From NCBI RefSeq assembly GCF_900637655.1, contig NZ_LR134384.1, positions 496,001 to 560,000 on the forward strand: a stretch of DNA of 64,000 nucleotides, given 5' to 3'. This document shows positions 1-64,000 of this stretch, in pieces. The stretch comes from Segatella oris. GTDB taxonomy: Bacteria; Bacteroidota; Bacteroidia; Bacteroidales; Bacteroidaceae. Made by a program: the position numbers and the translations under genes. The notes beneath the pieces were generated by a model, which saw only the letters and a list, made by a program, of their open reading frames with translations, searched no databases and had not been told where the DNA came from. Position 1 is the first letter of the stretch. Every line of letters begins with the position of its first letter.

Positions 1-404
1 TAACATTAACGCCGTTAGCAGATTTTCTTGCGCATAACACGATGCAGGATGAGCACTATCCGTCGGTGGTTCGCGGGCGATTAAGAGTTAAATTCAATGA
101 AACGGTGTTGCGAAAACGCCTGAACCATTATCTCGGATTGCCCTATGACTCTCTTTATATGCCTGATGACAGTGCGATGTATTGCAGTGAACTCGTGCAG
201 AAATGCTTTGTTTTGACCGATGGAAAGACTGTATTTCCAACTATTCCCATGTCGTTTCATGATGCCGATGGGCACATTACGCCTTATTGGAAAGCCTTTT
301 ATGCACGCCATGGACAGTCGGTTCCCGAAGGAATGCCAGGCACTAACCCTGGTCAACTGTCAAGAGAAAAGGTGGTACACATAAGACTTTCTCGGGTATT
401 CTGA
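1..404 (+). CDS. YiiX-like permuted papain hydrolase, 5'-truncated
   Basis: The reading frame is open to the left edge (first complete codon at base 3), so the gene begins outside the window; the ATG at 42 is internal. The visible part carries MYCSELVQK, the Cys-containing motif typical of the YiiX/YebB (DUF830) permuted NlpC/P60-papain family. In that family this Cys is the nucleophile, and the catalytic His lies near the N-terminus, here missing. Members are thought to be amidases or lipid/peptidoglycan hydrolases; the substrate cannot be told from this fragment. Family assignment is from the motif and its surroundings (LNHYLGLPYDSLY before, a proline-rich segment after). Confidence 0.6.
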   Translation, partial: TLTPLADFLAHNTMQDEHYPSVVRGRLRVKFNETVLRKRLNHYLGLPYDSLYMPDDSAMYCSELVQKCFVLTDGKTVFPTIPMSFHDADGHITPYWKAFYARHGQSVPEGMPGTNPGQLSREKVVHIRLSRVF

Positions 405-468
405 AAAAAGTCGGCGAATGGCATGGGTTGAAATCCCCACCATAATGAATGAAACTCTTGGATAGTCT

Positions 469-1404
469 TTAGGAATTTGCTTTTAATTTTGCACCGAAAT
501 CCTTGCTCACATAGTTATAGATGTCCTTGCAACATTCTGCAGAAAACGCCTTGCCACAGGCTGTCAAAGCATCCCACTGCGCTTCAGAAAGGCCGTGTTC
601 GATGTCATTTCGTGTGATGTTCTGGCGCATCAGCCCATATATAAAGCCGGCATTGAAGTTGTCACCTGCCCCGATGGTGCTCACTGCTTTCATGCTTTCA
701 ATGGCGTATTCTTTCTTGAAACCGCCCTCGGCATACACAGATATAGGCTCTTTGCCACGTGTGCAGATGAAGTTTTTACAATAGAAACTGATCTCCGAAC
801 GATATACCTTGTCGGCATCACTCTGCTTATAAAGTATCTCAAAGTCTTCGTTACTGCCCCGCACAATGTCTGAAAACTCAAGGTTTTCAATGAGGTTTGG
901 CGTGATTTTCATCACTTCATCACGGTGTGCCGCGCGATAGTTCACATCGTAATACAGTATTGCACCCTGCTTATGAGCATACTCCAAGAAAGCTGACATC
1001 TGTGGGCGTACGACAGGATTGAGGGCAAAAAACGAGCTGAAAAGCACGATATCATCGCGGTTTATCTCCGGGTAGGCAAAGTCGAACCGGTCGTGTGGTT
1101 GGCTCTTGTAGAAGATGTAGTCGGCATTGTTGTTGTCATCGAGGAAGGCAAGCGACAGTGATGACTTGCTGTCGGAGTACATATTGACGTTCTCTGCATT
1201 GACTCCATTGTCACGAAGAAAGTCAACAACGTAGCTGCCTATGCGGTCGTTGCCGGCTTCACTGATGAAAGTGGTGTTCACACCTGACCGCCCCAACGAG
1301 ATGATGGCATTGAAAGCCGAACCTCCAGGCACTGCACTGACGGGTTTGTTGTCCTTGAAAATGATGTCGAGTGTGGTTTCTCCAATTCCTATTACCTTAC
1401 GCAT
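469..1404 (-). CDS. PfkB-family carbohydrate kinase (fructokinase-like)
   Basis: 311 aa, full length for a ribokinase/PfkB sugar kinase. The N-terminal GIGETTLDIIF and PGGSAFNAIISLGRSG form the sugar-binding signature, and STIGAGDNFNAGF near residue 245 is the ATP-binding/catalytic motif with the conserved Asp. It would phosphorylate a sugar (fructose or a similar ketose) in the cytoplasm. It is transcribed divergently from the M16 peptidase, and a TATATTTG -7 box sits about 30 nt upstream of its ATG. Substrate identity is inferred from overall similarity only; adenosine or ketogluconate kinases share the same motifs. Confidence 0.85.
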   Translation of the reverse strand: MRKVIGIGETTLDIIFKDNKPVSAVPGGSAFNAIISLGRSGVNTTFISEAGNDRIGSYVVDFLRDNGVNAENVNMYSDSKSSLSLAFLDDNNNADYIFYKSQPHDRFDFAYPEINRDDIVLFSSFFALNPVVRPQMSAFLEYAHKQGAILYYDVNYRAAHRDEVMKITPNLIENLEFSDIVRGSNEDFEILYKQSDADKVYRSEISFYCKNFICTRGKEPISVYAEGGFKKEYAIESMKAVSTIGAGDNFNAGFIYGLMRQNITRNDIEHGLSEAQWDALTACGKAFSAECCKDIYNYVSKDFGAKLKANS

Positions 1405-1432
1405 GCTGATTTCTGAATTTTGATTTTAGCTG

Positions 1433-1440
1433 CAAATATA
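1433..1440 (-). promoter_or_regulatory. -7 box of the PfkB kinase promoter
   Basis: The minus strand reads TATATTTG, a perfect match to the Bacteroidetes -7 consensus TAnnTTTG, 29 nt before the kinase ATG. Confidence 0.6.
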
Positions 1441-1472
1441 CGCGAAATCACTGGCAAATGCAAATTTTTAAG

Positions 1473-1480
1473 TAACTTTG
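1473..1480 (+). promoter_or_regulatory. -7 box of the M16 peptidase promoter
   Basis: TAACTTTG matches TAnnTTTG. It ends only 5 nt before the ATG at 1486, so transcription would start at or next to the start codon, giving a leaderless or nearly leaderless mRNA. It excludes the longer upstream reading frame as the real start. Confidence 0.6.
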
Positions 1481-1485
1481 CATGC

Positions 1486-2718
1486 ATGAAAATCTATAAC
1501 ACAGCAACGCTTTCCAATGGGCTTCGCATCATTCATCAATCGTCTGATTCGAACGTGGTTTATTGCGGATATGAACTGAATGTGGGCACACGCAACGAGG
1601 AACCAGGGCAGGAAGGCATGGCGCATTTCTGCGAACATGTGACGTTCAAGGGCACGAAACGGCGTAGGTCGTGGCATGTCAGCAATGCTCTTGAGAGCGT
1701 AGGTGGCGATCTTAATGCCTTCACCAACAAGGAAGACACCGTCTATTATGCGGCTATTTTGAAAGAACATACGGCTCGGGCAATCGACCTGTTGACAGAC
1801 ATTGTGTTTCATAGCGTCTATCCACAGCATGAAATTGACAAGGAAGTGGAAGTAATTTGCGATGAAATCGAGAGTTATAACGACTCGCCTGCCGAACTCA
1901 TTTATGACGAATTTGAGAATATTCTCTTTGCCGGTCATCCCTTAGGACATAATATTTTGGGTACAACAGAACGTGTGCGCAGCTTCCGGACTGCCGATGC
2001 ACAGCGTTTCACACAGCAGTTCTATCGTCCCGAAAACAGTGTTTTCTTCATTTATGGAGATGTAGATTTCAAACGGATTGTGCGGCTTTTAGAACGTGCC
2101 ATGAGCGATTTCATGCCGTCAAAGCCTATCATTGAACCTGCACTAAATCAGCCCTTACCTCCGAATATCCCCGATTTCATCGAGAAAAATCACGGCACAC
2201 ATCAGGCTCATGTCATGATAGGGAACCGTGGATATGACATTCATGACGAACGAAGAGTAAGCCTTTATCTGCTTAACAACATTCTTGGTGGGCCTGGAAT
2301 GAATGCCCGTCTTAACCTCTCTCTGCGTGAGCGGCATGGCTTAGTCTATGTGGTTGAGAGTTCAATGGTAAGCTATGGCGACACAGGAGTATGGGCAACT
2401 TACTTCGGTTGCGACCCGAAAGATGTCAGGAAATGCCTGCGCTTAGTGCGTAAAGAGCTTGACCGCGTCATCCAACACCCCCTCTCTGAAGCGCAACTTC
2501 GTGCTGCCAAGAAGCAGATTAAGGGACAGATTGGCGTGGCATGTGACAATCGGGAGAACTTCGCTCTCGATTTCGGTAAGAGCTTTCTGCATTATGGTTG
2601 GGAGCGCGATATTACTTCCTTGTTCCGTCATATCGATGAAATCACAGCTGAAAGCCTGCAGCAAGTGGCCGTAGAAATCATGAGTGAAGACCGTTTGACC
2701 ACTTTAGTGATTGACTGA
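1486..2718 (+). CDS. M16 (insulinase/processing-peptidase family) zinc peptidase
   Basis: 410 aa from the ATG at 1486. The inverted zinc motif HFCEH (HxxEH, residues 47-51) is intact, and the downstream EVEVICDEIESYND holds the third zinc ligand Glu and the DEI motif of family M16B. A second M16 half follows, with the R/Y-type motif GLVYVVESS in the C-terminal domain. These enzymes cleave peptides inside a clamshell chamber, usually as homodimers. The frame is open back to 1420, but a -7 box at 1473 lies inside that extension. No signal peptide is visible from the chosen start, so a cytoplasmic location is likely. Confidence 0.9.
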   Translation: MKIYNTATLSNGLRIIHQSSDSNVVYCGYELNVGTRNEEPGQEGMAHFCEHVTFKGTKRRRSWHVSNALESVGGDLNAFTNKEDTVYYAAILKEHTARAIDLLTDIVFHSVYPQHEIDKEVEVICDEIESYNDSPAELIYDEFENILFAGHPLGHNILGTTERVRSFRTADAQRFTQQFYRPENSVFFIYGDVDFKRIVRLLERAMSDFMPSKPIIEPALNQPLPPNIPDFIEKNHGTHQAHVMIGNRGYDIHDERRVSLYLLNNILGGPGMNARLNLSLRERHGLVYVVESSMVSYGDTGVWATYFGCDPKDVRKCLRLVRKELDRVIQHPLSEAQLRAAKKQIKGQIGVACDNRENFALDFGKSFLHYGWERDITSLFRHIDEITAESLQQVAVEIMSEDRLTTLVID

Positions 2719-2781
2719 TTTGAGCGGTGTAGTTCTGCATTTCCCTTGTTTTGAATATATTTTACAAATGCTTTCGCACAG

Positions 2782-2826
2782 CTTGCGTATTCAAAAATAA
2801 CTTTCCTTCGGGTGGAAATACGCGAG
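2782..2826. repeat. Inverted repeat of the CGCGTATT element (copy 1)
   Basis: CTTGCGTATTC (2782-2792) and GAAATACGCGAG (2815-2826) are near-perfect inverted arms. The segment 2765-2792, read on the minus strand, matches 16469-16500 in another spacer (AATACGC, TGCGAA and TTTGT blocks in the same order). Confidence 0.6.
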
Positions 2827-2909
2827 TTTTGAGAATGTTTTGTAATGTTATGAGCATCAAGATGTTACCTCTCTTGATTGAAATTCATGTGCTTTTTGAC
2901 GTCAATGTA

Positions 2910-3019
2910 TGTCGTCATTTGCATCAAATGGCTGTGTAATCCGCGTCAAGAGGCGTGGTAACTCCATTCACTTTACACGATAAAATGATGCAGATTGTGG
3001 CGTAAAGTGGCTGAAATGG
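2910..3019. repeat. 22-bp phased repeat array A (5 units)
   Basis: Five contiguous 22-nt units begin at 2910, 2932, 2954, 2976 and 2998. At unit positions 11-17 they read TGCATCA, CGCGTCA, CCATTCA, TGATGCA and TGGCTGA, so the TGnnnCA core fades at the edges. A sixth, shifted copy containing TGACGTCA lies just upstream. The array sits in the 700-bp spacer between the convergent M16 peptidase and anti-sigma genes. The rest of that spacer holds an inverted repeat, a 17-bp palindrome and a hairpin (listed separately); I see no gene in it. Confidence 0.75.
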
Positions 3020-3049
3020 CAAACTAAAGGGATAGAAATGGGGGCATCG

Positions 3050-3066
3050 AAGCCATAAAATGGCTT
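3050..3066. repeat. 17-bp palindrome AAGCCAT-AAA-ATGGCTT (copy 1)
   Basis: Perfect 7-bp arms around AAA, 30 nt past array A. The identical 17-mer occurs at 57124-57140 beside array H. Both are followed by a GCATGGAAA block and then TTTCT(A/G)TTTGGTC. Confidence 0.75.
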
Positions 3067-3283
3067 TGCACAAGCATGGAAATGGACTTTTCATTTCTAT
3101 TTGGTCAACTTTTGAAGTGTGGATTTTTAGGATATAAAATTTACAATATTGGGAATAAAGAGCGGTATGATTTCGGCATTTCCTGTGGTTTCTGATGAGG
3201 TTACTCCTATTCCTGTGGAGTTTTGTTCCTTAAGATATAAAGCATAACTTACAACGTATGAAATGGGTTGAAGTCCAAAATCG

Positions 3284-3320
3284 AGAGGGCCTGCGACTCA
3301 TCTTTGAGTCCAGGCCCTCT
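3284..3320 (-). terminator. Strong hairpin, probable terminator of the sigma/anti-sigma operon
   Basis: AGAGGGCCTG (3284-3293) pairs with CAGGCCCTCT (3311-3320), and GACTCA with TGAGTC inside it, leaving a 4-nt loop and one bulge. Read on the minus strand it is followed by a short ATTTT run, 100 nt after the anti-sigma stop codon. It could also act on plus-strand transcripts. Confidence 0.55.
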
Positions 3321-3419
3321 GTCGTTAGTATGTTATGAAAAATTTGAGAGAAATGAAACTTCACAGTTTCGTTTGTTGTTTTAATTAAACATGATTTATA
3401 GAGAAAGCATAGAAATGTT

Positions 3420-3908
3420 CTATTTTAATATGGACTGAGTCGGCGTCTCGACAGCTTCGATACTGCTATGTTGAATGGTATCGATAACGGCGGAGTCGCC
3501 TAAGGCTACCGACTTGCCCTTATGTGTGACGGCATTCATATTACTGCTCGGCACCGTTGAGGCCGAATTGTCTGTCATGGAAACCTGCGCCGCATTGCCC
3601 AATGTGAGCATAATGGCCACGATAGCAGCTGCCTTGAACAGCGGTTTGAGCTTTTGTTGCAGCGTGATGATATGGGCTTTGACCGGCGTAGGTTCATTGA
3701 TGAGAGACAAAATGCGCTCGTCGAAGTCATCACCCAGCACGTCTTTCCTTAGCTCGGCTGTCTGATAGTCGAACAGAGGCTTGTATCTGAGCAGTTCAGC
3801 CGGTATGTCCTTTTGGCTGAAAAAGGCTTTGAGAATTTGTTCTTCTTCAAGAGAAGTCGTGCCTTCCCAATAGCGCTCAAGTAGCTGTGTGATGTATTTA
3901 TAATCCAT
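3420..3908 (-). CDS. Putative anti-sigma factor, single-pass membrane protein
   Basis: 162 aa. The N-terminal soluble part (about residues 1-85, starting MDYKYITQLLERYWEGTTSLEEEQ) resembles the short anti-sigma-like proteins that follow ECF sigma genes in Bacteroidetes. A single hydrophobic segment near residues 90-105 (FKAAAIVAIMLTLG) would anchor it, with a Ser/Thr-rich tail on the far side. Its start codon overlaps the end of the sigma gene by 11 nt, implying translational coupling. No FecR domain is recognisable, so the signal is unknown. The role is inferred mainly from context. Confidence 0.6.
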   Translation of the reverse strand: MDYKYITQLLERYWEGTTSLEEEQILKAFFSQKDIPAELLRYKPLFDYQTAELRKDVLGDDFDERILSLINEPTPVKAHIITLQQKLKPLFKAAAIVAIMLTLGNAAQVSMTDNSASTVPSSNMNAVTHKGKSVALGDSAVIDTIQHSSIEAVETPTQSILK

Positions 3909-4404
3909 AATCTTCTATTTCTTGGAACCTTTGTTTGACGGTCTGACGTGCTCTGTAGATATTGATTTTCACCTGTTCTTCGGTTATCCCGAGCACGTCA
4001 GCGATGTCTTTGTAGCTCTTTCCTTCGAAATCTCTGAGCTGCATGCAGCTTCGTTGTTTCTCCGGAAGACTGTCTACGATTTGCTTTACCACCTTGATAC
4101 GGTCGCGATGGATAATCTCCTCGTAGGGATTATAGGCGCAGTCTGGTGCTGTTTTGTTGTCGAGAGAGTCGTTGTTGTTGCTGAGTTTCTTGACAGCATC
4201 AAGTGCTAAATTGCGGCAAATGGTGAGACTGAAAGCCTCGATGGACTCTATTTCGTTCCAAACTTCGCGTTTATTCCAGACTTTTATCAGTGTTTCCTGC
4301 ACGATGTCTTCGGCTTCTGCGCTGTCAATTGTAATGCGTAGCGCAAGCCGGTAGAGTTTATTCTTCAGCGGCAATACATCGTTTCGAAAGCTGATATTCT
4401 TCAT
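3898..4404 (-). CDS. ECF-type RNA polymerase sigma factor
   Basis: 168 aa, usual length for an ECF sigma. Region 2 is visible as YRLALRITIDSAEAEDIVQE followed by TLIKVWNKR (promoter -10 melting). Region 4 is LPEKQRSCMQLRDFEGKSY with the helix-turn-helix IADVLGITEEQVKINIYRAR. It directs RNA polymerase to a specific regulon and is presumably held by the overlapping downstream membrane protein. No TonB transducer pair lies beside it, so it need not be a PUL sigma. I could not find a TAnnTTTG box immediately upstream, which would fit autoregulation by its own promoter type. Confidence 0.88.
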   Translation of the reverse strand: MKNISFRNDVLPLKNKLYRLALRITIDSAEAEDIVQETLIKVWNKREVWNEIESIEAFSLTICRNLALDAVKKLSNNNDSLDNKTAPDCAYNPYEEIIHRDRIKVVKQIVDSLPEKQRSCMQLRDFEGKSYKDIADVLGITEEQVKINIYRARQTVKQRFQEIEDYGL

Positions 4405-4517
4405 CTGCGCTCTATATTGTTGACGAATTGGAAGTTGATTTGTTACAGAACACTGTTAGTTTTAACCTTCATTAAGAAATATGTATGGGGACTATTCGGT
4501 GTAACTGGGCTTATAAA

Positions 4518-6410
4518 CTATTCAAGATAGGTATATCCATAGAGTCCGGAACGGTAGTTGTTGAGGAATTCCTTGCCTTCTTCAAGCGATATTTTACCGA
4601 GTTTTACGCTCTTGGTAACCCATTGTTCGAGCTGACGTACAAGCTTTTTAGGGTTGTATTGCACGTAGTCGAGCACCTCTTCTACGGTTTCTCCGTCAAA
4701 GATTTGGTCGATATGATACTTCCCATCCCTGACAGATACGTGGGCAGCATTGGTATCTCCGAAAAGATTATGCATGTCGCCGAGAATCTCCTGATAGGCT
4801 CCTATGAGGAAAACACCAAGATAATAGGGTTCATTCTTCTTCAAGGGGTGGAGTGGGAGCACATGCCCCACGTGGCCATCTGTAACGAAATTGGCGATTT
4901 TCCCGTCGCTGTCGCAGGTGATGTCCTGTAGAGTAGCATTGCGTGTTGGTCGTTCTGTGAGTCGCTGTATAGGCATAATCGGGAACAACTGATCGATAGC
5001 CCAGCTGTCAGGAAGACTTTGGAAGAGAGAGAAGTTGCAGAAATATTTGTCGGCAAGTAGCTTATCTAAGCTTCTGAGTTCCTCCGGAATGTGTTTCATT
5101 GTCTTTACCAACGTGTTGATTTCATGGCATACACTCCAGTACATTGCCTCGATTTCAGCCCGCGTCTTCAAGTCAACGATGCCGTGAGAGAATAGCTCAA
5201 GTGCCTCTTCGCGTATCTGTTCGGCATCGTGCCAGTCCTCTAACATCGAACGAGAGTCAAGGTTATCCCAAATCTCGTAAAGGTCTTTGACGAGCTGGTG
5301 ATCGCTTTCTTTGGGCTCAAATGCTTCATTCATTTCTGGAAGACTGGCTGCTTCGAGCACATCAATGACCAAAACGGAGTGGTGAGCTGCCAGACTTCGC
5401 CCACTTTCGGTAATGATATTCGGATGCTGGATATCGTTCTTATCAGCTGCATCTACAAACGTATAAACGCAGTCATTGACGTATTCCTGGATGGAATAGT
5501 TGACAGAACTCTCGCTGCTTGATGAGCGTGTGCCGTCGTAGTCGACGCCAAGTCCACCGCCACAATCAACAAAATCAATGTTATATCCCATTTTGTGGAG
5601 GTTCACATAGAACTGTGCGGCCTCGCGGAGTGCGGTCTGAATGCGGCGGATTTTCGTGATTTGGCTGCCGATATGGAAGTGGATGAGCCGCAGACAATCG
5701 TGCATTCCCATGGCATCGAGTTTCTCTAAAGCCTGCAACAACTCTGCACTGGTGAGGCCAAACTTAGAGGCATCACCCCCACTTTCAGCCCACTTGCCTG
5801 ATCCCGAAGATGCCAATTTGATGCGAATGCCAAGGTTAGGCTTCACATTCAGCTTCTTGGCAGCGCGTGCAATGATGTCTAATTCATTGAGTTTCTCAAC
5901 AACAATGAAGATGCGTTTACCCATTTTCTGGGCCAACAACGCCAGTTCAATGTAGCTTTCGTCCTTATATCCGTTGCAGATAATGAGCGAATCGCTTTTG
6001 CACTGCACGGCAATGACAGCGTGAAGCTCGGGCTTTGAACCGGCTTCAAGACCAAGATTGAATTTCTGTCCGTGGGAGATAATCTCCTCAACCACGGGTT
6101 GCATCTGGTTCACCTTAATGGGATAGATGATAAAGTTCTCGGCTTTGAAGTTGTATTCTGCCTTTGCTTTCTGGAAACAACTAAACGTTTTCTCTATCCG
6201 GTTGTCGAGAATATCAGGGAAACGGAGCAGTACCGGTGCCGTAACATCACGCAAGGCAAGCTCGTCCATGACGTCGCGCAGGTCGATTTGAGTGTTGTCT
6301 TTACAAGGCGTTACATAGACATCCCCATTCTCATTGATGCCAAAATAAGAGGTTCCCCAACCATTAATGTTATAGAGTTCCTTTGAATCGTCAATCGTCC
6401 ACTTTTTCAT
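4518..6410 (-). CDS. speA: Biosynthetic arginine decarboxylase
   Basis: 630 aa, the length of the SpeA family (PLP fold III). The N-terminal INGWGTSYFGINENGDVYV and the PLP-lysine region IIYPIKVNQMQPVVEE are diagnostic. DCGGGLGVDYDGTRSS is the glycine-rich phosphate-binding stretch. It converts arginine to agmatine for polyamine synthesis. It is the last gene of a minus-strand group, 54 nt after aroK. Its C-terminus (residues 400-630) keeps the family's long extension, so it looks intact. Confidence 0.95.
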   Translation of the reverse strand: MKKWTIDDSKELYNINGWGTSYFGINENGDVYVTPCKDNTQIDLRDVMDELALRDVTAPVLLRFPDILDNRIEKTFSCFQKAKAEYNFKAENFIIYPIKVNQMQPVVEEIISHGQKFNLGLEAGSKPELHAVIAVQCKSDSLIICNGYKDESYIELALLAQKMGKRIFIVVEKLNELDIIARAAKKLNVKPNLGIRIKLASSGSGKWAESGGDASKFGLTSAELLQALEKLDAMGMHDCLRLIHFHIGSQITKIRRIQTALREAAQFYVNLHKMGYNIDFVDCGGGLGVDYDGTRSSSSESSVNYSIQEYVNDCVYTFVDAADKNDIQHPNIITESGRSLAAHHSVLVIDVLEAASLPEMNEAFEPKESDHQLVKDLYEIWDNLDSRSMLEDWHDAEQIREEALELFSHGIVDLKTRAEIEAMYWSVCHEINTLVKTMKHIPEELRSLDKLLADKYFCNFSLFQSLPDSWAIDQLFPIMPIQRLTERPTRNATLQDITCDSDGKIANFVTDGHVGHVLPLHPLKKNEPYYLGVFLIGAYQEILGDMHNLFGDTNAAHVSVRDGKYHIDQIFDGETVEEVLDYVQYNPKKLVRQLEQWVTKSVKLGKISLEEGKEFLNNYRSGLYGYTYLE

Positions 6411-6464
6411 TCTCTGTCAAAAAAACGTAATTTTAAGAGTCGTCTGTATCTTTTTGCTGTACTG

Positions 6465-6992
6465 TTAAAGGCACAGCATGTTTCTTAATTGTTCAACTGA
6501 TATTTTAATCTTCTCGTAATCATCCAGCAGGTTGACGTCGAGCACGTGCTTTGCCTTGCTGTAATAAGGCTCACGTTGTGCTAATTGTTCACGTATAAAG
6601 ACCTGCACTTCATCGGCTGTTTTATTCAAGAGGAGAGGTCTTATGGTTTTTCCCATCTTCAAATGTCCGTAGAGAACCTCGGGCGTTGCTTTCAGATAGA
6701 CCGTCTCTCCCTGCCTGTTCATGTAGTCGATATTGTCGAAAAAGCACGGCGTTCCACCGCCACAGCTGATGATAATGTCTTCAAATTCGGCCACCTCATG
6801 CAGCATGTTATGCTCTATTTTGCGAAAACCTGCTTCACCACGTTCATCGAAAATCGCCTTCACAGTCTTGTGCATGCGGCTTTCTATGTACCAATCGAGG
6901 TCATAGAAAGGCATGCGCAGTTCTTTGGCGAGGGCTTTCCCGACAGTTGTTTTGCCGGCACCCATGTATCCGATGAGTATGATTCGCCTCAT
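6465..6992 (-). CDS. aroK: Shikimate kinase
   Basis: 175 aa. The Walker A loop GYMGAGKTTVG is at residues 8-18, DLDWYIE is the Asp/Walker-B shikimate-binding motif, and SCGGGTPCF is the conserved GGG shikimate site. It phosphorylates shikimate in aromatic amino acid synthesis. The ATG directly abuts the stop codon of topA (no intergenic base), so translation is probably coupled. Confidence 0.95.
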   Translation of the reverse strand: MRRIILIGYMGAGKTTVGKALAKELRMPFYDLDWYIESRMHKTVKAIFDERGEAGFRKIEHNMLHEVAEFEDIIISCGGGTPCFFDNIDYMNRQGETVYLKATPEVLYGHLKMGKTIRPLLLNKTADEVQVFIREQLAQREPYYSKAKHVLDVNLLDDYEKIKISVEQLRNMLCL

Positions 6993-9320
6993 TTACTTCC
7001 TTTTCCTACCTTTCGGTTCGGGTGCATTGTTCACGATTTCCATACATTCTGCGTAGCTCAGTTCGGCTGCTTTCTCGTGTAAAGCCTTTGGCATGCGGTA
7101 GTTCTTACCGTCATATGCGATGTAAGGGCCATAGCGACCGTTGAGCACTTCGAGTTTAGCGTCCTCGTCGAAAGCCTTGATATGTCGCTTCTGTTCCTGT
7201 TCGCGCTTTTCTCCAATGAGTTGAATGGCCTCTTCAAGTGTTACTTTCATGGGGTCAGTTCCCTTGGGGAGAGACACATATTTCTTGTTATGCATCACGT
7301 AAGGACCAAAGCGTCCGGCACCGATTACTACGTCGCTGCCTTCAAATTCGCCGATAGTGCGCGGCAGTTTGAATAGTTCCAAGGCCTCTTCGAGCGTTAT
7401 TGTCTCAATGCTTTTGTCGCTCGGGAGCTGTGAAAAGCGCGGTTTTTCCGTGTCATCTGCAGACCCAATCTGAACTACCGGGCCAAATCTTCCGATCTTA
7501 ACAAACACAGGTTTGCCTGTCTCGGGCTCTTTTCCGAGTTGTCGTTCGCCTGCTTTGTGCTCCGAACGGGCGTTCATCACCTTGTCAACCGTAGGCTCAA
7601 AGCTCTTGTCGAAGACTTTCATCATCGTGTTCCACTCCTCTTTTCCTTCGGCAATCCGGTCGAACTGCTGCTCTACTTTGGCTGTAAAGTTGTAGTCCAT
7701 GATATCAGGGAAGTTGGCCATCAGAAAGTCATTGACGACTATTCCGATATCCGTTGGCAGCAGTTTTCCCTTTTCACTGCCCACCATCTCCTTGCGTTCG
7801 CGGCTCGTTACTTTCGTTCCTTTCAGCGTATCGACAGTATATGTGCGCTCTTCTCCCTTTTTATCGCCCTTCTGAACATACTCACGTTGCTGTATCGTCG
7901 ATATAGTTGGAGCATAGGTTGACGGACGTCCGATGCCCAATTCTTCGAGTTTATGTACCAAACTGGCTTCCGTGTAGCGGATTGGACCCATGCTGAAGCG
8001 TTCTGTGGAAGTGATTTCGCGGCGTTCAAGCACATTACCCACCTGCATTACCGGCAGCATGTGCGTAGCTTCTTCCTGGTTGTTGTCGTCTTCATCGGTT
8101 GATTCGCGGTACACTTTCAGGAAGCCATCGAAGGTAACTACCTCACCGTTGGCAATGAACTTGGCCTGACTGCCGGCGATATCTATGGTTACCGTGGTCT
8201 TGTCAATCAGCGCATCAGCCATCTGACTGGCTGCTGTTCGCTTCCATATCAGTTCATAAAGCCGCTTCTCCTGTGCTGTTCCGTCAATCTCTGTTTGGCT
8301 CATAAAGGTCGGACGGATAGCTTCATGCGCTTCCTGTGCACCCTTTGCATGCGTGTGATAGTTGCGGGTTTTGCTGTATTCCTTGCCCCAAAGCTTGATA
8401 ATCTCATCCTTGCTGGTGTTGATTGCCAATGAAGAAAGGTTCACAGAGTCGGTTCGCATGTAGGTGATACGGCCGCTTTCATAAAGGCGTTGCGCCACCA
8501 TCATCGTCTGGCTGACGGTGAACCCCAACTTCCTTGCAGCCTCTTGCTGCAGTGTAGAGGTGGTAAAAGGAGGCGCAGGTGTGCGGCGAAGCGGCTTCTT
8601 TGTAATGTTACTTACGGTGAATTTGGCATCCTTGCACTGCTCAAGAAAGGCAACAGCCTCTCCATGAGTCTTGAAACGAGTGTCCAATTCGGCCTTTACT
8701 TCGCTCTGACTTCCGTCAGCATTGGTGATGCCGAACAGTGCATTGACACGGTAATAAGGTTCGCTATGGAAAGCTTGTATCTCGCGTTCGCGTTCAACAA
8801 TGAGTCTGACAGCCACGCTTTGTACGCGACCTGCGCTCAACGCGGGCTTCACTTTACGCCATAAAACAGGGGAAAGTTTAAAGCCGACTAAACGGTCGAG
8901 AACGCGTCGTGCCTGCTGAGCATTCACCAAATCCATATTCAAATGACGGGGTGATTTGATAGCATCAAGAATGGCAGATTTCGTGATTTCATGGAACACA
9001 ATGCGGTTTGTCTTTGCCTCATCAAGCCCCAACACCTCGCAAAGGTGCCATGAAATAGCTTCTCCCTCGCGGTCTTCATCGGAAGCCAACCATATCTTTT
9101 TCGCTTTCTTGGCATTCGACTTGAGTTCAGAAACCAGTTTTTTCTTCTCGTCAGGAATCTCATAATCCGGTTCCAAAGTCTTTGGATCAATACTCAGTTC
9201 CTTTTTCTTCAGGTCACGAATGTGTCCGTATGATGACATCACTTTGTAGTCCTCGCCCAGAAACTTCTCAATAGTTTTGGCCTTTGCCGGGCTTTCTACG
9301 ATAACTAAATTCTCTTGCAT
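6993..9320 (-). CDS. topA: DNA topoisomerase I
   Basis: 775 aa type IA topoisomerase. The N-terminal TOPRIM domain shows LVIVESPAKAKTIEKFLG, with the DEDREGEAISWH acidic triad. The catalytic Tyr is in GRITYMRTDSVN (around residue 290). Instead of zinc fingers the C-terminus has three glycine-rich repeats of the TOPRIM_C_rpt type (GRFGPVVQIG, GRFGPYVMHNKKYVSLP, GRYGPYIAYDGKNYRMP), as usual in Bacteroidetes, ending in a basic tail. It relaxes negative supercoils. It is the first gene of the topA-aroK-speA group, with a -7 box 30 nt upstream. Confidence 0.96.
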   Translation of the reverse strand: MQENLVIVESPAKAKTIEKFLGEDYKVMSSYGHIRDLKKKELSIDPKTLEPDYEIPDEKKKLVSELKSNAKKAKKIWLASDEDREGEAISWHLCEVLGLDEAKTNRIVFHEITKSAILDAIKSPRHLNMDLVNAQQARRVLDRLVGFKLSPVLWRKVKPALSAGRVQSVAVRLIVEREREIQAFHSEPYYRVNALFGITNADGSQSEVKAELDTRFKTHGEAVAFLEQCKDAKFTVSNITKKPLRRTPAPPFTTSTLQQEAARKLGFTVSQTMMVAQRLYESGRITYMRTDSVNLSSLAINTSKDEIIKLWGKEYSKTRNYHTHAKGAQEAHEAIRPTFMSQTEIDGTAQEKRLYELIWKRTAASQMADALIDKTTVTIDIAGSQAKFIANGEVVTFDGFLKVYRESTDEDDNNQEEATHMLPVMQVGNVLERREITSTERFSMGPIRYTEASLVHKLEELGIGRPSTYAPTISTIQQREYVQKGDKKGEERTYTVDTLKGTKVTSRERKEMVGSEKGKLLPTDIGIVVNDFLMANFPDIMDYNFTAKVEQQFDRIAEGKEEWNTMMKVFDKSFEPTVDKVMNARSEHKAGERQLGKEPETGKPVFVKIGRFGPVVQIGSADDTEKPRFSQLPSDKSIETITLEEALELFKLPRTIGEFEGSDVVIGAGRFGPYVMHNKKYVSLPKGTDPMKVTLEEAIQLIGEKREQEQKRHIKAFDEDAKLEVLNGRYGPYIAYDGKNYRMPKALHEKAAELSYAECMEIVNNAPEPKGRKRK

Positions 9321-9349
9321 ACTCCTTTATGAACATTTATTCAAGGGCG

Positions 9350-9357
9350 CAAAAATA
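9350..9357 (-). promoter_or_regulatory. -7 box of the topA-aroK-speA promoter
   Basis: The minus strand reads TATTTTTG, 30 nt before the topA ATG. Confidence 0.55.
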
Positions 9358-9521
9358 ATGAAAACTTTCACGTTACACCTTATTATATGGTGTTTTTTCT
9401 GTTTTTTTAAGAAATGGTTTGTATCTATCTGATAGATGAGAAGCATCAGAAAGCGTACCATGGTTATGGTATTTTCTTATCTTTTACGATGTTTTTTCAT
9501 ATGATTTCCAATTGTATTCAC

Positions 9522-9529
9522 TATATTTG
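9522..9529 (+). promoter_or_regulatory. -7 box of the YkgB-like gene promoter
   Basis: TATATTTG, perfect TAnnTTTG, about 75 nt upstream of the ATG at 9606. Confidence 0.6.
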
Positions 9530-9605
9530 CAACGCTATTTCGGATGTCATCATTGTGATATAGCAATTTAAAATAGGATTATTAACGAAATAAACTTTAT
9601 TGAAA

Positions 9606-10187
9606 ATGGGAAGAATAACAACGTTGATACAGGCCGTACTCAATATTTCGGCCTCATTGAAAGGCTTTGGAGTTCATTTAATTCGTGTCGCAATCTTTAT
9701 TATTTTCATATGGATTGGTGGGTTAAAGTTCTGGAATTATGAAGCCGAAGGCATCGTTCCGTTCGTAGCTAACAGTCCGTTCATGAGCTTTTTCTATGAG
9801 AAGGAAGCACCTGAATATAAAGATTACAAGTTGAAAGAAGGCGAATTCAACAAGGTGAAGCATGAATGGCACCAGGAGAACAACACATATGGCTTCTCAC
9901 ATGGTTTGGGATTGCTGATCATGTCCTTTGGAATCTTGACGCTCTTAGGCATTTGGTTCCCGAAAATTGGCTTTGTTGGAACAGGTCTCGTCATATTAAT
10001 GACCTTTGGAACGCTTTCGTTTCTCGTCACAACCCCCGAGTGTTGGGTGCCCGATTTAGGCAGTGGTGAGCATGGATTTCCTTTATTATCGGGTGCAGGA
10101 CGATTGGTGATCAAGGATACGGCAATTCTTGCGGGGGCAGTAGTTGTGCTGGCCGACTGTGCACAACGCATCTTGAAGAAGAGATAA
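9606..10187 (+). CDS. YkgB/DUF417 family membrane protein
   Basis: 193 aa from the ATG at 9606 (an in-frame TTG at 9600 is less likely). Four hydrophobic segments are visible: VHLIRVAIFIIFIWIGGLKF, LGLLIMSFGILTLLGIWF, FVGTGLVILMTFGTLSFLVT and one near the C-terminus. The motif IWIGGLKFWNYEAEGIVPFV and the later SPFMSFFY are characteristic of DUF417 (E. coli YkgB; linked to reactive-chlorine resistance as RclC). The biochemical role is not established. It stands alone, convergent with the esterase gene. Confidence 0.85.
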   Translation: MGRITTLIQAVLNISASLKGFGVHLIRVAIFIIFIWIGGLKFWNYEAEGIVPFVANSPFMSFFYEKEAPEYKDYKLKEGEFNKVKHEWHQENNTYGFSHGLGLLIMSFGILTLLGIWFPKIGFVGTGLVILMTFGTLSFLVTTPECWVPDLGSGEHGFPLLSGAGRLVIKDTAILAGAVVVLADCAQRILKKR

Positions 10188-10332
10188 ACGGGCTTAGTGC
10201 AATGATGCACAGCCTGTTCTTGGGAATGGAAAAGGTAAGCAGGAGCACCCGTTTACAATATCCATCATCGGCATGATAAGTGCTCCCGACAGGTCATGTA
10301 AATCATGTCAAATTCCAACGACTGTTCAGGGG

Positions 10333-10420
10333 CGTTGCAATATGGGTCATTTTACGCGCTCATATGACGCATATTACACGATGAAATGGGTCAAATTGCA
10401 CGCTCATATGACGCAAGTTA
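10333..10420. repeat. 22-bp phased repeat array B (4 units, 44-bp higher-order repeat)
   Basis: Units start at 10333, 10355, 10377 and 10399. Cores alternate TGGGTCA, TGACGCA, TGGGTCA, TGACGCA, so the array is also a 44-bp tandem duplication (GGGTCA at 10344 and 10388). Flanks on both sides contain CAACG, TGTTCA and TTCAGGGGCGTT blocks. It lies in the 427-bp spacer between two convergent genes. The only other structure I see there is the hairpin at 10535. Confidence 0.85.
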
Positions 10421-10534
10421 CAACGCTTGTTCATGTGGATATTCAGGGGCGTTTGACTAAGAGCAACTAACTCCTTGATGTACAATGGATTGCTACTCGT
10501 ATGAATTCGGGGCTTATTTCCATTGACAACGAAT

Positions 10535-10566
10535 AAAGGGGAATACATCATGATGTGTTCCCCTTT
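10535..10566. terminator. Bidirectional terminator between convergent genes
   Basis: AAAGGGGAA (10535-10543) pairs with TTCCCCTTT (10558-10566), with the self-complementary CATCATGATG between them. It is placed to end transcripts from both the YkgB-like gene and the esterase gene. Confidence 0.7.
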
Positions 10567-10614
10567 GTCATATCATGTCGACAGAATTGTCAAAACAGCA
10601 TGCAGGTTGAGGCA

Positions 10615-11439
10615 TTATTTCTGCAACAACCAGTCTTTCAGCTCCTGAAGCATCGTGGCGTGAAACTTGAAGTTGGGTCGGATGCCCCAGCCATGTCCGC
10701 CACTTGGATAGACATGCAGCGATGCAGGAACGTCGTGTCTGTAGAGTTCCAAGTAATAGTTGACGCCATTTGACGGCATGACGGCCTTGTCGTCATCACT
10801 CAAGGCAATCCATGCGCGGGGTGTTACCCGTGTCACCTGCATGTCGCTGCTGTATTCTTTTTCATCCTTTTTCGTAGCATCTTTACCCAAGAAGTTATCA
10901 TGACTGTGTTGGTGAGCATAGCCGTTAAGCATCGTGATGACAGGGTAAAAGAGAATTTGGAAGTTGGGTTTTGCATCGCCGGTGCTGTGTGTTGCAATCA
11001 CAGAAGCCAAGTGACCGCCAGCCGAAGACCCCATGATGCCGACATCATTGCGGTTGATATGCCATGAAGAAGCATTGGCACGGACGAGCCGCATGGCTGC
11101 TTCGGCATCGCTTATAGGCACTTCACGGTTGCCGTTGGGCATGCGGTATTTCAGCACAATAGCTGCAATTCCCATGTTATTGAAGAAACCTGCCCAGTCT
11201 TTTCCCTCGTGGTTCATGGCCAATTGAGCGTATCCTCCGCCGGGACAGATAATGATAGCCCGACCCGTTGCAGTCTTGGCATCGGGCAGATAGACGTAGA
11301 CTTTCGCCGTATCAGTGGCATTTCCATTGCTGAAAGGGGCATTCCCTTGCCACAGATTGACTTCCGTGGGCTCTTGTGCCACGGCATTTCCAATGCTGAA
11401 AAACACCATAACGGCCAGCATCAAGTGTTTTGTTCTCAT
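10615..11439 (-). CDS. Secreted alpha/beta-hydrolase (acetyl xylan esterase-like)
   Basis: 274 aa with an N-terminal signal peptide (cleavage probably after GNAVAQ, about residue 22). IIICPGGGYAQL is the oxyanion-hole HGGG-like motif. GSSAGGHLA is the nucleophile elbow GxSxG, DDDKAVMPSN supplies the Asp, and YPSGGHGWG the catalytic His. This is the BD-FAE/esterase-lipase type often found in Bacteroidetes carbohydrate esterases, which remove acetyl or feruloyl groups from glycans in the periplasm. It is not inside a PUL here, so the substrate is open. Confidence 0.85.
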   Translation of the reverse strand: MRTKHLMLAVMVFFSIGNAVAQEPTEVNLWQGNAPFSNGNATDTAKVYVYLPDAKTATGRAIIICPGGGYAQLAMNHEGKDWAGFFNNMGIAAIVLKYRMPNGNREVPISDAEAAMRLVRANASSWHINRNDVGIMGSSAGGHLASVIATHSTGDAKPNFQILFYPVITMLNGYAHQHSHDNFLGKDATKKDEKEYSSDMQVTRVTPRAWIALSDDDKAVMPSNGVNYYLELYRHDVPASLHVYPSGGHGWGIRPNFKFHATMLQELKDWLLQK

Positions 11440-11483
11440 ATCTTTTTGTTTTTCTTTTTTGTTGTTTTAGCCTTTTATAGTTG

Positions 11484-11491
11484 CAAAGATA
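11484..11491 (-). promoter_or_regulatory. -7 box of the esterase promoter
   Basis: The minus strand reads TATCTTTG, 45 nt before the esterase ATG. Confidence 0.6.
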
Positions 11492-11539
11492 ATGAAAAAA
11501 TCGTAATATTGCAGCAATAATCAATGAATAAGAAAACCG

Positions 11540-12070
11540 ATGATGCTTTTAGAAAGAATGGCAGTCTGTCCGCTTTGCGGTTCTTCTCATTTCGTTCTTG
11601 ACAGCGAAAAGAGTCGCCGTTGCAGGGATTGTGGCTTTGAATATTTTATGAACCCCAGCAGTGCTAACGTGGCATTGATCTTCAATCAGCAACAGGAACT
11701 GCTCGTTGTGAGGCGGAAAAACGCTCCCGCAAAAGGCACTCTCGACCTTCCCGGAGGCTTTGCTGATATGAATGAAACGGCAGAAGAGGGGGTTATCCGT
11801 GAGGTAAAGGAGGAAACAGGCCTTGAAGTTACGGCACTTCGCTATTTATTCAGTTTCCCCAATCAGTATGAGTTCAGTGGTGTAACCTTGCCCACGCTCG
11901 ACCTTTTCTTTGCTTGTGAGGTGGCCGATGAGCGTCATGTGAAGGCTTTGGACGATGCAGCTGAAGCCTTTTGGATGCCGTTAGAGAAAATCAATCCCAA
12001 TGCGTTCGGTCTTGACTCCATACGAAGAGGAGTTGAAAAGTTCGTGAAAGCAAGGAAGACAACAACTTGA
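11540..12070 (+). CDS. Nudix hydrolase with N-terminal zinc ribbon
   Basis: 176 aa. Residues 1-35 form a zinc ribbon with CPLCGS and CRDCGF. The Nudix box is GGFADMNETAEEGVIREV continuing KEETGLEV, matching GX5EX7REUXEEXGU. Zinc-ribbon Nudix proteins of this kind act on NADH-like or nucleotide diphosphate substrates, but the exact one is unknown. A possible weak -7 box (TAATATTG, 11504-11511) lies upstream. Two ATGs occur in tandem at 11540 and 11543. The gene is convergent with the short HxlR-like gene, their stop codons meeting without a gap. Confidence 0.9.
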   Translation: MMLLERMAVCPLCGSSHFVLDSEKSRRCRDCGFEYFMNPSSANVALIFNQQQELLVVRRKNAPAKGTLDLPGGFADMNETAEEGVIREVKEETGLEVTALRYLFSFPNQYEFSGVTLPTLDLFFACEVADERHVKALDDAAEAFWMPLEKINPNAFGLDSIRRGVEKFVKARKTTT

Positions 12071-12385
12071 TTATTGTGGCAGAAAGCATGTTTCATGTTG
12101 TATGCACCAGTCTATCAGTTCCTTTACAGCAGGCAACAGCGACTTTCCTAAAGGCGAAAGACGATAGCTTTTCCCGTTGAGTATCATGATATTATCCTCT
12201 ACAAGGAGGGTAACTGCAGCCAAGATTTGATTTTGGTTCAGCCCTTTCATCTCTTGACAGAGCTCATCTGGTGTCATCATTTGCCTTTCGCCCAGCAGCT
12301 GAATGACCCATAATGCGTCGGGTTCGCAAAGCCTTGCGAGGACATTGCGAACCGGACAAGTGGGAAAAAGCGTGTCGACTACCAT
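12071..12385 (-). CDS. Short HxlR-type winged-helix protein, cupin partner
   Basis: 104 aa. It opens with FPTCPVRNVLARLCEPDALW, parallel to the CPVRNVLSRVGDKW of the full HxlR gene at 13058. A winged-helix pattern follows (TPDELCQEMKGLNQNQILAAV, then a short wing and LSPLGKSLLPAVKELIDW). The Cys in CPVRNVL is the position used for redox or electrophile sensing in some HxlR/YodB members. Its start overlaps the end of the cupin gene by 7 nt. The second helix and wing are more divergent than in its neighbour, so DNA binding may be weakened. Confidence 0.7.
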   Translation of the reverse strand: MVVDTLFPTCPVRNVLARLCEPDALWVIQLLGERQMMTPDELCQEMKGLNQNQILAAVTLLVEDNIMILNGKSYRLSPLGKSLLPAVKELIDWCIQHETCFLPQ

Positions 12386-12825
12386 TTCAATTCATCATTC
12401 AAAATGTTGCCGTCTGTTGCATCTTCTGCAGTGAAAGTGTTGCCCTTGTACTGCACACAGAGCATTAACAGCTCGCTGTCTCCGGTGTTTTTGAGTGCAC
12501 GTCGACCCTCGGGAGCCACTCGGATAATGTTTCCTTCGGTCACAGAAACCTCTTCTCCGTCTACCTGGTAAAGGCCTTCGCCTTTGAGAATGAAGTAGAG
12601 TTCTTCGTGATTCTTGTGAGTATGCAGGAAGCCGCTATCCTGTCCAGGCGCAAAACTCTGAAAGGAGAGTTCACTTCCTGTGGCATGTAAGGCCTGGCCT
12701 GCAAACACCTTACCAGGAATTTCAATGTTACCAAGTGGCAATACATAGTCCTTGATGTCACTTAGTTTGCCTACATTTACTACTGTAAAGTTCTTTCCAT
12801 TCTTGACAGTTTCAATTGTTTTCAT
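12379..12825 (-). CDS. Cupin-domain protein
   Basis: 148 aa single-domain cupin. Motif 1 is LHTHKNHEELYFILKGEG (metal-binding His/His/Glu) and motif 2 lies around GNIIRVAPEGRRALKNTG, where the usual second His is replaced. Such proteins may be small dioxygenases, isomerases or sensors; no substrate can be named. It is the first gene of a two-gene unit with the short HxlR protein and is divergent from a second HxlR regulator, which probably controls it. Confidence 0.8.
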   Translation of the reverse strand: MKTIETVKNGKNFTVVNVGKLSDIKDYVLPLGNIEIPGKVFAGQALHATGSELSFQSFAPGQDSGFLHTHKNHEELYFILKGEGLYQVDGEEVSVTEGNIIRVAPEGRRALKNTGDSELLMLCVQYKGNTFTAEDATDGNILNDELKW

Positions 12826-12873
12826 AATCTTGTTCTTTTAATTTATGGTTTGATATGTCAGTTGTTTCTGTTG

Positions 12874-12881
12874 CAAAGGTA
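12874..12881 (-). promoter_or_regulatory. -7 box of the cupin-HxlR operon promoter
   Basis: The minus strand reads TACCTTTG, 49 nt before the cupin ATG. Confidence 0.6.
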
Positions 12882-13023
12882 TTTGTAATCAGTGGATTAC
12901 ACAAGTAGGTACAAGAATGTGAGATAGTTACTTAGAGGTAAGTAATGGGTAGTGAGGGCACAACGAGATAGAAGTTTTTACATTGTTTAACCATAAAACT
13001 TTCGCATTCTATCCCACGGAGTT

Positions 13024-13031
13024 TAACTTTG
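13024..13031 (+). promoter_or_regulatory. -7 box of the HxlR regulator promoter
   Basis: TAACTTTG, 26 nt before the ATG at 13058. It lies inside the longer reading frame that begins at 12983 and so argues for the shorter protein. Confidence 0.6.
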
Positions 13032-13057
13032 TGCATAGAAATAGAATATGGAAGAAT

Positions 13058-13426
13058 ATGAAAAACAATGAAATTCGCAATGCACTCTATCCTAATTGCC
13101 CTGTACGCAACGTGCTTTCACGTGTGGGAGACAAGTGGTCTATGCTGATATTGTTCACCTTGGAAAGTCATCCTACAATTAGATTTAAGGAATTGCAGCG
13201 CAATATTCCCGATATTTCGCAGAAGATTTTGACAGCAACGCTCAAGACACTTGAGGCAGATGGATTGATAAAACGTGAGGTCTTTCCCGAAGTTCCGCCT
13301 CGTGTGGAGTATTCATTGACTGCGAAAGGCCTGTCGCTTCTGCCACTTATTGACAATCTTCTCACGTGGGCATCAGACAACATGGAAGACATTATAGCCT
13401 CCCGAAAGCAGTTTTATCTCAAATAA
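13058..13426 (+). CDS. HxlR-family transcriptional regulator
   Basis: 122 aa from the ATG at 13058. It has the full HxlR signature: CPVRNVLSRVGDKWSMLILF, IRFKELQRNIPDISQKILTA, LEADGLIKREVFPEVPPRVE and YSLTAKGLSLLPLI. It binds DNA as a dimeric winged helix. Many members sense electrophiles or oxidants through the N-terminal Cys, which is present. The divergent cupin-HxlR operon is the natural target. A small GCC/GGC hairpin with TTTTCTTT follows the stop codon. Confidence 0.9.
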   Translation: MKNNEIRNALYPNCPVRNVLSRVGDKWSMLILFTLESHPTIRFKELQRNIPDISQKILTATLKTLEADGLIKREVFPEVPPRVEYSLTAKGLSLLPLIDNLLTWASDNMEDIIASRKQFYLK

Positions 13427-13430
13427 CATG

Positions 13431-13455
13431 ACTGCCTATGGGCGGTTTTCTTTGC
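13431..13455 (+). terminator. Terminator after the HxlR gene
   Basis: A short GCC-TATG-GGC stem extended by partial pairing is followed by TTTTCTTT, starting a few nt after the stop codon. Confidence 0.5.
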
Positions 13456-13540
13456 TTTATGATTCAACATCATGCAAAGAAACAACTTCTTATTTTACTT
13501 TTATTCCTCTGTCTTTCTTGATAAATTCCTCGATAATCCT

Positions 13541-13548
13541 TATATTTG
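13541..13548 (+). promoter_or_regulatory. -7 box of the TPR protein promoter
   Basis: TATATTTG, 24 nt before the ATG at 13573. Confidence 0.6.
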
Positions 13549-13572
13549 CAGTAACCAATAACCTACAAAGCC

Positions 13573-14499
13573 ATGGATGTGAAGACTGTTTTTGAACTGC
13601 GAAAGCAGGGGAGAATCGAGGAAGCTTATGCTGCAATCCGACCTCTCTACGCACAACATAAGGGACATTACACCACGATTGCCATGTTTTGGATAGGCGT
13701 TGACATGATGCGTTTGCGTTATCAGCAGCGACGGTTAGAGGAGGCTTACAAGATATTTCAAAGTCTTTTGCGCCTCTACCCCACCATGGACGACCGCGAT
13801 TATAAGGGACAAACGGCCATGATGCGTGCTGCAATACTCGTCTTCGACCACCATCCTGCATTCTCAATGCTTGACTTTATTACCGCCTGGGGCATCGAAC
13901 GGCTCTCTGAAGAGGATTGGATGATGGGCCAGACGAATGGACATCTCGTGCCATCGACGGCAATCCGCATCGTCGGTAAAGTGTTTAAGGAGGTCGAAGC
14001 AAAGCCAACGGTCGACATGGCACTAAGGGCTGTGCCGATATTGAGCGAGGCTTTGAAGCACAGTCCCTATAACATGAACTTCCAACGCCATAAGGCTTTA
14101 ATTTATAAAATCATGGGAAAGAAAGACAAGGCCATTCATATTTACCGCCGATTGATACAAAATCATAAGCGGCAGTCTTATCTCTTTCATGAGTTTTCGA
14201 GGCTTGTTGACGACCCACAACAGCGGATAGCCCTGCTCTGTAAAGCCATTTCAACACAGCGCGACGAGCGTTTCAACCAGCATATGCGCTTCGTTTTAGC
14301 CGGCTTATTGTATGATGTCGACAAGTCGCGGGCACGCTATGAACTTGACAAATGCTTGGAAGCACGCCGAAAAGCGGGCTATACGATTACGTGGGACATG
14401 CAGAACTTAGAGGCAACTCTGGCCGAAACACCTCCGGTAAGCGAGGCTTCTCAGCGCGAATTCTACCGCAGTCAGGAGGCTGTTGTGTGGAGAATATAA
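13573..14499 (+). CDS. TPR-like helical repeat protein of unknown function
   Basis: 308 aa, no signal peptide. TPR-type helix pairs are visible at the N-terminus (ELRKQGRIEEAYAAIRPLY, then RRLEEAYKIFQSLLRLYP) and again in the middle (LSEALKHSPYNMNFQRH, then KIMGKKDKAIHIYRRLIQ). Tetratricopeptide repeats usually mediate protein-protein contacts. The C-terminal third (RYELDKCLEARRKAGYTITW) is helical without a known motif. It is a single-gene unit with its own promoter; no partner is suggested by the neighbours. Confidence 0.75.
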   Translation: MDVKTVFELRKQGRIEEAYAAIRPLYAQHKGHYTTIAMFWIGVDMMRLRYQQRRLEEAYKIFQSLLRLYPTMDDRDYKGQTAMMRAAILVFDHHPAFSMLDFITAWGIERLSEEDWMMGQTNGHLVPSTAIRIVGKVFKEVEAKPTVDMALRAVPILSEALKHSPYNMNFQRHKALIYKIMGKKDKAIHIYRRLIQNHKRQSYLFHEFSRLVDDPQQRIALLCKAISTQRDERFNQHMRFVLAGLLYDVDKSRARYELDKCLEARRKAGYTITWDMQNLEATLAETPPVSEASQREFYRSQEAVVWRI

Positions 14500-14509
14500 G
14501 CTGAAGTGC

Positions 14510-15835
14510 CTATCGGTTGCACTTCTTTACTATCCTCTGAGCTTTCTTGAGTGGGAATAATTCAGGGTCAAAACGGTAGCCAAGCCATTCCATTTCTTCC
14601 AAAGCTTCGGCCGAAGCAGGTTTTTCCATCAGCAGACAAAGGCGCTGATAGCCCGAAACTCCACCGCAGTCGTTGGGCGGACAGGCCCGTTCGCCCGCAA
14701 GAAGTTTCACTTCTTTCTTCTCATCTCCATATCCGTCGTGGTCTACAAGCGCTACCGTGTGGAGCCAACAGTCGCCATAATCATATTCGAAAGTGACTTT
14801 ATCGCCCTTCCGTTTCAGCAGATCTCCAATGCAATAACGGCGTCCGTCCTTATTATCCGGAGGCATTGTACCGTCTAAAATCTCTTGCATAGAGGAAACA
14901 TAGAAAGTGGATTGCCAGCCTTGGCGCACGATAAACTGATGTAAATGCTCTTCAGTCCAGCCCATGGAAAGCAGGATTGCGGCGGCCAAAGAGGGCAAAG
15001 TGATTGTTGACGGCACTTCAATTTCGCGCCATATAGCGGGTTTAATACCATCGAGGGATATGCGGAGGCGGTATTTCCATACACCAATTGCCGGCTTATA
15101 GATAGCAATGGGATGTGCCACCCAGCCGTCAAAGCTCTGCCAGTCGTAGTCATCGAGGTTGAGTCGCTCACAGAGTTTTCCCTCGAAATCGTCTTCTTCA
15201 TCTTGCCACTCCCCATTTCCAAGCCATAAATCATCTTCATCTTCGCCTATGCTCTGTGGCGTTATGTAGTTCAAGGGCTTGCCCAATACGGGGTGACAGG
15301 CTTCATCATGGAAAGCCGTCTGACCATGGAAAGGCTGTTCTTTGGCTGATGTTGTTTCCTGTTTCTTGTTGTTTTCCGTTTCAGGAAACATCGAAAGTGC
15401 CGACACAATGTCTTCGGCCGTTACGTGCTTACCGCTTGCCTGTTCAGTCACTAACCTGAAAAAATCTTTTAAGGGATAGGCTTCTATGGCTTTTTTCAGC
15501 CCACCTTTAATGTTTTTCTTGGTCTCAATTTCCACCTCATGACATCGTTTCTCAAACTGTCTCACCGTTTTGTCGGTTCGCAGTTCGGGCATTTCAGTCA
15601 GCCGTTTGTCGAGTTTTCGGCTCATGGAAGTAACACATTGCCAGATATCTTCAAGGTATAAGCGGAGTCGCAGGGCATCGGCAGCAGCATCGGCCGTACA
15701 ATAATTCACGACAAATTCGCCGAATTCGTGAGCTTTTGTGACCGACAACAACTTCTCCTTTACGAGTTTTGACCGATTCTCTTTTATAAAATTGAACAGG
15801 TCTGTAATACATTTGATGAAATTCTTCCTGCTCAT
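14510..15835 (-). CDS. pRiA4b ORF-3-family protein
   Basis: 441 aa from the ATG at 15835. The C-terminal 180 residues carry the pRiA4b ORF-3 fold signature: YRLRISLDGIKPAIWREIEV, LHQFIVRQ, GDKVTFEYDYGDCWLHTV, then CPPNDCGGVSGYQRL. The N-terminal 240 residues are a helical, Lys/Glu-rich extension that I do not recognise, with an acidic linker (GEDEDDLWLGNGEWQDEEDD) before the core domain. The family's function is unknown; it occurs on plasmids and chromosomes. A TATATTTG box at 15865-15872 lies inside the longer frame to 15898, so the internal start is preferred. Confidence 0.82.
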   Translation of the reverse strand: MSRKNFIKCITDLFNFIKENRSKLVKEKLLSVTKAHEFGEFVVNYCTADAAADALRLRLYLEDIWQCVTSMSRKLDKRLTEMPELRTDKTVRQFEKRCHEVEIETKKNIKGGLKKAIEAYPLKDFFRLVTEQASGKHVTAEDIVSALSMFPETENNKKQETTSAKEQPFHGQTAFHDEACHPVLGKPLNYITPQSIGEDEDDLWLGNGEWQDEEDDFEGKLCERLNLDDYDWQSFDGWVAHPIAIYKPAIGVWKYRLRISLDGIKPAIWREIEVPSTITLPSLAAAILLSMGWTEEHLHQFIVRQGWQSTFYVSSMQEILDGTMPPDNKDGRRYCIGDLLKRKGDKVTFEYDYGDCWLHTVALVDHDGYGDEKKEVKLLAGERACPPNDCGGVSGYQRLCLLMEKPASAEALEEMEWLGYRFDPELFPLKKAQRIVKKCNR

Positions 15836-15864
15836 ATCTTCCCGAATACTGGTTTGGTTACTTG

Positions 15865-15872
15865 CAAATATA
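15865..15872 (-). promoter_or_regulatory. -7 box of the pRiA4b-type gene promoter
   Basis: The minus strand reads TATATTTG, 30 nt before the ATG at 15835. Confidence 0.6.
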
Positions 15873-16236
15873 CTATAAAATTCTCTATTCCACGGCATAA
15901 TTTGAGTGGAAATCTGGGGCGTTCTGATTAGATTTTCGAGTTTTATTACACCGCATTTTCAGTCTTGTTTCCTTTTTTCAAAACCCGATGTTTCCGCCCA
16001 TTTTCGGCTTTCTTTGTGCTTTATTTCAGTTTTTCTTCTCCCCAAGGAATGGCTTCATGCGTGTGTTCTTGACATGGAAATGTAGTTTATTAGGAAGTTG
16101 GTTGTAAAGTGAAAATGTCAAGATTATTGGCTGAAAAAACAGTTGTTGAAAACTGACCAAATAGAAAAAATCAAGCCTCAAAACCTACTTTGTTTCACAA
16201 TTTGACAGCGATGAAATCGGCATTTTTGGCATTTTG

Positions 16237-16346
16237 TTTCCCCTTTTGCGTCAAAACAACATGCCATTTGCACCAGAAAGCATTGGCATCTGCATCACTT
16301 TGCGGTGTGATTTGATGCAAATGACATCGTGATTTGACGCAAGTGG
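16237..16346. repeat. 22-bp phased repeat array C (5 units)
   Basis: Units start at 16237, 16259, 16281, 16303 and 16325. Their cores at unit positions 11-17 are TGCGTCA, TGCACCA, TGCATCA, TGATGCA and TGACGCA: five of five fit TGnnnCA in perfect register. The spacer (15836-16708) otherwise holds a TTTTCTATTTGGTC segment in reverse (16153-16168) and the CGCGTATT inverted repeat at 16437; no gene is supported in it. Confidence 0.88.
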
Positions 16347-16436
16347 CATTCCTGTTGTACGTTATTTTGCGGTCTGTTTTCTTGCTTTTTGTATAACTAT
16401 TTGATAATTAATGATTTATAAAGTCGTTGAAAACTG

Positions 16437-16479
16437 CGCGTATTTCGAACAAAGTGGTTTGGTGTTTCAAATACGCGAG
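16437..16479. repeat. Inverted repeat of the CGCGTATT element (copy 2)
   Basis: CGCGTATTTCGAA (16437-16449) faces AAATACGCGAG (16469-16479). The right arm continues into TTATGCGAAGGCTTTTGTTAA, which matches the minus strand of 2763-2785 with few differences. Confidence 0.6.
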
Positions 16480-16708
16480 TTATGCGAAGGCTTTTGTTAA
16501 GTAAATTCAGAAAAGTTAAAAATGCAGTCCAAAGAGGTGTTTTTGGAAGAAAACTTCTTTGGAGTGACGAAATCGGGAAACGGAGCAGGAAATGTAAGAG
16601 GTTACAAACGGCAGACTGTGTGTAGCGGCGAGAACTTGCTTTCTGCCTCTGCCGATATCGGTAAAAAGGGTGAAAAGGAACGGTTGGAAAAGCAGTAAGA
16701 CCTCTGAT

Positions 16709-17608
16709 TCAGCCTTTGACAAAAGCCTTTATGCGTTCCAAATGCTCTAAACCCTGCTTTCTTCCTATCGCGTAAACCTGCTGCATCTGCTTTGGATTGT
16801 GCGAAGTGTGGCTGATGGGAAGCTTTTCTTCGGGGGCAAGAACAAGCGTATGACCGAGTTTTTCCTGTGCTTCTACATAGCGGAGTTGCGCGTTATACAT
16901 CACATGTCGGTTGGCCAAGGCAGCTATCATGTTGGGATAATGGCGCAGAGAAAGGCGCATCAGCGGCATGAAGGCTGTGGGCTGCTTGACATAATCGCGG
17001 GGTTGGGTGAGGATAACGAGATTACGTTGATAGCCCTGTTGCTGGAAATAGCGGAGCGGAATGGAGTCGGAAACACCGCCGTCGAGCAGTTTTCGTCCTT
17101 CAATTTCAACCACACGCGACACCAAAGGCATGGAGGCAGAAGCGCGTATCCATTCACACAGAGCGTCTACTGGCATATCTTGATGGGCCAGACGATAGAC
17201 AGGTTGGCCTGTTTCAACATCCGTGCAGACCATATAAAAGTCAGTTTTACTCGCTTTGAACGTTTGGAAATCAAACGGGTCGAGTTCTTTAGGTAAGTGG
17301 TGATAGGCAAATTCGGCTCCGAAAAGGTCGCCCGTGCAGAGCCATGAGCGCAGACTGCAATAGCGCCAATCGTGAGAAAAGCGTTGATTATAACGCAGGG
17401 CACGCCCCGGTTGACGGCTGAGATAGTTGCAACCGAAGGCAGCTCCGGCCGAAACTCCAATCAGACCATCGAAGTGGATGCCGTTTTCGATGAGCACATC
17501 TACAATCCCCATGGTGTAAAGTCCGCGCAGGGCACCACCTTCAAGCACGAGTCCTGTCTTGATGTTATTATCTGCTGTTGCGTTCATTTCTATTGTCTCA
17601 TTGGTCAT
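16709..17608 (-). CDS. Patatin-like phospholipase
   Basis: 299 aa. The oxyanion loop LEGGALRGLYTMGIVDVL, the nucleophile elbow GVSAGAAFG (GxSxG) and the DGG triad Asp (KLLDGGVSDSIPL) are all intact, so the Ser-Asp dyad enzyme should be active as a lipid acyl hydrolase. No signal peptide is present, so a cytoplasmic role in lipid turnover is likely. It matches the bacterial YjjU-like branch, with a C-terminal extension (HTLVLAPEEKLPISHTSHNP) typical of that group. A -7 box lies just upstream; the gene is divergent from the YghO-like gene. Confidence 0.9.
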   Translation of the reverse strand: MTNETIEMNATADNNIKTGLVLEGGALRGLYTMGIVDVLIENGIHFDGLIGVSAGAAFGCNYLSRQPGRALRYNQRFSHDWRYCSLRSWLCTGDLFGAEFAYHHLPKELDPFDFQTFKASKTDFYMVCTDVETGQPVYRLAHQDMPVDALCEWIRASASMPLVSRVVEIEGRKLLDGGVSDSIPLRYFQQQGYQRNLVILTQPRDYVKQPTAFMPLMRLSLRHYPNMIAALANRHVMYNAQLRYVEAQEKLGHTLVLAPEEKLPISHTSHNPKQMQQVYAIGRKQGLEHLERIKAFVKG

Positions 17609-17626
17609 GATGATACATTATTCGTG

Positions 17627-17634
17627 CAAAGATA
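17627..17634 (-). promoter_or_regulatory. -7 box of the patatin gene promoter
   Basis: The minus strand reads TATCTTTG, 19 nt before the ATG. Confidence 0.55.
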
Positions 17635-17657
17635 AATATTAATTCAGAAATAATTGG

Positions 17658-17665
17658 TATTTTTG
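17658..17665 (+). promoter_or_regulatory. -7 box of the YghO-like gene promoter
   Basis: TATTTTTG, about 20 nt before the start codon region at 17683-17691, implying a very short leader. Confidence 0.55.
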
Positions 17666-17685
17666 TAGGCCAAAACTTAAATGTG

Positions 17686-18840
17686 ATGATGAACACAACG
17701 ATAGAGATAAAGGTGGTTGAAAACTTGAGCGATTTGAAAAAGTTCGTTCAGTTCTACTATGATTTGTATCGTGATTGCGAGCAGGCTGTGCCGTTTTTGT
17801 TCAGCGATGAGATGAATACGCTGCGCAAAGACCGTAATCCCTCGTTTGAATGTTGCGAAGCTTGCTACTTCATGGCATGGAGAAACGGACAGATTGTGGG
17901 GCGTATCGCTGCCATTATCAACCATAGAGCCAATGAGAAATGGAACTGCAAGGTGGTGCGTTTTGACTGGTTTGACTTCATTGATGATGAGGAAGTGTCG
18001 GCTGCTTTGTTGCATGTGGCAGAACAATGGGGGCGTAAGCGAGGTATGACGGAGATTGCAGGACCACTCGGTTTCACGGATATGGATCGCGAAGGCCTGC
18101 TCATTGAGGGCTTTGACAGCCTTTCAACGATGTATATCAACTACAACTATCCTTATTATCAGCGGCATATCGAACGGCTTGAAGGCTTTCGAAAGGATAA
18201 TGATTATTTGGAATACCGCATCAGAATACCAGAAGTGGCACCGCCAAAGGTAGGGAAATTGGCCGAAATGATCGTGTCGAGGTATAATCTCCATGTGCAT
18301 AAATTCACGCAGGACGAATTGATTAACAAAGGCATGGGACGCAAGGTGTTTGATATTCTCAATGCCACTTATAAGGATCTTTATGGTTTTTCGGAACTCT
18401 CCGACAGGCAGATAGATGCCTTGGTGAATGATTATATACGGAAGGCTGACTTAAATCTCGTCACAGCTGTAGTCGATGGAAACCGTAACAACGAAATGAT
18501 TGGCTTTGGAATATCCTTTCCTTCATTCTCCAAGGCATTGCGGAAAACGCGTGATGGACGGCTGTTTCCATTAGGGTGGTGGCCCTTGTTGCGTGTTTTG
18601 AAATGGCATAAGACCGACACTGTCGACCTGCTTCTTATCGGCGTTCTGCCTGAATATCGACGTAAAGGGGCCAATGCACTCATCTTCAATGACCTCATCA
18701 ACCATTATCGCGCCTATGGTTTTAAGTGGGCAGAAGCCATGCCGCAGATGGAAAGTAATACGGCGGTGCGCAATGAATGGCAATATTTTGATGCCGAACA
18801 ACATCGTAGACACCGCTGCTATCGAAAGGAAATAGGTTGA
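17686..18840 (+). CDS. YghO-like GNAT-fold acyltransferase
   Basis: 384 aa. GTG at 17683 and ATGs at 17686 and 17689 are all in frame; 17686 is chosen. The N-terminal part contains PFLFSDEMNTLRKDRNPSFE and the middle EIAGPLGFTDMDREGLLIEG, both diagnostic of the YghO family. A GNAT-like acyl-CoA region is seen at VDLLLIGVLPEYRRKGANAL (R-R-x-G-A pyrophosphate loop). The natural acceptor is unknown; the family has been linked to lipid or amino-acid N-acylation only by analogy. Confidence 0.8.
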   Translation: MMNTTIEIKVVENLSDLKKFVQFYYDLYRDCEQAVPFLFSDEMNTLRKDRNPSFECCEACYFMAWRNGQIVGRIAAIINHRANEKWNCKVVRFDWFDFIDDEEVSAALLHVAEQWGRKRGMTEIAGPLGFTDMDREGLLIEGFDSLSTMYINYNYPYYQRHIERLEGFRKDNDYLEYRIRIPEVAPPKVGKLAEMIVSRYNLHVHKFTQDELINKGMGRKVFDILNATYKDLYGFSELSDRQIDALVNDYIRKADLNLVTAVVDGNRNNEMIGFGISFPSFSKALRKTRDGRLFPLGWWPLLRVLKWHKTDTVDLLLIGVLPEYRRKGANALIFNDLINHYRAYGFKWAEAMPQMESNTAVRNEWQYFDAEQHRRHRCYRKEIG

Positions 18841-19076
18841 AACGGGGCTGAAGCTGTTGTTTGTTGTGGAGCAAACAGGAAATCATTCGCTTGCTTATGC
18901 TGACCTTTGTTGTATGCAATGTTGATGAGTTTTGCCGTGTTTTGTGCAAAATATCGCCATTTCATCGTGTTTAAAAGCAAAGAAATCATTTGCTAAGGGC
19001 TTATGCTGTCTGAATTTTATAGCCCTATATCATGAAGAAAAGTGATAGACATTTTGTGATGTTTGGTGCGAAAACT

Positions 19077-20738
19077 CTATCCAATCACTGTGCATAATTT
19101 AGCCACTTCGCTTTCAAACGACTCTTTGAGTATAGCCTTTGCCTTGATAGCCGACCTGTAATTATAAATGGTTTGTGGGGAGTAGAAGAGCAGGTTTGCT
19201 ATTTCTGCGCTTTCGTTTACGCCCAAACGAACGAGTGCCATGATGCGTTGTTCGGTTGTCATTGCATGCGAACTGGGTTGTATTATCTGGCAATCGGGCA
19301 GCAGAAGTGCGTTGAGTTCCTGAGGAAAGGTAGGGTAGAGGTCGAGGAAAGCGCGGTCAAAGCGTGAGAGAAATGTAGCTGCATCCTCTTCGGAAAGACG
19401 CTCAGAAGACAACTGACTGAGTAGTTCTTGGGCTTGATTAGCCTTGATTTTTCGTTTCACGAGCGTCTGTTGCTTCTTTAATCTGTTGATATATCGAGAG
19501 CAAAGGTCAATATATAGCCGCACAAGTCCTTCACGTTTCTTGTTCGTTTTAACGAGTTGTTCATTTAAATCATGAAGTTGTTCGTTAAGAAAGCTTTGCT
19601 GTTTGTTCATTTCAGAAAGGCGATTGTTGGTCTCTTGTAGCTTATGTCGGCTCTGTGTCAGTCGGTTGTTTTGCATAAAGATGAAGCCGATGGCAGCGAT
19701 AAGGAACACGGCCAGCAGTGAAATGGCAAAGAGAGTGTTGCGTAAATTGGTGTTGCGTTCGCTGAGTTGTGCCTGATAACTGTCGACAATGGCTGGCAAG
19801 CGGTCGGATATTTCGAGAATACGTAGGCGGTTGTTATAGAACTTTGCGTTCTCAAGAGAGATGTTAATGTAACGTTGTGCGGCTGCAATGTCAAGATTAC
19901 CATGGCCGTGTTCGAGAATATACATGGCCAAAACTTGGAGTGCAAGGTTCTCCATTGTCAGACTACGGGCATCACTAATGCATGCCATTACAATGTAACG
20001 TTCGTAAAGAGAGATTTCATTTGGGGCCGAATATGTACAGGCTAAGGCGAAACATGCCATGGCATGAACACGTGAATTCTCTGGAGTCATGGCAATAGCC
20101 TTAAGATAATGTTGCTGCGCCTCTATTGGATCATTGAGAATATAGCCACAATACTCGCCCTGATAATACTCATAAGTGCGGTCTGTTTTATCGAGAAAAG
20201 GCATGGCAAGACTAAGATTTGTGCGTGCATATTGGCGGTAACGAGGAGCATAGATGGCATCGTTGCAGAAGTCACTCCAGTAGGAATAGATGCGGAAATG
20301 TGTCAAATAATAGTTGAAAAACTGTCGTCTGCTGAGGTCTGTTGTATCTACAAGTTCGATGGTTTGCAGCGCCTCACTGTATAATCCGCCGATAGCCAGC
20401 AGCTCAGCCTTATGAATAAGGTTGTCGGCATAATAGGTTTTATTATGTAAATTATTGGCAAATTGCAGTCCCTTCTCTACGTAAGTCATGGCTGAATCAA
20501 ATTGAAACACATGGTAAGCTTCGTAAAGTTGGTCGCAGAGTTGAAGCTTTTGGAGTCCATTTCTCTCGTGATTTAATCTTGTCTTTAGCGTCTTTATTTC
20601 TCGTTCTTTGCCTTCAATTTGTAGAGATTGGAGCTTTAATATGCTATCCAATCGGTCGATAAGATGGTCATTAACTACTGCCTTCATGGGGAGAAATCCC
20701 ATGAGTAAGCATGTCAATAGCATTAGTTTGTTGTGCAT
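19077..20738 (-). CDS. DUF6377-type membrane regulator of PUL 1
   Basis: 553 aa. An N-terminal signal (MHNKLMLLTCLLMGFLPMKA) precedes a TPR-like sensor region to about residue 325. One transmembrane helix (LFAISLLAVFLIAAIGFIFM, about 335-354) is followed by a long coiled coil (to about 420). A C-terminal helix-turn-helix of LuxR-like pattern ends it (EQRIMALVRLGVNESAEIAN, then SPQTIYNYRSAIKAKA). This layout fits the DUF6377 proteins of Bacteroidetes PULs, presumed inner-membrane sensors that bind DNA from the cytoplasmic side. It is divergent from susC, so it very probably controls PUL 1. Confidence 0.82.
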   Translation of the reverse strand: MHNKLMLLTCLLMGFLPMKAVVNDHLIDRLDSILKLQSLQIEGKEREIKTLKTRLNHERNGLQKLQLCDQLYEAYHVFQFDSAMTYVEKGLQFANNLHNKTYYADNLIHKAELLAIGGLYSEALQTIELVDTTDLSRRQFFNYYLTHFRIYSYWSDFCNDAIYAPRYRQYARTNLSLAMPFLDKTDRTYEYYQGEYCGYILNDPIEAQQHYLKAIAMTPENSRVHAMACFALACTYSAPNEISLYERYIVMACISDARSLTMENLALQVLAMYILEHGHGNLDIAAAQRYINISLENAKFYNNRLRILEISDRLPAIVDSYQAQLSERNTNLRNTLFAISLLAVFLIAAIGFIFMQNNRLTQSRHKLQETNNRLSEMNKQQSFLNEQLHDLNEQLVKTNKKREGLVRLYIDLCSRYINRLKKQQTLVKRKIKANQAQELLSQLSSERLSEEDAATFLSRFDRAFLDLYPTFPQELNALLLPDCQIIQPSSHAMTTEQRIMALVRLGVNESAEIANLLFYSPQTIYNYRSAIKAKAILKESFESEVAKLCTVIG

Positions 20739-20753
20739 TATATAATGTCTCTT

Positions 20754-20772
20754 ATTTGTTATTCAAACAAAT
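20754..20772. promoter_or_regulatory. Inverted repeat in the regulator/susC intergenic region
   Basis: ATTTGTT (20754-20760) and AACAAAT (20766-20772) form perfect 7-bp arms around 5 nt, between the regulator start and its -7 box. It is a candidate operator; no function is shown. Confidence 0.35.
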
Positions 20773-20790
20773 GATTTGGTCATTTTATAG

Positions 20791-20798
20791 CAAAAGTA
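20791..20798 (-). promoter_or_regulatory. -7 box of the DUF6377 regulator promoter
   Basis: The minus strand reads TACTTTTG, 53 nt before the ATG. Confidence 0.55.
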
Positions 20799-20943
20799 AT
20801 GAAATCTATTATATTTTGTTGTTCTACTTGAATGAATTTAATAAATTTTATAATATCAAGAGAATCAATACTTTATGCAAATAATGATTTCGTTACAATC
20901 TACCTGCACCCTACTAACAAGCAGATTGAGGTTCAAAATACAT

Positions 20944-20951
20944 TACCTTTG
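20944..20951 (+). promoter_or_regulatory. -7 box of the PUL 1 susC promoter
   Basis: TACCTTTG, 38 nt before the susC ATG. Confidence 0.65.
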
Positions 20952-20988
20952 CGAAAAAGTAAATTAAAAGAAACCTAAATTTAAGATT

Positions 20989-23973
20989 ATGCTGAATTCT
21001 AACAACCGATTAACAAGTAGACTTCTTGTTATTCTTTTCATGATGTGCATACCTCTTATAGGAGTTGCACAGAATGCATTCTCTGTTGAAGGTGTTGTGA
21101 AAGATGCCAACGGAGAGCCTATTATTGGTGCCAGCGTTGTAGAGAACGGTACACAAAATGGTACGGTTACCGACATCGAAGGTGCTTACAAGTTGAAAGT
21201 TAAGAATGGAAACGCCGCCTTAAAGATTTCATATTTAGGGTATAAAACACAGACAATTGCGTTGAATGGACGAGGAAAACTCGACGTGAAACTTGTCGAT
21301 GATGCTGCTAATCTCGGTGAAGTTGTTGTGATAGGTTATGGCACTATGGACAAGAAAGAGCTTACTTCTGCGGTGTCACATGTGTCATCTAAGGACTTCA
21401 CTCGTGTGGCAAGTGTAGACCCTTCCATGATGATTCAGGGTAAGGTTCCTGGCGTTTCAATTACCAATACGGGTGCAGGTGACCCGAATAATGAGGCAAG
21501 TATTCAGATACGTGGAGTCTCTTCACGTGCTGCAGGGCTTGGTCCTTTGATTGTAATTGACGGTGTTGTAGGGGGTAATTTGACGAATCTTAACCCCAAT
21601 GACATTGAGAGTTTCGACATACTTAAAGACGGAGCAGCCAGTGCTATCTATGGAACGCGTGGTTCAAATGGTGTGATTCTTGTCACAACTAAAAAGGGAG
21701 AACGCGATGGAGTGCTTCATACTTCTTACAATGGTAACGTGTCTTTTGATGTTATTAAGCATGAACTTGACATGTTAAATGCCGATGAATACCGTGCGAA
21801 TCGATTGGCTTCTGGTACTGGTTATGACCTTGGTGCTTCGACAGATTGGCTGAAAGAAGTAAGTAGAGTGGGTGTACGCACGCAGCATACACTAACATTA
21901 AGCGGTGGAAACGCACGTTCAAACTATCGCGCTTCTATTGATTATCGTGATGCAAAGGGTGTTGATAGATACTCTGGTCGCCAAGAGTATGGCGCACGTT
22001 TCTCTGTAAACCATACCACAAAGAGTGGCTTGTTTACCTTCAATGCCAATCTAGCGCCACGTATAGTATATAGAAAAGGTGCGCAGTGGGACGTCTTTCG
22101 GAACGCTATTGAGGCTAATCCTACGACGCCAATCATGGACCCTCGTCAGCCAAACTTATATTATAACTTCAAAGGACAGATGGCAGGTTACAACCCTGTT
22201 GAAATGGAAAAGTTAGAAAAGCATACGGGAACAACGAAGCTGTTAGACTGGGATGGTACGATAAAACTCAACCTCTTCCCGCTTCTTTTGACCAATCCCG
22301 GTAAGCAAGTACTGACAACTCAGCTCACGTTTGCAGACCATCAGTATGACAATTACAATCAATGGTTCCGCCCTTCTACCAGCACTTTAGCTATTGAATC
22401 AGGTCGAACGGGTGAGGCATCTCAGGATTACTCCAAATCTTCTTTACACAGTTTAGAGTGGATAACGAATTATAGTAACTCGTTTGGTGACCATAATGTA
22501 AAGGTTATGGCAGGCTACTCGTATCAATATAACAAGTATTCGGGGTTGAATGCAAGTAATAAAGACTTCCCCAATGATGCTTTGGAAGACAACGATCTCG
22601 GTTCAGGTACGTTTGCAAAAGACGAGGGTGAGGTCGACATGGGCTCTTATATGAACGACAATAAGCTTATTGCTTTCTTCGGACGCGTTAGCTATGACTG
22701 GAAAGGTCGCTACATGATGACAGCTTCTTTGCGTCATGAGGGCTCATCAAAGTTTGGTAAGAACTACAAGTGGGGTAACTTTCCAGCTGTTTCTTTCGGT
22801 TGGCGTATCTCGGATGAACCCTTTATGCAGGAGACAAAGAGCTGGCTTACAGACCTTAAACTGCGTGCAGACTACGGCATAACTGGTAATCAAAACTTCG
22901 ATAGTTATAAGTCTTTGAACACTATGTCGGGCTTCGGCTACTATATATATAATGGTAAGTATTACCAGGTTTGGGGCCCAGGAAAGAACGTTAACCCTAA
23001 TCTTCGCTGGGAGAAAGGCAAGAACTGGAACATTGGTCTTGACTGGACACTCTTCGGTGGCAAGCTTTTTGGTTCGTTCAACTACTATAATCGCAAGCAA
23101 CAAGACCTCTTGGGAGACTACAAAGTGTCTATCCCTCCTTACTTGTTTGACCAGACTTTTGTCAACGTTGGTACCATGCGCAACAGTGGTTTCGAGTTCG
23201 ATATCACATGGAATGCTGTAAAGACCAAAGACTTCAGTTACTCTTTGAATGTCATTGGCGCTACAATGAGCAACAAGTTTGTTAGCTTTAGCAACAACAA
23301 CTTTGAGGGACAAGACTACTATGACGTAGTAAGTCCACAGGATCCTTACCCATTCCACACGCTACAACGTATCGAAAAGGGACGCCGTATCGGTAGTTTC
23401 TATATGCTAAAGTATGCCGGAGTAGACCCACAAGGCCGTTGGATTGTTTATGATAAAGAAGGAGATAAGGTGCTCGCGGATAATGCAACAGACGATGATC
23501 GCCAGTTCCTTGGCAACGGACTTCCTAAGTTTACAGGTTCAATGACCCACACTTTCCGTTACAAAAACATTGACCTCTCGTTGTTCTTCCAAACAGCTTT
23601 GGGCTTTGATATCTTCAATATTCACGATTTCTACTATGGAACGAAGAACTTCCAAGGCAATGTTATGGACAAGGCTTATAGCAAAAACAAGATCATTTCG
23701 CAGAATCCTATCGTCTGTGATTACTTCCTTGAGCCAGGCGATTACCTCAAATTATCGTCTATAAACCTTGGATATACGTTGAATTTGAATAAGAAATACG
23801 TTGATGCTATACGTCTTTATGCAACGGCAAGTAACCTATTCACCATCACAAAGTTCTCGGGAATAGACCCTTCTAACTATCAGTTGAATGGGTTAAATCC
23901 TGGTGCTACGGGTTCACGTACTTACTTCCCGTCTACCCGTCAGTTTATGATTGGTATGCAACTTGATTTCTAA
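20989..23973 (+). CDS. SusC-like TonB-dependent transporter, PUL 1
   Basis: 994 aa. A signal peptide ends near GVAQ (residue 28). A CarboxypepD_reg-like domain (EGVVKDANGEPIIGASVVEN to about residue 105) is followed by the TonB-box-like LGEVVVIGYGTMDKKELTSA. The plug domain has MIQGKVPGVSI and SIQIRGVSS, then IDGVVGG and the SusC motif ILKDGAASAIYGTRGSNGVI. A 22-strand barrel follows to the terminal aromatic residue (MQLDF). It imports oligosaccharides across the outer membrane with the SusD lipoprotein encoded next. No frameshift was seen. Confidence 0.95.
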   Translation: MLNSNNRLTSRLLVILFMMCIPLIGVAQNAFSVEGVVKDANGEPIIGASVVENGTQNGTVTDIEGAYKLKVKNGNAALKISYLGYKTQTIALNGRGKLDVKLVDDAANLGEVVVIGYGTMDKKELTSAVSHVSSKDFTRVASVDPSMMIQGKVPGVSITNTGAGDPNNEASIQIRGVSSRAAGLGPLIVIDGVVGGNLTNLNPNDIESFDILKDGAASAIYGTRGSNGVILVTTKKGERDGVLHTSYNGNVSFDVIKHELDMLNADEYRANRLASGTGYDLGASTDWLKEVSRVGVRTQHTLTLSGGNARSNYRASIDYRDAKGVDRYSGRQEYGARFSVNHTTKSGLFTFNANLAPRIVYRKGAQWDVFRNAIEANPTTPIMDPRQPNLYYNFKGQMAGYNPVEMEKLEKHTGTTKLLDWDGTIKLNLFPLLLTNPGKQVLTTQLTFADHQYDNYNQWFRPSTSTLAIESGRTGEASQDYSKSSLHSLEWITNYSNSFGDHNVKVMAGYSYQYNKYSGLNASNKDFPNDALEDNDLGSGTFAKDEGEVDMGSYMNDNKLIAFFGRVSYDWKGRYMMTASLRHEGSSKFGKNYKWGNFPAVSFGWRISDEPFMQETKSWLTDLKLRADYGITGNQNFDSYKSLNTMSGFGYYIYNGKYYQVWGPGKNVNPNLRWEKGKNWNIGLDWTLFGGKLFGSFNYYNRKQQDLLGDYKVSIPPYLFDQTFVNVGTMRNSGFEFDITWNAVKTKDFSYSLNVIGATMSNKFVSFSNNNFEGQDYYDVVSPQDPYPFHTLQRIEKGRRIGSFYMLKYAGVDPQGRWIVYDKEGDKVLADNATDDDRQFLGNGLPKFTGSMTHTFRYKNIDLSLFFQTALGFDIFNIHDFYYGTKNFQGNVMDKAYSKNKIISQNPIVCDYFLEPGDYLKLSSINLGYTLNLNKKYVDAIRLYATASNLFTITKFSGIDPSNYQLNGLNPGATGSRTYFPSTRQFMIGMQLDF

Positions 23974-24004
23974 TAAACTACGAACCTATTATTTTCATTT
24001 CAAT

Positions 24005-25744
24005 ATGAGAAAGACTTTTATTTATGTGGCAAGTGCTTTACTGGCGGCTTCTGGCCTATCCAGTTGCACTAATCTGGACGAAACACTTTACGACCAGGTA
24101 GCCTCTGGCAACTATTATAATACAAAGGAAGATGTTATTCGTGCCGTCTTACGTCCTTTTGAGCATGGATATTGGAGTATACAAAGCCGTCAAGTACTCA
24201 ATGAAGAGACTGCCGATCAGCTCATAACGCCTACACGTGAGGACTGGTGGGATGATGGTGGCCGCTGGGCTCGACTGCATCGACACAAGTGGTTGACTAC
24301 AAACGGAGAGGCACAAAGCGAATATAACGGCTGCTTTCAAGGCATAATGCAAGCTAATCTCGTGATAGAAGACTTGGAGAAACGCTCTGCTCGGCAGTTT
24401 GGTTTCAGTGAAGCTGAGTTCAATAACCTAAAGGCTCAGAACCGCGTTCTGCGTGCTTGGTTCTATCTTCGATTGCTCGATGCGTTCAGAAATGTGCCAC
24501 TTGCGGTTAGCTATTATGACACTTCAAAGAATTCTGAAGGTCAGGTTGAACCTCAAAAAGTTTATGATTTCATCGAAACAGAACTCAAAGAAGCTATTCC
24601 TGAGCTATCAAAGAAGACCTCACTCGGCGGTAATCAGAATCTCGAAGGCGAGTGGACACAAGCTGGTGCGGCTTCGTTGCTCGTGCGTCTTTACCTCAAT
24701 TCAAAGACCTATATAGGCAGAGAGCGTTTCAACGACTGTGAAAAGGTGGCACAAGATATCCTTGATGGCAAATATGGTGTTTACAAAGTAGCCGACCGTT
24801 GGGATGCCGCTTTCGACTGGAATAATGAAACTTGCGATGAAGTTATCTTCGCTTTCCCAGGTGCTCCGGGTTATTCTCACTGGCATTATTCGGCAGATAT
24901 GTACATGTGGACAGTCCCTGCAAAGTCTAACGAGTGGCTACATGACAAGAAAAACAAGGCTGGTGGCCACAACATTAAATACTCTTGTTCACCCAGTTTC
25001 AATTCAGATGGCACTCCATATCATTTCGAATTGGGTATGCCTATCGCCCGTTTCAAGGACTATCCATCAGATGTTCGTCTGAAGAAATACCGCAACTTAG
25101 GCAACAGTCAGCGTGAAGGTATGTTCGTATATGGCAAGATTCAGTACACCGATGATGAGGGACATACTCAGTATTTAATGGACCATAACAGCAAGTTTGT
25201 ACTCGACTTGCGCGATGCTGTGGGTCGTTTTGGTGGCATGGATGGTGATAGATGGCTCGCATCGGGCGACAGTAAACTCGAAAACGGGGATGATAACTCC
25301 GGGTGGATGTTCGTGAAATATCCTCTCTATCCCGATGGAGATGCAGGCCAGACGCAAGCAGATTATGCCGAGATTCGCCTGCCAGAGATTATCTATAGCC
25401 TTGCAGAGTGCAAACTTCGCAAGGGAGATGCGGTCACTGCTGCTAAGCTTTTGAACAGTGTTCGCAAGCGCAACTATCCGTCAACCGACTGGGCTACGGC
25501 GCTCTATGCACCCGAAGGAAGTGCTCATCTCGATATGAAAGAGATGTTGAATGAATGGGGTCGTGAGTTCTTTGCAGAAGGACGACGCCGTGTTGACCTT
25601 ATCCGCTTCGGCAAATTCCTTGACTCTTGGTGGGACAAAGATGCTGATGCAGACAATCACATGCTGATTTTCCCATTGCATCCTGATATCCTTGGTGCCA
25701 ACAAACACCTTGTTCAGAATCCTGGTTACGAATCCGGCAGATAA
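24005..25744 (+). CDS. SusD-like glycan-binding lipoprotein, PUL 1
   Basis: 579 aa from the ATG at 24005 (the frame is open back into susC, but the lipoprotein signal fixes the start). The lipobox is LAASGLSSC. SusD features include the N-terminal LDETLYDQVASGNYYNTKED, the helical TPR-like VLRAWFYLRLLDAFRNVPL and the C-terminal NEWGREFFAEGRRRVDLIRF. It caps the SusC barrel and binds the glycan at the cell surface. The start lies 31 nt after the susC stop codon. A hairpin and a 22-bp array separate it from the next gene. Confidence 0.95.
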   Translation: MRKTFIYVASALLAASGLSSCTNLDETLYDQVASGNYYNTKEDVIRAVLRPFEHGYWSIQSRQVLNEETADQLITPTREDWWDDGGRWARLHRHKWLTTNGEAQSEYNGCFQGIMQANLVIEDLEKRSARQFGFSEAEFNNLKAQNRVLRAWFYLRLLDAFRNVPLAVSYYDTSKNSEGQVEPQKVYDFIETELKEAIPELSKKTSLGGNQNLEGEWTQAGAASLLVRLYLNSKTYIGRERFNDCEKVAQDILDGKYGVYKVADRWDAAFDWNNETCDEVIFAFPGAPGYSHWHYSADMYMWTVPAKSNEWLHDKKNKAGGHNIKYSCSPSFNSDGTPYHFELGMPIARFKDYPSDVRLKKYRNLGNSQREGMFVYGKIQYTDDEGHTQYLMDHNSKFVLDLRDAVGRFGGMDGDRWLASGDSKLENGDDNSGWMFVKYPLYPDGDAGQTQADYAEIRLPEIIYSLAECKLRKGDAVTAAKLLNSVRKRNYPSTDWATALYAPEGSAHLDMKEMLNEWGREFFAEGRRRVDLIRFGKFLDSWWDKDADADNHMLIFPLHPDILGANKHLVQNPGYESGR

Positions 25745-25786
25745 TAAAAAAACACACATGATGTTTTGAAGTAAGTTTCTGAGACA

Positions 25787-25819
25787 GAGGGAGGTAGGCT
25801 CCGTGTGAGCCAATCCCTC
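25787..25819 (+). terminator. Hairpin after susD, possible attenuator in PUL 1
   Basis: GAGGGA (25787-25792) pairs with TCCCTC (25814-25819) and GGCTC with GAGCC inside. No U-tract follows, so it may be an mRNA-stability or processing element rather than a full terminator. Confidence 0.45.
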
Positions 25820-25827
25820 GTCAACGA

Positions 25828-25915
25828 GGCTATGATTTCATGCAAATTGTACGATGAAATGGCGCAAATTGCGCGATGAAATGGTACAAATCACACGATA
25901 AAATGACCTAAATCA
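25828..25915. repeat. 22-bp phased repeat array D (3-4 units) inside PUL 1
   Basis: Three clear units start at 25850, 25872 and 25894, sharing (C/T)(A/G)CGAT(G/A)AAATG followed by a CAAAT or TAAAT block. The cores are TGGCGCA, TGGTACA and TGACCTA. A weaker unit begins at 25828. It is the most uniform array in the window. It lies between susD and the SusE/F gene, ending 45 nt before the latter's ATG. Confidence 0.88.
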
Positions 25916-25960
25916 CTTCACTACTTCACTAAGAAATAAAAACAACTAAACTTTTGTGAT

Positions 25961-27172
25961 ATGAAAAAACTATTCAAATATGGATTGATTCTGTTTGCAG
26001 CGGTCTTCATGCCAATGCTGTTTCAGTCATGCAAAGACGACAAAGATATCGTCATTATCGATGAAGAGTTGCCGTTAAAGGTTGACCATGTCTACATGGT
26101 TGGCGATGCTTCGCCCGTAGGTTGGAATATAAGCGACCCGTTTGAACTAACCCGTGACGCTTCAAATAAATATGTTTTCACTTATCATGGCGTGTTAAAG
26201 GCGGGCGAAATGAAGTTCCCTTTGGCTAAAGGTGATTGGGGAGGACTGTTCATTTACGCTCCGGCTGCCAACACAGAGATTAATGCTGATGGTGTAGCTA
26301 AAGACGGAATAGACATCCGTAAGGGTGGAGACGATTTGAAATGGAAGGTGACTAAGGCTGGAATCTATCAGCTTTCACTCGACTTAAAGACACGAAAGAT
26401 TGAGGTGAAATATGAGGGTGCAGAACCTGAAAAGTCTCTCACTTCAGCATGGCTCACGTTTATTGGTGATGCAACGCCATGGGGATGGAACAATGACCCG
26501 GCGGTGATGGAGAAGTTCCAAAAGACTTCTGACAACCCACTTCAATTTACTTATGAAGGTGTTTTGAAAGAAGGCGAGTTCAAAGTTGCCTTTGATCAGA
26601 CCGACATTCCAGCCTGGTCTAACTATCTTCAGGCTCCCGAAGCAGGCGTAACCCTTAACCATGAGGGCGTTTCTAAAGACGGAATGGTGAAAGGCGGCGA
26701 GGATAATAAGTGGAAAGTAACCGAAGCTGGTGTCTATAAACTTGTCTTCGACCTGACCAATAAGAAGATAACCGTGGCCCACTTTGACCCAAACATTCCT
26801 GTTGTTACTGAATGGGATACGAAAGTTCTCTATATGATTGGTGATGCAACGAGTGCTGGATGGTCGGCTGAAAACCCTGTAACCATGACAAAGTCTGGTG
26901 ACTATCTGTTTACGTTTGAAGGCGAATTGAAGGTTGGTGAGTTGAAGTTCACCCCCAACAAAGACGGCTTCAGTGGTTCAAAGCCTTGGTTCTTGGCTAA
27001 GGAAAGCGGTGCGGTCATCAACGAACATGGTGCTTCTGTTGCCGACATTGTTTATGGAAGTGATGACAAAGGCACACCCGATAACAAGTGGAAGGTAGAG
27101 AAAGCCGGTAAGTATAAGGTCACTGTAGACATGACAACGCATAAGATTAAGGTTGAATATCTTGGTGCTTGA
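25961..27172 (+). CDS. SusE/SusF-like surface glycan-binding lipoprotein, PUL 1
   Basis: 403 aa lipoprotein (signal ending FMPMLFQSC). Three repeated beta-sandwich domains follow, each beginning with a GDA...GW motif: VYMVGDASPVGWN (about residue 46), LTFIGDATPWGWN (about 166) and LYMIGDATSAGW (about 287). Each also has a KAGE/KEGE/KVGELKF turn and a final KVEKAGKYKVTVD-like strand. The layout is that of SusE/SusF starch-binding proteins, where each domain can bind alpha-glucan through aromatic residues. It supports the view that PUL 1 handles an alpha-glucan. Confidence 0.9.
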   Translation: MKKLFKYGLILFAAVFMPMLFQSCKDDKDIVIIDEELPLKVDHVYMVGDASPVGWNISDPFELTRDASNKYVFTYHGVLKAGEMKFPLAKGDWGGLFIYAPAANTEINADGVAKDGIDIRKGGDDLKWKVTKAGIYQLSLDLKTRKIEVKYEGAEPEKSLTSAWLTFIGDATPWGWNNDPAVMEKFQKTSDNPLQFTYEGVLKEGEFKVAFDQTDIPAWSNYLQAPEAGVTLNHEGVSKDGMVKGGEDNKWKVTEAGVYKLVFDLTNKKITVAHFDPNIPVVTEWDTKVLYMIGDATSAGWSAENPVTMTKSGDYLFTFEGELKVGELKFTPNKDGFSGSKPWFLAKESGAVINEHGASVADIVYGSDDKGTPDNKWKVEKAGKYKVTVDMTTHKIKVEYLGA

Positions 27173-27266
27173 TATACAGAACGTATTTAGTAGAGAGAGG
27201 TTTTGCCCCTTTTCATAAGACATTGCACAGCCTCTCTCCCTTACAAATCAAACAAAACGAAAAGAA

Positions 27267-28718
27267 ATGAAAAAGTATATTCTTGCCAGCTTGGCTTTCG
27301 CAACATTGCTTTCTGGCTGTAACAGCAACGAATGGGACGTCACAAGTGACCTTTCAGTGGATAAAACTGATCCGACAATTGGGCTTACTCCTGTTGCAGA
27401 AAAACCCGGAATGGACTATGCTCCGCTTTATTGGAGTCTCTATGGCAACCTGTATGACCAGGAACAAGCAAGGTCTTTCCCTAACATTTTCACCCCCAAC
27501 GATTGGGATACAGCCATTGATTATGTAGCCACTAACCTCAAACCTTATGGTTATGATATGCTTGTGACCGATGGTTTTGCATCGATGAGTGGTGAGAATG
27601 GCTATATGACACGTTATAGTCACACCCAGAAAGACAACAATTCTCCTGAAGTTCGTCTCTCAGATATCGTTGCAAAGTTGAGTGCCAAAGGCTTAAAGCT
27701 CGGCGTTTATGATAGTCCTTTCTGGCTGCATTACGACAATGGAGACGCTGTTATCCCTGGAACAGACGGGATAAAGGTTAGTAGTTTGCGCTTCAATCCT
27801 AAGACAGACAAGGTTCTTCACCCTGAAAAAGAAGACTACTTCTGGTGGGTTAACACCTCACATCCAGGCGCAGAACAGTTCTTTGAGGGCTTCTTTAAGC
27901 ACTATGCAGACTTAGGTGTGCACTTCGTTCGTATGGACTTCCTCTCTTGGTACGAGGATGGCATGAACTATACTGACGTGATTGATAAGGGATATGGACG
28001 CGAAAACTATGTTCGTGGCATGCAATGGATTTGCAAATATGCCCAGAAATATGGTGTATATGTATCGCTTGTAATGCCTCATTTGAAAGATAATGCCATC
28101 ATAGAAAAGTATGCTGGCAACATGGTTCGTATTGATGCAGACGCTTTAAAGGGTGGATGGTTCCGCTTTTCAGAAAACAATCGCGGTAATATTCGTGGCG
28201 GTTGGCCAAACTCAGAGACTGCTTTCGACGGCTTTGTCAACTGGTCAAAGATCTCAGGTCGCAAGAAAATACGTCTTGATGGCGACTTCATTCGCATAGG
28301 TTCTTACGCAAACGACGATGAGAAGATGAGCGTTGTATCACTTCCTTTGATGGCCGGTGGCCCAGTTGCAGCTACAGATATGCCGACTGGTCATGACCTT
28401 TCATTCTTCCAGAACGCTGAACTCTTGGCGTTACAAAAGGATGGTTTCGTCGGACTACCAGTCGCTCGAGACCTTTGGAACACTGATGGTGAGATGTGGT
28501 ATGGCCAGATGAAGGACGGCAGTTGGGTCATAGGACTCTTCAACCGCAGTGCAGATACAGCCTTACGCAGCTTAGAACTCTCAAAGATTGGACTCACTGG
28601 AACTTGGAATGTGCGTGATCTTTGGAAGCATGCAGATGAAGGAAAGGTCAGTGAAAAGATAGAAGCTTCAGTGCCTTCTCATGGTTGTAAGATTGTGAAG
28701 TTAACGAAAGCAAACTGA
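27267..28718 (+). CDS. GH27-like (clan GH-D) glycoside hydrolase, lipoprotein
   Basis: 483 aa with a lipobox (ATLLSGC). The TIM barrel shows LYWSLYGNLY, LKPYGYDMLVTDGF, KGLKLGVYDSPFW, then HFVRMDFLSWYEDG, where D224 fits the clan-D nucleophile. NMVRIDAD gives R288xxxD292, the family acid/base pattern. A C-terminal beta domain follows (WVIGLFNRSADTALRSLELS). GH27 includes alpha-galactosidases and isomaltodextranases; in a PUL with SusE/F and a SusB-type GH97, an alpha-glucan (dextran-like) substrate is inferred. Family assignment is by motif, not a search. Confidence 0.7.
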   Translation: MKKYILASLAFATLLSGCNSNEWDVTSDLSVDKTDPTIGLTPVAEKPGMDYAPLYWSLYGNLYDQEQARSFPNIFTPNDWDTAIDYVATNLKPYGYDMLVTDGFASMSGENGYMTRYSHTQKDNNSPEVRLSDIVAKLSAKGLKLGVYDSPFWLHYDNGDAVIPGTDGIKVSSLRFNPKTDKVLHPEKEDYFWWVNTSHPGAEQFFEGFFKHYADLGVHFVRMDFLSWYEDGMNYTDVIDKGYGRENYVRGMQWICKYAQKYGVYVSLVMPHLKDNAIIEKYAGNMVRIDADALKGGWFRFSENNRGNIRGGWPNSETAFDGFVNWSKISGRKKIRLDGDFIRIGSYANDDEKMSVVSLPLMAGGPVAATDMPTGHDLSFFQNAELLALQKDGFVGLPVARDLWNTDGEMWYGQMKDGSWVIGLFNRSADTALRSLELSKIGLTGTWNVRDLWKHADEGKVSEKIEASVPSHGCKIVKLTKAN

Positions 28719-28752
28719 TAAGGCTTAGAGATTACGACTTGGGTGCATAGTA

Positions 28753-30174
28753 ATGAAATACAACCTGTTATTATTGATTGCTTTGATTCTCGTGGTCTTG
28801 CCTGCTAAAGGCCACGTGATTGACGAGGAAGGAGCGCCTTCCTCGTCAACAAATCAAAGGCTATCGGCCAACCATTCGCTTCGAGCGCCCCTCTATTGGA
28901 GCGTATATGAGCACTGCTGGTTAAAGGAAAAGGCGGGTGAACAGCATATAGACATCACGCAAGCTCAATGGGATTCCATTATAAACTGGGTCGCAACAAA
29001 TCTCAAACCCTATGGTTATGAGATGATATGTACCGATGGTTTTATCCCTATGTTGGCTGAAAACGGCGCGCCATATATGACGCGTTACGGCAGCATTACA
29101 CTCAAAGAGCTCATCAAGAAGTGTAAGGCTAAGGGGTTGAAAGTGGGTGTTTATGACAATCCTCTATGGATTCATGGCGACGATTCGGTTCATGTCAGAG
29201 GCACAAAAGATGTTACTATTGGCGATCTTCGTTATCGTTCGAGCGACAAGGTGCTTCATAAGGACACAACAGATCGCTGGTTTTCGTGGGTCGTTGTTAC
29301 GCGTCCGGGAGCCAAAGCCTATATAGATGGCTTCTTCAAACACTATCATGACCTTGGTGTTGACTTCATTCGGATGGATTTTCTGAGTTGGTATGAAGAT
29401 GGTTTTGACCGGAATATGGGTCGCGTTGGCCGTGGATATGGTCGTGATTCCTATGCGTTGGCGTTGCAATATATCTGTGAATCAGCCCGTAAATACGGTG
29501 TTTTCACGTCGTTGGTGATGCCACATCTCTATGAGAAAGCTATGCTTGAAGCGCGTTATGGCAATATGATTAGGGTGGTAGCCGACACAGGTGATGGTGG
29601 TTGGAAGCACTTTTCAGCGGCTCATCGCGGTCAGTTCTTTCCCACATGGCCCAATTATGACAACATGTTTGATGGCTTTATCTATTGGTCTTCGCTATCA
29701 GACAGGGACAAAATCATCTTAGATGGTGATTTCACTCGGCTCAATACGTTTGCCAATGCCAATGAAATGGAGAGCGTAATCTCGTTACAATTGCTCGCCG
29801 GTGGCCCCATTGCAGTGGCTGATCTCCCATCGTCGATAGGCAATCGCGTGTCTTTTTATCAGAATAAAGAACTGCTTCGACTCAACAAAGAGCGTTTTGT
29901 CGGCAAACCTTTATCCGTTGATCATCGCGATGTTCGCAGTCAGATTTGGGCCGGAAAGCTTACAGATGGCAGCTGGATTATAGGCTTTTTCAATCGCGAA
30001 GACACGCCCCAAGTAAGACAAATAGACTTTCGTCAGCTCGGCTTAAAAGGCAAATGGCGCATCAGAGACATGTGGAAACACACTGACGAACGCCCCGATG
30101 AGGCCTATCAAGTGACGCTTGCGCCACATGCATGCAAGGTAATTCATCTGACGAAAGCAACGAAAAGTCGTTGA
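28753..30174 (+). CDS. GH27-like glycoside hydrolase, paralogue of the previous gene
   Basis: 473 aa with a signal peptide (LVVLPAKG) but no lipobox, so probably periplasmic, unlike its lipoprotein sister. It shares the whole architecture: LYWSVYEHCW, LKPYGYEMICTDGF, KGLKVGVYDNPLW, DFIRMDFLSWYEDG (D209, nucleophile) and NMIRVVAD (R274xxxD278, acid/base). It starts 34 nt after the upstream gene. The pair probably arose by tandem duplication, one copy working at the cell surface and the other in the periplasm. Confidence 0.7.
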   Translation: MKYNLLLLIALILVVLPAKGHVIDEEGAPSSSTNQRLSANHSLRAPLYWSVYEHCWLKEKAGEQHIDITQAQWDSIINWVATNLKPYGYEMICTDGFIPMLAENGAPYMTRYGSITLKELIKKCKAKGLKVGVYDNPLWIHGDDSVHVRGTKDVTIGDLRYRSSDKVLHKDTTDRWFSWVVVTRPGAKAYIDGFFKHYHDLGVDFIRMDFLSWYEDGFDRNMGRVGRGYGRDSYALALQYICESARKYGVFTSLVMPHLYEKAMLEARYGNMIRVVADTGDGGWKHFSAAHRGQFFPTWPNYDNMFDGFIYWSSLSDRDKIILDGDFTRLNTFANANEMESVISLQLLAGGPIAVADLPSSIGNRVSFYQNKELLRLNKERFVGKPLSVDHRDVRSQIWAGKLTDGSWIIGFFNREDTPQVRQIDFRQLGLKGKWRIRDMWKHTDERPDEAYQVTLAPHACKVIHLTKATKSR

Positions 30175-30348
30175 CATCTCAATAGAAAATAATATAGTTA
30201 TCACTCAATAGCGGAGATAGCCATAGGTTTGTTATGGCATCTTCTGCCTACAATAAAGGATAAAAGATTGTTCATTTTCAATGTAAAGCCAGTGTTGTGC
30301 TTTGCAAAAGAGAGTTGAACTTACTGAAATTTAATTAGGAAATAGTAA

Positions 30349-32502
<2,154 letters not shown>

Positions 32503-32530
32503 GTTTTAGGAAGATAGGAATTCATAGAAA

Positions 32531-32570
32531 AGAAGTAGGGAACGGACGGTGCATCTGCCTCCCTACTTCT
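32531..32570 (+). terminator. Terminator at the end of PUL 1
   Basis: AGAAGTAGGGA (32531-32541) pairs perfectly with TCCCTACTTCT (32560-32570), 29 nt after the GH97 stop codon. Confidence 0.7.
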
Positions 32571-32633
32571 TGCATTTCTGAGCCAACCGTGTAAAAACTT
32601 GATTTATAAGGACTTACAATCTCATTCATTTCA

Positions 32634-32743
32634 ATGAATGATTTGCGTCATTATACACGATAATCTCTGTCATATTGCGCGGTAAAATGAATGGAATTAC
32701 AACGCAATCTGACTGATATTAGAACGTAGCATGTAAGTTGTTG
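32634..32743. repeat. 22-bp phased repeat array E (5 units)
   Basis: Units start at 32634, 32656, 32678, 32700 and 32722. Their cores are TGCGTCA, TCTGTCA, TGAATGG, TGACTGA and TGTAAGT: good register but more decay than arrays B, C and G. It lies between PUL 1 and the convergent PanE-like gene; the rest of this 380-bp spacer holds only the terminator. Confidence 0.7.
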
Positions 32744-32882
32744 GTTATCAAGTTGGTATCCTACTGCATGGAACGCCTGTCTTTCGGTATTCCTAACTGC
32801 ACTTTCACGCACTGTAATTTCCATGCAGCGATGGGCTGACAACGACGGAATGGGGCTCAGAAAATAGTGGAGGAACTGTCGT

Positions 32883-33848
32883 TTAGGGCTGCATATACCG
32901 CTCCACATTGTCATTGAAGATAGGGCATTCAACCGACTGAGCCTTCCCCTCACGGTAGACAAGGCGGCAAACATGGAGCAGATCGGGCACATTGGCATGC
33001 AGCAACATGATCTGACGCGTCAGGATTTGGGTGGCAAACATGCGCTTCATCAGGGGCGCGGAAAGCCAAACGGGGAGTCTAAACGGGAGCACTTCGCTCC
33101 TGTAATGGCGCAAGTTGACGCCCCGACCGACTACAATCTTCATACATTCGCGCACCGTCAGCACCGCACGGCGCAGGAGATGGGTGCTGTCCATCAGCCT
33201 TTGCACGCACTCGTCTGCCCGCTTTGGGTCGGCTTCGGCAAGGGCAATGATAGTCGAAATCACACCGGCATTGATGCTCATATGCAACCAAATCCACTCT
33301 AACATGTCGTGGGGGCACTCGCTTTTTATGCCGGATTGGAGGAAAGAACGGGTGATGTCGTCGTAGTTTTCGACAGAGGTTCGCTCGCGGGATTCAAGCA
33401 TAATGTGGTCGAAAACCACGCTTTCCAGTCGGCAATCTGCCTTGTTCAATCGTCCTCCTGCAACGGGATAGCCCAACAGATAAGGCCTTCCGGCCATGAT
33501 ATGTTCAATATGTTCGCGGCTTTCCCATACGCCGCAGAAGAGCAATATCGTTCCTTCGAAGCGGTTGTCGCGAAGGGTTTCGAGCGCTTCTTCAAGGCGG
33601 AGGGACGACAGACTGACGATGATGAAGTCGTAACGGCTGCCGGGTATGGCGCGAGTTATAGGATAATGGTCTTCCTTTTGCTGCCCTTTCTTGTCATGGC
33701 GACCGTCGAGCAGCGACACAGAAAGGCTTTCGGTGGCATGGTTCTGCGACGTGGGACGAATGTAATGTGCCACGTCGTGCCCGCTTTTCCGTAAGATATA
33801 GCCATACGTAGAGCCGATGACACCGAGCCCGAGGATTAATATTTTCAC
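32883..33848 (-). CDS. PanE/ApbA-like 2-dehydropantoate 2-reductase family protein
   Basis: 321 aa. The Rossmann dinucleotide motif GLGVIGSTYG (GxGxxGxxxG) starts at residue 7. The ketopantoate reductase-like C-terminal helical domain follows (WIWLHMSINAGVISTIIALA and later helices). Sequence outside the nucleotide-binding region is divergent, and the family includes many uncharacterised dehydrogenases, so a true pantothenate role is uncertain. It is an isolated gene; TACCTTTA at 33886-33893 on the minus strand is a one-mismatch -7 box. Confidence 0.7.
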   Translation of the reverse strand: MKILILGLGVIGSTYGYILRKSGHDVAHYIRPTSQNHATESLSVSLLDGRHDKKGQQKEDHYPITRAIPGSRYDFIIVSLSSLRLEEALETLRDNRFEGTILLFCGVWESREHIEHIMAGRPYLLGYPVAGGRLNKADCRLESVVFDHIMLESRERTSVENYDDITRSFLQSGIKSECPHDMLEWIWLHMSINAGVISTIIALAEADPKRADECVQRLMDSTHLLRRAVLTVRECMKIVVGRGVNLRHYRSEVLPFRLPVWLSAPLMKRMFATQILTRQIMLLHANVPDLLHVCRLVYREGKAQSVECPIFNDNVERYMQP

Positions 33849-34014
33849 GCGAATATAGCTTTAATAATGAAGAAAATTCACACTGTAAAGGTAGTCATTC
33901 GACAAAGAATATCAGATTTGTCAATCGAAAAAATAACATTATTTCAAACAAGTGGTCAGTCGAAATACCAAAAACCGAGTAATAAAACAAGGTATGTCGG
34001 GCCGTCACAGATTG

Positions 34015-34026
34015 CCTATTAATAGG
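34015..34026. promoter_or_regulatory. 12-bp palindrome upstream of the TonB receptor
   Basis: CCTATTAATAGG is a perfect palindrome centred about 35 bp before the receptor's -7 box. It is a candidate operator for metal, haem or other control; no regulator is identified. Confidence 0.4.
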
Positions 34027-34050
34027 TATTGTCAATAGAAAATTTCTTTA

Positions 34051-34058
34051 TACCTTTG
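34051..34058 (+). promoter_or_regulatory. -7 box of the TonB receptor promoter
   Basis: TACCTTTG, 44 nt before the ATG at 34102. Confidence 0.6.
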
Positions 34059-34101
34059 CATTCGCAAACAAAATAAAAATCAAATTAAACTTCTTTATGT
34101 T

Positions 34102-36458
34102 ATGAAAAGAAAGATTGTTTTATTCATCATGGCACTCTTGTGTGCCCTTCCAATGTTCTCAGAAACGGGAGAAAGCATGGATAAGAAACAAACGGATGCC
34201 AACGTCTACGGTCATGTTATTGAGTTGAAGACGGGCGAACATTTGGCTTATGTGATAGTATCAGTAAAAGGAACAACGCTTTCCACGACTACAGATGCTA
34301 CCGGACATTACTATATGAAGAACCTTCCTGTCGGCAAATATGTAATCGAAGTGAAGGCAATGGGATACAGAACAGTCACCCGGGAGATTGAAACGAAGAT
34401 GCATCAATCGCAGGAAGTGAACTTCACACTTACCGAAGATGCCATTGCTTTGGATGAAGTCGTACTGACTGCCAACCGTTCTCAGACCCTGAGACGTGAG
34501 GCCCCGGCTCTTGTCAACGTGCTCGATAATAAGCTTTTTGAGCAGACTAACGCCATGTGTATGGCTCAGGGACTCAACTTCCAGCCCGGAGTGCGCACGG
34601 AAGACAATTGCCAGAACTGTGGCTTCTCACAGGTGCGCATCAACGGACTTGACGGACATTATTCACAGATACTGATTGATTCACGCCCTGTTTTCACTTC
34701 GCTCAACGGCGTATATGGGCTTGAACAGATACCTTCTAATATGATTGAGCGCGTAGAAGTGGTGCGCGGTGGTGGCTCTGCACTTTATGGTGCATCGGCC
34801 ATTGGCGGCACAATCAATGTTATCACCAGGGAACCTATTCGTAATTCTGCCGAACTCAGCCACACAACCACATCCATTGAGGGGCGTGGAAAGTTTGAGA
34901 ACAACACGACAGCCAACGTTTCAGTAGTCAGCGAAGACGGCAAGACGGGCATCTATGTCTATGGACAACACCACTACAGACCAGGCTTCGACCACGACCG
35001 CGACGGCTATACCGAACTGCCACAGCTGCGCAATCAGACATTGGGATTAAGCTCTTTCTACAAGTTTAACCCTTATTCAAAGATCTCATTGCAGTATCAT
35101 AACATCAGCGAATTCCGCAGAGGAGGAAACAAATTAGACCTTGCGGCTCACGAATCCAATATCACAGAGCAGGGCGATCACGACATCAATGCAGCTAACT
35201 TGGGTTATGACTGGATGTCAAAAGACTATAAGGATCGTCTGAAAGCTTACTTCTCATTCAGCAACACCGTGCGTAAAAGCTACTATGGTGGTATAGGAGA
35301 AGGGAAGCCGGATGATATAGAAACCGCTTTGAAAGCCTATGGACGCACTACTGATTTGACTACAGTTACAGGCTTGCAGTATGTGCATCAGTTTGACAAA
35401 CTGCTCTTTATGCCTTCAGATCTGACACTCGGTGCAGAATATAATTATGACGCATTGAAAGACAAAATCATTGGTTACAACCATCTTTTAAACCAGAAGA
35501 CGAGGATATCGAGCGCCTATTTCCAGAACGAATGGAAGAACCAACAGTGGAGTTTGCTGTTGGGTGGACGCTTCGATAAACACAACCTAATCCATCATCT
35601 CATTTTCAGTTCAGTCCACGCGTAAACCTGCGTTATAACCCCACAGAAAACATCAATCTGCGTGCCAGTTACTCGAGTGGTTTCCGTGCTCCGCAAGCCT
35701 TTGATGAAGATCTTCACGTAGGTTTCGTGGGTGGAACTCGCCTTGTAACCCGCTTGGCTAAAGACTTGAAAGAAGAGCGTTCGCACAGTTTCAGTCTGTC
35801 GGCTGACCTTTATCAGACCATAGGAAGCGTGCAGACAAACTTCCTTGTCGAGGCTTTCTACACGCATCTGACGGATGTTTTTGCACTCAAAGCACTCAAT
35901 GAGAAAGACAGCGAGGGCAACAGTGTGCAGGAACGCTATAACGGAAGCGGAGCGAAAGTATTCGGGTTGAACCTTGAAGGCAAAGCTGCTTTCACGTCAT
36001 GGTTCCAACTTCAGGCCGGATTGACATTGCAACGAAGCCTTTATGACGAGCCTTTGGAGTGGGATGAAAAGGCTCCCAAGGTGAAGAAAATGATGCGTAC
36101 GCCTTCTGTCTATGGCTATTTCACGGCTTCACTGACCCCATTCAAGAACTTCTCTGCATCGCTTTCGGGCAATTACACGGGCAAGATGCTCGTAGGACAT
36201 GCCGAACATACGCTCGAAAATGACACTGTTGTAGATCCTGAAGCAGTGAATACGCCATCGTTCTTTGTGCTCAACACGAAGGTAGCCTACGACATTCCAA
36301 TCTCTAACTACGTTAAGTTGCAGGTGAATGGCGGTGTTCAGAACCTCACAAATGCTTATCAGAAGGACTTCGATAAGGGTTGGGGACGCGACTCAGCCTA
36401 TATCTATGGCCCAGGATTGCCACGTTGTTTCTTTGCAGGAATTAAGATTATCTATTAA
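34102..36458 (+). pseudogene. TonB-dependent receptor broken by a 5-bp duplication
   Basis: The first frame (34102-35625, 507 aa) has a signal peptide, a CarboxypepD_reg domain (VYGHVIELKTGEHLAYVIVS), the box LDEVVLTANRSQ, a plug (VRINGLDGHYSQILIDSRPV, YGASAIGGTINVITREP) and half a barrel. It then stops just after TTCAGTTCAG at 35605-35614. The rest of the barrel, to the terminal IKIIY, continues in another frame to 36458. Removing one TTCAG joins both parts into about 783 aa, reading IFSPRVNLRYNP across the joint. It is thus frameshifted: inactive, phase-variable, or a sequencing error. It resembles receptors for haem, iron or cobalamin rather than SusC. Confidence 0.85.
35605..35614 (+). 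repeat. Two tandem TTCAG copies at the receptor frameshift
   Basis: TTCAG occurs twice in direct succession (35605-35609, 35610-35614). One copy restores the reading frame; two copies end the protein at 35625. Confidence 0.85.
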
Positions 36459-36503
36459 ATAAAAGACAATATAAAATAGCTGATCTCAATTTGGAAAACA
36501 CAG

Positions 36504-36541
36504 CAAGGCCTTTCTCTTCATACTGAAGGGGAAGGCTTTTT
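36504..36541 (+). terminator. Terminator after the TonB receptor
   Basis: The left arm AAGGCCTTTCTCTTCA pairs imperfectly with TGAAGGGGAAGGCTTT, followed by a T-rich run, 46 nt after the receptor stop codon. Confidence 0.55.
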
Positions 36542-36696
36542 ATTTCATGGCTCGGTACATGATCAGGGCTGGATACACATAAATGAGGGAGCCAGAACAT
36601 CGTTCTTCTTCTTTCGAAGCATTGTCTTAGCGTTGCAGTTGAAAAGAAATTGATGATATATCACCCATATACGACGTTGTTTTCCCTATTTTTTTG

Positions 36697-36704
36697 TAAT
36701 TTTG
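36697..36704 (+). promoter_or_regulatory. -7 box of the uracil permease promoter
   Basis: TAATTTTG, 26 nt before the ATG at 36730. Confidence 0.55.
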
Positions 36705-36729
36705 CAAACGTAAAGTTATTCCTTAATTC

Positions 36730-37944
36730 ATGAATACAGAAAACTTATCTCTTGGGAAAAAGGTCGTTGTAGGCATACAGTTTTTGTTTGTTGCCTTTGG
36801 TGCAACCGTCCTCGTTCCAATATTAGTAGGCATTGATCCTGCTACAGCTTTGCTCACCGCCGGACTCGGAACGTTTATATTTCACTTTGTAACTAAAGGG
36901 CGAGTCCCCATATTCTTAGGTTCTTCTTTTGCTTTTATTGCACCGATTAATGTGGCTTCAGAGCAGTGGGGATTGGGCGGAGCATTGGCTGGATTGACGG
37001 CAGTTTCCGTGGTTTACTTTGGCATGAGTGCCCTTATAAAATGGCAAGGAAGAAAACTTCTTAACCGTATTTTCCCACCAGTTGTTATCGGGCCGGTCAT
37101 TATTCTGATTGGTCTTTCACTCTCGGAGACTGCTGTAAACATGGCAAAGTCTGATTGGTTGCTGGCTTTCAGTTCACTGTTCACGGCCATACTCGTGCTC
37201 ACTTTCGGCAAGGGGCTTATGAAACTCGTGCCTATTATCTCGGGGGTTGTCGTGGGATATATCGTTGCTTTGTGTATCGGCAAGGTCGACTTCTCGGGTG
37301 TTGTGGCTGCTTCCTGGTTCTCATTCCCTGTGAAATTCGATACGATTACACATTTCAGTTGGGCACCATTCCTGTATATGCTCCCTGTAGCTATTGCTCC
37401 TGTGTTAGAGCATATCGGTGATGTTTATGTGGTCAGTGCCGTGGCAAAGAAGGAGTTTGTGGTCAATCCGGGCCTTCATCGCACCATGCTTGGCGACGGA
37501 CTTGCCTGCCTTGCCTCTGCATTTTTAGGCGGGCCACCCGAAACAACCTATTCAGAAGTGACGGGTGCCATGTCGATAACCAAAGTGACAAGCCCTGCCG
37601 TAATCCGCATTTCGGCTGCGACAGCATTGTTTTTCTCGGTCATCGGCAAGCTCAGTGCCTTGCTTCAGAGCATACCGAAGGCTGTTCTTGGGGGGATTAT
37701 GCTATTGCTTTTCGGCACGATAGCAAGCGTCGGCATTCAAAACATGATGCAACGTAAAGTCGATATGAACGACACTCGCAACATCATTATCATCTCAGTG
37801 ATGCTTACCATGGGGCTTGGCGGCGCCGTGCTGTCAAGTGGAAACTTCGCCATTTCGGGCATAGGACTCTCTGCTATCGTGGGAGTTGTGCTGAATTTAG
37901 TGCTGCCCAAAATGAAAAAGACAGAGGAGAAGAAAGCAGAATAG
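36730..37944 (+). CDS. uraA: Uracil/xanthine permease (NCS2 family)
   Basis: 404 aa integral membrane protein with about 12-14 hydrophobic segments. Motifs of nucleobase-cation symporter 2 are clear: VAFGATVLVPILVGIDPATA, LGSSFAFIAPI and the signature EHIGDVYVVSAVAKKEF, then GDGLACLASAFLGGPPETTY (with ETTYSE, typical of the UraA branch). It imports uracil with protons across the inner membrane. The length is slightly short of the E. coli protein (429 aa). It stands as a single transcription unit, the KilA-N gene following by 62 nt. Confidence 0.92.
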   Translation: MNTENLSLGKKVVVGIQFLFVAFGATVLVPILVGIDPATALLTAGLGTFIFHFVTKGRVPIFLGSSFAFIAPINVASEQWGLGGALAGLTAVSVVYFGMSALIKWQGRKLLNRIFPPVVIGPVIILIGLSLSETAVNMAKSDWLLAFSSLFTAILVLTFGKGLMKLVPIISGVVVGYIVALCIGKVDFSGVVAASWFSFPVKFDTITHFSWAPFLYMLPVAIAPVLEHIGDVYVVSAVAKKEFVVNPGLHRTMLGDGLACLASAFLGGPPETTYSEVTGAMSITKVTSPAVIRISAATALFFSVIGKLSALLQSIPKAVLGGIMLLLFGTIASVGIQNMMQRKVDMNDTRNIIIISVMLTMGLGGAVLSSGNFAISGIGLSAIVGVVLNLVLPKMKKTEEKKAE

Positions 37945-38006
37945 CCTTAGCTTATCAGCACAGCAGGCGGCAGAAGCTTTCTAAAAAAATAACGTTTGAT
38001 GAAACA

Positions 38007-38813
38007 ATGGCAAAGATAGAAGTACAAAACACGCAAGTGAAAATCATTTCATATAACGATGCAGACTATATCTCCCTTACGGATTTAGCAAGGCACAAAA
38101 GTGATGAGCCATCTGCGGTCATAGCTAATTGGATGCGGAACAGAAATACTATAGAATATCTGGGCATTTGGGAACAGTTGTATAATCCATTGTTTAATCC
38201 CCTCGAATTCGAGGGGTTTAGAAAAGAAGCAGGCCTAAATGCATTTACACTCTCACCTCAAAAGTGGATAAATGCTACTCATGCAGTTGGAATTATCGCG
38301 AAATCCGGACGCTATGGAGGTACATATGCACACAAAGATATAGCCTTTAAGTTTGCTAGTTGGATTTCTGTTGAGTTTGAACTATACATCGTTAAGGAGT
38401 TTCAACGCCTGAAGGAAGAGGAACAGAAAAAGATTGGTTGGTCAGCAAAAAGAGAGTTGTCGAAAATCAACTATCGTATTCATACGGATGCAATCAAGCG
38501 AAATATTATTCCAGAAGAGGTTTCACCACAGCAAGCAAATACGATTTATGCCACTGAAGCAGATGTGTTGAACGTCGCAATGTTTGGCATAACAGCGCAT
38601 CAGTGGCGTCAGATGAATACTGAAAAGAAAGGAAATATCCGTGATTATGCAACTATAAACGAGTTGATTTGCCTCTCGAACATGGAAAATTTGAATGCAT
38701 TTTTCATTGATCAAGGGCTTCCACAGAGGGAAAGACTTATTAAACTAAATCAGATAGCTATTCAGCAGATGAAAGTACTTGAGAGTGGAAATGAACCTTT
38801 ATTACTAAAGTAA
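38007..38813 (+). CDS. KilA-N domain protein
   Basis: 268 aa. The KilA-N DNA-binding domain covers about residues 1-125: ISLTDLARHKS, VIANWMRNRNTIEYLGIWE, then WINATHAVGIIAKSGRYGGT and HKDIAFKFASWISVEFELYI. The C-terminal half (YATEADVLNVAMFGITAHQW) resembles the companion domain of Bacteroidetes KilA-N proteins. These are often phage- or mobile-element-derived; their targets are unknown. No other phage gene is present, so it is either an orphan remnant or a domesticated regulator. Confidence 0.88.
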   Translation: MAKIEVQNTQVKIISYNDADYISLTDLARHKSDEPSAVIANWMRNRNTIEYLGIWEQLYNPLFNPLEFEGFRKEAGLNAFTLSPQKWINATHAVGIIAKSGRYGGTYAHKDIAFKFASWISVEFELYIVKEFQRLKEEEQKKIGWSAKRELSKINYRIHTDAIKRNIIPEEVSPQQANTIYATEADVLNVAMFGITAHQWRQMNTEKKGNIRDYATINELICLSNMENLNAFFIDQGLPQRERLIKLNQIAIQQMKVLESGNEPLLLK

Positions 38814-38892
38814 TATGGTCTTCAGCCTGTTTCCATAGCTGAACAACAATCATTAAACTTGAAGATCAACCCTTGGTAAACCGCGAATTACA

Positions 38893-39741
38893 TTATTTTA
38901 TCTTCCCGTCATAAGGCCCGTTGTGCTCTAATTTGGAGGTACACATGGCGGCTGCAAACTTCCCTGACTCTTCAAAATCGGCCCCGAGGCTGCGCATGTA
39001 GAGGTAACCTGCAGAATAAGTGTCGCCACATCCCGTGGCATCTACAACCTCCCGTGGCTCATATGCAGGAATTTCATAGAACCTTTTGTCGGCATAGATG
39101 AGGCTTCCATAGCTTCCCAACGTGATTACTACCTCTTTCACGCCCAACGCTGCAAGCTGGGTGGCCACCGTGCGTGGGTCTTTCGAGTTGGTGATAACCT
39201 CCATTTCGTGTTCGTTGAGCTTTAGAATATCGGTGCAAGAAAGGATTTCTTCCTTGTCTTTCCAATTGACAGCACAGACGTTTTCGCCTCTTACTTCGCG
39301 CAGATAGCCCTGTACATCAATCGAAATCCGACCCTTTGCAGACAGATATCTGACTACTTCGGGCGGGAAATCATCGGCCAACAGACTGCCTAAATGAAAC
39401 ACCTTGGCCTCTAAAGGCTGCATTTCGGCCAGCGTAAATGGGTCGGCTTTGGCCAACACTCGCTGTGTCCTTCGGTTACTGTCTGTGCCATATCGGTTTT
39501 CAAAATATACACTGTGCAGACTGTCATAACACAGCACATCAATGCCTTCACGACGCATACGATCGACCTCTTCGCGCGATTCCGGGCCGATTTTCGTCAC
39601 TAATTGGAATGCAATGTCATGGGGCAGATGGTTGATTCCATGTGCCATATAAAAGGCAGTCCCGCCTGCCATAGAGACAGTTTGACGGGGAGTGATAATC
39701 TTGTCACGGGTAATATGCCCGATGCAGCATATATCTTTCAT
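38893..39741 (-). CDS. PfkB-family carbohydrate kinase
   Basis: 282 aa from the ATG at 39741. It has the N-terminal CIGHITRDKII and MAGGTAFYMAHGI (sugar site), and the catalytic VVDATGCGDTYSAGYLYMRS with the conserved Asp near residue 240. The longer frame to 39834 is rejected because a -7 box (39768-39775) lies inside it. It differs clearly from the PfkB kinase at 469-1404 and is shorter, with an ICCIGH start like those of inositol/adenosine-type members. Substrate not determined. Confidence 0.85.
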   Translation of the reverse strand: MKDICCIGHITRDKIITPRQTVSMAGGTAFYMAHGINHLPHDIAFQLVTKIGPESREEVDRMRREGIDVLCYDSLHSVYFENRYGTDSNRRTQRVLAKADPFTLAEMQPLEAKVFHLGSLLADDFPPEVVRYLSAKGRISIDVQGYLREVRGENVCAVNWKDKEEILSCTDILKLNEHEMEVITNSKDPRTVATQLAALGVKEVVITLGSYGSLIYADKRFYEIPAYEPREVVDATGCGDTYSAGYLYMRSLGADFEESGKFAAAMCTSKLEHNGPYDGKIK

Positions 39742-39767
39742 TCGCGATTGATTTTTCTTAGTGTTTA

Positions 39768-39775
39768 CAAAGGTA
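39768..39775 (-). promoter_or_regulatory. -7 box of the second PfkB kinase promoter
   Basis: The minus strand reads TACCTTTG, 27 nt before the ATG at 39741. Confidence 0.6.
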
Positions 39776-39874
39776 CAAAAAATATCGTAACAGGAAGCCC
39801 TTTGTCTTGCTTTAAGCATCTTTGAATTTGTCAACTTCTTTCACATCAGATTTGCAATCGCCTCGAAAAATCAT

Positions 39875-39916
39875 TATCTTTGCCGCAGGGAGAGTGCACA
39901 AGTGCTTTCCCTTTTT
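39875..39916 (+). other. Orphan promoter directly followed by a terminator-like hairpin
   Basis: TATCTTTG (39875-39882) is a perfect -7 box with no plus-strand gene after it. A hairpin GGGA...GCAC-AA-GTGC...TCCC and TTTTTT end at 39916. Any transcript would be roughly 30 nt and stop about 20 nt before repeat array F. It may be a remnant of a lost gene or a tiny RNA. Confidence 0.4.
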
Positions 39917-39936
39917 TCGTGTTATCTTGCGAAAGA

Positions 39937-40069
39937 GAGGGTAATATGCAGCAAATTGCATGGTGTTTTGATATGGAATTGCCTCGCAATTTGCGTCATT
40001 TCATCGTGCAATCTGTATCAACATGCGTAGTCAAATGGTGCAGATGATGAAGTAAAGTGAAAGGAATGG
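39937..40069. repeat. 22-bp phased repeat array F (6 units)
   Basis: Units start at 39937, 39959 (23 nt), 39982, 40004, 40026 and 40048. The cores include TGCAGCA, TGCGTCA, TGTATCA and TGGTGCA. CAATTTGCGTC plus ATTTCATCGTG (39987-40008) is the exact reverse complement of the consensus of arrays B and D, so this array runs opposite to them. It lies in the 560-bp spacer between the second PfkB kinase and the GH2 gene. Confidence 0.82.
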
Positions 40070-40247
40070 CCAGACAACAAGATTGACAAGGCGAAAGAAC
40101 TCCATTCTCCTTGTCAATCTTTTTGATTATTTTGTTAAATAAACATAAACGAAAGAAACCCTTGGTTTATGCTGTGTAATGAGAGGGAGGCAGGCGAAAG
40201 ATTCATTGCAGTGGCTTAAAAAGTCGCCGCACTTTCACTGGCGAGGA

Positions 40248-40275
40248 CTGTAAGTAAGGCTTTTTCCCCTTTTAG
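40248..40275 (-). repeat. CTG(T/C)AAGTAAGG element at the 3' end of PUL 2 (copy 1)
   Basis: CTGTAAGTAAGG then CTTTTTCCCCTT matches CTGCAAGTAAGG then TTTCTTTCCCCTT at 57349-57373. Each lies about 30-110 bp beyond the stop codon of the last gene of one minus-strand polysaccharide operon. Confidence 0.5.
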
Positions 40276-40301
40276 GGAGGGGCTGGGGTGAGCATTAGGC
40301 C

Positions 40302-42386
40302 TTAGTGAAAGCCTTCTGTTTCTACTTCCCATTCGTCCTTTACCGCCTTTCCTGCCTTCATTCCTTTTGCCACAATACGGTTCAATCCGGGTTGAAGCGT
40401 AATGTGGAAAGTGCAGAGCGAGATGTCGTTGGGTGTGAGAGCAGGCAATGGTTTGCCGTTGATGGTGAGCGTAACCGACTTACAATTGGAGAACACCCAT
40501 AAGTCGATATCTCCCTTTTTGCGTTCCGTGCATCGCTTTCCTGCAATATATACCATTGGTTCGGGGTTCCAGTTGGCCTTGTAGAAGTAGTAGGCATCCT
40601 TCTTTGTCTTGCGGTCATGCGTCACAAGTCCTTTGTCGTTGATACCCGGCCGGTCGCCTTCTGTGCGATGAGCAGCACCGAAATCAAACATGTTCCATAC
40701 GAAAGAGCCCCAGAGGAAAGGCCTGTGTGAGATGATATCCCAATTGCGGATGTGGTAGAAAGTCTGCCAGTTTTCGGGATGCCACCAGCTGTTTGGTTGA
40801 GGCTGGATCAGCGAGTCTTGCTGTTGTCTGACGGAGGCGCCAGCTCCATATTCGCTCAATGCGATGCAAAGTTGCGGGTACTTGGCATGCATTTCGTCAA
40901 GGAATGTGGCTAAGGTTGAGGGCGTAGAGCCATACCAACCGTCGTAACGGTTCCATGCCATCACGTCGGTAATGAAGTTCATTTCGCCCATTTGGTTGCT
41001 CGCGCAGGTAGTGAGTCGCGTGCTGTCTTCGGCATGTGCCAGCGTGTTTAGCTCGCGGATATAGTCTGAAGGATTGTCACCTTCGTATTTAAGTTCGTTG
41101 AACAATCCCCAGAAACAAATGCTTGGGTGATTGAAATGCTGTCGGATGAGTTCGCAAAGTTGCGCTTTTCCGTTGGCACGAAAACGCTCGCTGTCGACAA
41201 ATCCCTTGTCGGCATAGCCGCCTGGCCCAACAAATGGGATTTCAGCCCAGGTCACAATGCCTGCCCTATCCATTTGATCGTAGGTGTAGCTTGAATGTGG
41301 ATAATGGGCCAGACGCACGGCATTGACGCCCATTTCGCGCATCAGTTTCACGTCTTCCCGGATATCTTCCGGCGCGAGGGCATTGCCCACAATGGCTCGG
41401 TCTTGATGTCTGCAAACACCATGCAGCTGTAAATGGCGACCATTGAGGAAGAAACCGCGGGCAGGGTCGACTTTATAATAGCGTAGGCCCAAGGGCTGTT
41501 CAACCTCATCGAGCAGTGTTTTACCCTGCCACAGACTCACTTTCACCTTATATATAAAGGGGTCTTGCGTGCCATTCCATAGATGAGGACGGTGTATGAT
41601 GAATGGAATCGTGTACTTTCTCACCATGGCTTGCGCCTCAAGACGGATGCTCTTCTGTTGCTTGATAATGGATTTGTCGCCTGAAAACACTTCCACGGCA
41701 ACCTCTACCTGCTGTATTTTATCGGTAGGATTGTCGAGCATGACATCGGCTTTCACGTCGGCCTGCTGTGCATCTACTTTCGTTTGGCGCAGGTAGATGC
41801 CTGGCGAAGCATAGTCAAGGGGCGAAATACAGACGTCGTTTGTCAGCAGTAAAGCCACGTTTCTGTATATTCCGCCATAGAAATTGAAGTCGCCCACGAG
41901 CGGCATTACATCGAGTTGCTCGGCATTGTTGACGCGGACGAGCAGTTGGTTCTTGGCGCCATAGATGAGTTTGTCGGTCAGTTCGAAGATGAAAGCGCCG
42001 TAACCTCCCCGATGTTCTCCAATGTGTTTGCCGTTCAAGAAGAGGTCAGTAGTGGTGTTTGCGCCTTCAAAACGGATGAAGATGCGGCGTCCCTGCCATG
42101 ATGCGGGCACGAAGAGTGAACGGCTGTAGTTGCCTATTCCACGCTTGTAATCGGGTTTTCCGCTGAGGGCATCAACGGCATTCCAGGTATGAGGAAGGGT
42201 GACTTTATGGCCGCTTCCCTTATGCACTTCATGGGAAAAGCGAAACAACCAGTCGTTATTCAGAGGGATAACGGCGCGCTGGGCGCTTGAAATCGTGGTC
42301 ACAAAGACCAACGAAAGCAGCAGAAACAACCGCTGTATGGAGTTGCTTCTGCTGTGTGTAAAAGAGGTATAGTTGAGCATAAACAA
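40302..42386 (-). CDS. GH2 beta-glycosidase (beta-galactosidase/glucuronidase family)
   Basis: 694 aa. After a signal peptide (ending TTISSAQ) comes the sugar-binding jelly-roll (ITLPHTWNAVDA-like region with KRGIGNYSRSLFV), an immunoglobulin-like domain and the TIM barrel. The acid/base Glu is in HPSICFWGLFNEL and the nucleophile Glu in CIALSEYGAGAS. GH2 includes beta-galactosidases, -glucuronidases and -mannosidases; in this locus a uronic-acid or galactose role is likely. Shorter than LacZ, as usual in PULs. It is last in the operon, 6 nt after the heparinase gene. Confidence 0.9.
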   Translation of the reverse strand: MFMLNYTSFTHSRSNSIQRLFLLLSLVFVTTISSAQRAVIPLNNDWLFRFSHEVHKGSGHKVTLPHTWNAVDALSGKPDYKRGIGNYSRSLFVPASWQGRRIFIRFEGANTTTDLFLNGKHIGEHRGGYGAFIFELTDKLIYGAKNQLLVRVNNAEQLDVMPLVGDFNFYGGIYRNVALLLTNDVCISPLDYASPGIYLRQTKVDAQQADVKADVMLDNPTDKIQQVEVAVEVFSGDKSIIKQQKSIRLEAQAMVRKYTIPFIIHRPHLWNGTQDPFIYKVKVSLWQGKTLLDEVEQPLGLRYYKVDPARGFFLNGRHLQLHGVCRHQDRAIVGNALAPEDIREDVKLMREMGVNAVRLAHYPHSSYTYDQMDRAGIVTWAEIPFVGPGGYADKGFVDSERFRANGKAQLCELIRQHFNHPSICFWGLFNELKYEGDNPSDYIRELNTLAHAEDSTRLTTCASNQMGEMNFITDVMAWNRYDGWYGSTPSTLATFLDEMHAKYPQLCIALSEYGAGASVRQQQDSLIQPQPNSWWHPENWQTFYHIRNWDIISHRPFLWGSFVWNMFDFGAAHRTEGDRPGINDKGLVTHDRKTKKDAYYFYKANWNPEPMVYIAGKRCTERKKGDIDLWVFSNCKSVTLTINGKPLPALTPNDISLCTFHITLQPGLNRIVAKGMKAGKAVKDEWEVETEGFH

Positions 42387-42392
42387 TCTTTT

Positions 42393-44324
42393 TTAAGGGT
42401 TATCACGGGTCACAGTACAGCGATATTGACCGCTGAGCGCTTGGTCATTGGCCGTGAGCGTGATGCGATAGATGCGGTCGCCCCACACCTTAGAGAGTCT
42501 CTGGTCGGTCAGTTCAACGGCTTCAACAGTGGGTTTGAACACGTTGGCATCATAGGAAAGCGTGGCTTTTACCTTGTTGATGTGCAGCTTGATGCGTCCT
42601 TTCTCGCTGATATCTACGTTTCCCCAAGTCATGAAATTCAGCTGATTGGGAGCCTTTTTCATTTTTAAGCGATAGTCATCTGTAATGACAAGACTGTTTT
42701 TCTGGAGCTGATAAGCGCGTATCCAGCTGTCTACAGCAGCCTCTTCCGGATAGGCTTTGGCAATATCTGCAGTAAAGATGCAACGCTTTTCATCGGCACG
42801 AACCTGCGTTGCATGATATTGAGTTCCAAAGCTTTCGGGCTGTCCATTGATGATGGGAAGATTGTGATAGTTGCTCTGCATGGTCCATATCGTGTAGCGT
42901 TCGCTGCTGAAAGTCTTCTTGGTATAGGTGCCCACGCCAGCATCAATCAGCAGAGGAACGTTGTCAATGGCAAGGATGCAGGTGCCCACATCATTATGGT
43001 TGTGGCTTTCGTTATTGTGTCCTCCCTTGGCAGCGAGGAACATATTGCCGGAGCGCATGTAGCAGAACTGGGTCTCAGGATACCACATAAAGCGTGGTGG
43101 ACGATAGGCCGTTGTCTCGCTTTTCAGCTTTGGAAGGCTGCGCAGATTTTCGAGTTCTTGATACAGGTCGAGCCAGGTGGAGGGCAGTTTCGGAGGATAA
43201 GCCTTCGCACGCATAACTGCCATAGCCTTCATGACAGGGCTGTTGACGGCGACACCATAGCGATAAACGAGCATCGTATTAAGTTCGTTGGCTCGTGCAG
43301 AAGCGTCGGCAAAGTTGACAACCCATTCGTCTCCGATGTATGAAGCAGCGATATATTCGCCCATTTTCTTGATTTGTGGCTGCGAAAAGAAGTTTACTTT
43401 GCCCCCTGTGATGAGTGACAAGCCAGAGAGATATTCAAAGAGTTTGCCGGCTGCATGCCCCCAATAGGAGGGGCCCTCCTCGCATGCTCCGTCGCTTTTA
43501 ACGTAGTTCAGGTATTCATCTACAGACTCCATGGAAAGACGGATGGCTTTGGTGAGTTCTTCAGGATTGTTTTCCAAGAGCATGAAGCAGAACAAGGCGT
43601 TGGCGTTACACCATGGTGTCCAGTTGTTGAGCAGACGGTCTTGTTTGTAATTTCGTGCCATCCACCAGAAGTCATTGCGTTTGAAGAAAGGGTCAAGTTC
43701 GCGTCGTTGCAGTTCATAACGCAGTCGGTTGGCGATTATCGGGTCGACTTTATCAAACTCATCTTTCATGAAATAATACGTCCAAGCAAGCAGTTGTGCA
43801 ATATCTCCTTGACGTAGTTCGAGAATTTCCTCACGATAATCAGGTAATGCCCTGTGGCTTTTCTGGTAGGCAGCAAGGTGGGCAGACTCAGCCCAAGAGG
43901 TCATTTCGCAGAAGAAGAACACGCCGTTAATCAAGTCATCTACAAAGCGTCCACGTCCTTCTGCAAGTTCAGCTACGAGCAAACGACTCAATACGTTGAT
44001 GTTTTGGTTGTAGGGTTTTTGCATGGTTGTACGGTTCCCTGACCGTTCATAATCAAGGAAATCTGTGGCCCGGACAACCTGCCATTGATAGTCAAGATAG
44101 CGCTCGCCAGCCTCTATAATAGGCTTTTTCTCAGCACCAAGTAAGGTTTCCCAACCTGCACGGTCGGCATATTTGGGATAAGGAACCCACTGTTGATGCA
44201 TCACAAGTGAACTCTGTATGAGGGCTTCTGAGGCGTTGTTTTGTAGTAGATTTCGCTTTTCATAGGCCTGCGAAGTGCACAGAACCGTGAAGAATAAGCA
44301 TATTATGAAAATCGTTTTCTTCAT
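42393..44324 (-). CDS. Heparinase II/III-like polysaccharide lyase
   Basis: 643 aa with a signal peptide (ending LCTSQA). The N-terminal (alpha/alpha) toroid is seen (SRLLVAELAEGRGRFVDDLI, EGPSYWGHAAGKLFEYLSG), followed by the C-terminal beta-sheet domain with the signature GGHNNESHNHNDVGTCILAI, whose His residues are those expected at the active site or metal site. The family cleaves uronic-acid-containing polysaccharides (heparin, heparan, alginate) by beta-elimination, leaving unsaturated ends that GH88 removes. Exact PL family and substrate not determined. It is translated just ahead of the GH2 gene. Confidence 0.87.
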   Translation of the reverse strand: MKKTIFIICLFFTVLCTSQAYEKRNLLQNNASEALIQSSLVMHQQWVPYPKYADRAGWETLLGAEKKPIIEAGERYLDYQWQVVRATDFLDYERSGNRTTMQKPYNQNINVLSRLLVAELAEGRGRFVDDLINGVFFFCEMTSWAESAHLAAYQKSHRALPDYREEILELRQGDIAQLLAWTYYFMKDEFDKVDPIIANRLRYELQRRELDPFFKRNDFWWMARNYKQDRLLNNWTPWCNANALFCFMLLENNPEELTKAIRLSMESVDEYLNYVKSDGACEEGPSYWGHAAGKLFEYLSGLSLITGGKVNFFSQPQIKKMGEYIAASYIGDEWVVNFADASARANELNTMLVYRYGVAVNSPVMKAMAVMRAKAYPPKLPSTWLDLYQELENLRSLPKLKSETTAYRPPRFMWYPETQFCYMRSGNMFLAAKGGHNNESHNHNDVGTCILAIDNVPLLIDAGVGTYTKKTFSSERYTIWTMQSNYHNLPIINGQPESFGTQYHATQVRADEKRCIFTADIAKAYPEEAAVDSWIRAYQLQKNSLVITDDYRLKMKKAPNQLNFMTWGNVDISEKGRIKLHINKVKATLSYDANVFKPTVEAVELTDQRLSKVWGDRIYRITLTANDQALSGQYRCTVTRDNP

Positions 44325-44347
44325 CGTTTTAGCATTAAATCAAAAAA

Positions 44348-44380
44348 GATTCCCGCACAGATTCACATCTCGCGGGAATC
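44348..44380 (-). terminator. Intrinsic terminator/attenuator between susD and heparinase
   Basis: GATTCCCGC (44348-44356) pairs perfectly with GCGGGAATC (44372-44380). On the minus strand it is followed at once by TTTTTTG. It lies 28 nt after the susD stop, so part of the transcripts likely ends here, lowering enzyme expression relative to SusC/SusD. Confidence 0.7.
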
Positions 44381-44408
44381 ACCATTCATGTACATATATA
44401 ACCTAAAA

Positions 44409-46112
44409 CTACCAATCTGGGTTTTGAGTGAGGTTTCCGTTCTTTTCTATTTCGTCTGCCGGTATCGGCCATAGATAGTCACGTTTCGTCACAGAACGCA
44501 CGTAGCGGAACTTTCCTGTGATATCGGTTTCTTTCCGTTTGTCAAGAGTTTCCAAGAGTTTCCAGCGTTTGAAATCACTGAAACTCCATCCTTCTCCTGC
44601 AAGCTCGACAGCTCTTTCATGCTTGATTCTCTCGAATACTTCATCCTTGGTCGTTGCTTTCAGATAGGCAGGCCCACTGTTGATGCCAGGCATCTCGACA
44701 CTCTTGCGTGCTCTTACCTGATTGATCAAGGCCACAGCTTCGTTCTGATGGCCTAATTCATTCTGACATTCTGCCATCATGAGTAATACGTCTGCGTATC
44801 TGATCAGTGGAAAGTTGATAGGTGTGTGAGCGCGGTTGTTGATGGCTCCTCCCATATTTCCCTCGGGAACAAACTTGCGCCAGAGATAGGTTTCATAGTT
44901 ACCATTGACGCGGATGTAGCCTTTTCCACTCGTAATAGAGGGCGCAATAACAAATTCGCAGTCCTCTTGTGCATTGGCAAACCAGCCGGTATAGTTTGTA
45001 TAAGGCAAGATTACGGTTGCATTCATGCGTGGATCGCGCTTGCCATACATTTCCAACAGTTTTGCTTTTCCTGCCGGGTAAGCCTTCACTTTGCCTTTCT
45101 CCATTGTGGCACGGAAGGTTTTTACCTTGACATTATTATCGGTCTTGATGCCTGGGAACCAATCATCCCAGTCGAAAGGACGCCCATCTTTATACTCATA
45201 AGTGTCTACAAAGTGTTGAGAAACCATGACATTGTTCCAGCAACTGCCAAAGGTTTCACGGGCTCCCATGTAGAAACACATCGGCATTCCATGGTCTGTG
45301 CCGACTCCCCCCATGTTCTGAATGGCGAAAATCATTTCAGATGACTCGTCACCTCCTGGCTTAAAGAGTCCTGCATAGTCGTTATAAAGCGCGTATTTCC
45401 CTGAAGCTACGACCTTCTCAAAGCACTCTAAGGCTTTCTTATACTCTTTAGCATAGAGATAAACCTTACCGGTCAATGCAATAGCTGTATATTTTGTAGC
45501 ACGCCCATAGTTAGCTTTATCCCAAGCTTCAGGCAGTTTATCGGATGCTTCTGCAAGGTCTTTCAATACAAACTCGCGTACCTTTTCAATTGGTTCACGG
45601 GGATTTTTCATCTCACTATAGCTTTCGCTGACAATTACCGACTCGTCATAGACAGGCACACCACCGAAGAAATCCATCAGTGTGAAATAGTAAAGTGCAC
45701 GCATGAACTTAGCTTCAGCCTTGTATTGAGCTTTCAGTTCATCAGTCATCTCACAGCGGTCAACATTCTGTAATACGCCATTTGCACGTGCGATGCCTTC
45801 GTAAATACCTTGCCATTTGCCTAATACTTTTCCGTTTTTCACGTCATAGGTACCACGTTGTACAGGCTGATACGATGGTGGGTCATATCCCATAGCGATA
45901 CCTCCTAAGCCATCCAATGAGAATTGGAGACCGAAAACATCCGGCTCCTGCATTTGACTATAGACAGCCATCATCGCCTCCTTAGCATGCTCTTCGTTCT
46001 TATAGAACTGCTTGGAGCTTAGTTGATCGGCAGGAACTCTATCCAGATCGTAGCAGCTATGCAGGGACATTGCCATTGCAATAGCAGCAATCGTTATATA
46101 TTTGATTTTCAT
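44409..46112 (-). CDS. SusD-like lipoprotein, PUL 2
   Basis: 567 aa. Lipobox AMAMSLHSC, then the SusD start YDLDRVPADQLSSKQFYKNE. The TPR-like core is present (AKFMRALYYFTLMDFFGGVP, KEYKKALECFEKVVASG) and the C-terminal ELAGEGWSFSDFKRWKLLET closes the fold. It binds the glycan at the cell surface over the SusC encoded 12 nt upstream. A hairpin with a T-run follows its stop codon. Confidence 0.95.
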   Translation of the reverse strand: MKIKYITIAAIAMAMSLHSCYDLDRVPADQLSSKQFYKNEEHAKEAMMAVYSQMQEPDVFGLQFSLDGLGGIAMGYDPPSYQPVQRGTYDVKNGKVLGKWQGIYEGIARANGVLQNVDRCEMTDELKAQYKAEAKFMRALYYFTLMDFFGGVPVYDESVIVSESYSEMKNPREPIEKVREFVLKDLAEASDKLPEAWDKANYGRATKYTAIALTGKVYLYAKEYKKALECFEKVVASGKYALYNDYAGLFKPGGDESSEMIFAIQNMGGVGTDHGMPMCFYMGARETFGSCWNNVMVSQHFVDTYEYKDGRPFDWDDWFPGIKTDNNVKVKTFRATMEKGKVKAYPAGKAKLLEMYGKRDPRMNATVILPYTNYTGWFANAQEDCEFVIAPSITSGKGYIRVNGNYETYLWRKFVPEGNMGGAINNRAHTPINFPLIRYADVLLMMAECQNELGHQNEAVALINQVRARKSVEMPGINSGPAYLKATTKDEVFERIKHERAVELAGEGWSFSDFKRWKLLETLDKRKETDITGKFRYVRSVTKRDYLWPIPADEIEKNGNLTQNPDW

Positions 46113-46124
46113 ATTATCATGTAT

Positions 46125-49100
46125 TTAGAATGAGACATTCAGACCAATTACAGCCTGTTTCATTGAAGGATATGCCATTCCACTTACTTCAGGGTCGAAA
46201 CCCTTATACTTAGTGAAGGTAAAGAAGTTCTCCAAACTGCCGTAAATGCGCACCCGTTCGATATGGATCTTTGCAGTCAGTGCCTTAGGAAGCGTGTAAC
46301 CTAATTGGATATTGCGTATCTTTACGAAGCTCTTGTTCTCCAAATAGAAGTCGCTATACTTCGTGTTCTGCTCGTCCTGATATTCCACAAGGCGGGGATA
46401 TTTTGCATCAGTGCGGCCTTCATACCAGCGTCCATCGGCTATTTCTTTGTTGATTTGGTAACCATAGCGCACAGTAGGAGTGTTGTATGCCGCATGCTGC
46501 CAATACACCTTGGCACCGAATGCGCCTTGTATCAAGGCAGAGATATCAAAGCCTTTCCATGCAGCATTAAGGCTCAAGCCCATGATGAACTTAGGATTGG
46601 GACCGTCGCTGACAATCTCTTTATCGTTGTTGTCAATGACACCATCACCATTTACGTCCTTATAAAGCAGGTCACCTTTCTTAGGTGTGCCGAAAGCTGC
46701 AAATGGATTGACTTTCTTTCCGTCTGCACCTATAGGCGCATTATCAATGATTTCCTGAACGCGCTTCATGTCTTCATCGGTCTGCAAGAGTCTTTCAACG
46801 CGCAGAAGATACTGAGAATTGATGCTGTGTCCTTCCCAAATAAGGTTTGCACCACTGATAGCCATACCCCCTTTATCCTTGCCTTTGAACTTGTTGACTT
46901 TGTTCTTGATGAACGTGAAGTTGGCAGTTGCACCATAACTGAATTCATTCACACGGTCTTGCCAACCCAAAGTAAACTCTACACCTTGGTTGGTTACGGT
47001 TGCACTGTTTACCTTTGGAAGGCTTGTTGTACCGTGCACAGCCGGTGCGGGAAGGTCAATCAGGATATCGGTCGTACGTTTATTGAAGTAATCAAACGTT
47101 CCCGTCAGTTTGTTTTTGAAGAAACCAAAGTCAAAACCAAGGTCGAATACATTAGTGGTTTCCCATGATAACTTTTCGTTAGCCAAGGCTGTCTGTGCCA
47201 TACCTGTCACCATTGTATTGCCTAAAACATAATTCAACGCGCCTTTCTTGCTCGTGTAAAGTGACTGTGAAGCATAGTTACCAACAGCATTGTTACCCAA
47301 TGAACCATAAGAAACACGAAGCTTCAGATTGCTTAACTGACCATTGAAAGCACCCTCCATGAACTTCTCTTGATCCATACGCCATGCTGCAGAGAGTGAT
47401 GGGAAATATCCCCAACGCTTGCTTTTCTGGAAGCGTGATGAACCGTCGGCTCTGAGATTGAACTCCATTAAATAGCGATCTTGCCAGTTAAGGTTAAGTC
47501 GGCTGAAGTAAGAACGCATGGCCCATTCAGACAATCCACCGTTAGCGCTGGCCTGACCTGTAGCACCATCGAGCACACTCATGCTCAAGTCAATCAGGTC
47601 TTGCTTGGTAACATTGATGTCTTTTGAACGGTAAAGCTCCTGACTGGCACCCAACATGAAGTTCATGGTGAGGTTGTTCTTGAAGTATTTACTGTTGTAT
47701 CTGAGCACTATATCATTGAAATAGCGTTCTATCTTGCTGTTTTTATTATAGATATTGAACTTCGATTTGGTCGTGTAAGTCTTTTGCTCTGTCTGGAAGT
47801 TCCAGCCTTCCTGCACCACAGGCTTACGCATAATGTCCTCGTCGAGCAGTTCATATGAGTAGCTCAATGCCACAGAAAGTCCCTTCATAGGCTTGATTGT
47901 GGCAAGGAAACGAGGGTGGAAGTTATTCTTACGGTCGGTTCCTGCCCACTTATATGCACGTATCAATGGGTTGTTGTTAGCACTCTGTGCAGCGTCTTCC
48001 TCATTGTTCATAGCACCAAACCTGCCGTCGGGAGCACGGAAAACCATACCCGGAGTCGTTGCAGAAGTATAGGTGAAGACGTTGTCAATCTCGTTATATC
48101 CGGGCTGCATGTCTGATACATAGCTGCTCATCTGGAAGCCGATGTTGAGCCATTTGGCTACATCTGCATCGAGGTTCAAACGTCCGTTGTATTTCGTAAA
48201 GCCTGCATTGTGCATTACACCGGGATTATTCATGAAGCCGAATGAACCATAGAAACGTATCTTGTCTGATCCTCCGGAGACAGAGATGACATGGTTTGTT
48301 GAAGCAGAGCTTTTGAAAGTCTCGTCCACCCAGTCTGTATTAGGATACTGCAAAGGGTTCTTACCTGCGTCATTGCGCCATGCATCGATTGATTTCTGGC
48401 TGAAAGGAGCTTTCTTCCCACTGTTAGCATAGCCCTCATTAATGAGTTCCATGTAGCGTGCATAGTCTGAAACAGGGGTCAGAGTCTTGCGAATTGACTC
48501 GAAAGAAACATAACCATTATAGTCAACCTTTATTTTACCACTCTTTCCACTCTTGGTAGTGATGAGTATAACACCGTTGGCTGCTCGCGAACCATATATG
48601 GCAGCAGAGGCTGCATCCTTAAGAACAGAGATCGATTCGATGTCTTGTGGGTTCACAGTATTAATGCCGGCTTCTGATCCATCGATGATAACCAATGGCG
48701 CAGCAGAGTTCAATGTGCCTTGACCGCGCACCAGAATAGACGCGTTGTCATCACCGGGACGGTTGTGATTTGAAGTCACCGAGACTCCGGCTGCTAAGCC
48801 AGCAAGTGCCTGGGAAACGTTAGTGAGCGGACGACTTTCGGCAAGTTTCGACACATCAATTGACGAAACAGAACCTGTCATGTTTACTTTCTTCTGTGTT
48901 CCATAGCCAACAACAACCACTTCATTCAGCAGTTTGTTGTCTTCTGCCAAGGTAACATTCAGGGTTTTCCGTCCTCGGAGTTTGATTTCCTGTGTCGTAT
49001 AGCCTACGCTCGAAACGATAAGCACGGCATCCGCTGATTTCACTTTCAGCGTAAACTGGCCGCTGAGGTCGGTCACGCAGCCGTTAGATGTTCCTTTTTC

Positions 49101-49307
49101 CATGACCGTAGCACCGATCATTGGGCCCATAGCGTCAGATACATGGCCTGTTACTGTCACCAAATCCTGTGCAGTAGCCATTGGCATTTGGCCGTTCTCG
49201 CTCGTCCCTGTCATTGTAGTTCCGGCATGAACTGACATTGAAGTCAATGCAAGCGTAGTACAGAATAGGGCCTTTTTCCAAGGTACATTACTGTTTTTGT
49301 TTCTCAT
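46125..49307 (-). CDS. SusC-like TonB-dependent transporter, PUL 2
   Basis: 1060 aa. An N-terminal signal (CTTLALTSMSVHAG) is followed by a longer-than-usual linker, a CarboxypepD_reg domain (GHVSDAMGPMIGATVMEKGT), the LNEVVVVGYGTQKKVNMTGS box and a plug with ALAGLAAGVSV and SVLKDAASAAIYGSRAANGVI. The barrel runs to the final MKQAVIGLNVSF. It imports oligosaccharides for PUL 2. The promoter region is shared with array G and the divergent pyrophosphatase. No PUL regulator for this locus is in the window. Confidence 0.95.
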   Translation of the reverse strand: MRNKNSNVPWKKALFCTTLALTSMSVHAGTTMTGTSENGQMPMATAQDLVTVTGHVSDAMGPMIGATVMEKGTSNGCVTDLSGQFTLKVKSADAVLIVSSVGYTTQEIKLRGRKTLNVTLAEDNKLLNEVVVVGYGTQKKVNMTGSVSSIDVSKLAESRPLTNVSQALAGLAAGVSVTSNHNRPGDDNASILVRGQGTLNSAAPLVIIDGSEAGINTVNPQDIESISVLKDAASAAIYGSRAANGVILITTKSGKSGKIKVDYNGYVSFESIRKTLTPVSDYARYMELINEGYANSGKKAPFSQKSIDAWRNDAGKNPLQYPNTDWVDETFKSSASTNHVISVSGGSDKIRFYGSFGFMNNPGVMHNAGFTKYNGRLNLDADVAKWLNIGFQMSSYVSDMQPGYNEIDNVFTYTSATTPGMVFRAPDGRFGAMNNEEDAAQSANNNPLIRAYKWAGTDRKNNFHPRFLATIKPMKGLSVALSYSYELLDEDIMRKPVVQEGWNFQTEQKTYTTKSKFNIYNKNSKIERYFNDIVLRYNSKYFKNNLTMNFMLGASQELYRSKDINVTKQDLIDLSMSVLDGATGQASANGGLSEWAMRSYFSRLNLNWQDRYLMEFNLRADGSSRFQKSKRWGYFPSLSAAWRMDQEKFMEGAFNGQLSNLKLRVSYGSLGNNAVGNYASQSLYTSKKGALNYVLGNTMVTGMAQTALANEKLSWETTNVFDLGFDFGFFKNKLTGTFDYFNKRTTDILIDLPAPAVHGTTSLPKVNSATVTNQGVEFTLGWQDRVNEFSYGATANFTFIKNKVNKFKGKDKGGMAISGANLIWEGHSINSQYLLRVERLLQTDEDMKRVQEIIDNAPIGADGKKVNPFAAFGTPKKGDLLYKDVNGDGVIDNNDKEIVSDGPNPKFIMGLSLNAAWKGFDISALIQGAFGAKVYWQHAAYNTPTVRYGYQINKEIADGRWYEGRTDAKYPRLVEYQDEQNTKYSDFYLENKSFVKIRNIQLGYTLPKALTAKIHIERVRIYGSLENFFTFTKYKGFDPEVSGMAYPSMKQAVIGLNVSF

Positions 49308-49372
49308 AAAGTTAAATAAGTGTTAGGTTAATAATTGGAAAGTCCCAAAAGATTATTACGTTATTTTGGTGA

Positions 49373-49380
49373 CAAATTTA
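49373..49380 (-). promoter_or_regulatory. Candidate -7 box of the PUL 2 susC promoter
   Basis: The minus strand reads TAAATTTG, 65 nt before the susC ATG. Confidence 0.45.
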
Positions 49381-49597
49381 GCATATTAGGGCATAATGGA
49401 ATGGTAAAATTGTTCAAAAGAATTACAAATTTGTACAAAAGCATGTATTTATTTGAATTTTATGGAATAATGCCTAAAGTTCAGGAGCAAAGCGGTTTCT
49501 TCGGAGTTGCCATATGTTTCATGCCTTTTAAAAGTTGATACAGCCAATAGGAACTTTTTGATGAACATCCCTGAAGCTTGACTGGAGACTCATGATG

Positions 49598-49729
49598 AAC
49601 TGCAATCTGTATTATTTCACATTGTGATTTGCATCAAGTTACGTTGTAATATGACGCAGATTGCAGCGTAAAGTGAGTCAAGTTACAATGTGATTCGCGT
49701 CAAGTTACAGCGTCATTTGATGCATGTTG
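49598..49729. repeat. 22-bp phased repeat array G (5-6 units)
   Basis: Units start at 49598 (weak), 49620, 49642, 49664, 49686 and 49708, with no break in register. The five strong cores are TGCATCA, TGACGCA, TGAGTCA, CGCGTCA and TGATGCA; four of the five end in a CA(A/G)(G/A)TT-type block. It sits in the 620-bp spacer between the divergent susC and pyrophosphatase genes. Apart from the two promoters I see nothing else in that spacer. Confidence 0.88.
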
Positions 49730-49874
49730 CTATTCAGTTTGTTTTAAGATGTGCTGAGGCTTCAATCTTTTCCGGGCTTATTTATACTCCATTAGATTGC
49801 TGTTGAGCCCGTGTTTGAAGGATTACTTTATGGTTAAATAACTTTAAAAGCGAACAACCAAAGACTTATCTTCG

Positions 49875-49882
49875 TATATTTG
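49875..49882 (+). promoter_or_regulatory. -7 box of the membrane pyrophosphatase promoter
   Basis: TATATTTG, 45 nt before the ATG at 49928. Confidence 0.6.
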
Positions 49883-49927
49883 CGAGGAAAACACAGGTTT
49901 AATTTTATTACCTTAACATAGAAACAC

Positions 49928-52132
49928 ATGATGAACATCCCTACCGTTTTTTGGCTTGTACCATTGGCTTCGGCAGTGGCATTAGGCATGGCATGGTATT
50001 TCTTCTCGTCGATGATGAAAGAAGAAGAAGGTACATTGAAGATGAAAGAGATTGCCGAACATGTCCGAAAAGGTGCAATGGCCTATCTTCGGCAACAATA
50101 TAAGGTTGTCGGTATCGTCTTCATAGTGCTTGCTTTGGTCTTTGCTTTCATGGCATATGCCTTGAAAATCCAGAACCCTTGGGTTCCCGTAGCTTTCTTG
50201 ACAGGCGGTTTCTTCTCCGGACTCTCGGGCTTTTTCGGCATGAAAACAGCCACTTATGCCTCCGGTCGCACAGCAAATGCAGCCCGACAGGGCTTGGACA
50301 GAGGTTTGAAGGTAGCTTTTCGAAGTGGTGCCGTCATGGGACTTGTGGTTGTTGGATTAGGACTTTTAGACATTGCGATTTGGTTCTTCATCCTCAGCAG
50401 CGTATATCAAGAGGGTAATATGGCCTTGATAACCATCACGACAACTATGCTTACATTTGGTATGGGCGCTTCTACGCAGGCGCTGTTTGCCCGTGTAGGC
50501 GGTGGCATCTATACCAAAGCTGCCGATGTGGGCGCCGACCTTGTGGGCAAGGTTGAGGCTGATATCCCCGAAGATGACCAGCGAAATCCGGCTACTATTG
50601 CTGATAATGTGGGCGATAATGTGGGCGACGTGGCCGGTATGGGTGCCGACTTGTATGAGAGCTACTGCGGAAGTATCCTCTCAACAGCAGCACTTGGTGC
50701 CACAGCCTTTGCTCTGAACGGCGACATGCAGTTGCGAGCTGTCATCGCTCCGATGATTATTGCAGCCGTAGGTATATTCCTTTCGCTCATCGGTATCTTC
50801 CTTGTCCGCACGAAAGAAGGGGCTACAATGAAAGAACTGCTCCATGCCTTGGGACTCGGAACGAATGTAAGTGCGGTGCTGATAGCCATAGCTTCTTTCA
50901 TCATTCTCTATCTTTTAGGCATTGAAAACTGGCTCGGACTGTCGTTTTCTGTCATCAGCGGACTCGTGGCAGGCGTCATCATCGGGCAGGCAACAGAGTA
51001 TTATACCTCGCAAAGCTACCGCCCAACGCAGAAGATTGCAGCATCGAGCCAGACCGGTTCGGCTACAGTTATCATCAAAGGTCTTGGCACGGGTATGATT
51101 TCCACGTGCATTCCAGTGCTCGTTATCTCTGTCGCAATCCTGCTGAGTTACCTTTGTGCCAATGGTTTCGACATGAGCATGCAGGCCAATTCGATTAGTC
51201 ATGGCCTCTATGGTATCGGTATTGCTGCGGTCGGAATGCTCTCTACGTTAGGCATTACGCTTGCAACCGACGCTTATGGGCCTATTGCCGACAATGCAGG
51301 AGGCAATGCCGAGATGAGCGAATTGGGCGAGGAGGTGAGGCATCGTACTGATGCTCTCGATGCCTTGGGCAACACAACAGCTGCTACGGGCAAGGGATTT
51401 GCTATCGGAAGTGCGGCATTGACAGCCTTAGCTTTATTGGCTTCATATGTTGAAGAGATAAAGATTGCCATGGCACGTGCCGTGGAAGAAGGTCGTCATT
51501 TCATGGATGCAGCAGGACAAACCTTTGATCCTTCGAAGGCAACAATGCCCGATTTCATGGACTTTTTCCAAGTAACGCTGATGAATCCCAAGGTGCTTGT
51601 AGGCGCTTTCATCGGTGCAATGGCAGCATTCCTCTTCTGTGGTTTGACGATGGGTGCAGTCGGACGGGCTGCTCAGTCAATGGTAGAAGAGGTGAGAAGA
51701 CAGTTCAAGGAAATCAAAGGAATACTTGAAGGTAAGGCCACACCTGACTATGGTCGCTGCGTGGAAATATCCACTCGGAGTGCTCAAAGAGAGATGATTA
51801 TACCGAGTCTGCTGGCAATTGCTATCCCGATTGTTGTCGGAGTAGTGCTCGGGGTGGCTGGTGTTCTGGGCTTGTTGGTAGGTAGTTTGTCGGCCGGTTT
51901 TACGTTGGCAGTGTTCATGGCGAATGCCGGTGGCGCATGGGACAATGCGAAGAAGATGGTCGAAGAGGGCAACTTCGGGGGCAAAGGCTCTGCAAGTCAC
52001 AAGGCAACTATCGTCGGTGACACTGTCGGTGACCCTTTTAAAGACACCTCCGGGCCAAGTCTTAACATCCTTATCAAGCTGATGTCAATGGTAAGTATTG
52101 TCATGGCAGGGCTCACCGTGGCCTTTATTTAA
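49928..52132 (+). CDS. hppA: Membrane-bound ion-pumping pyrophosphatase
   Basis: 734 aa with about 16 transmembrane segments. The substrate loops [20 protein letters not shown] and [20 protein letters not shown] bind Mg-PPi. The motif [20 protein letters not shown] has Ala where K+-independent members carry Lys, so it is probably K+-dependent, the class that pumps Na+ (in some Bacteroides also H+). It couples PPi hydrolysis to ion export. The second of two ATGs (49931) is an equally possible start. The gene is followed by a hairpin at 52191 and is not part of PUL 2. Confidence 0.93.
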
Positions 52133-52190
52133 GGCCCCTTTCTATTACTTAATGTATAGAAAAATCTGATTTGTATCGCTGATTTGCGAG

Positions 52191-52219
52191 TTTTCGGTGA
52201 CTATTCAAGCCACCGAAAA
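52191..52219 (+). terminator. Hairpin after the pyrophosphatase gene
   Basis: TTTTCGGTG (52191-52199) pairs perfectly with CACCGAAAA (52211-52219), 60 nt past the stop codon. Confidence 0.55.
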
Positions 52220-52343
52220 CGATTAACAACAATTATCATTTGCACTTTCAAATTAAGAACGAAGTCACAAAAGCAATGCACTTTGGCTGCCAAAACATTT
52301 GAAAAAAAACAGAAAAGAACCTGTTTTTTCACAGTATTTTATA

Positions 52344-52351
52344 TATCTTTG
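52344..52351 (+). promoter_or_regulatory. -7 box of the M48 peptidase / DUF1266 unit
   Basis: TATCTTTG, 37 nt before the ATG at 52389. It lies inside the longer frame from 52299, ruling that start out. Confidence 0.6.
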
Positions 52352-52388
52352 TATCATTATTTATACTTTTAAGACACATAATTATTTT

Positions 52389-53237
52389 ATGAAAAAAACA
52401 CTATCACACATGCTTGTAGCTGCTTTCTGCATGCTGAGTACAACGCCGGCAATGGCGCAGTTTAATCTTGGAAAAGCTGTTGGAGGGGCTGCAAAGGCTG
52501 TAAAAGCTGCCACACTGACCGACGCTGATGTCGCAAACTACGTGAAAGAGTACATTACTTGGATGGACCAACACAATCAGGTTTGTGCCGACAACAACCC
52601 TTATGCCATTCGTTTGAAGAAGCTTACAGAGGGTTTGACCAATGTTGAAGGCATTCCATTGAACTTCAAGGTCTATTATGTTACCGACGTTAATGCATTT
52701 GCTTGTGCCGATGGTAGCGTGCGTGTATTCTCTTCTTTAATGGACATCATGACTGATGATGAACTCCTTGGCGTCATCGGTCACGAGATCGGACACGTTG
52801 CCCACAAGGATTCTAAGAACGCATTCCGTACAGCTTTGCTCACTTCTGCACTGAAAGACGGTGTTTCTTCAACGAATGGTAAGGCTGCAGCGCTTACTGA
52901 TTCACAGTTCGGAGAGCTTGGAGAAGCATTGCTGAATGCCACTTATTCACAGAAACAAGAGAGCAATGCAGATGCTTACGGCTATGAGTTCTTGAAGAAG
53001 AACGGTAAGAACCCTTGGGCAATAGCCTTGTCGTTTGAGAAGCTGAAGAAGTTAGAAGAGGACGCAGGTTACCAGAAAGACAGCAAGTGGAAACGCATGT
53101 TCTCTTCTCATCCCGACCTTGACAAGCGCATCAAGACCATGAGTGAGCGGGCAAAGAAAGACGGATTTGAACGTCCGGAGAATAAGATGCCTGAAAAACC
53201 AGCTGTAAAGGTTGTTGCAAAAGGAAAGAAAAAATAA
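52389..53237 (+). CDS. Secreted M48-family zinc metallopeptidase
   Basis: 282 aa from the ATG at 52389. A signal peptide (MKKTLSHMLVAAFCM..., ending PAMAQ) precedes the catalytic domain. HEIGHVAHKD at residues 132-141 is the HExxH zinc motif, and QESNADAYGYEFL gives the third ligand Glu. It resembles the periplasmic BepA/LoiP branch, which degrades misassembled outer-membrane proteins, but lacks visible TPRs. Two DUF1266 proteins follow at 27 nt and further, probably in one transcript. Confidence 0.9.
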   Translation: MKKTLSHMLVAAFCMLSTTPAMAQFNLGKAVGGAAKAVKAATLTDADVANYVKEYITWMDQHNQVCADNNPYAIRLKKLTEGLTNVEGIPLNFKVYYVTDVNAFACADGSVRVFSSLMDIMTDDELLGVIGHEIGHVAHKDSKNAFRTALLTSALKDGVSSTNGKAAALTDSQFGELGEALLNATYSQKQESNADAYGYEFLKKNGKNPWAIALSFEKLKKLEEDAGYQKDSKWKRMFSSHPDLDKRIKTMSERAKKDGFERPENKMPEKPAVKVVAKGKKK

Positions 53238-53264
53238 GATAACCCAATTGTTAAAAATATTTAT

Positions 53265-54170
53265 ATGAAAAAGAAAACAACGATGCTCCTTATGTTCATG
53301 TTGTGCTTCGTGGCTCAACAGGCATCGGCTTTTCGTATCAAAGCAAGAGTACCGAGTAGTTCGGAAGGTAGTACAGACTATTCATCATTGATAAGTACAG
53401 TCGTAATTTGCGGAATCATTCTTTATATTGTATTAAAGAATTGGTCAAAGATTAGAATATTGTTCCGCGGTATTGCTTCCGGTGCTCGTATGGAAAAGAA
53501 TACGGACTTGACAGAAGATCAGCAGCGAAAACTGCTTTTAAGTGGTGTCTTCTCTGCGCAGAAAGCTACTTTGTTTAATGTAGTCAAGACAGGAATGGAT
53601 AGCAACGAGCGCGATAAAATGTTCACTCAGGGTTGGGGTATAACTGATAAAGCATCAGCAATTGATACACTTGATTATCTGAGACTCTCTGGTACACGTC
53701 GCTATTTCCCACAGGTTGTTGAGTCTTTGAAACTCAAAAACAAGCAGGAAATACAGCAGTATATCAACGATACCTTTGAGAATGAAGAAGATATGCGCAA
53801 TTGTTGGGAGCAGGTTCAGTATGCTTTCGAGTCTATGGAGCCTCTGATGAAGGAGCAAATCATCAAGGACGAGAACGACTTTGTACGTATTGGTCCGGAT
53901 GCATGGGACGCTGGTCGACTCGTTTTCATGGCCAGATTGTGTCGTGAGCATAATTATATCACTGATGAACAACTATGGCAATACATTGATGCTGCTGACG
54001 AGATTGCTCACCGCACACTTACCAATTGGGAAGATTTCGGCAAGAGTTACATCATAGGTCGTTGCCTATGGTGTGGCACGGCCAACTATTTTGAGGTAAT
54101 GGCAGGCCATGCCAAGAAGATGTACACCAACACGAAGAGTCCTTGGAAGACTTTCCCTTTCGCGAAATAA
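53265..54170 (+). CDS. DUF1266 membrane protein, first of a tandem pair
   Basis: 301 aa. An N-terminal signal-like segment (LLMFMLCFVAQQASA) and a second hydrophobic helix (STVVICGIILYIVLKNW, about 45-62) precede a soluble domain. The C-terminal part has the DUF1266 pattern: DAWDAGRLVFMARLCREHNY, ITDEQLWQYIDAADEIAH, NWEDFGKSYIIGRCLW. The family function is unknown. It starts 27 nt after the M48 gene; the paralogue follows beyond a hairpin. Confidence 0.8.
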   Translation: MKKKTTMLLMFMLCFVAQQASAFRIKARVPSSSEGSTDYSSLISTVVICGIILYIVLKNWSKIRILFRGIASGARMEKNTDLTEDQQRKLLLSGVFSAQKATLFNVVKTGMDSNERDKMFTQGWGITDKASAIDTLDYLRLSGTRRYFPQVVESLKLKNKQEIQQYINDTFENEEDMRNCWEQVQYAFESMEPLMKEQIIKDENDFVRIGPDAWDAGRLVFMARLCREHNYITDEQLWQYIDAADEIAHRTLTNWEDFGKSYIIGRCLWCGTANYFEVMAGHAKKMYTNTKSPWKTFPFAK

Positions 54171-54203
54171 GCACGTATTGAATAAAAGAAACCTTTGAAT
54201 AAT

Positions 54204-54235
54204 CCTTGTCGGCCGTAAGTAAATGGCTGACAAGG
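54204..54235 (+). terminator. Hairpin between the two DUF1266 genes
   Basis: CCTTGTCGGCC (54204-54214) pairs with GGCTGACAAGG (54225-54235) with one G-U pair. No T-run follows; it may reduce read-through or protect the upstream message. Confidence 0.55.
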
Positions 54236-54275
54236 AAACTTAAAAACTGAATTCTAAACAAGAGAAATAAGTTCT

Positions 54276-55184
54276 ATGAAAAAGAAAATCATCTTCTGTT
54301 TGATAGCGATGTTAGGCTTGTTTTCACAGCAAGCATTTGCCCTGAGATTTCGTGTCAGGGTGCCCAGTGGGTCATCCGAAAGTTCCAACGGAGTTGTTAC
54401 ATGGATTGTCTATGCTGTAATCGCAGTGGTTGTTGCCGTCACCCTTTACCGCTACTTCTTTAAGATCAGGGGCTTTCTCCGCCAGTTTAAGGGAGATTTC
54501 CTAATGGATGAGAACTCTTCTTTAAGTAAGGAACAACAGCGAAAGATGCTGTTGGGTGCCGTATATGCAGTGATTGATAAAGGCTATCTGAATACCATTA
54601 AGACGGGACTTGAAAAGGAAGAGCGCGAAGATAGGCTGGAAAAAGACTGGAACATCTGTACGCATGACTCTGCTGTAGATGCTTTAAACGGGCTGAAAAT
54701 TGCGTGCACGAAAGACTATTCCCCTAATATCGGTGAGGCATTCAAGCTGAAAGAGCAGAAAGCCATAGAGAAATATCTCCGTGAAACCTTTGTAAATCCA
54801 AACGATGCAAAGGCATGTGCTAAGCAGATTGAACGTGCTTTCAAACATATCGGCAATCTTGTCAAAGAGGGAATTGTAAGGGATGAGGCCGAGTTTTCAC
54901 GTATCGGTGGTGTTGCGTTTGAAGCTACCCGCTTAGTAGCCATTGCCCGCATGTGTGCAGAATCGAAGTATATCAGCGAGCAGGAGATGTGGGAATACGT
55001 TGATTTCGCCGATGAACAGGCCCACAAGTCACTCATTTCCTGGGAGGATTACGGCAAGAGTTATGTCATCGGTGATTGCCTCTGGGGTGCCGACAGCTAT
55101 GATTTGGGCCAGAGTTCTAAGATTATAAGAAAGCTCATCAATGACCCGAAGAGTCCTTGGAAGTTATTCCCTTTTGAGAAATAA
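54276..55184 (+). CDS. DUF1266 membrane protein, second of a tandem pair
   Basis: 302 aa, the same architecture as the previous gene: signal-like start (LIAMLGLFSQQAFALRFRVR), membrane helix (VTWIVYAVIAVVVAVTLYRY), linker and a DUF1266 core (EATRLVAIARMCAESKYISE, EMWEYVDFADEQAHKSLISW, DYGKSYVIGDCLW). Both end PFAK/PFEK after a SPWK motif. Identity is obvious by eye but the middle has diverged, so this is an old duplication. Function unknown. Confidence 0.8.
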   Translation: MKKKIIFCLIAMLGLFSQQAFALRFRVRVPSGSSESSNGVVTWIVYAVIAVVVAVTLYRYFFKIRGFLRQFKGDFLMDENSSLSKEQQRKMLLGAVYAVIDKGYLNTIKTGLEKEEREDRLEKDWNICTHDSAVDALNGLKIACTKDYSPNIGEAFKLKEQKAIEKYLRETFVNPNDAKACAKQIERAFKHIGNLVKEGIVRDEAEFSRIGGVAFEATRLVAIARMCAESKYISEQEMWEYVDFADEQAHKSLISWEDYGKSYVIGDCLWGADSYDLGQSSKIIRKLINDPKSPWKLFPFEK

Positions 55185-55206
55185 GTATGTTTCCAAACTG
55201 TTTTGA

Positions 55207-55243
55207 TAGGTAGGAAAGTCTGTAATATGAGGCTTTCCACCTA
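55207..55243 (+). terminator. Terminator after the DUF1266 pair
   Basis: TAGGTAGGAAAG pairs with CTTTCCACCTA (one bulged base), then TTATTT, 22 nt after the stop codon. Confidence 0.6.
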
Positions 55244-55364
55244 TTATTTAAAGCTATCATTTGTTGGTTTCCCTGTTATATGCCGGAGTATATACCCCCT
55301 GCAAATGATGTACGGCAATAGCCAAAATTTCCTCGTTTCATTGCCGTATGTTCTGCAAATATCG

Positions 55365-55372
55365 TATATTTG
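55365..55372 (+). promoter_or_regulatory. -7 box of the pncB promoter
   Basis: TATATTTG, 24 nt before the ATG at 55396. Confidence 0.6.
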
Positions 55373-55395
55373 CAAGTAAAAGAGAAAAATAAACA

Positions 55396-56595
55396 ATGAA
55401 ACAAATCATCAATCACTTCACCGATGACGACCTTTACAAGCTTTCCATGTGCTGTGCTGTCATTGATAACTATCCTCGTGCACAGGTAAAGTATCAGTTT
55501 GTCGACCGCAACGACACGGTATATCCCGAGGGCTTTGCCGATGAATTGCACCGTCAGATCGAAGCTTTGGAGGGCGTAGTCATCACCGATGAAGAGATCG
55601 ACTTCATGAAGCGACGCTGCAGTTACATGCCACATTGGTTCTTTACCTATCTCCGTGGCTACCGTTTTTCACGTGATTGGGTGAAGACATGGCAGGATGA
55701 AGCGGGACATCTTCACGTGGAGTTTGAGGGCAGTTGGTCGGACACTATCCTCTTAGAGGTAAAGGTTTTGGCCATCATCTCCGAGCTTTTCTACATGATG
55801 ACGGGGCAAACGGCGAAGCTTGATTACAAGAGTTTGTATGACAAGACATGCCATAAAGCCGAACGATTGTTGGCAGCCGGCTGCGTATTCTCTGATTTCG
55901 GAACACGTCGTCGCGCTTCGTTTGAGGCAGAAGACACCGTGGTAAGTGCACTGAAAGATACTGCACAGCATTGCAAATGGCCTGGAAGACTTGTCGGAAC
56001 AAGCAATGTATATATCGCCATGACCCACGATCTGCAGCCTGTGGGCACTATGGCTCATGAGTTTGTCTGCGCTATCGGTGGCATGTTTGGGCCTCAAATG
56101 GCCAATCACTTGGCAATGAATGCGTGGCGAAACACGTTTCGCGGTGCTCTCGGAACCTATCTCTACGACTCTTTCGGCTGGGATATCTTCTCACTGAACT
56201 TTTCAGAAGACTTCGCCAATCTGTTCAAAGGACTGCGCATCGACTCGGGAGATAACCATGAACAACTGTTGAAAATCGTTGAAAAATACCGCTCACTCGG
56301 TATTGACTCGCGGTCGAAACAAGTGGTGTTCTCTAATGCCTTGGACACTGATACGGCTGTCGAAATCCAGCAATATGCCCAACATCTCTGCATGCCTTCA
56401 TTCGGAATAGGCACGCATTTCACTAATGATTTCGAAGGAATAGAGCCCATGAACATCGTCATCAAGCTTGTTGCATCGAAGATAACAGAGTGTTGGCCTT
56501 ACTATAATGACACGTGTAAGCTGTCAGAAGATCAGGGGAAGCATACCGGGAAGCCCGAAGTGATCAGACGATTCATGGAGGCTTTGCATATGTAA
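55396..56595 (+). CDS. pncB: Nicotinate phosphoribosyltransferase
   Basis: 399 aa, full length for PncB. FTDDDLYKLSMCCAVID is the N-terminal signature. FSDFGTRRRASFEAED, GTSNVYIAMTHDLQPVGTMAHEF and GLRIDSGDN are the PRPP/nicotinate-binding blocks, including the His that is phosphorylated in family members (ATP-coupled turnover). It makes nicotinate mononucleotide for NAD salvage in the cytoplasm. It is a single-gene unit with its own promoter. Confidence 0.95.
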   Translation: MKQIINHFTDDDLYKLSMCCAVIDNYPRAQVKYQFVDRNDTVYPEGFADELHRQIEALEGVVITDEEIDFMKRRCSYMPHWFFTYLRGYRFSRDWVKTWQDEAGHLHVEFEGSWSDTILLEVKVLAIISELFYMMTGQTAKLDYKSLYDKTCHKAERLLAAGCVFSDFGTRRRASFEAEDTVVSALKDTAQHCKWPGRLVGTSNVYIAMTHDLQPVGTMAHEFVCAIGGMFGPQMANHLAMNAWRNTFRGALGTYLYDSFGWDIFSLNFSEDFANLFKGLRIDSGDNHEQLLKIVEKYRSLGIDSRSKQVVFSNALDTDTAVEIQQYAQHLCMPSFGIGTHFTNDFEGIEPMNIVIKLVASKITECWPYYNDTCKLSEDQGKHTGKPEVIRRFMEALHM

Positions 56596-56620
56596 AGTTA
56601 CCCACCCCCGCCCCCGCCCC

Positions 56621-57000
56621 AAGGGAGGGGAGAGCGAACTGAGGGCAATACACGCAGGATTTTATATTCCTTACTTCACATATTCAACAACAACGCCTTT
56701 TTGTTTACAAGGGAGAGGAGGATGAACTGAAAGCAATTCATGCAGGATTTTTATATTCCTTACTTCACATATTCAACAACAACGCCTTTTTGTTTCCAAG
56801 GGAGGGGAGAGCGAACAGAGGGCAATCCATGCAGGATTTTATATTCCTTACTTCACACACTCAACAACAACGCCTTCCTGTTTCCAAGGGAGGGGAGAGC
56901 GAACTGAGGGCATTCCATGTGAGCCTTCACATCATTTACTTCTCATATTCAACAAACAATGCCTCCTGTTTCCAAGGGAAGAGAAGCTGCTTCGTGAGTA
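56621..57000. repeat. 88-bp imperfect tandem repeat (4 copies plus a partial)
   Basis: Copies begin with AAGGGAG... at 56621, 56709, 56798, 56886 and 56974 (spacings 88, 89, 88, 88). Each contains a GGAGAG...GAAC block, a CAGGATTTTATATTCC block and TTCAACAA(C)AACGCCT. Copies 1-3 are closest; copy 4 has diverged. A C-rich run (CCACCCCCGCCCCC) precedes them. It begins 25 bp after the pncB stop codon. The remaining spacer up to 57461 holds array H and hairpins, but no gene I can support. Confidence 0.85.
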
Positions 57001-57004
57001 TTGA

Positions 57005-57093
57005 TATGGTAAAATGAATGGATTAGCAGACTGAAGTCACATTGAACCACCTTGTAACTTGCATCAGATTATCGTATAACTTGACGCAGATTG
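57005..57093. repeat. 22-bp phased repeat array H (2 clear, 2 weak units)
   Basis: Clear units start at 57050 and 57072 with cores TGCATCA and TGACGCA. A unit at 57005 shares GGTAAAATGAATGGA with array E; the unit between it and 57050 is degenerate, and the register slips by one base. It follows the 88-bp repeats and precedes the 17-bp palindrome copy 2. Confidence 0.65.
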
Positions 57094-57123
57094 CAAGCCA
57101 AGAAGATATAGGTGAGAGCATCA

Positions 57124-57140
57124 AAGCCATAAAATGGCTT
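57124..57140. repeat. 17-bp palindrome AAGCCAT-AAA-ATGGCTT (copy 2)
   Basis: Identical to 3050-3066, again just after a 22-bp array (30 nt) and followed by AGCATGGAAA and TTTCTGTTTGGTC. Confidence 0.75.
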
Positions 57141-57308
57141 CTCGAAAACAGAGAAACGGCACTGCAGAAGCATGGAAAGTGTGTGTTGATTTCTGTTTGG
57201 TCTTGGTTAGAAATGTTAAAAACGAGGAGAGAATGCTTACAGAAACAGGTTAGAGAAAGGGCTTCTTTATCTATAATTCTCCATTAAAACCAGTTGTTTA
57301 AAATTATT

Positions 57309-57333
57309 TACGGTGGCCGGAAAAGCCACCGTA
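57309..57333 (-). terminator. Hairpin downstream of the DUF4861 gene
   Basis: TACGGTGGC (57309-57317) pairs perfectly with GCCACCGTA (57325-57333), about 130 nt after the end of the minus-strand operon and followed on that strand by an AAATAATTT run. Confidence 0.55.
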
Positions 57334-57348
57334 TACTTGCCAAGAAAT

Positions 57349-57373
57349 CTGCAAGTAAGGTTTCTTTCCCCTT
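57349..57373 (-). repeat. CTG(T/C)AAGTAAGG element at the 3' end of the degradation operon (copy 2)
   Basis: Second copy of the 40248-40275 element. It overlaps a small hairpin AAGGTTTC/GAAACCTT (57357-57379). Confidence 0.5.
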
Positions 57374-57461
57374 GAAACCTTAGAACACTATACGCAAACT
57401 TGCGAAATGAAGTAAGGCAGAAGGGGACTGAAAGAGAATATATGGAATTCTGTGTTGGCGA

Positions 57462-58712
57462 TTATTCCACGTTCACCCTAAGCGGTTTATCCAATCCCTC
57501 CATGAAAGAAGATATTTCAAGTTGCCATGCTTTCTGGTTGCTAATGCCCGAACCTATCCATCCTGCACCGAAATAATAGGTAACCTTTTCATTGGGACGG
57601 ATGGTTGTTTCGCAAATAGCGTGACCGGCAATTCCCTTACCCAAGCGGGTGTTTTTCAGCAAACGTGAGCGCACTTTGCCTTTGGGAAAAAGCGCTGCAA
57701 CATAGATTTGGAAGCCATGACCAGAGGGGTTGTCGGTAGGATCGGCATATTCTACGAGGTTTCTCCCTAAATGTACCGTCTCACTTCCCTCGTCATGAAC
57801 GACAAATCCGGAGCAGAATGGCTGCGGACGACGCTGGTTCTCATACCAAACGATGACGCGATTGAAGCTTGACCCCTTATCAAGTGTAATCAAACGGTGC
57901 TCAACAAGTCCTTTCTCGTCATTCACATCCGTGGGCTGATAGACGAACTCTGCACGGAAACGCAGTGGCCCATTATCTAACACACGGTAGGAACTGAAGC
58001 AGTAGGGCATGACAATACTGTCGCCATTCATCAGTGCAGGTGCGCCACATCCCAACGTTGGCCCGACATTATAGCAATCAAGTCCGTTGCCATGGTCAAG
58101 ATGTAACGAGAAATCGCGCTTGATACTGTCAGCAGCTTCGGTTTCTCCCTGCCTGCGAAGTCGCTTTTCCTCCTGGTTGGCTGCATAGACATTGGCATAG
58201 CGATCAGCAACAACCAAATAAGGAACTGACTTCAACCATACGTCAATTCCAAAGGCTTTCTCGCCTGTGCGCTGCAAAGCCGGGCCGTAAGCACGATAGG
58301 CACAACGGTCGTTTTCCCATGTGAAATCGTCCACACGCCAGGCATAAAGCTGTCCGTCAACAGCACTCTTGAAGTTGCGGGGGACGCCCTTAGTGACAGT
58401 AAACATGGTCTTTCGCTTTGGGAAGACAGCTGCATCAACAAGCAACAAGCTGTCAGACGTGAGCTGAGAAGCCACTTGCTGGCCGAAAGCATTACGTACA
58501 ATCAACGGCGAACCATAGGCAGACTGCAACCGCTGATAAACCTTACGGACATCAATTTCGACTACTTCAGAACGCTGCTCCGATGTGGAATTGCTGACTG
58601 TAATATTGACTTTCTGCCCTCTCGAAACCATCGGGAGGAAGATTAAGGAGCAGCAGGTAAAAAGCCGTACTGCCCCTCTCACAGATTTATTTCTGAATAG
58701 TTTTCTTGCCAT
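57462..58712 (-). CDS. DUF4861 family secreted protein
   Basis: 416 aa with a basic N-terminus and signal peptide (ending VSRGQ). Recognisable DUF4861 blocks are VNITVSNSTSEQRSEVVEID, LYAWRVDDFTWENDRCAYRA, YGPALQRTG, LHLDHGNGLDCYNVGPTLGC, HRLITLDKGSSFNRV and TYYFGAGW. The family is found in polysaccharide loci and is probably a glycan-active enzyme, but I know no settled reaction. Its start overlaps the end of the DUF4955 gene by 26 nt; it is last in the operon. Confidence 0.8.
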   Translation of the reverse strand: MARKLFRNKSVRGAVRLFTCCSLIFLPMVSRGQKVNITVSNSTSEQRSEVVEIDVRKVYQRLQSAYGSPLIVRNAFGQQVASQLTSDSLLLVDAAVFPKRKTMFTVTKGVPRNFKSAVDGQLYAWRVDDFTWENDRCAYRAYGPALQRTGEKAFGIDVWLKSVPYLVVADRYANVYAANQEEKRLRRQGETEAADSIKRDFSLHLDHGNGLDCYNVGPTLGCGAPALMNGDSIVMPYCFSSYRVLDNGPLRFRAEFVYQPTDVNDEKGLVEHRLITLDKGSSFNRVIVWYENQRRPQPFCSGFVVHDEGSETVHLGRNLVEYADPTDNPSGHGFQIYVAALFPKGKVRSRLLKNTRLGKGIAGHAICETTIRPNEKVTYYFGAGWIGSGISNQKAWQLEISSFMEGLDKPLRVNVE

Positions 58713-61077
58713 TTTGAATTACAACACCTTTATAATTCCTGTCAACGCGCTGTCCTTGCAGATTATAAGGCACGCCAGACTGTTGCTTATGATTGTCTGC
58801 AAAACGCTTTGTCAAGCCTGTTGGGATAACCTTTCCTGCTGTATCTTTCAAGATAATGTCATACAGGAAAAGGCCATTGGTACTCGTCAGCACAACATCT
58901 CCGTCGGCTTTCACCGTTCCAATGCTCTCTTGCACGAGTGCACCATCTTCGGGTTCAGCAAACCCCTGCTTAATATCTAAATTGCATTCTGTTTTGAAAT
59001 AGTTCTTAGCTGTCCTGCTTGTAGGCTTGCTATGCACAACAACCGTCTGCCCTTTCTTGCAGTTTGGGATAACAATGGCAATGCCCCTTGCATTCAATCG
59101 CAGCATGCGATGCGCCTCATCATGACAGATCATGAATTTACCTGCACCCAAAGCCTTACATACTCCATTCACATAAAGGCCGAAATGAAGACCTTTCATG
59201 CCTTCCAATTCCTTACCATTGGCAGAAAGAGGGGTGGTATATGTCTTGATTTCTTCAAACTTAGGCTTCTTTGTACCACTTGCACTACCGATATTCTGTT
59301 TGTTGGAATAATAATTAAGACCAGCATTAGCAGCATCATCCCACTTGGTATCCTTCTTCAGATTGTCTTCATCCGTGGTAGACATTACTGTAAAATCCCA
59401 AGTTTTCTTTGCTTCTTTTGCCTGCGCATCGAGTTCTGTTACCCAATCGGGCAGATAGCCCAAGCGCTTTTTCAACTGAGCAGCATAGAGTGAGCGAGGA
59501 CTTACTTCCTGTCCGTTTGCCTCGTCACGTTTCGTCTGTTTGTCAGCAAAAGTCACTTTCGTACCATGCATACCTACTATGGTTGGAGGCAACGTTTTGT
59601 ACCATTTTCCTGTACCATTCTCCCACCATTTAAATGGCATTTCAGCAGGATTAATGGCCGTACAATCAAAGTTCCATAAGGTAAGATCGTCGAGATGATT
59701 GGGTAACTGCGACTTATCGCCACCCATACGCAACTGCATGAAACCACCCTTACAGCAGTCAAAGAGCGACGCGCGAGGCTGTGTAGCATGGCTTTCAAAG
59801 CAGTCGTCAGTACCCCAAGTGCAATTCCAGATAACGTTACCGATACTGTGTTTTGATATACCGCAAGCATGATACTGGCCCAAACCAGTGCGCTGATCGG
59901 CAAAGTTCTTGTCACTTGTCAAATAACCATGCGTGTTATCATAGACGTTGGCAATGAGTCCACGTGACGAACCCGCCATACGAACGGCTGAATGTCCACG
60001 GTTTCCGGTAATCTCAACATCGTAACATATCACGTTGGCACAGTCTTGGAAGGTGGCACATTCAGTGATGTTTTCAAATCTTACACGGCGCATCCATGAG
60101 TTGACAAGACGCACAAAGTTGATTGGTTTATAGGCTCCATCGTCCTGCCAAGAACCATGATGCTTGAATTTATCTTTGGCTTTACCACGGAAGGTGAGGT
60201 CTTCCACGCCCACACCCTCATGATGTTTGTATTCAATGACTTCCCACTCTTCGCCTGATTTGACAGCACGCATGATGGGTTCCTCAAAGGTAATGTCCGT
60301 TCCAGAAATGGATTTAATCTGATGATAGTCGATAACGGTGACACCACTCTGTGTGAGATTGGTCATTGTAGACTCGGGATTACGTCCTAAAAGCTCCTCT
60401 TTGATAACCTTTTCATCTTTATTTGGCTTCATTTTCAGACACACCCACTGCCCAACCTTTAGTTTTGAAGCATTGTCAACCGTAACTTTAAACGTACCTT
60501 TTGCAGCCGTTCCTTTTACCTTTGCATAGGTTTCAGGGGTACTTGTGCCGTTATTTCGAATGGAAAGCAGTGTCGGAGAACTGTACAATACCTTTTCGTT
60601 TGCAGGCAACATTGGCGCGTCCATCGTGAGAATAGTCTTATCGCGACCTGCACCTTTCAATATTACCTGTCCCATAACAAGGTTGAGACACACTGACTTC
60701 TTCTTGCCAGTTTTAGCATCATCAACGTCATCCGCAGTTGTATGAAGAATAAATTCACCCTCCGGGAAATAGATAATGGCGCGAGCATTGGCTTTCTTTC
60801 CTATTGCTGTAATAATCTTTTCCAGTGCTTCACGGTCTGACTTTCCATCGTTAGGGATAGCCCCATATTTCGTTACATCATAGGTCGTATAGCTCGAATG
60901 GTTCTCTTCAGGCAATGACAAGCCATGTTTATAGCCTGCATACGAGAAGTCTAAGAGCACATTCTTATCGGAATTAGTACCGAATTCGTTCCAAGCTGTA
61001 GTGTTTGCTTGCTGTGCATAAAGTGGCGTGGCTGCCAACAGGCAGCCCAACAACCATAGTTTTCTTGATAGTTTCAT
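58687..61077 (-). CDS. DUF4955 / pectate-lyase-like beta-helix protein
   Basis: 796 aa with a signal peptide (ATPLYAQ). YDVTKYGAIPNDGKSDREAL followed by YFPEGEFILHT is the start of a right-handed parallel beta-helix (pectate_lyase_3 type). The middle has repeated strands (GVGVEDLTFRGKAK, VRFENITECATFQDC, VICYDVEITGNRGHSAVRM) and the C-terminus is a separate domain ending in a secretion-like tail (GVVIQNGKKTIQK). Probably a lyase or hydrolase on a uronic-acid glycan. The C-terminal block PYNLQGQRVDRNYKGVVIQN resembles a sorting tail of Prevotella secreted proteins. Confidence 0.75.
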   Translation of the reverse strand: MKLSRKLWLLGCLLAATPLYAQQANTTAWNEFGTNSDKNVLLDFSYAGYKHGLSLPEENHSSYTTYDVTKYGAIPNDGKSDREALEKIITAIGKKANARAIIYFPEGEFILHTTADDVDDAKTGKKKSVCLNLVMGQVILKGAGRDKTILTMDAPMLPANEKVLYSSPTLLSIRNNGTSTPETYAKVKGTAAKGTFKVTVDNASKLKVGQWVCLKMKPNKDEKVIKEELLGRNPESTMTNLTQSGVTVIDYHQIKSISGTDITFEEPIMRAVKSGEEWEVIEYKHHEGVGVEDLTFRGKAKDKFKHHGSWQDDGAYKPINFVRLVNSWMRRVRFENITECATFQDCANVICYDVEITGNRGHSAVRMAGSSRGLIANVYDNTHGYLTSDKNFADQRTGLGQYHACGISKHSIGNVIWNCTWGTDDCFESHATQPRASLFDCCKGGFMQLRMGGDKSQLPNHLDDLTLWNFDCTAINPAEMPFKWWENGTGKWYKTLPPTIVGMHGTKVTFADKQTKRDEANGQEVSPRSLYAAQLKKRLGYLPDWVTELDAQAKEAKKTWDFTVMSTTDEDNLKKDTKWDDAANAGLNYYSNKQNIGSASGTKKPKFEEIKTYTTPLSANGKELEGMKGLHFGLYVNGVCKALGAGKFMICHDEAHRMLRLNARGIAIVIPNCKKGQTVVVHSKPTSRTAKNYFKTECNLDIKQGFAEPEDGALVQESIGTVKADGDVVLTSTNGLFLYDIILKDTAGKVIPTGLTKRFADNHKQQSGVPYNLQGQRVDRNYKGVVIQNGKKTIQK

Positions 61078-62612
61078 TTTCGGTATTTGATTAGATTGTT
61101 TAGAATAAGTTGCTTATACCATGGGTCGTCAATTTCTTTCAACAGTTCTCCAAGCCTGCAACAGAGTGCTTGATAATCAGCCTTTCGTGTCTCCGGAGCG
61201 ATGTTATGCATCTGATAAGGGTCGTTCCAATCATCAAAAAAGAGCACTTTCTTCAGCTTATTCTTGCGATCAATGTAAAAAGCTAATGTGTAACGGCTTG
61301 TCTTTATACCACGCGCAGAAGGGAAATAATCAGTGACAACACCGTCTTTCCCCTTGTTACCGTCCATATTCTGAATGTAAAGCGCAGCGTCGGGACGCTT
61401 CATAGCAGCGTGACCATTGATGAAAAGTGCCGAGTAGTCGCGACCTTGAACCGTAGCAGGAATATTCTTACTCAAGCCCGCCAGTCCGAGAACTGTAGGC
61501 ATAATGTCAGGCGAAGACAACAGAAGTGAATCAACTCTTGGTTTCAGATGCCCTGGATAACGAGCCATGAAAGGAATATTCATCGACTCTGAATAAGGTG
61601 AATTTTTAGGGTCATCGGTTCCTTGGCTACACATGGTTTCGCCATGGTCTGAAGCAAACACGACAATCGTGTTACCCTCCAGGCCTGCCTCTTTCAAGGC
61701 ATCAAGGATCTGTCCGAAGGCTCTGTCTACTCCACTGACAGATGCAAAATAGTAAGCAGCCGACTTAGATTTATCCATTGTTCGCACAGCATTGTCGCGC
61801 ACAAGCAGACTGTCGATGGGCTTATCCTTATATAATGCATAGTCTTCGGGCATGCAATCGTCTTCAGAACGATACGGACTGTGGGGCGGGTTCATGGCCA
61901 CCATCAGGAAAAATGGACGCTTTGCATCGCGCACTCCACCCTTATTGCGTATATAGTCAGCAGCAACATGAGCTTCATGTAATGGTGACCATTCATGAGG
62001 TTCATGCTTTTTGCCATTCGTATCCCAGTAATGTGGGTTCTTATGCACATCAAATGTGCCATAGGAATACCAAAAATTAAATCCATGTCGGCGCTCTGCC
62101 GGCGTGTAAGCATCCCACACTGGCAATTTGTCTTCCACGTAATGTCCGGGGTGTTCAGGGTCGTTGCGCTCCGGACGGTCGGCATGTAGCTTTCCAATAT
62201 AACCACAATCGTAGCCAGCCCGACTGAAAACATCGCCCATACAGACTGTTTCTGGACGGATATAACTAAACGGACGAGACGAGTTGCAATTTACAGGAAC
62301 ACCGCTTCGGTTAGGATACATACCCGTCATAAGACTCCCACGATGAGGACTGCTCAAAGGGAAGTTGCTCATGGCAGAGGTTAACACCACAGATTCCCGA
62401 GCGAACTCATTCAGACGAGGCGTATGGGTAGGATCGCCTTTGAACTTCACATGATTAGAGAAACCGGGCTTCTGCCATACCCCCAAGGCTGCATTTCGGA
62501 ACTGATCAGGGAACACATAGATTACATTGGGCGGCACAGTTTCACTGCCCATGGCATAGAATGCCTGCGGGCATAAGGCCAATACGCTGGCAAAAAACTT
62601 CATATTCTTCAT
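61074..62612 (-). CDS. Secreted S1-family sulfatase (serine type)
   Basis: 512 aa with a signal peptide (AFYAMG). Metal ligands are in NVIYVFPDQFRN and VFASDHGETM. The modification motif is S87-SPHRG-SLMTG: Ser, not Cys, occupies the formylglycine position, so maturation would need an anaerobic radical-SAM sulfatase-maturating enzyme. It removes sulfate esters from the target polysaccharide (iduronate/glucosamine-type sulfatases share this region). It overlaps its neighbours by 4 nt on both sides (ATGA type), showing tight translational coupling. Confidence 0.9.
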   Translation of the reverse strand: MKNMKFFASVLALCPQAFYAMGSETVPPNVIYVFPDQFRNAALGVWQKPGFSNHVKFKGDPTHTPRLNEFARESVVLTSAMSNFPLSSPHRGSLMTGMYPNRSGVPVNCNSSRPFSYIRPETVCMGDVFSRAGYDCGYIGKLHADRPERNDPEHPGHYVEDKLPVWDAYTPAERRHGFNFWYSYGTFDVHKNPHYWDTNGKKHEPHEWSPLHEAHVAADYIRNKGGVRDAKRPFFLMVAMNPPHSPYRSEDDCMPEDYALYKDKPIDSLLVRDNAVRTMDKSKSAAYYFASVSGVDRAFGQILDALKEAGLEGNTIVVFASDHGETMCSQGTDDPKNSPYSESMNIPFMARYPGHLKPRVDSLLLSSPDIMPTVLGLAGLSKNIPATVQGRDYSALFINGHAAMKRPDAALYIQNMDGNKGKDGVVTDYFPSARGIKTSRYTLAFYIDRKNKLKKVLFFDDWNDPYQMHNIAPETRKADYQALCCRLGELLKEIDDPWYKQLILNNLIKYRK

Positions 62613-63802
62613 TTTCTTCTCGTCAATGCTTCAAGGAAATAATAATCTGCATAATTTAATGGCACATCTATCTCATTGTTATGAGGAATGCTTCCTACAG
62701 AATGCATCAGCAAGAAACAACCGTTCTTGCCCAAAGCTGGACGATAAGCGGGCGTGGAAAGTGAGCGTATAATTCTGTCGGCCAATGTTGCATAGCCGTT
62801 ATCCGGAAGGTAGGTGTCCATTTCATAAAGTGCTGAAGCTACACAGGCGGCTGTAGAAGCATCACGAGGTTCGTTGGGAATATTAGGTGCATCGAAGTCC
62901 CAATAAGGCACAAGGTCATCTGGGAGATTAGGATTTTGCATCATAAAATTCAGCGACTTAACAGCTCGGTCAAGGTATTTACGGTCGTGAGTATAGCGAT
63001 AACAGGTAGTGTAACCATATACAGACCACGCCTGTCCACGTGCCCAAGCACTGTTGTCTGCATAGCCCTGGGCTGTCTGACGGTGTAACACAGCACCTGT
63101 TGTAGGGTCATAATCCACAACGTGGAAACAGCTACCATCTGGACGATACTGGTTCTCCATAGTCTTATCGGCATGTGAAACCGCGATTTTCCAATAAGTA
63201 GAGTCACCGCTCAGACGTGTTGCCTCAAAAAGCAATTCAAGGTTCATCATATTGTCAATGATAACCGGACAGCTCCAACCGCGCTTTGACTGCCAGCCTC
63301 TGTCAACGTTCCACGACTGGATGACACCTGCTTTCTGACGAAAGCGAGTGCATAGTGATTTGGCAGTTTGAATAATGACTTTCTTGTATGCCTTTGTGGG
63401 ATTGAGTCGATAATTGTTCAGATAACTGGAGCCAATCATAAAGCCCACATCATGGTGCCACTTAAGATATTGAATAGAATCCAAAGCCTCAGTGAAACGT
63501 TTTGACTGCTTCAGCCACGACTTATCGTTGGTAAGCTGGTAGAGATAAAACAGACTTCCTGCAAAAAAACCCGAACACCAATCGTCTGTTGGAATATAGA
63601 CCATGCGTCCAAGCTTATCGATGGTCTTGGGAATGCATATCTTCCCATCCCGTCCAACCTGATCAAGCATCAGTGAATACTGGCGTGTTGCAAAGGTAAT
63701 ATCCTCGTTAATCACGCTGTTCATGTCTTTGTCTCCAGCATAGCTGAGGCTTGGAACCAATAAAAAGGCTCCTGCGGCAAGTAGTAATTTTCGTATATTC
63801 AT
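62609..63802 (-). CDS. GH88 unsaturated glucuronyl hydrolase
   Basis: 397 aa, signal peptide ending LSYAG. (Alpha/alpha)6 barrel motifs include DDWCSGFFAGSLFYLYQ, WHHDVGFMIGSSY (one catalytic Asp) and CPVIIDNMMNLELLFEA (the other Asp), then WARGQAWSVYGYTTCYRYT. The enzyme hydrates the C4-C5 double bond of unsaturated uronic acids left by lyases. This makes a lyase-based pathway for a uronic-acid glycan very likely. It overlaps the sulfatase gene by 4 nt and begins 1 nt after the upstream gene ends. Confidence 0.93.
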   Translation of the reverse strand: MNIRKLLLAAGAFLLVPSLSYAGDKDMNSVINEDITFATRQYSLMLDQVGRDGKICIPKTIDKLGRMVYIPTDDWCSGFFAGSLFYLYQLTNDKSWLKQSKRFTEALDSIQYLKWHHDVGFMIGSSYLNNYRLNPTKAYKKVIIQTAKSLCTRFRQKAGVIQSWNVDRGWQSKRGWSCPVIIDNMMNLELLFEATRLSGDSTYWKIAVSHADKTMENQYRPDGSCFHVVDYDPTTGAVLHRQTAQGYADNSAWARGQAWSVYGYTTCYRYTHDRKYLDRAVKSLNFMMQNPNLPDDLVPYWDFDAPNIPNEPRDASTAACVASALYEMDTYLPDNGYATLADRIIRSLSTPAYRPALGKNGCFLLMHSVGSIPHNNEIDVPLNYADYYFLEALTRRK

Positions 63803-63803
63803 A

Positions 63804-64000
63804 TCATAGTTTGTTTAGTTCAATATCATAACTTAATCCGTCCTTACACTTTATTTCGATTGTTGTGGTCTTGTCGTTCAAGTCAATCAAACGGACATCA
63901 GCAGTCGGAGTGAAACTCCATTTGCCCAACAAAGTCACGCGAACAGGAATTTCCTGACTTGCATTCTTAATCCAAGGACGGCCATAGATACTGCGTTCAA
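63804..64000 (-). CDS. C-terminal end of an unidentified secreted protein (gene runs off the window)
   Basis: Minus-strand frame open to the right edge; the last 64 residues include RSIYGRPWIKNASQEIPVRV and a beta-rich end (LIDLNDKTTTIEIKCKDGL). The stop codon is 1 nt before the GH88 start, so it is the upstream gene of the same operon. A polysaccharide-lyase-like C-terminal beta domain is plausible, but too little is visible to name it. Confidence 0.65.
   Translation of the reverse strand, partial: ERSIYGRPWIKNASQEIPVRVTLLGKWSFTPTADVRLIDLNDKTTTIEIKCKDGLSYDIELNKL

What the first reader, a model, noticed from the sequence alone, without database searches (positions are those of the whole stretch)
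2910..57093. A family of 22-bp phased intergenic arrays (eight sites, about 35-40 units)
Seen directly: at eight spacers (2910, 10333, 16237, 25828, 32634, 39937, 49598, 57005) contiguous units of 22 nt recur, each with TGnnnCA at the same place, mostly in exact register. In arrays C and G, four or five successive cores match. A consensus in two pieces is CACGATGAAATG then (A/G)CGCAA(A/G)TT(A/G). 22 is not a multiple of 3, so this is not coding, and the interval equals two DNA turns, so every core faces the same side. Unit sequences are diverged but spacing is kept, which suggests selection on spacing, as for cooperative binding by a dimeric protein. I know no named family with this form.
Basis: partly seen in the sequence, partly recalled or inferred. 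Interest (0 to 1): 0.88.

Follow-up and report, generated by a model that had tools for sequence, protein, structure and literature searches.

The report
Lineage-specific 22-base arrays between genes
Scattered between the genes of this Prevotella-type bacterium are hundreds of short rows of 22-base sites that keep strict spacing but use different site sequences in different relatives, which may be docking rows for an unknown DNA-binding protein.

Summary
All eight sites carry 22-bp arrays; lag 22 in spacers is z about 11. The genome has about one array per 9 kb, almost all between genes. Register is strict: 299 of 315 steps are 22. Yet neighbouring units are barely more alike than units of different arrays. 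Units are oriented and tend to converge on the array centre. Relatives of the genus have arrays of the same period with other unit sequences; none had period 22 in 127 outgroup spacers. Against Segatella maculosa mainly the central bases differ. Array halves show no pairing covariation. Of 53 arrays, 20 have a conserved leader and/or tail, so the array is part of a dispersed composite element, architecturally like the P. gingivalis BrickBuilt element. Testable array spacers are synteny breakpoints in 9 of 9 cases, array-less ones in 4 of 40. Best reading: rows of phased sites for an unidentified protein whose specificity differs between lineages, carried by a dispersed element. Protein and function are not shown.

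The parts
2746..2871 (+). Leader of array 1
   Evidence: nhmmer E 2.4e-20; alignment
2840..3021 (.). 22-bp array 1, six called units, orientation >>>><<
3027..3148 (+). Tail of array 1 (about 123 bp, contains AAGCCAT-AAA-ATGGCTT)
   Evidence: nhmmer E 1.5e-25; alignment
10332..10426 (.). 22-bp array 2, four called units, ><<<
10468..10532 (-). Weak leader match beside array 2
   Evidence: E 0.008
16237..16350 (.). 22-bp array 3, five called units, >>><<
16389..16519 (-). Leader of array 3
   Evidence: E 1.6e-17
25828..25916 (.). 22-bp array 4, four called units, <<<<; ends 44 bp before a SusE/F-type gene
32596..32728 (.). 22-bp array 5, four called units, >><<; its S. maculosa counterpart aligns in register
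39938..40060 (.). 22-bp array 6, four called units with one 45-bp step
49587..49730 (.). 22-bp array 7, six called units, >><<><, divergent spacer upstream of an H+-pyrophosphatase gene
57049..57101 (.). 22-bp array 8, two called units, ><
57101..57247 (+). Tail of array 8, in two overlapping matches (an internal duplication)

Best explanation
Each array is a row of about 4-6 oriented 22-bp sites, two helical turns apart so that all sites face one side of the DNA, with the left sites tending to point right and the right sites left. An unidentified sequence-specific protein of these bacteria assembles on the row into a roughly symmetrical complex. The rows are the core of a dispersed composite element (leader, array, tail), of which many copies are now bare arrays. 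They lie in long spacers at the borders of gene blocks, often 5-10 kb apart. Their most likely job is structural: border, insulator or roadblock between transcription units, or anchoring of the nucleoid. The protein's specificity differs between lineages and the arrays follow it, so geometry is conserved and sequence is not. SHOWN by computation: period, register, orientation, location, lineage-specific units, lack of covariation, leader and tail, coincidence with breakpoints. INFERRED: that a protein binds, that one protein serves all arrays of a genome, and the border function.
For: Strict register with diverged units: 299 of 315 steps are 22 and 9 are 44; 399 of 404 units distinct; adjacent-unit identity 0.553 against 0.516 between arrays. 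Conserved positions alternate with nearly free ones. Convergent order: z 8.0 in 89 own arrays, 4.7 in 19 S. maculosa arrays. No half-to-half covariation. Period 22 is the best local period in 34 of 463 spacers of the genus and 0 of 127 outgroup spacers. Motifs trained without a given sequence find arrays in groups of relatives, none in outgroups or shuffles. Own and S. maculosa units differ mainly at positions 8-11 and 14 of 19. 5-10 kb spacing in 33 of 52 intervals against 28-32% expected. Array spacers are breakpoints in 9 of 9 testable cases at gene level and 13 of 15 at block level, array-less ones in 4 of 40 and 5 of 13.
Against: No binding protein found; no binding, expression or nucleoid data. 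Leader and tail point to spread as an element. Adjacent units are slightly more alike than expected (z 6.6), and some arrays in relatives have nearly identical units, so duplication also acts. Overall spacing CV (0.93) is no lower than random placement; the 5-10 kb range was chosen after seeing the data. Two arrays (genome 597546, 606197) lie in collinear order, so arrays are not always breakpoints. Of six position-matched comparisons with S. maculosa one is clearly orthologous in sequence. Own-type units do not follow relatedness: G012, G023 and G003 (94, 92, 89% in YchF) lack them in the stretches scanned, G001 (81%) has them. Some genomes hold more than one unit family, and many loci show no array. 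Outgroups have a weak lag-22 excess (z 2.3, 3.2).
Confidence: 0.5

Rival explanations
1. A decayed or selfish BrickBuilt-like MITE family: a non-autonomous element with leader, internal tandem repeat and tail that spread and diverged; the array has no function for the cell (it may serve the mobilising protein).
For: Of 53 arrays in 464 kb, 10 have leader and tail, 7 leader only, 3 tail only; where both occur they always have the same orientation (10 of 10). Strong leader and tail matches only in this genome among the sequences scanned. Near-identical tandem units in some relatives. Own-type units are patchy among relatives. Array spacers often coincide with breakpoints.
Against: Units within an array are hardly more alike than between arrays, yet fit one consensus in strict register, which neutral decay should destroy; convergent order; 33 of 53 arrays have neither leader nor tail at E 0.01; no BrickBuilt-type terminal repeat beyond chance in the window; transposition and target duplication were not shown.
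Confidence: 0.3
2. Nucleic-acid hairpin element: the array is transcribed or extruded as a long hairpin (terminator, RNase III substrate, cruciform); 22 would be two turns of A-form RNA.
For: Convergent units fold better than shuffles (mean z -3.0 own, -4.6 S. maculosa); 18 of 25 convergent spacers of 300 bp or more hold an array.
Against: Swapping halves between arrays does not weaken folding (-0.12 +/- 0.77 kcal/mol own, +2.57 +/- 2.22 S. maculosa); nested partners are no more complementary than units of different arrays (z 0.8; S. maculosa z 1.4, small set leaning towards pairing); arm pairs within a unit show little or no covariation; no Rfam match at gathering threshold.
Confidence: 0.1
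3. REP/BIME-type palindromes spread by a RAYT (IS200-like) transposase.
For: A Y1/IS200-type transposase gene (L125:4052-4579) and palindromic repeats lie between some closely spaced arrays.
Against: Those palindromes are different sequences and look inserted between array parts; unit divergence and missing covariation do not fit copied stem-loops.
Confidence: 0.03
4. Conventional transcription-factor operators at promoters.
For: Oriented, near-palindromic, phased sites.
Against: 18 of 49 arrays lie in convergent spacers and only 8 in divergent ones; distances to start codons vary widely.
Confidence: 0.04

Closest known systems
BrickBuilt MITE with 23-nt minisatellite, Porphyromonas gingivalis (PMC4596501; abstract and sections 5, 7 part 1 and 9 read)
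   Same: Bacteroidales; intergenic; imperfect tandem units of about two helical turns; leader-array-tail layout with many copies lacking one or both flanks; limited host range. Its section 7 also says that 22-, 23- and 41-nt tandem repeats were reported in P. gingivalis W83 (that source not read)
   Different: Unit 22 not 23; about 330 (extrapolated) against 19 copies; units oriented and convergent; divergence inside an array nearly as large as between arrays; no such terminal repeat found; period shared by relatives with other unit sequences. The BrickBuilt unit sequence itself was not compared
REP/BIME elements with RAYT transposases (PMC3733652, passages seen; rest recalled)
   Same: Many intergenic palindromic copies, species-specific families, inverted orientations
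   Different: No compensatory stem changes found; continuous 22-bp lattice without linkers; the GTAG/CGTC tags were not looked for
22-bp iterons of plasmid origins (recalled)
   Same: Phased 22-bp protein sites in rows
   Different: Iterons are direct repeats at an origin beside a rep gene; here convergent and at hundreds of sites
Chromosome-wide site families such as MatS, Noc or SlmA sites (recalled)
   Same: Dispersed near-palindromic sites, thought here to serve one protein
   Different: Those are single sites of conserved sequence; here rows with lineage-specific sequence and no known binder

Membership tests
BrickBuilt-type MITE | 23-nt tandem unit | tested here: not met
   299 of 315 steps are 22 bp, one is 23
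BrickBuilt-type MITE | Leader and tail around the repeat in many copies | tested here: met
   10 of 53 both, 7 leader only, 3 tail only, 33 neither; flank identity 0.41-0.44 against 0.26-0.28 in offset controls. Sequence identity to the BrickBuilt leader or tail was not tested
BrickBuilt-type MITE | IS5-like terminal inverted repeats | tested here: not met
   GAGACCTTTGCA with up to 2 mismatches: 11 window matches against 6.2 expected (9 of 100 shuffles reach 11), none at an array; window only
BrickBuilt-type MITE | Evidence of mobility (target duplication, empty sites) | not tested
   No strains of the species at hand. Both ends show a similar GTTAA...TTTACA motif as a direct repeat; 6 of 29 loci could be compared, within-locus 0.495 against 0.426, inconclusive
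REP/BIME | Stem-loop kept by compensatory change | tested here: not met
REP/BIME | Units mobilised by a linked RAYT | tested here: inconclusive
   Y1 transposase gene between two arrays, beside other palindromes
Plasmid iterons | Direct repeats in one orientation | tested here: not met
   Convergent order, z 8.0; a few arrays are unidirectional
Plasmid iterons | Linked rep gene and origin function | not tested
   19 window genes scanned with Pfam show none named as a replication initiator; origin function not testable
Nucleoid-organising site family | Specific protein bound genome-wide | not testable with these tools
   Needs pulldown or ChIP

The most novel reading that the evidence does not exclude
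A chromosomal border system of Prevotella-type bacteria: a rapidly evolving DNA-binding protein per lineage with hundreds of convergent 22-bp rows that are re-coded in concert when its specificity shifts, marking gene-block borders where these chromosomes break and rejoin. It would be a bacterial counterpart of convergent insulator sites with lineage-specific 'dialects', perhaps domesticated from a BrickBuilt-like element.
Probability: 0.22. Interest if true: 0.93.

Novelty: new variant of a known kind. Interest (0 to 1): 0.76.

Why it matters
If right, an abundant and so far unnamed layer of chromosome organisation exists in a major group of gut and oral bacteria. It would show hundreds of sites co-evolving with one protein. 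It would offer a testable reason why gene order is so shuffled between the two species compared here. Array DNA is a ready bait for finding the protein. If the mobile-element rival is right instead, it is a large BrickBuilt-like family whose internal repeat keeps an unusually strict 22-bp register.

Tried and rejected
Hairpin within a unit: arm pairs show little or no covariation. Whole-array hairpin, prompted by the folds: not supported by half-swap and nested-partner tests. Young tandem repeat. Regular spacing by CV: not supported over the whole stretch; only the hump at 5-10 kb is (range chosen post hoc; in the dense part, also chosen post hoc, CV 0.53 against 0.78). Binder gene between closely spaced arrays: the ORFs include a Y1 transposase and housekeeping-like genes, no candidate. 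Conserved positions between species: several sides match, but one of six comparisons is clearly alike in sequence, one (57049) ties the best control and four are ordinary, and about half of long spacers carry an array anyway, so no claim is made. Absence of arrays from the 846-902 kb island (0 of 16 long spacers against 48 of 95): the island was picked because it lacked arrays, so this is not an independent test. De novo training drifted to AT-rich sequence in G010, G023 and part of G003; those rows are not used. Rfam, tRNA and the plasmid collection gave nothing.
Full report
WHAT IS THERE. The window is C1:496001-560000 of a single-contig genome of 3,168,212 bases. The nearest named relative found is Segatella maculosa DSM 19339 (92% identity over the H+-pyrophosphatase; the same coordinates as handle G315). 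I infer a Segatella/Prevotella species; no call names it. The eight sites are printed. In 29 spacers of the window lag 22 stands out at z 11.0, with 44 and 66 as harmonics; coding DNA shows almost none.

HOW MANY. A cyclic 22-bp profile trained on units from the window and fetched loci was run on 20 systematically placed 20-kb stretches plus the window (464 kb): 50 arrays at score 30 or more, 0 in one dinucleotide shuffle. 42 of the 50 lie in the 400 kb of samples, so about 330 per genome by extrapolation. Median length is 113 bp. Of 51 arrays at score 25 or more, 49 lie between genes (23 tandem, 18 convergent, 8 divergent); the other two are near the edges of stretches. Of spacers of 300 bp or more, 46 of 73 hold one.

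UNITS. In 89 own arrays I called 404 units; of 315 steps 299 are 22, 9 are 44 and 7 are other values. Adjacent units are 55.3% identical, units of different arrays 51.6% (permutation sd 0.55 points, z 6.6), and 399 of 404 are distinct. There is a small trace of duplication, but what units share is a consensus rather than recent descent. A mixture model that allows both orientations gives GYAATYTGCRTCAnWTYAC here and KCAATMTCASCCATWTTRC in S. maculosa; 94% of units get a clear orientation, and left halves tend to point right, right halves left (z 8.0 over 89 arrays, 4.7 over 19). Not every array obeys: some are unidirectional or mixed.

COMPOSITE ELEMENT. A 123-bp tail lies directly beside 29 of 30 fetched tail loci's arrays. 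On the other side of the same arrays a leader of about 135 bp or more is conserved: flank identity 0.41-0.44 against 0.26-0.28 in offset controls. In the contiguous 464 kb, of 53 arrays 10 have both, 7 the leader only, 3 the tail only and 33 neither at E 0.01; where both occur they have the same orientation in 10 of 10; 2 of 19 leader matches are not beside an array. Outside this genome, among the sequences scanned, the best tail match is E 0.014 and the best leader match E 0.008 (L216). Both ends of the element carry a similar GTTAA...TTTACA motif in the same direction; a test for locus-specific duplication was inconclusive (6 loci). This layout is that of BrickBuilt and strengthens the mobile-element reading.

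NOT A HAIRPIN BY COVARIATION. The convergent order makes arrays fold back (mean z -3.0 own, -4.6 S. maculosa). But exchanging halves between arrays costs nothing (-0.12 +/- 0.77 kcal/mol own; +2.57 +/- 2.22 S. maculosa), and nested partners are no more complementary than units of different arrays (0.704 against 0.696, z 0.8; S. maculosa 0.779 against 0.749, z 1.4, 24 pairs).

RELATIVES. BLAST with one own array finds nothing in 39 relatives, 23 of them of the genus. With a five-unit consensus, 11 of 398 genomes of the genus, own genome included, match at 1e-3. Lag 22 is raised (z 3.1 to 9.1) in all seven genus relatives sampled: G301, G001, G315 and G347 were chosen because of those matches, G003, G010 and G023 were not. 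Over 551 spacers of 80 H+-pyrophosphatase loci and seven sampled genomes (two of them outgroups), 75 have a strong local period (5 after shuffling); the best period is 22 in 32, 21 in 10, 44 in 5, 11 in 4 and at most 3 for any other. Some of the 21s look coding-like. Split by taxon, period 22 is best in 20 of 333 and 14 of 130 spacers of the genus and in 0 of 84 and 0 of 43 of outgroups, where lag 22 is nevertheless weakly raised (z 2.3 and 3.2) (overlaps). Training from self-similar windows, symmetry not imposed, gave eight motifs, seven near-palindromic and one (G023) not; those of G001, G010, G012, G023 and G301 rest on 2-4 arrays each. In the cross-scan, own, S. maculosa and G001 detect each other's arrays (for instance the S. 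maculosa motif finds 24 own arrays), G003, G010 and G012 partly do, G301's and most of G023's stand alone, and outgroups and shuffles give 0. The frame GYAA-N11-TTRC on a 22-bp lattice is also enriched in pooled relatives without own and S. maculosa (49 against 20.6; TTRC-N3-GYAA 52 against 19; G001 included). Own-type units do not follow YchF similarity (G012 94%, G023 92%, G003 89% lack them; G001 81% has them), so horizontal exchange or retention must play a part. Some loci, such as those of Segatella copri and Hoylesella oralis, show no clear array in the 22 kb seen.

OWN AGAINST S. MACULOSA. S. maculosa has 20 arrays in 200 kb with its own consensus. The oriented units agree along the frame and differ mainly at positions 8-11 and 14 of 19, with smaller frequency shifts elsewhere. 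One array pair is orthologous by sequence (window 32596-32728 and L160:9030-9138; score 42, best of 18 controls 35); there the frame is kept while central bases differ. Of five further comparisons, one ties the best control and four are ordinary.

BORDERS. In the contiguous 464 kb, 33 of 52 intervals are 5-10 kb, against 28-32% for random placement in spacers (0 of 5,000 draws), but the CV is ordinary. The longest gap, 846-902 kb, has GC 41% and carries two integrases and a Mob relaxase; an 8-kb part is 94% identical to S. maculosa DNA, where other blocks are 70-84% except one 369-bp match. For 120 kb compared with S. maculosa, holding 19 arrays, 49 gene junctions were testable: array spacers are breakpoints in 9 of 9, others in 4 of 40; among spacers of 250 bp or more 9 of 9 against 1 of 5 (Fisher p 0.005). 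At block level it is 13 of 15 against 5 of 13; the two array spacers in kept order are at genome 597546 and 606197. Left out of these tests: short, secondary or recently transferred matches (C29; C34, C6 and C29:10710; C4:163205). Ends of draft contigs may mimic breaks.

COMPARISON WITH PRINT. Nine searches of the open library led to BrickBuilt (PMC4596501; abstract and sections 5, 7 part 1, 9 read), a resequencing paper citing it (PMC5771137, passages) and REP surveys (PMC3733652, passages). None listed described this family in Prevotella-type bacteria; subscription journals are not held. On tested features it shares BrickBuilt's layout but not its unit length or terminal repeat, and it is not REP/BIME or iterons.

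CONFIDENCE. Existence of the family: near certain. Selection on DNA-level phased sites: about 0.65. A binding protein whose specificity differs between lineages: about 0.5. Border or insulation function: about 0.25.

Noticed in passing
window 56619-56979: About four copies of an 88-bp direct repeat (84% matches) shortly before array 8; 88 is 4 x 22, but the unit does not resemble the array unit by eye.
   Followed up: no
genome 624052-624579 (L125:4052-4579) and L126:3200-4200: IS200/Y1-type transposase gene and clusters of other short palindromes that separate some pairs of closely spaced arrays, as if inserted into one.
   Followed up: partly
genome 846-902 kb (L136-L138): Low-GC stretch with two integrases and a Mob relaxase, free of arrays; an 8-kb part is 94% identical to S. 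maculosa DNA.
   Followed up: partly
genome 701862-708383 (L129:1862-8383): 6.5 kb at 97% identity to S. maculosa where other blocks of the same search are 79-83%: looks like recent transfer.
   Followed up: no
pooled spacers of relatives: GYAA-N2-TTRC, a 10-bp palindrome, occurs 79 times against 21 expected, off the 22-bp lattice; unexplained.
   Followed up: no
leader start and tail end of the composite element (window 2746 and 3148): Both ends show GTTAA followed by TTTACA about 15 nt later, in the same direction; a duplication or a shared signal.
   Followed up: partly
L175:12362, L201:9031, L194:7351: Arrays of 21 bp with near-palindromic units in other relatives, perhaps the same system at 10.5 bp per turn.
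   Followed up: no
L170:15548, L175:14927, L177:8097: 11-bp direct repeats, half the usual period.
   Followed up: no
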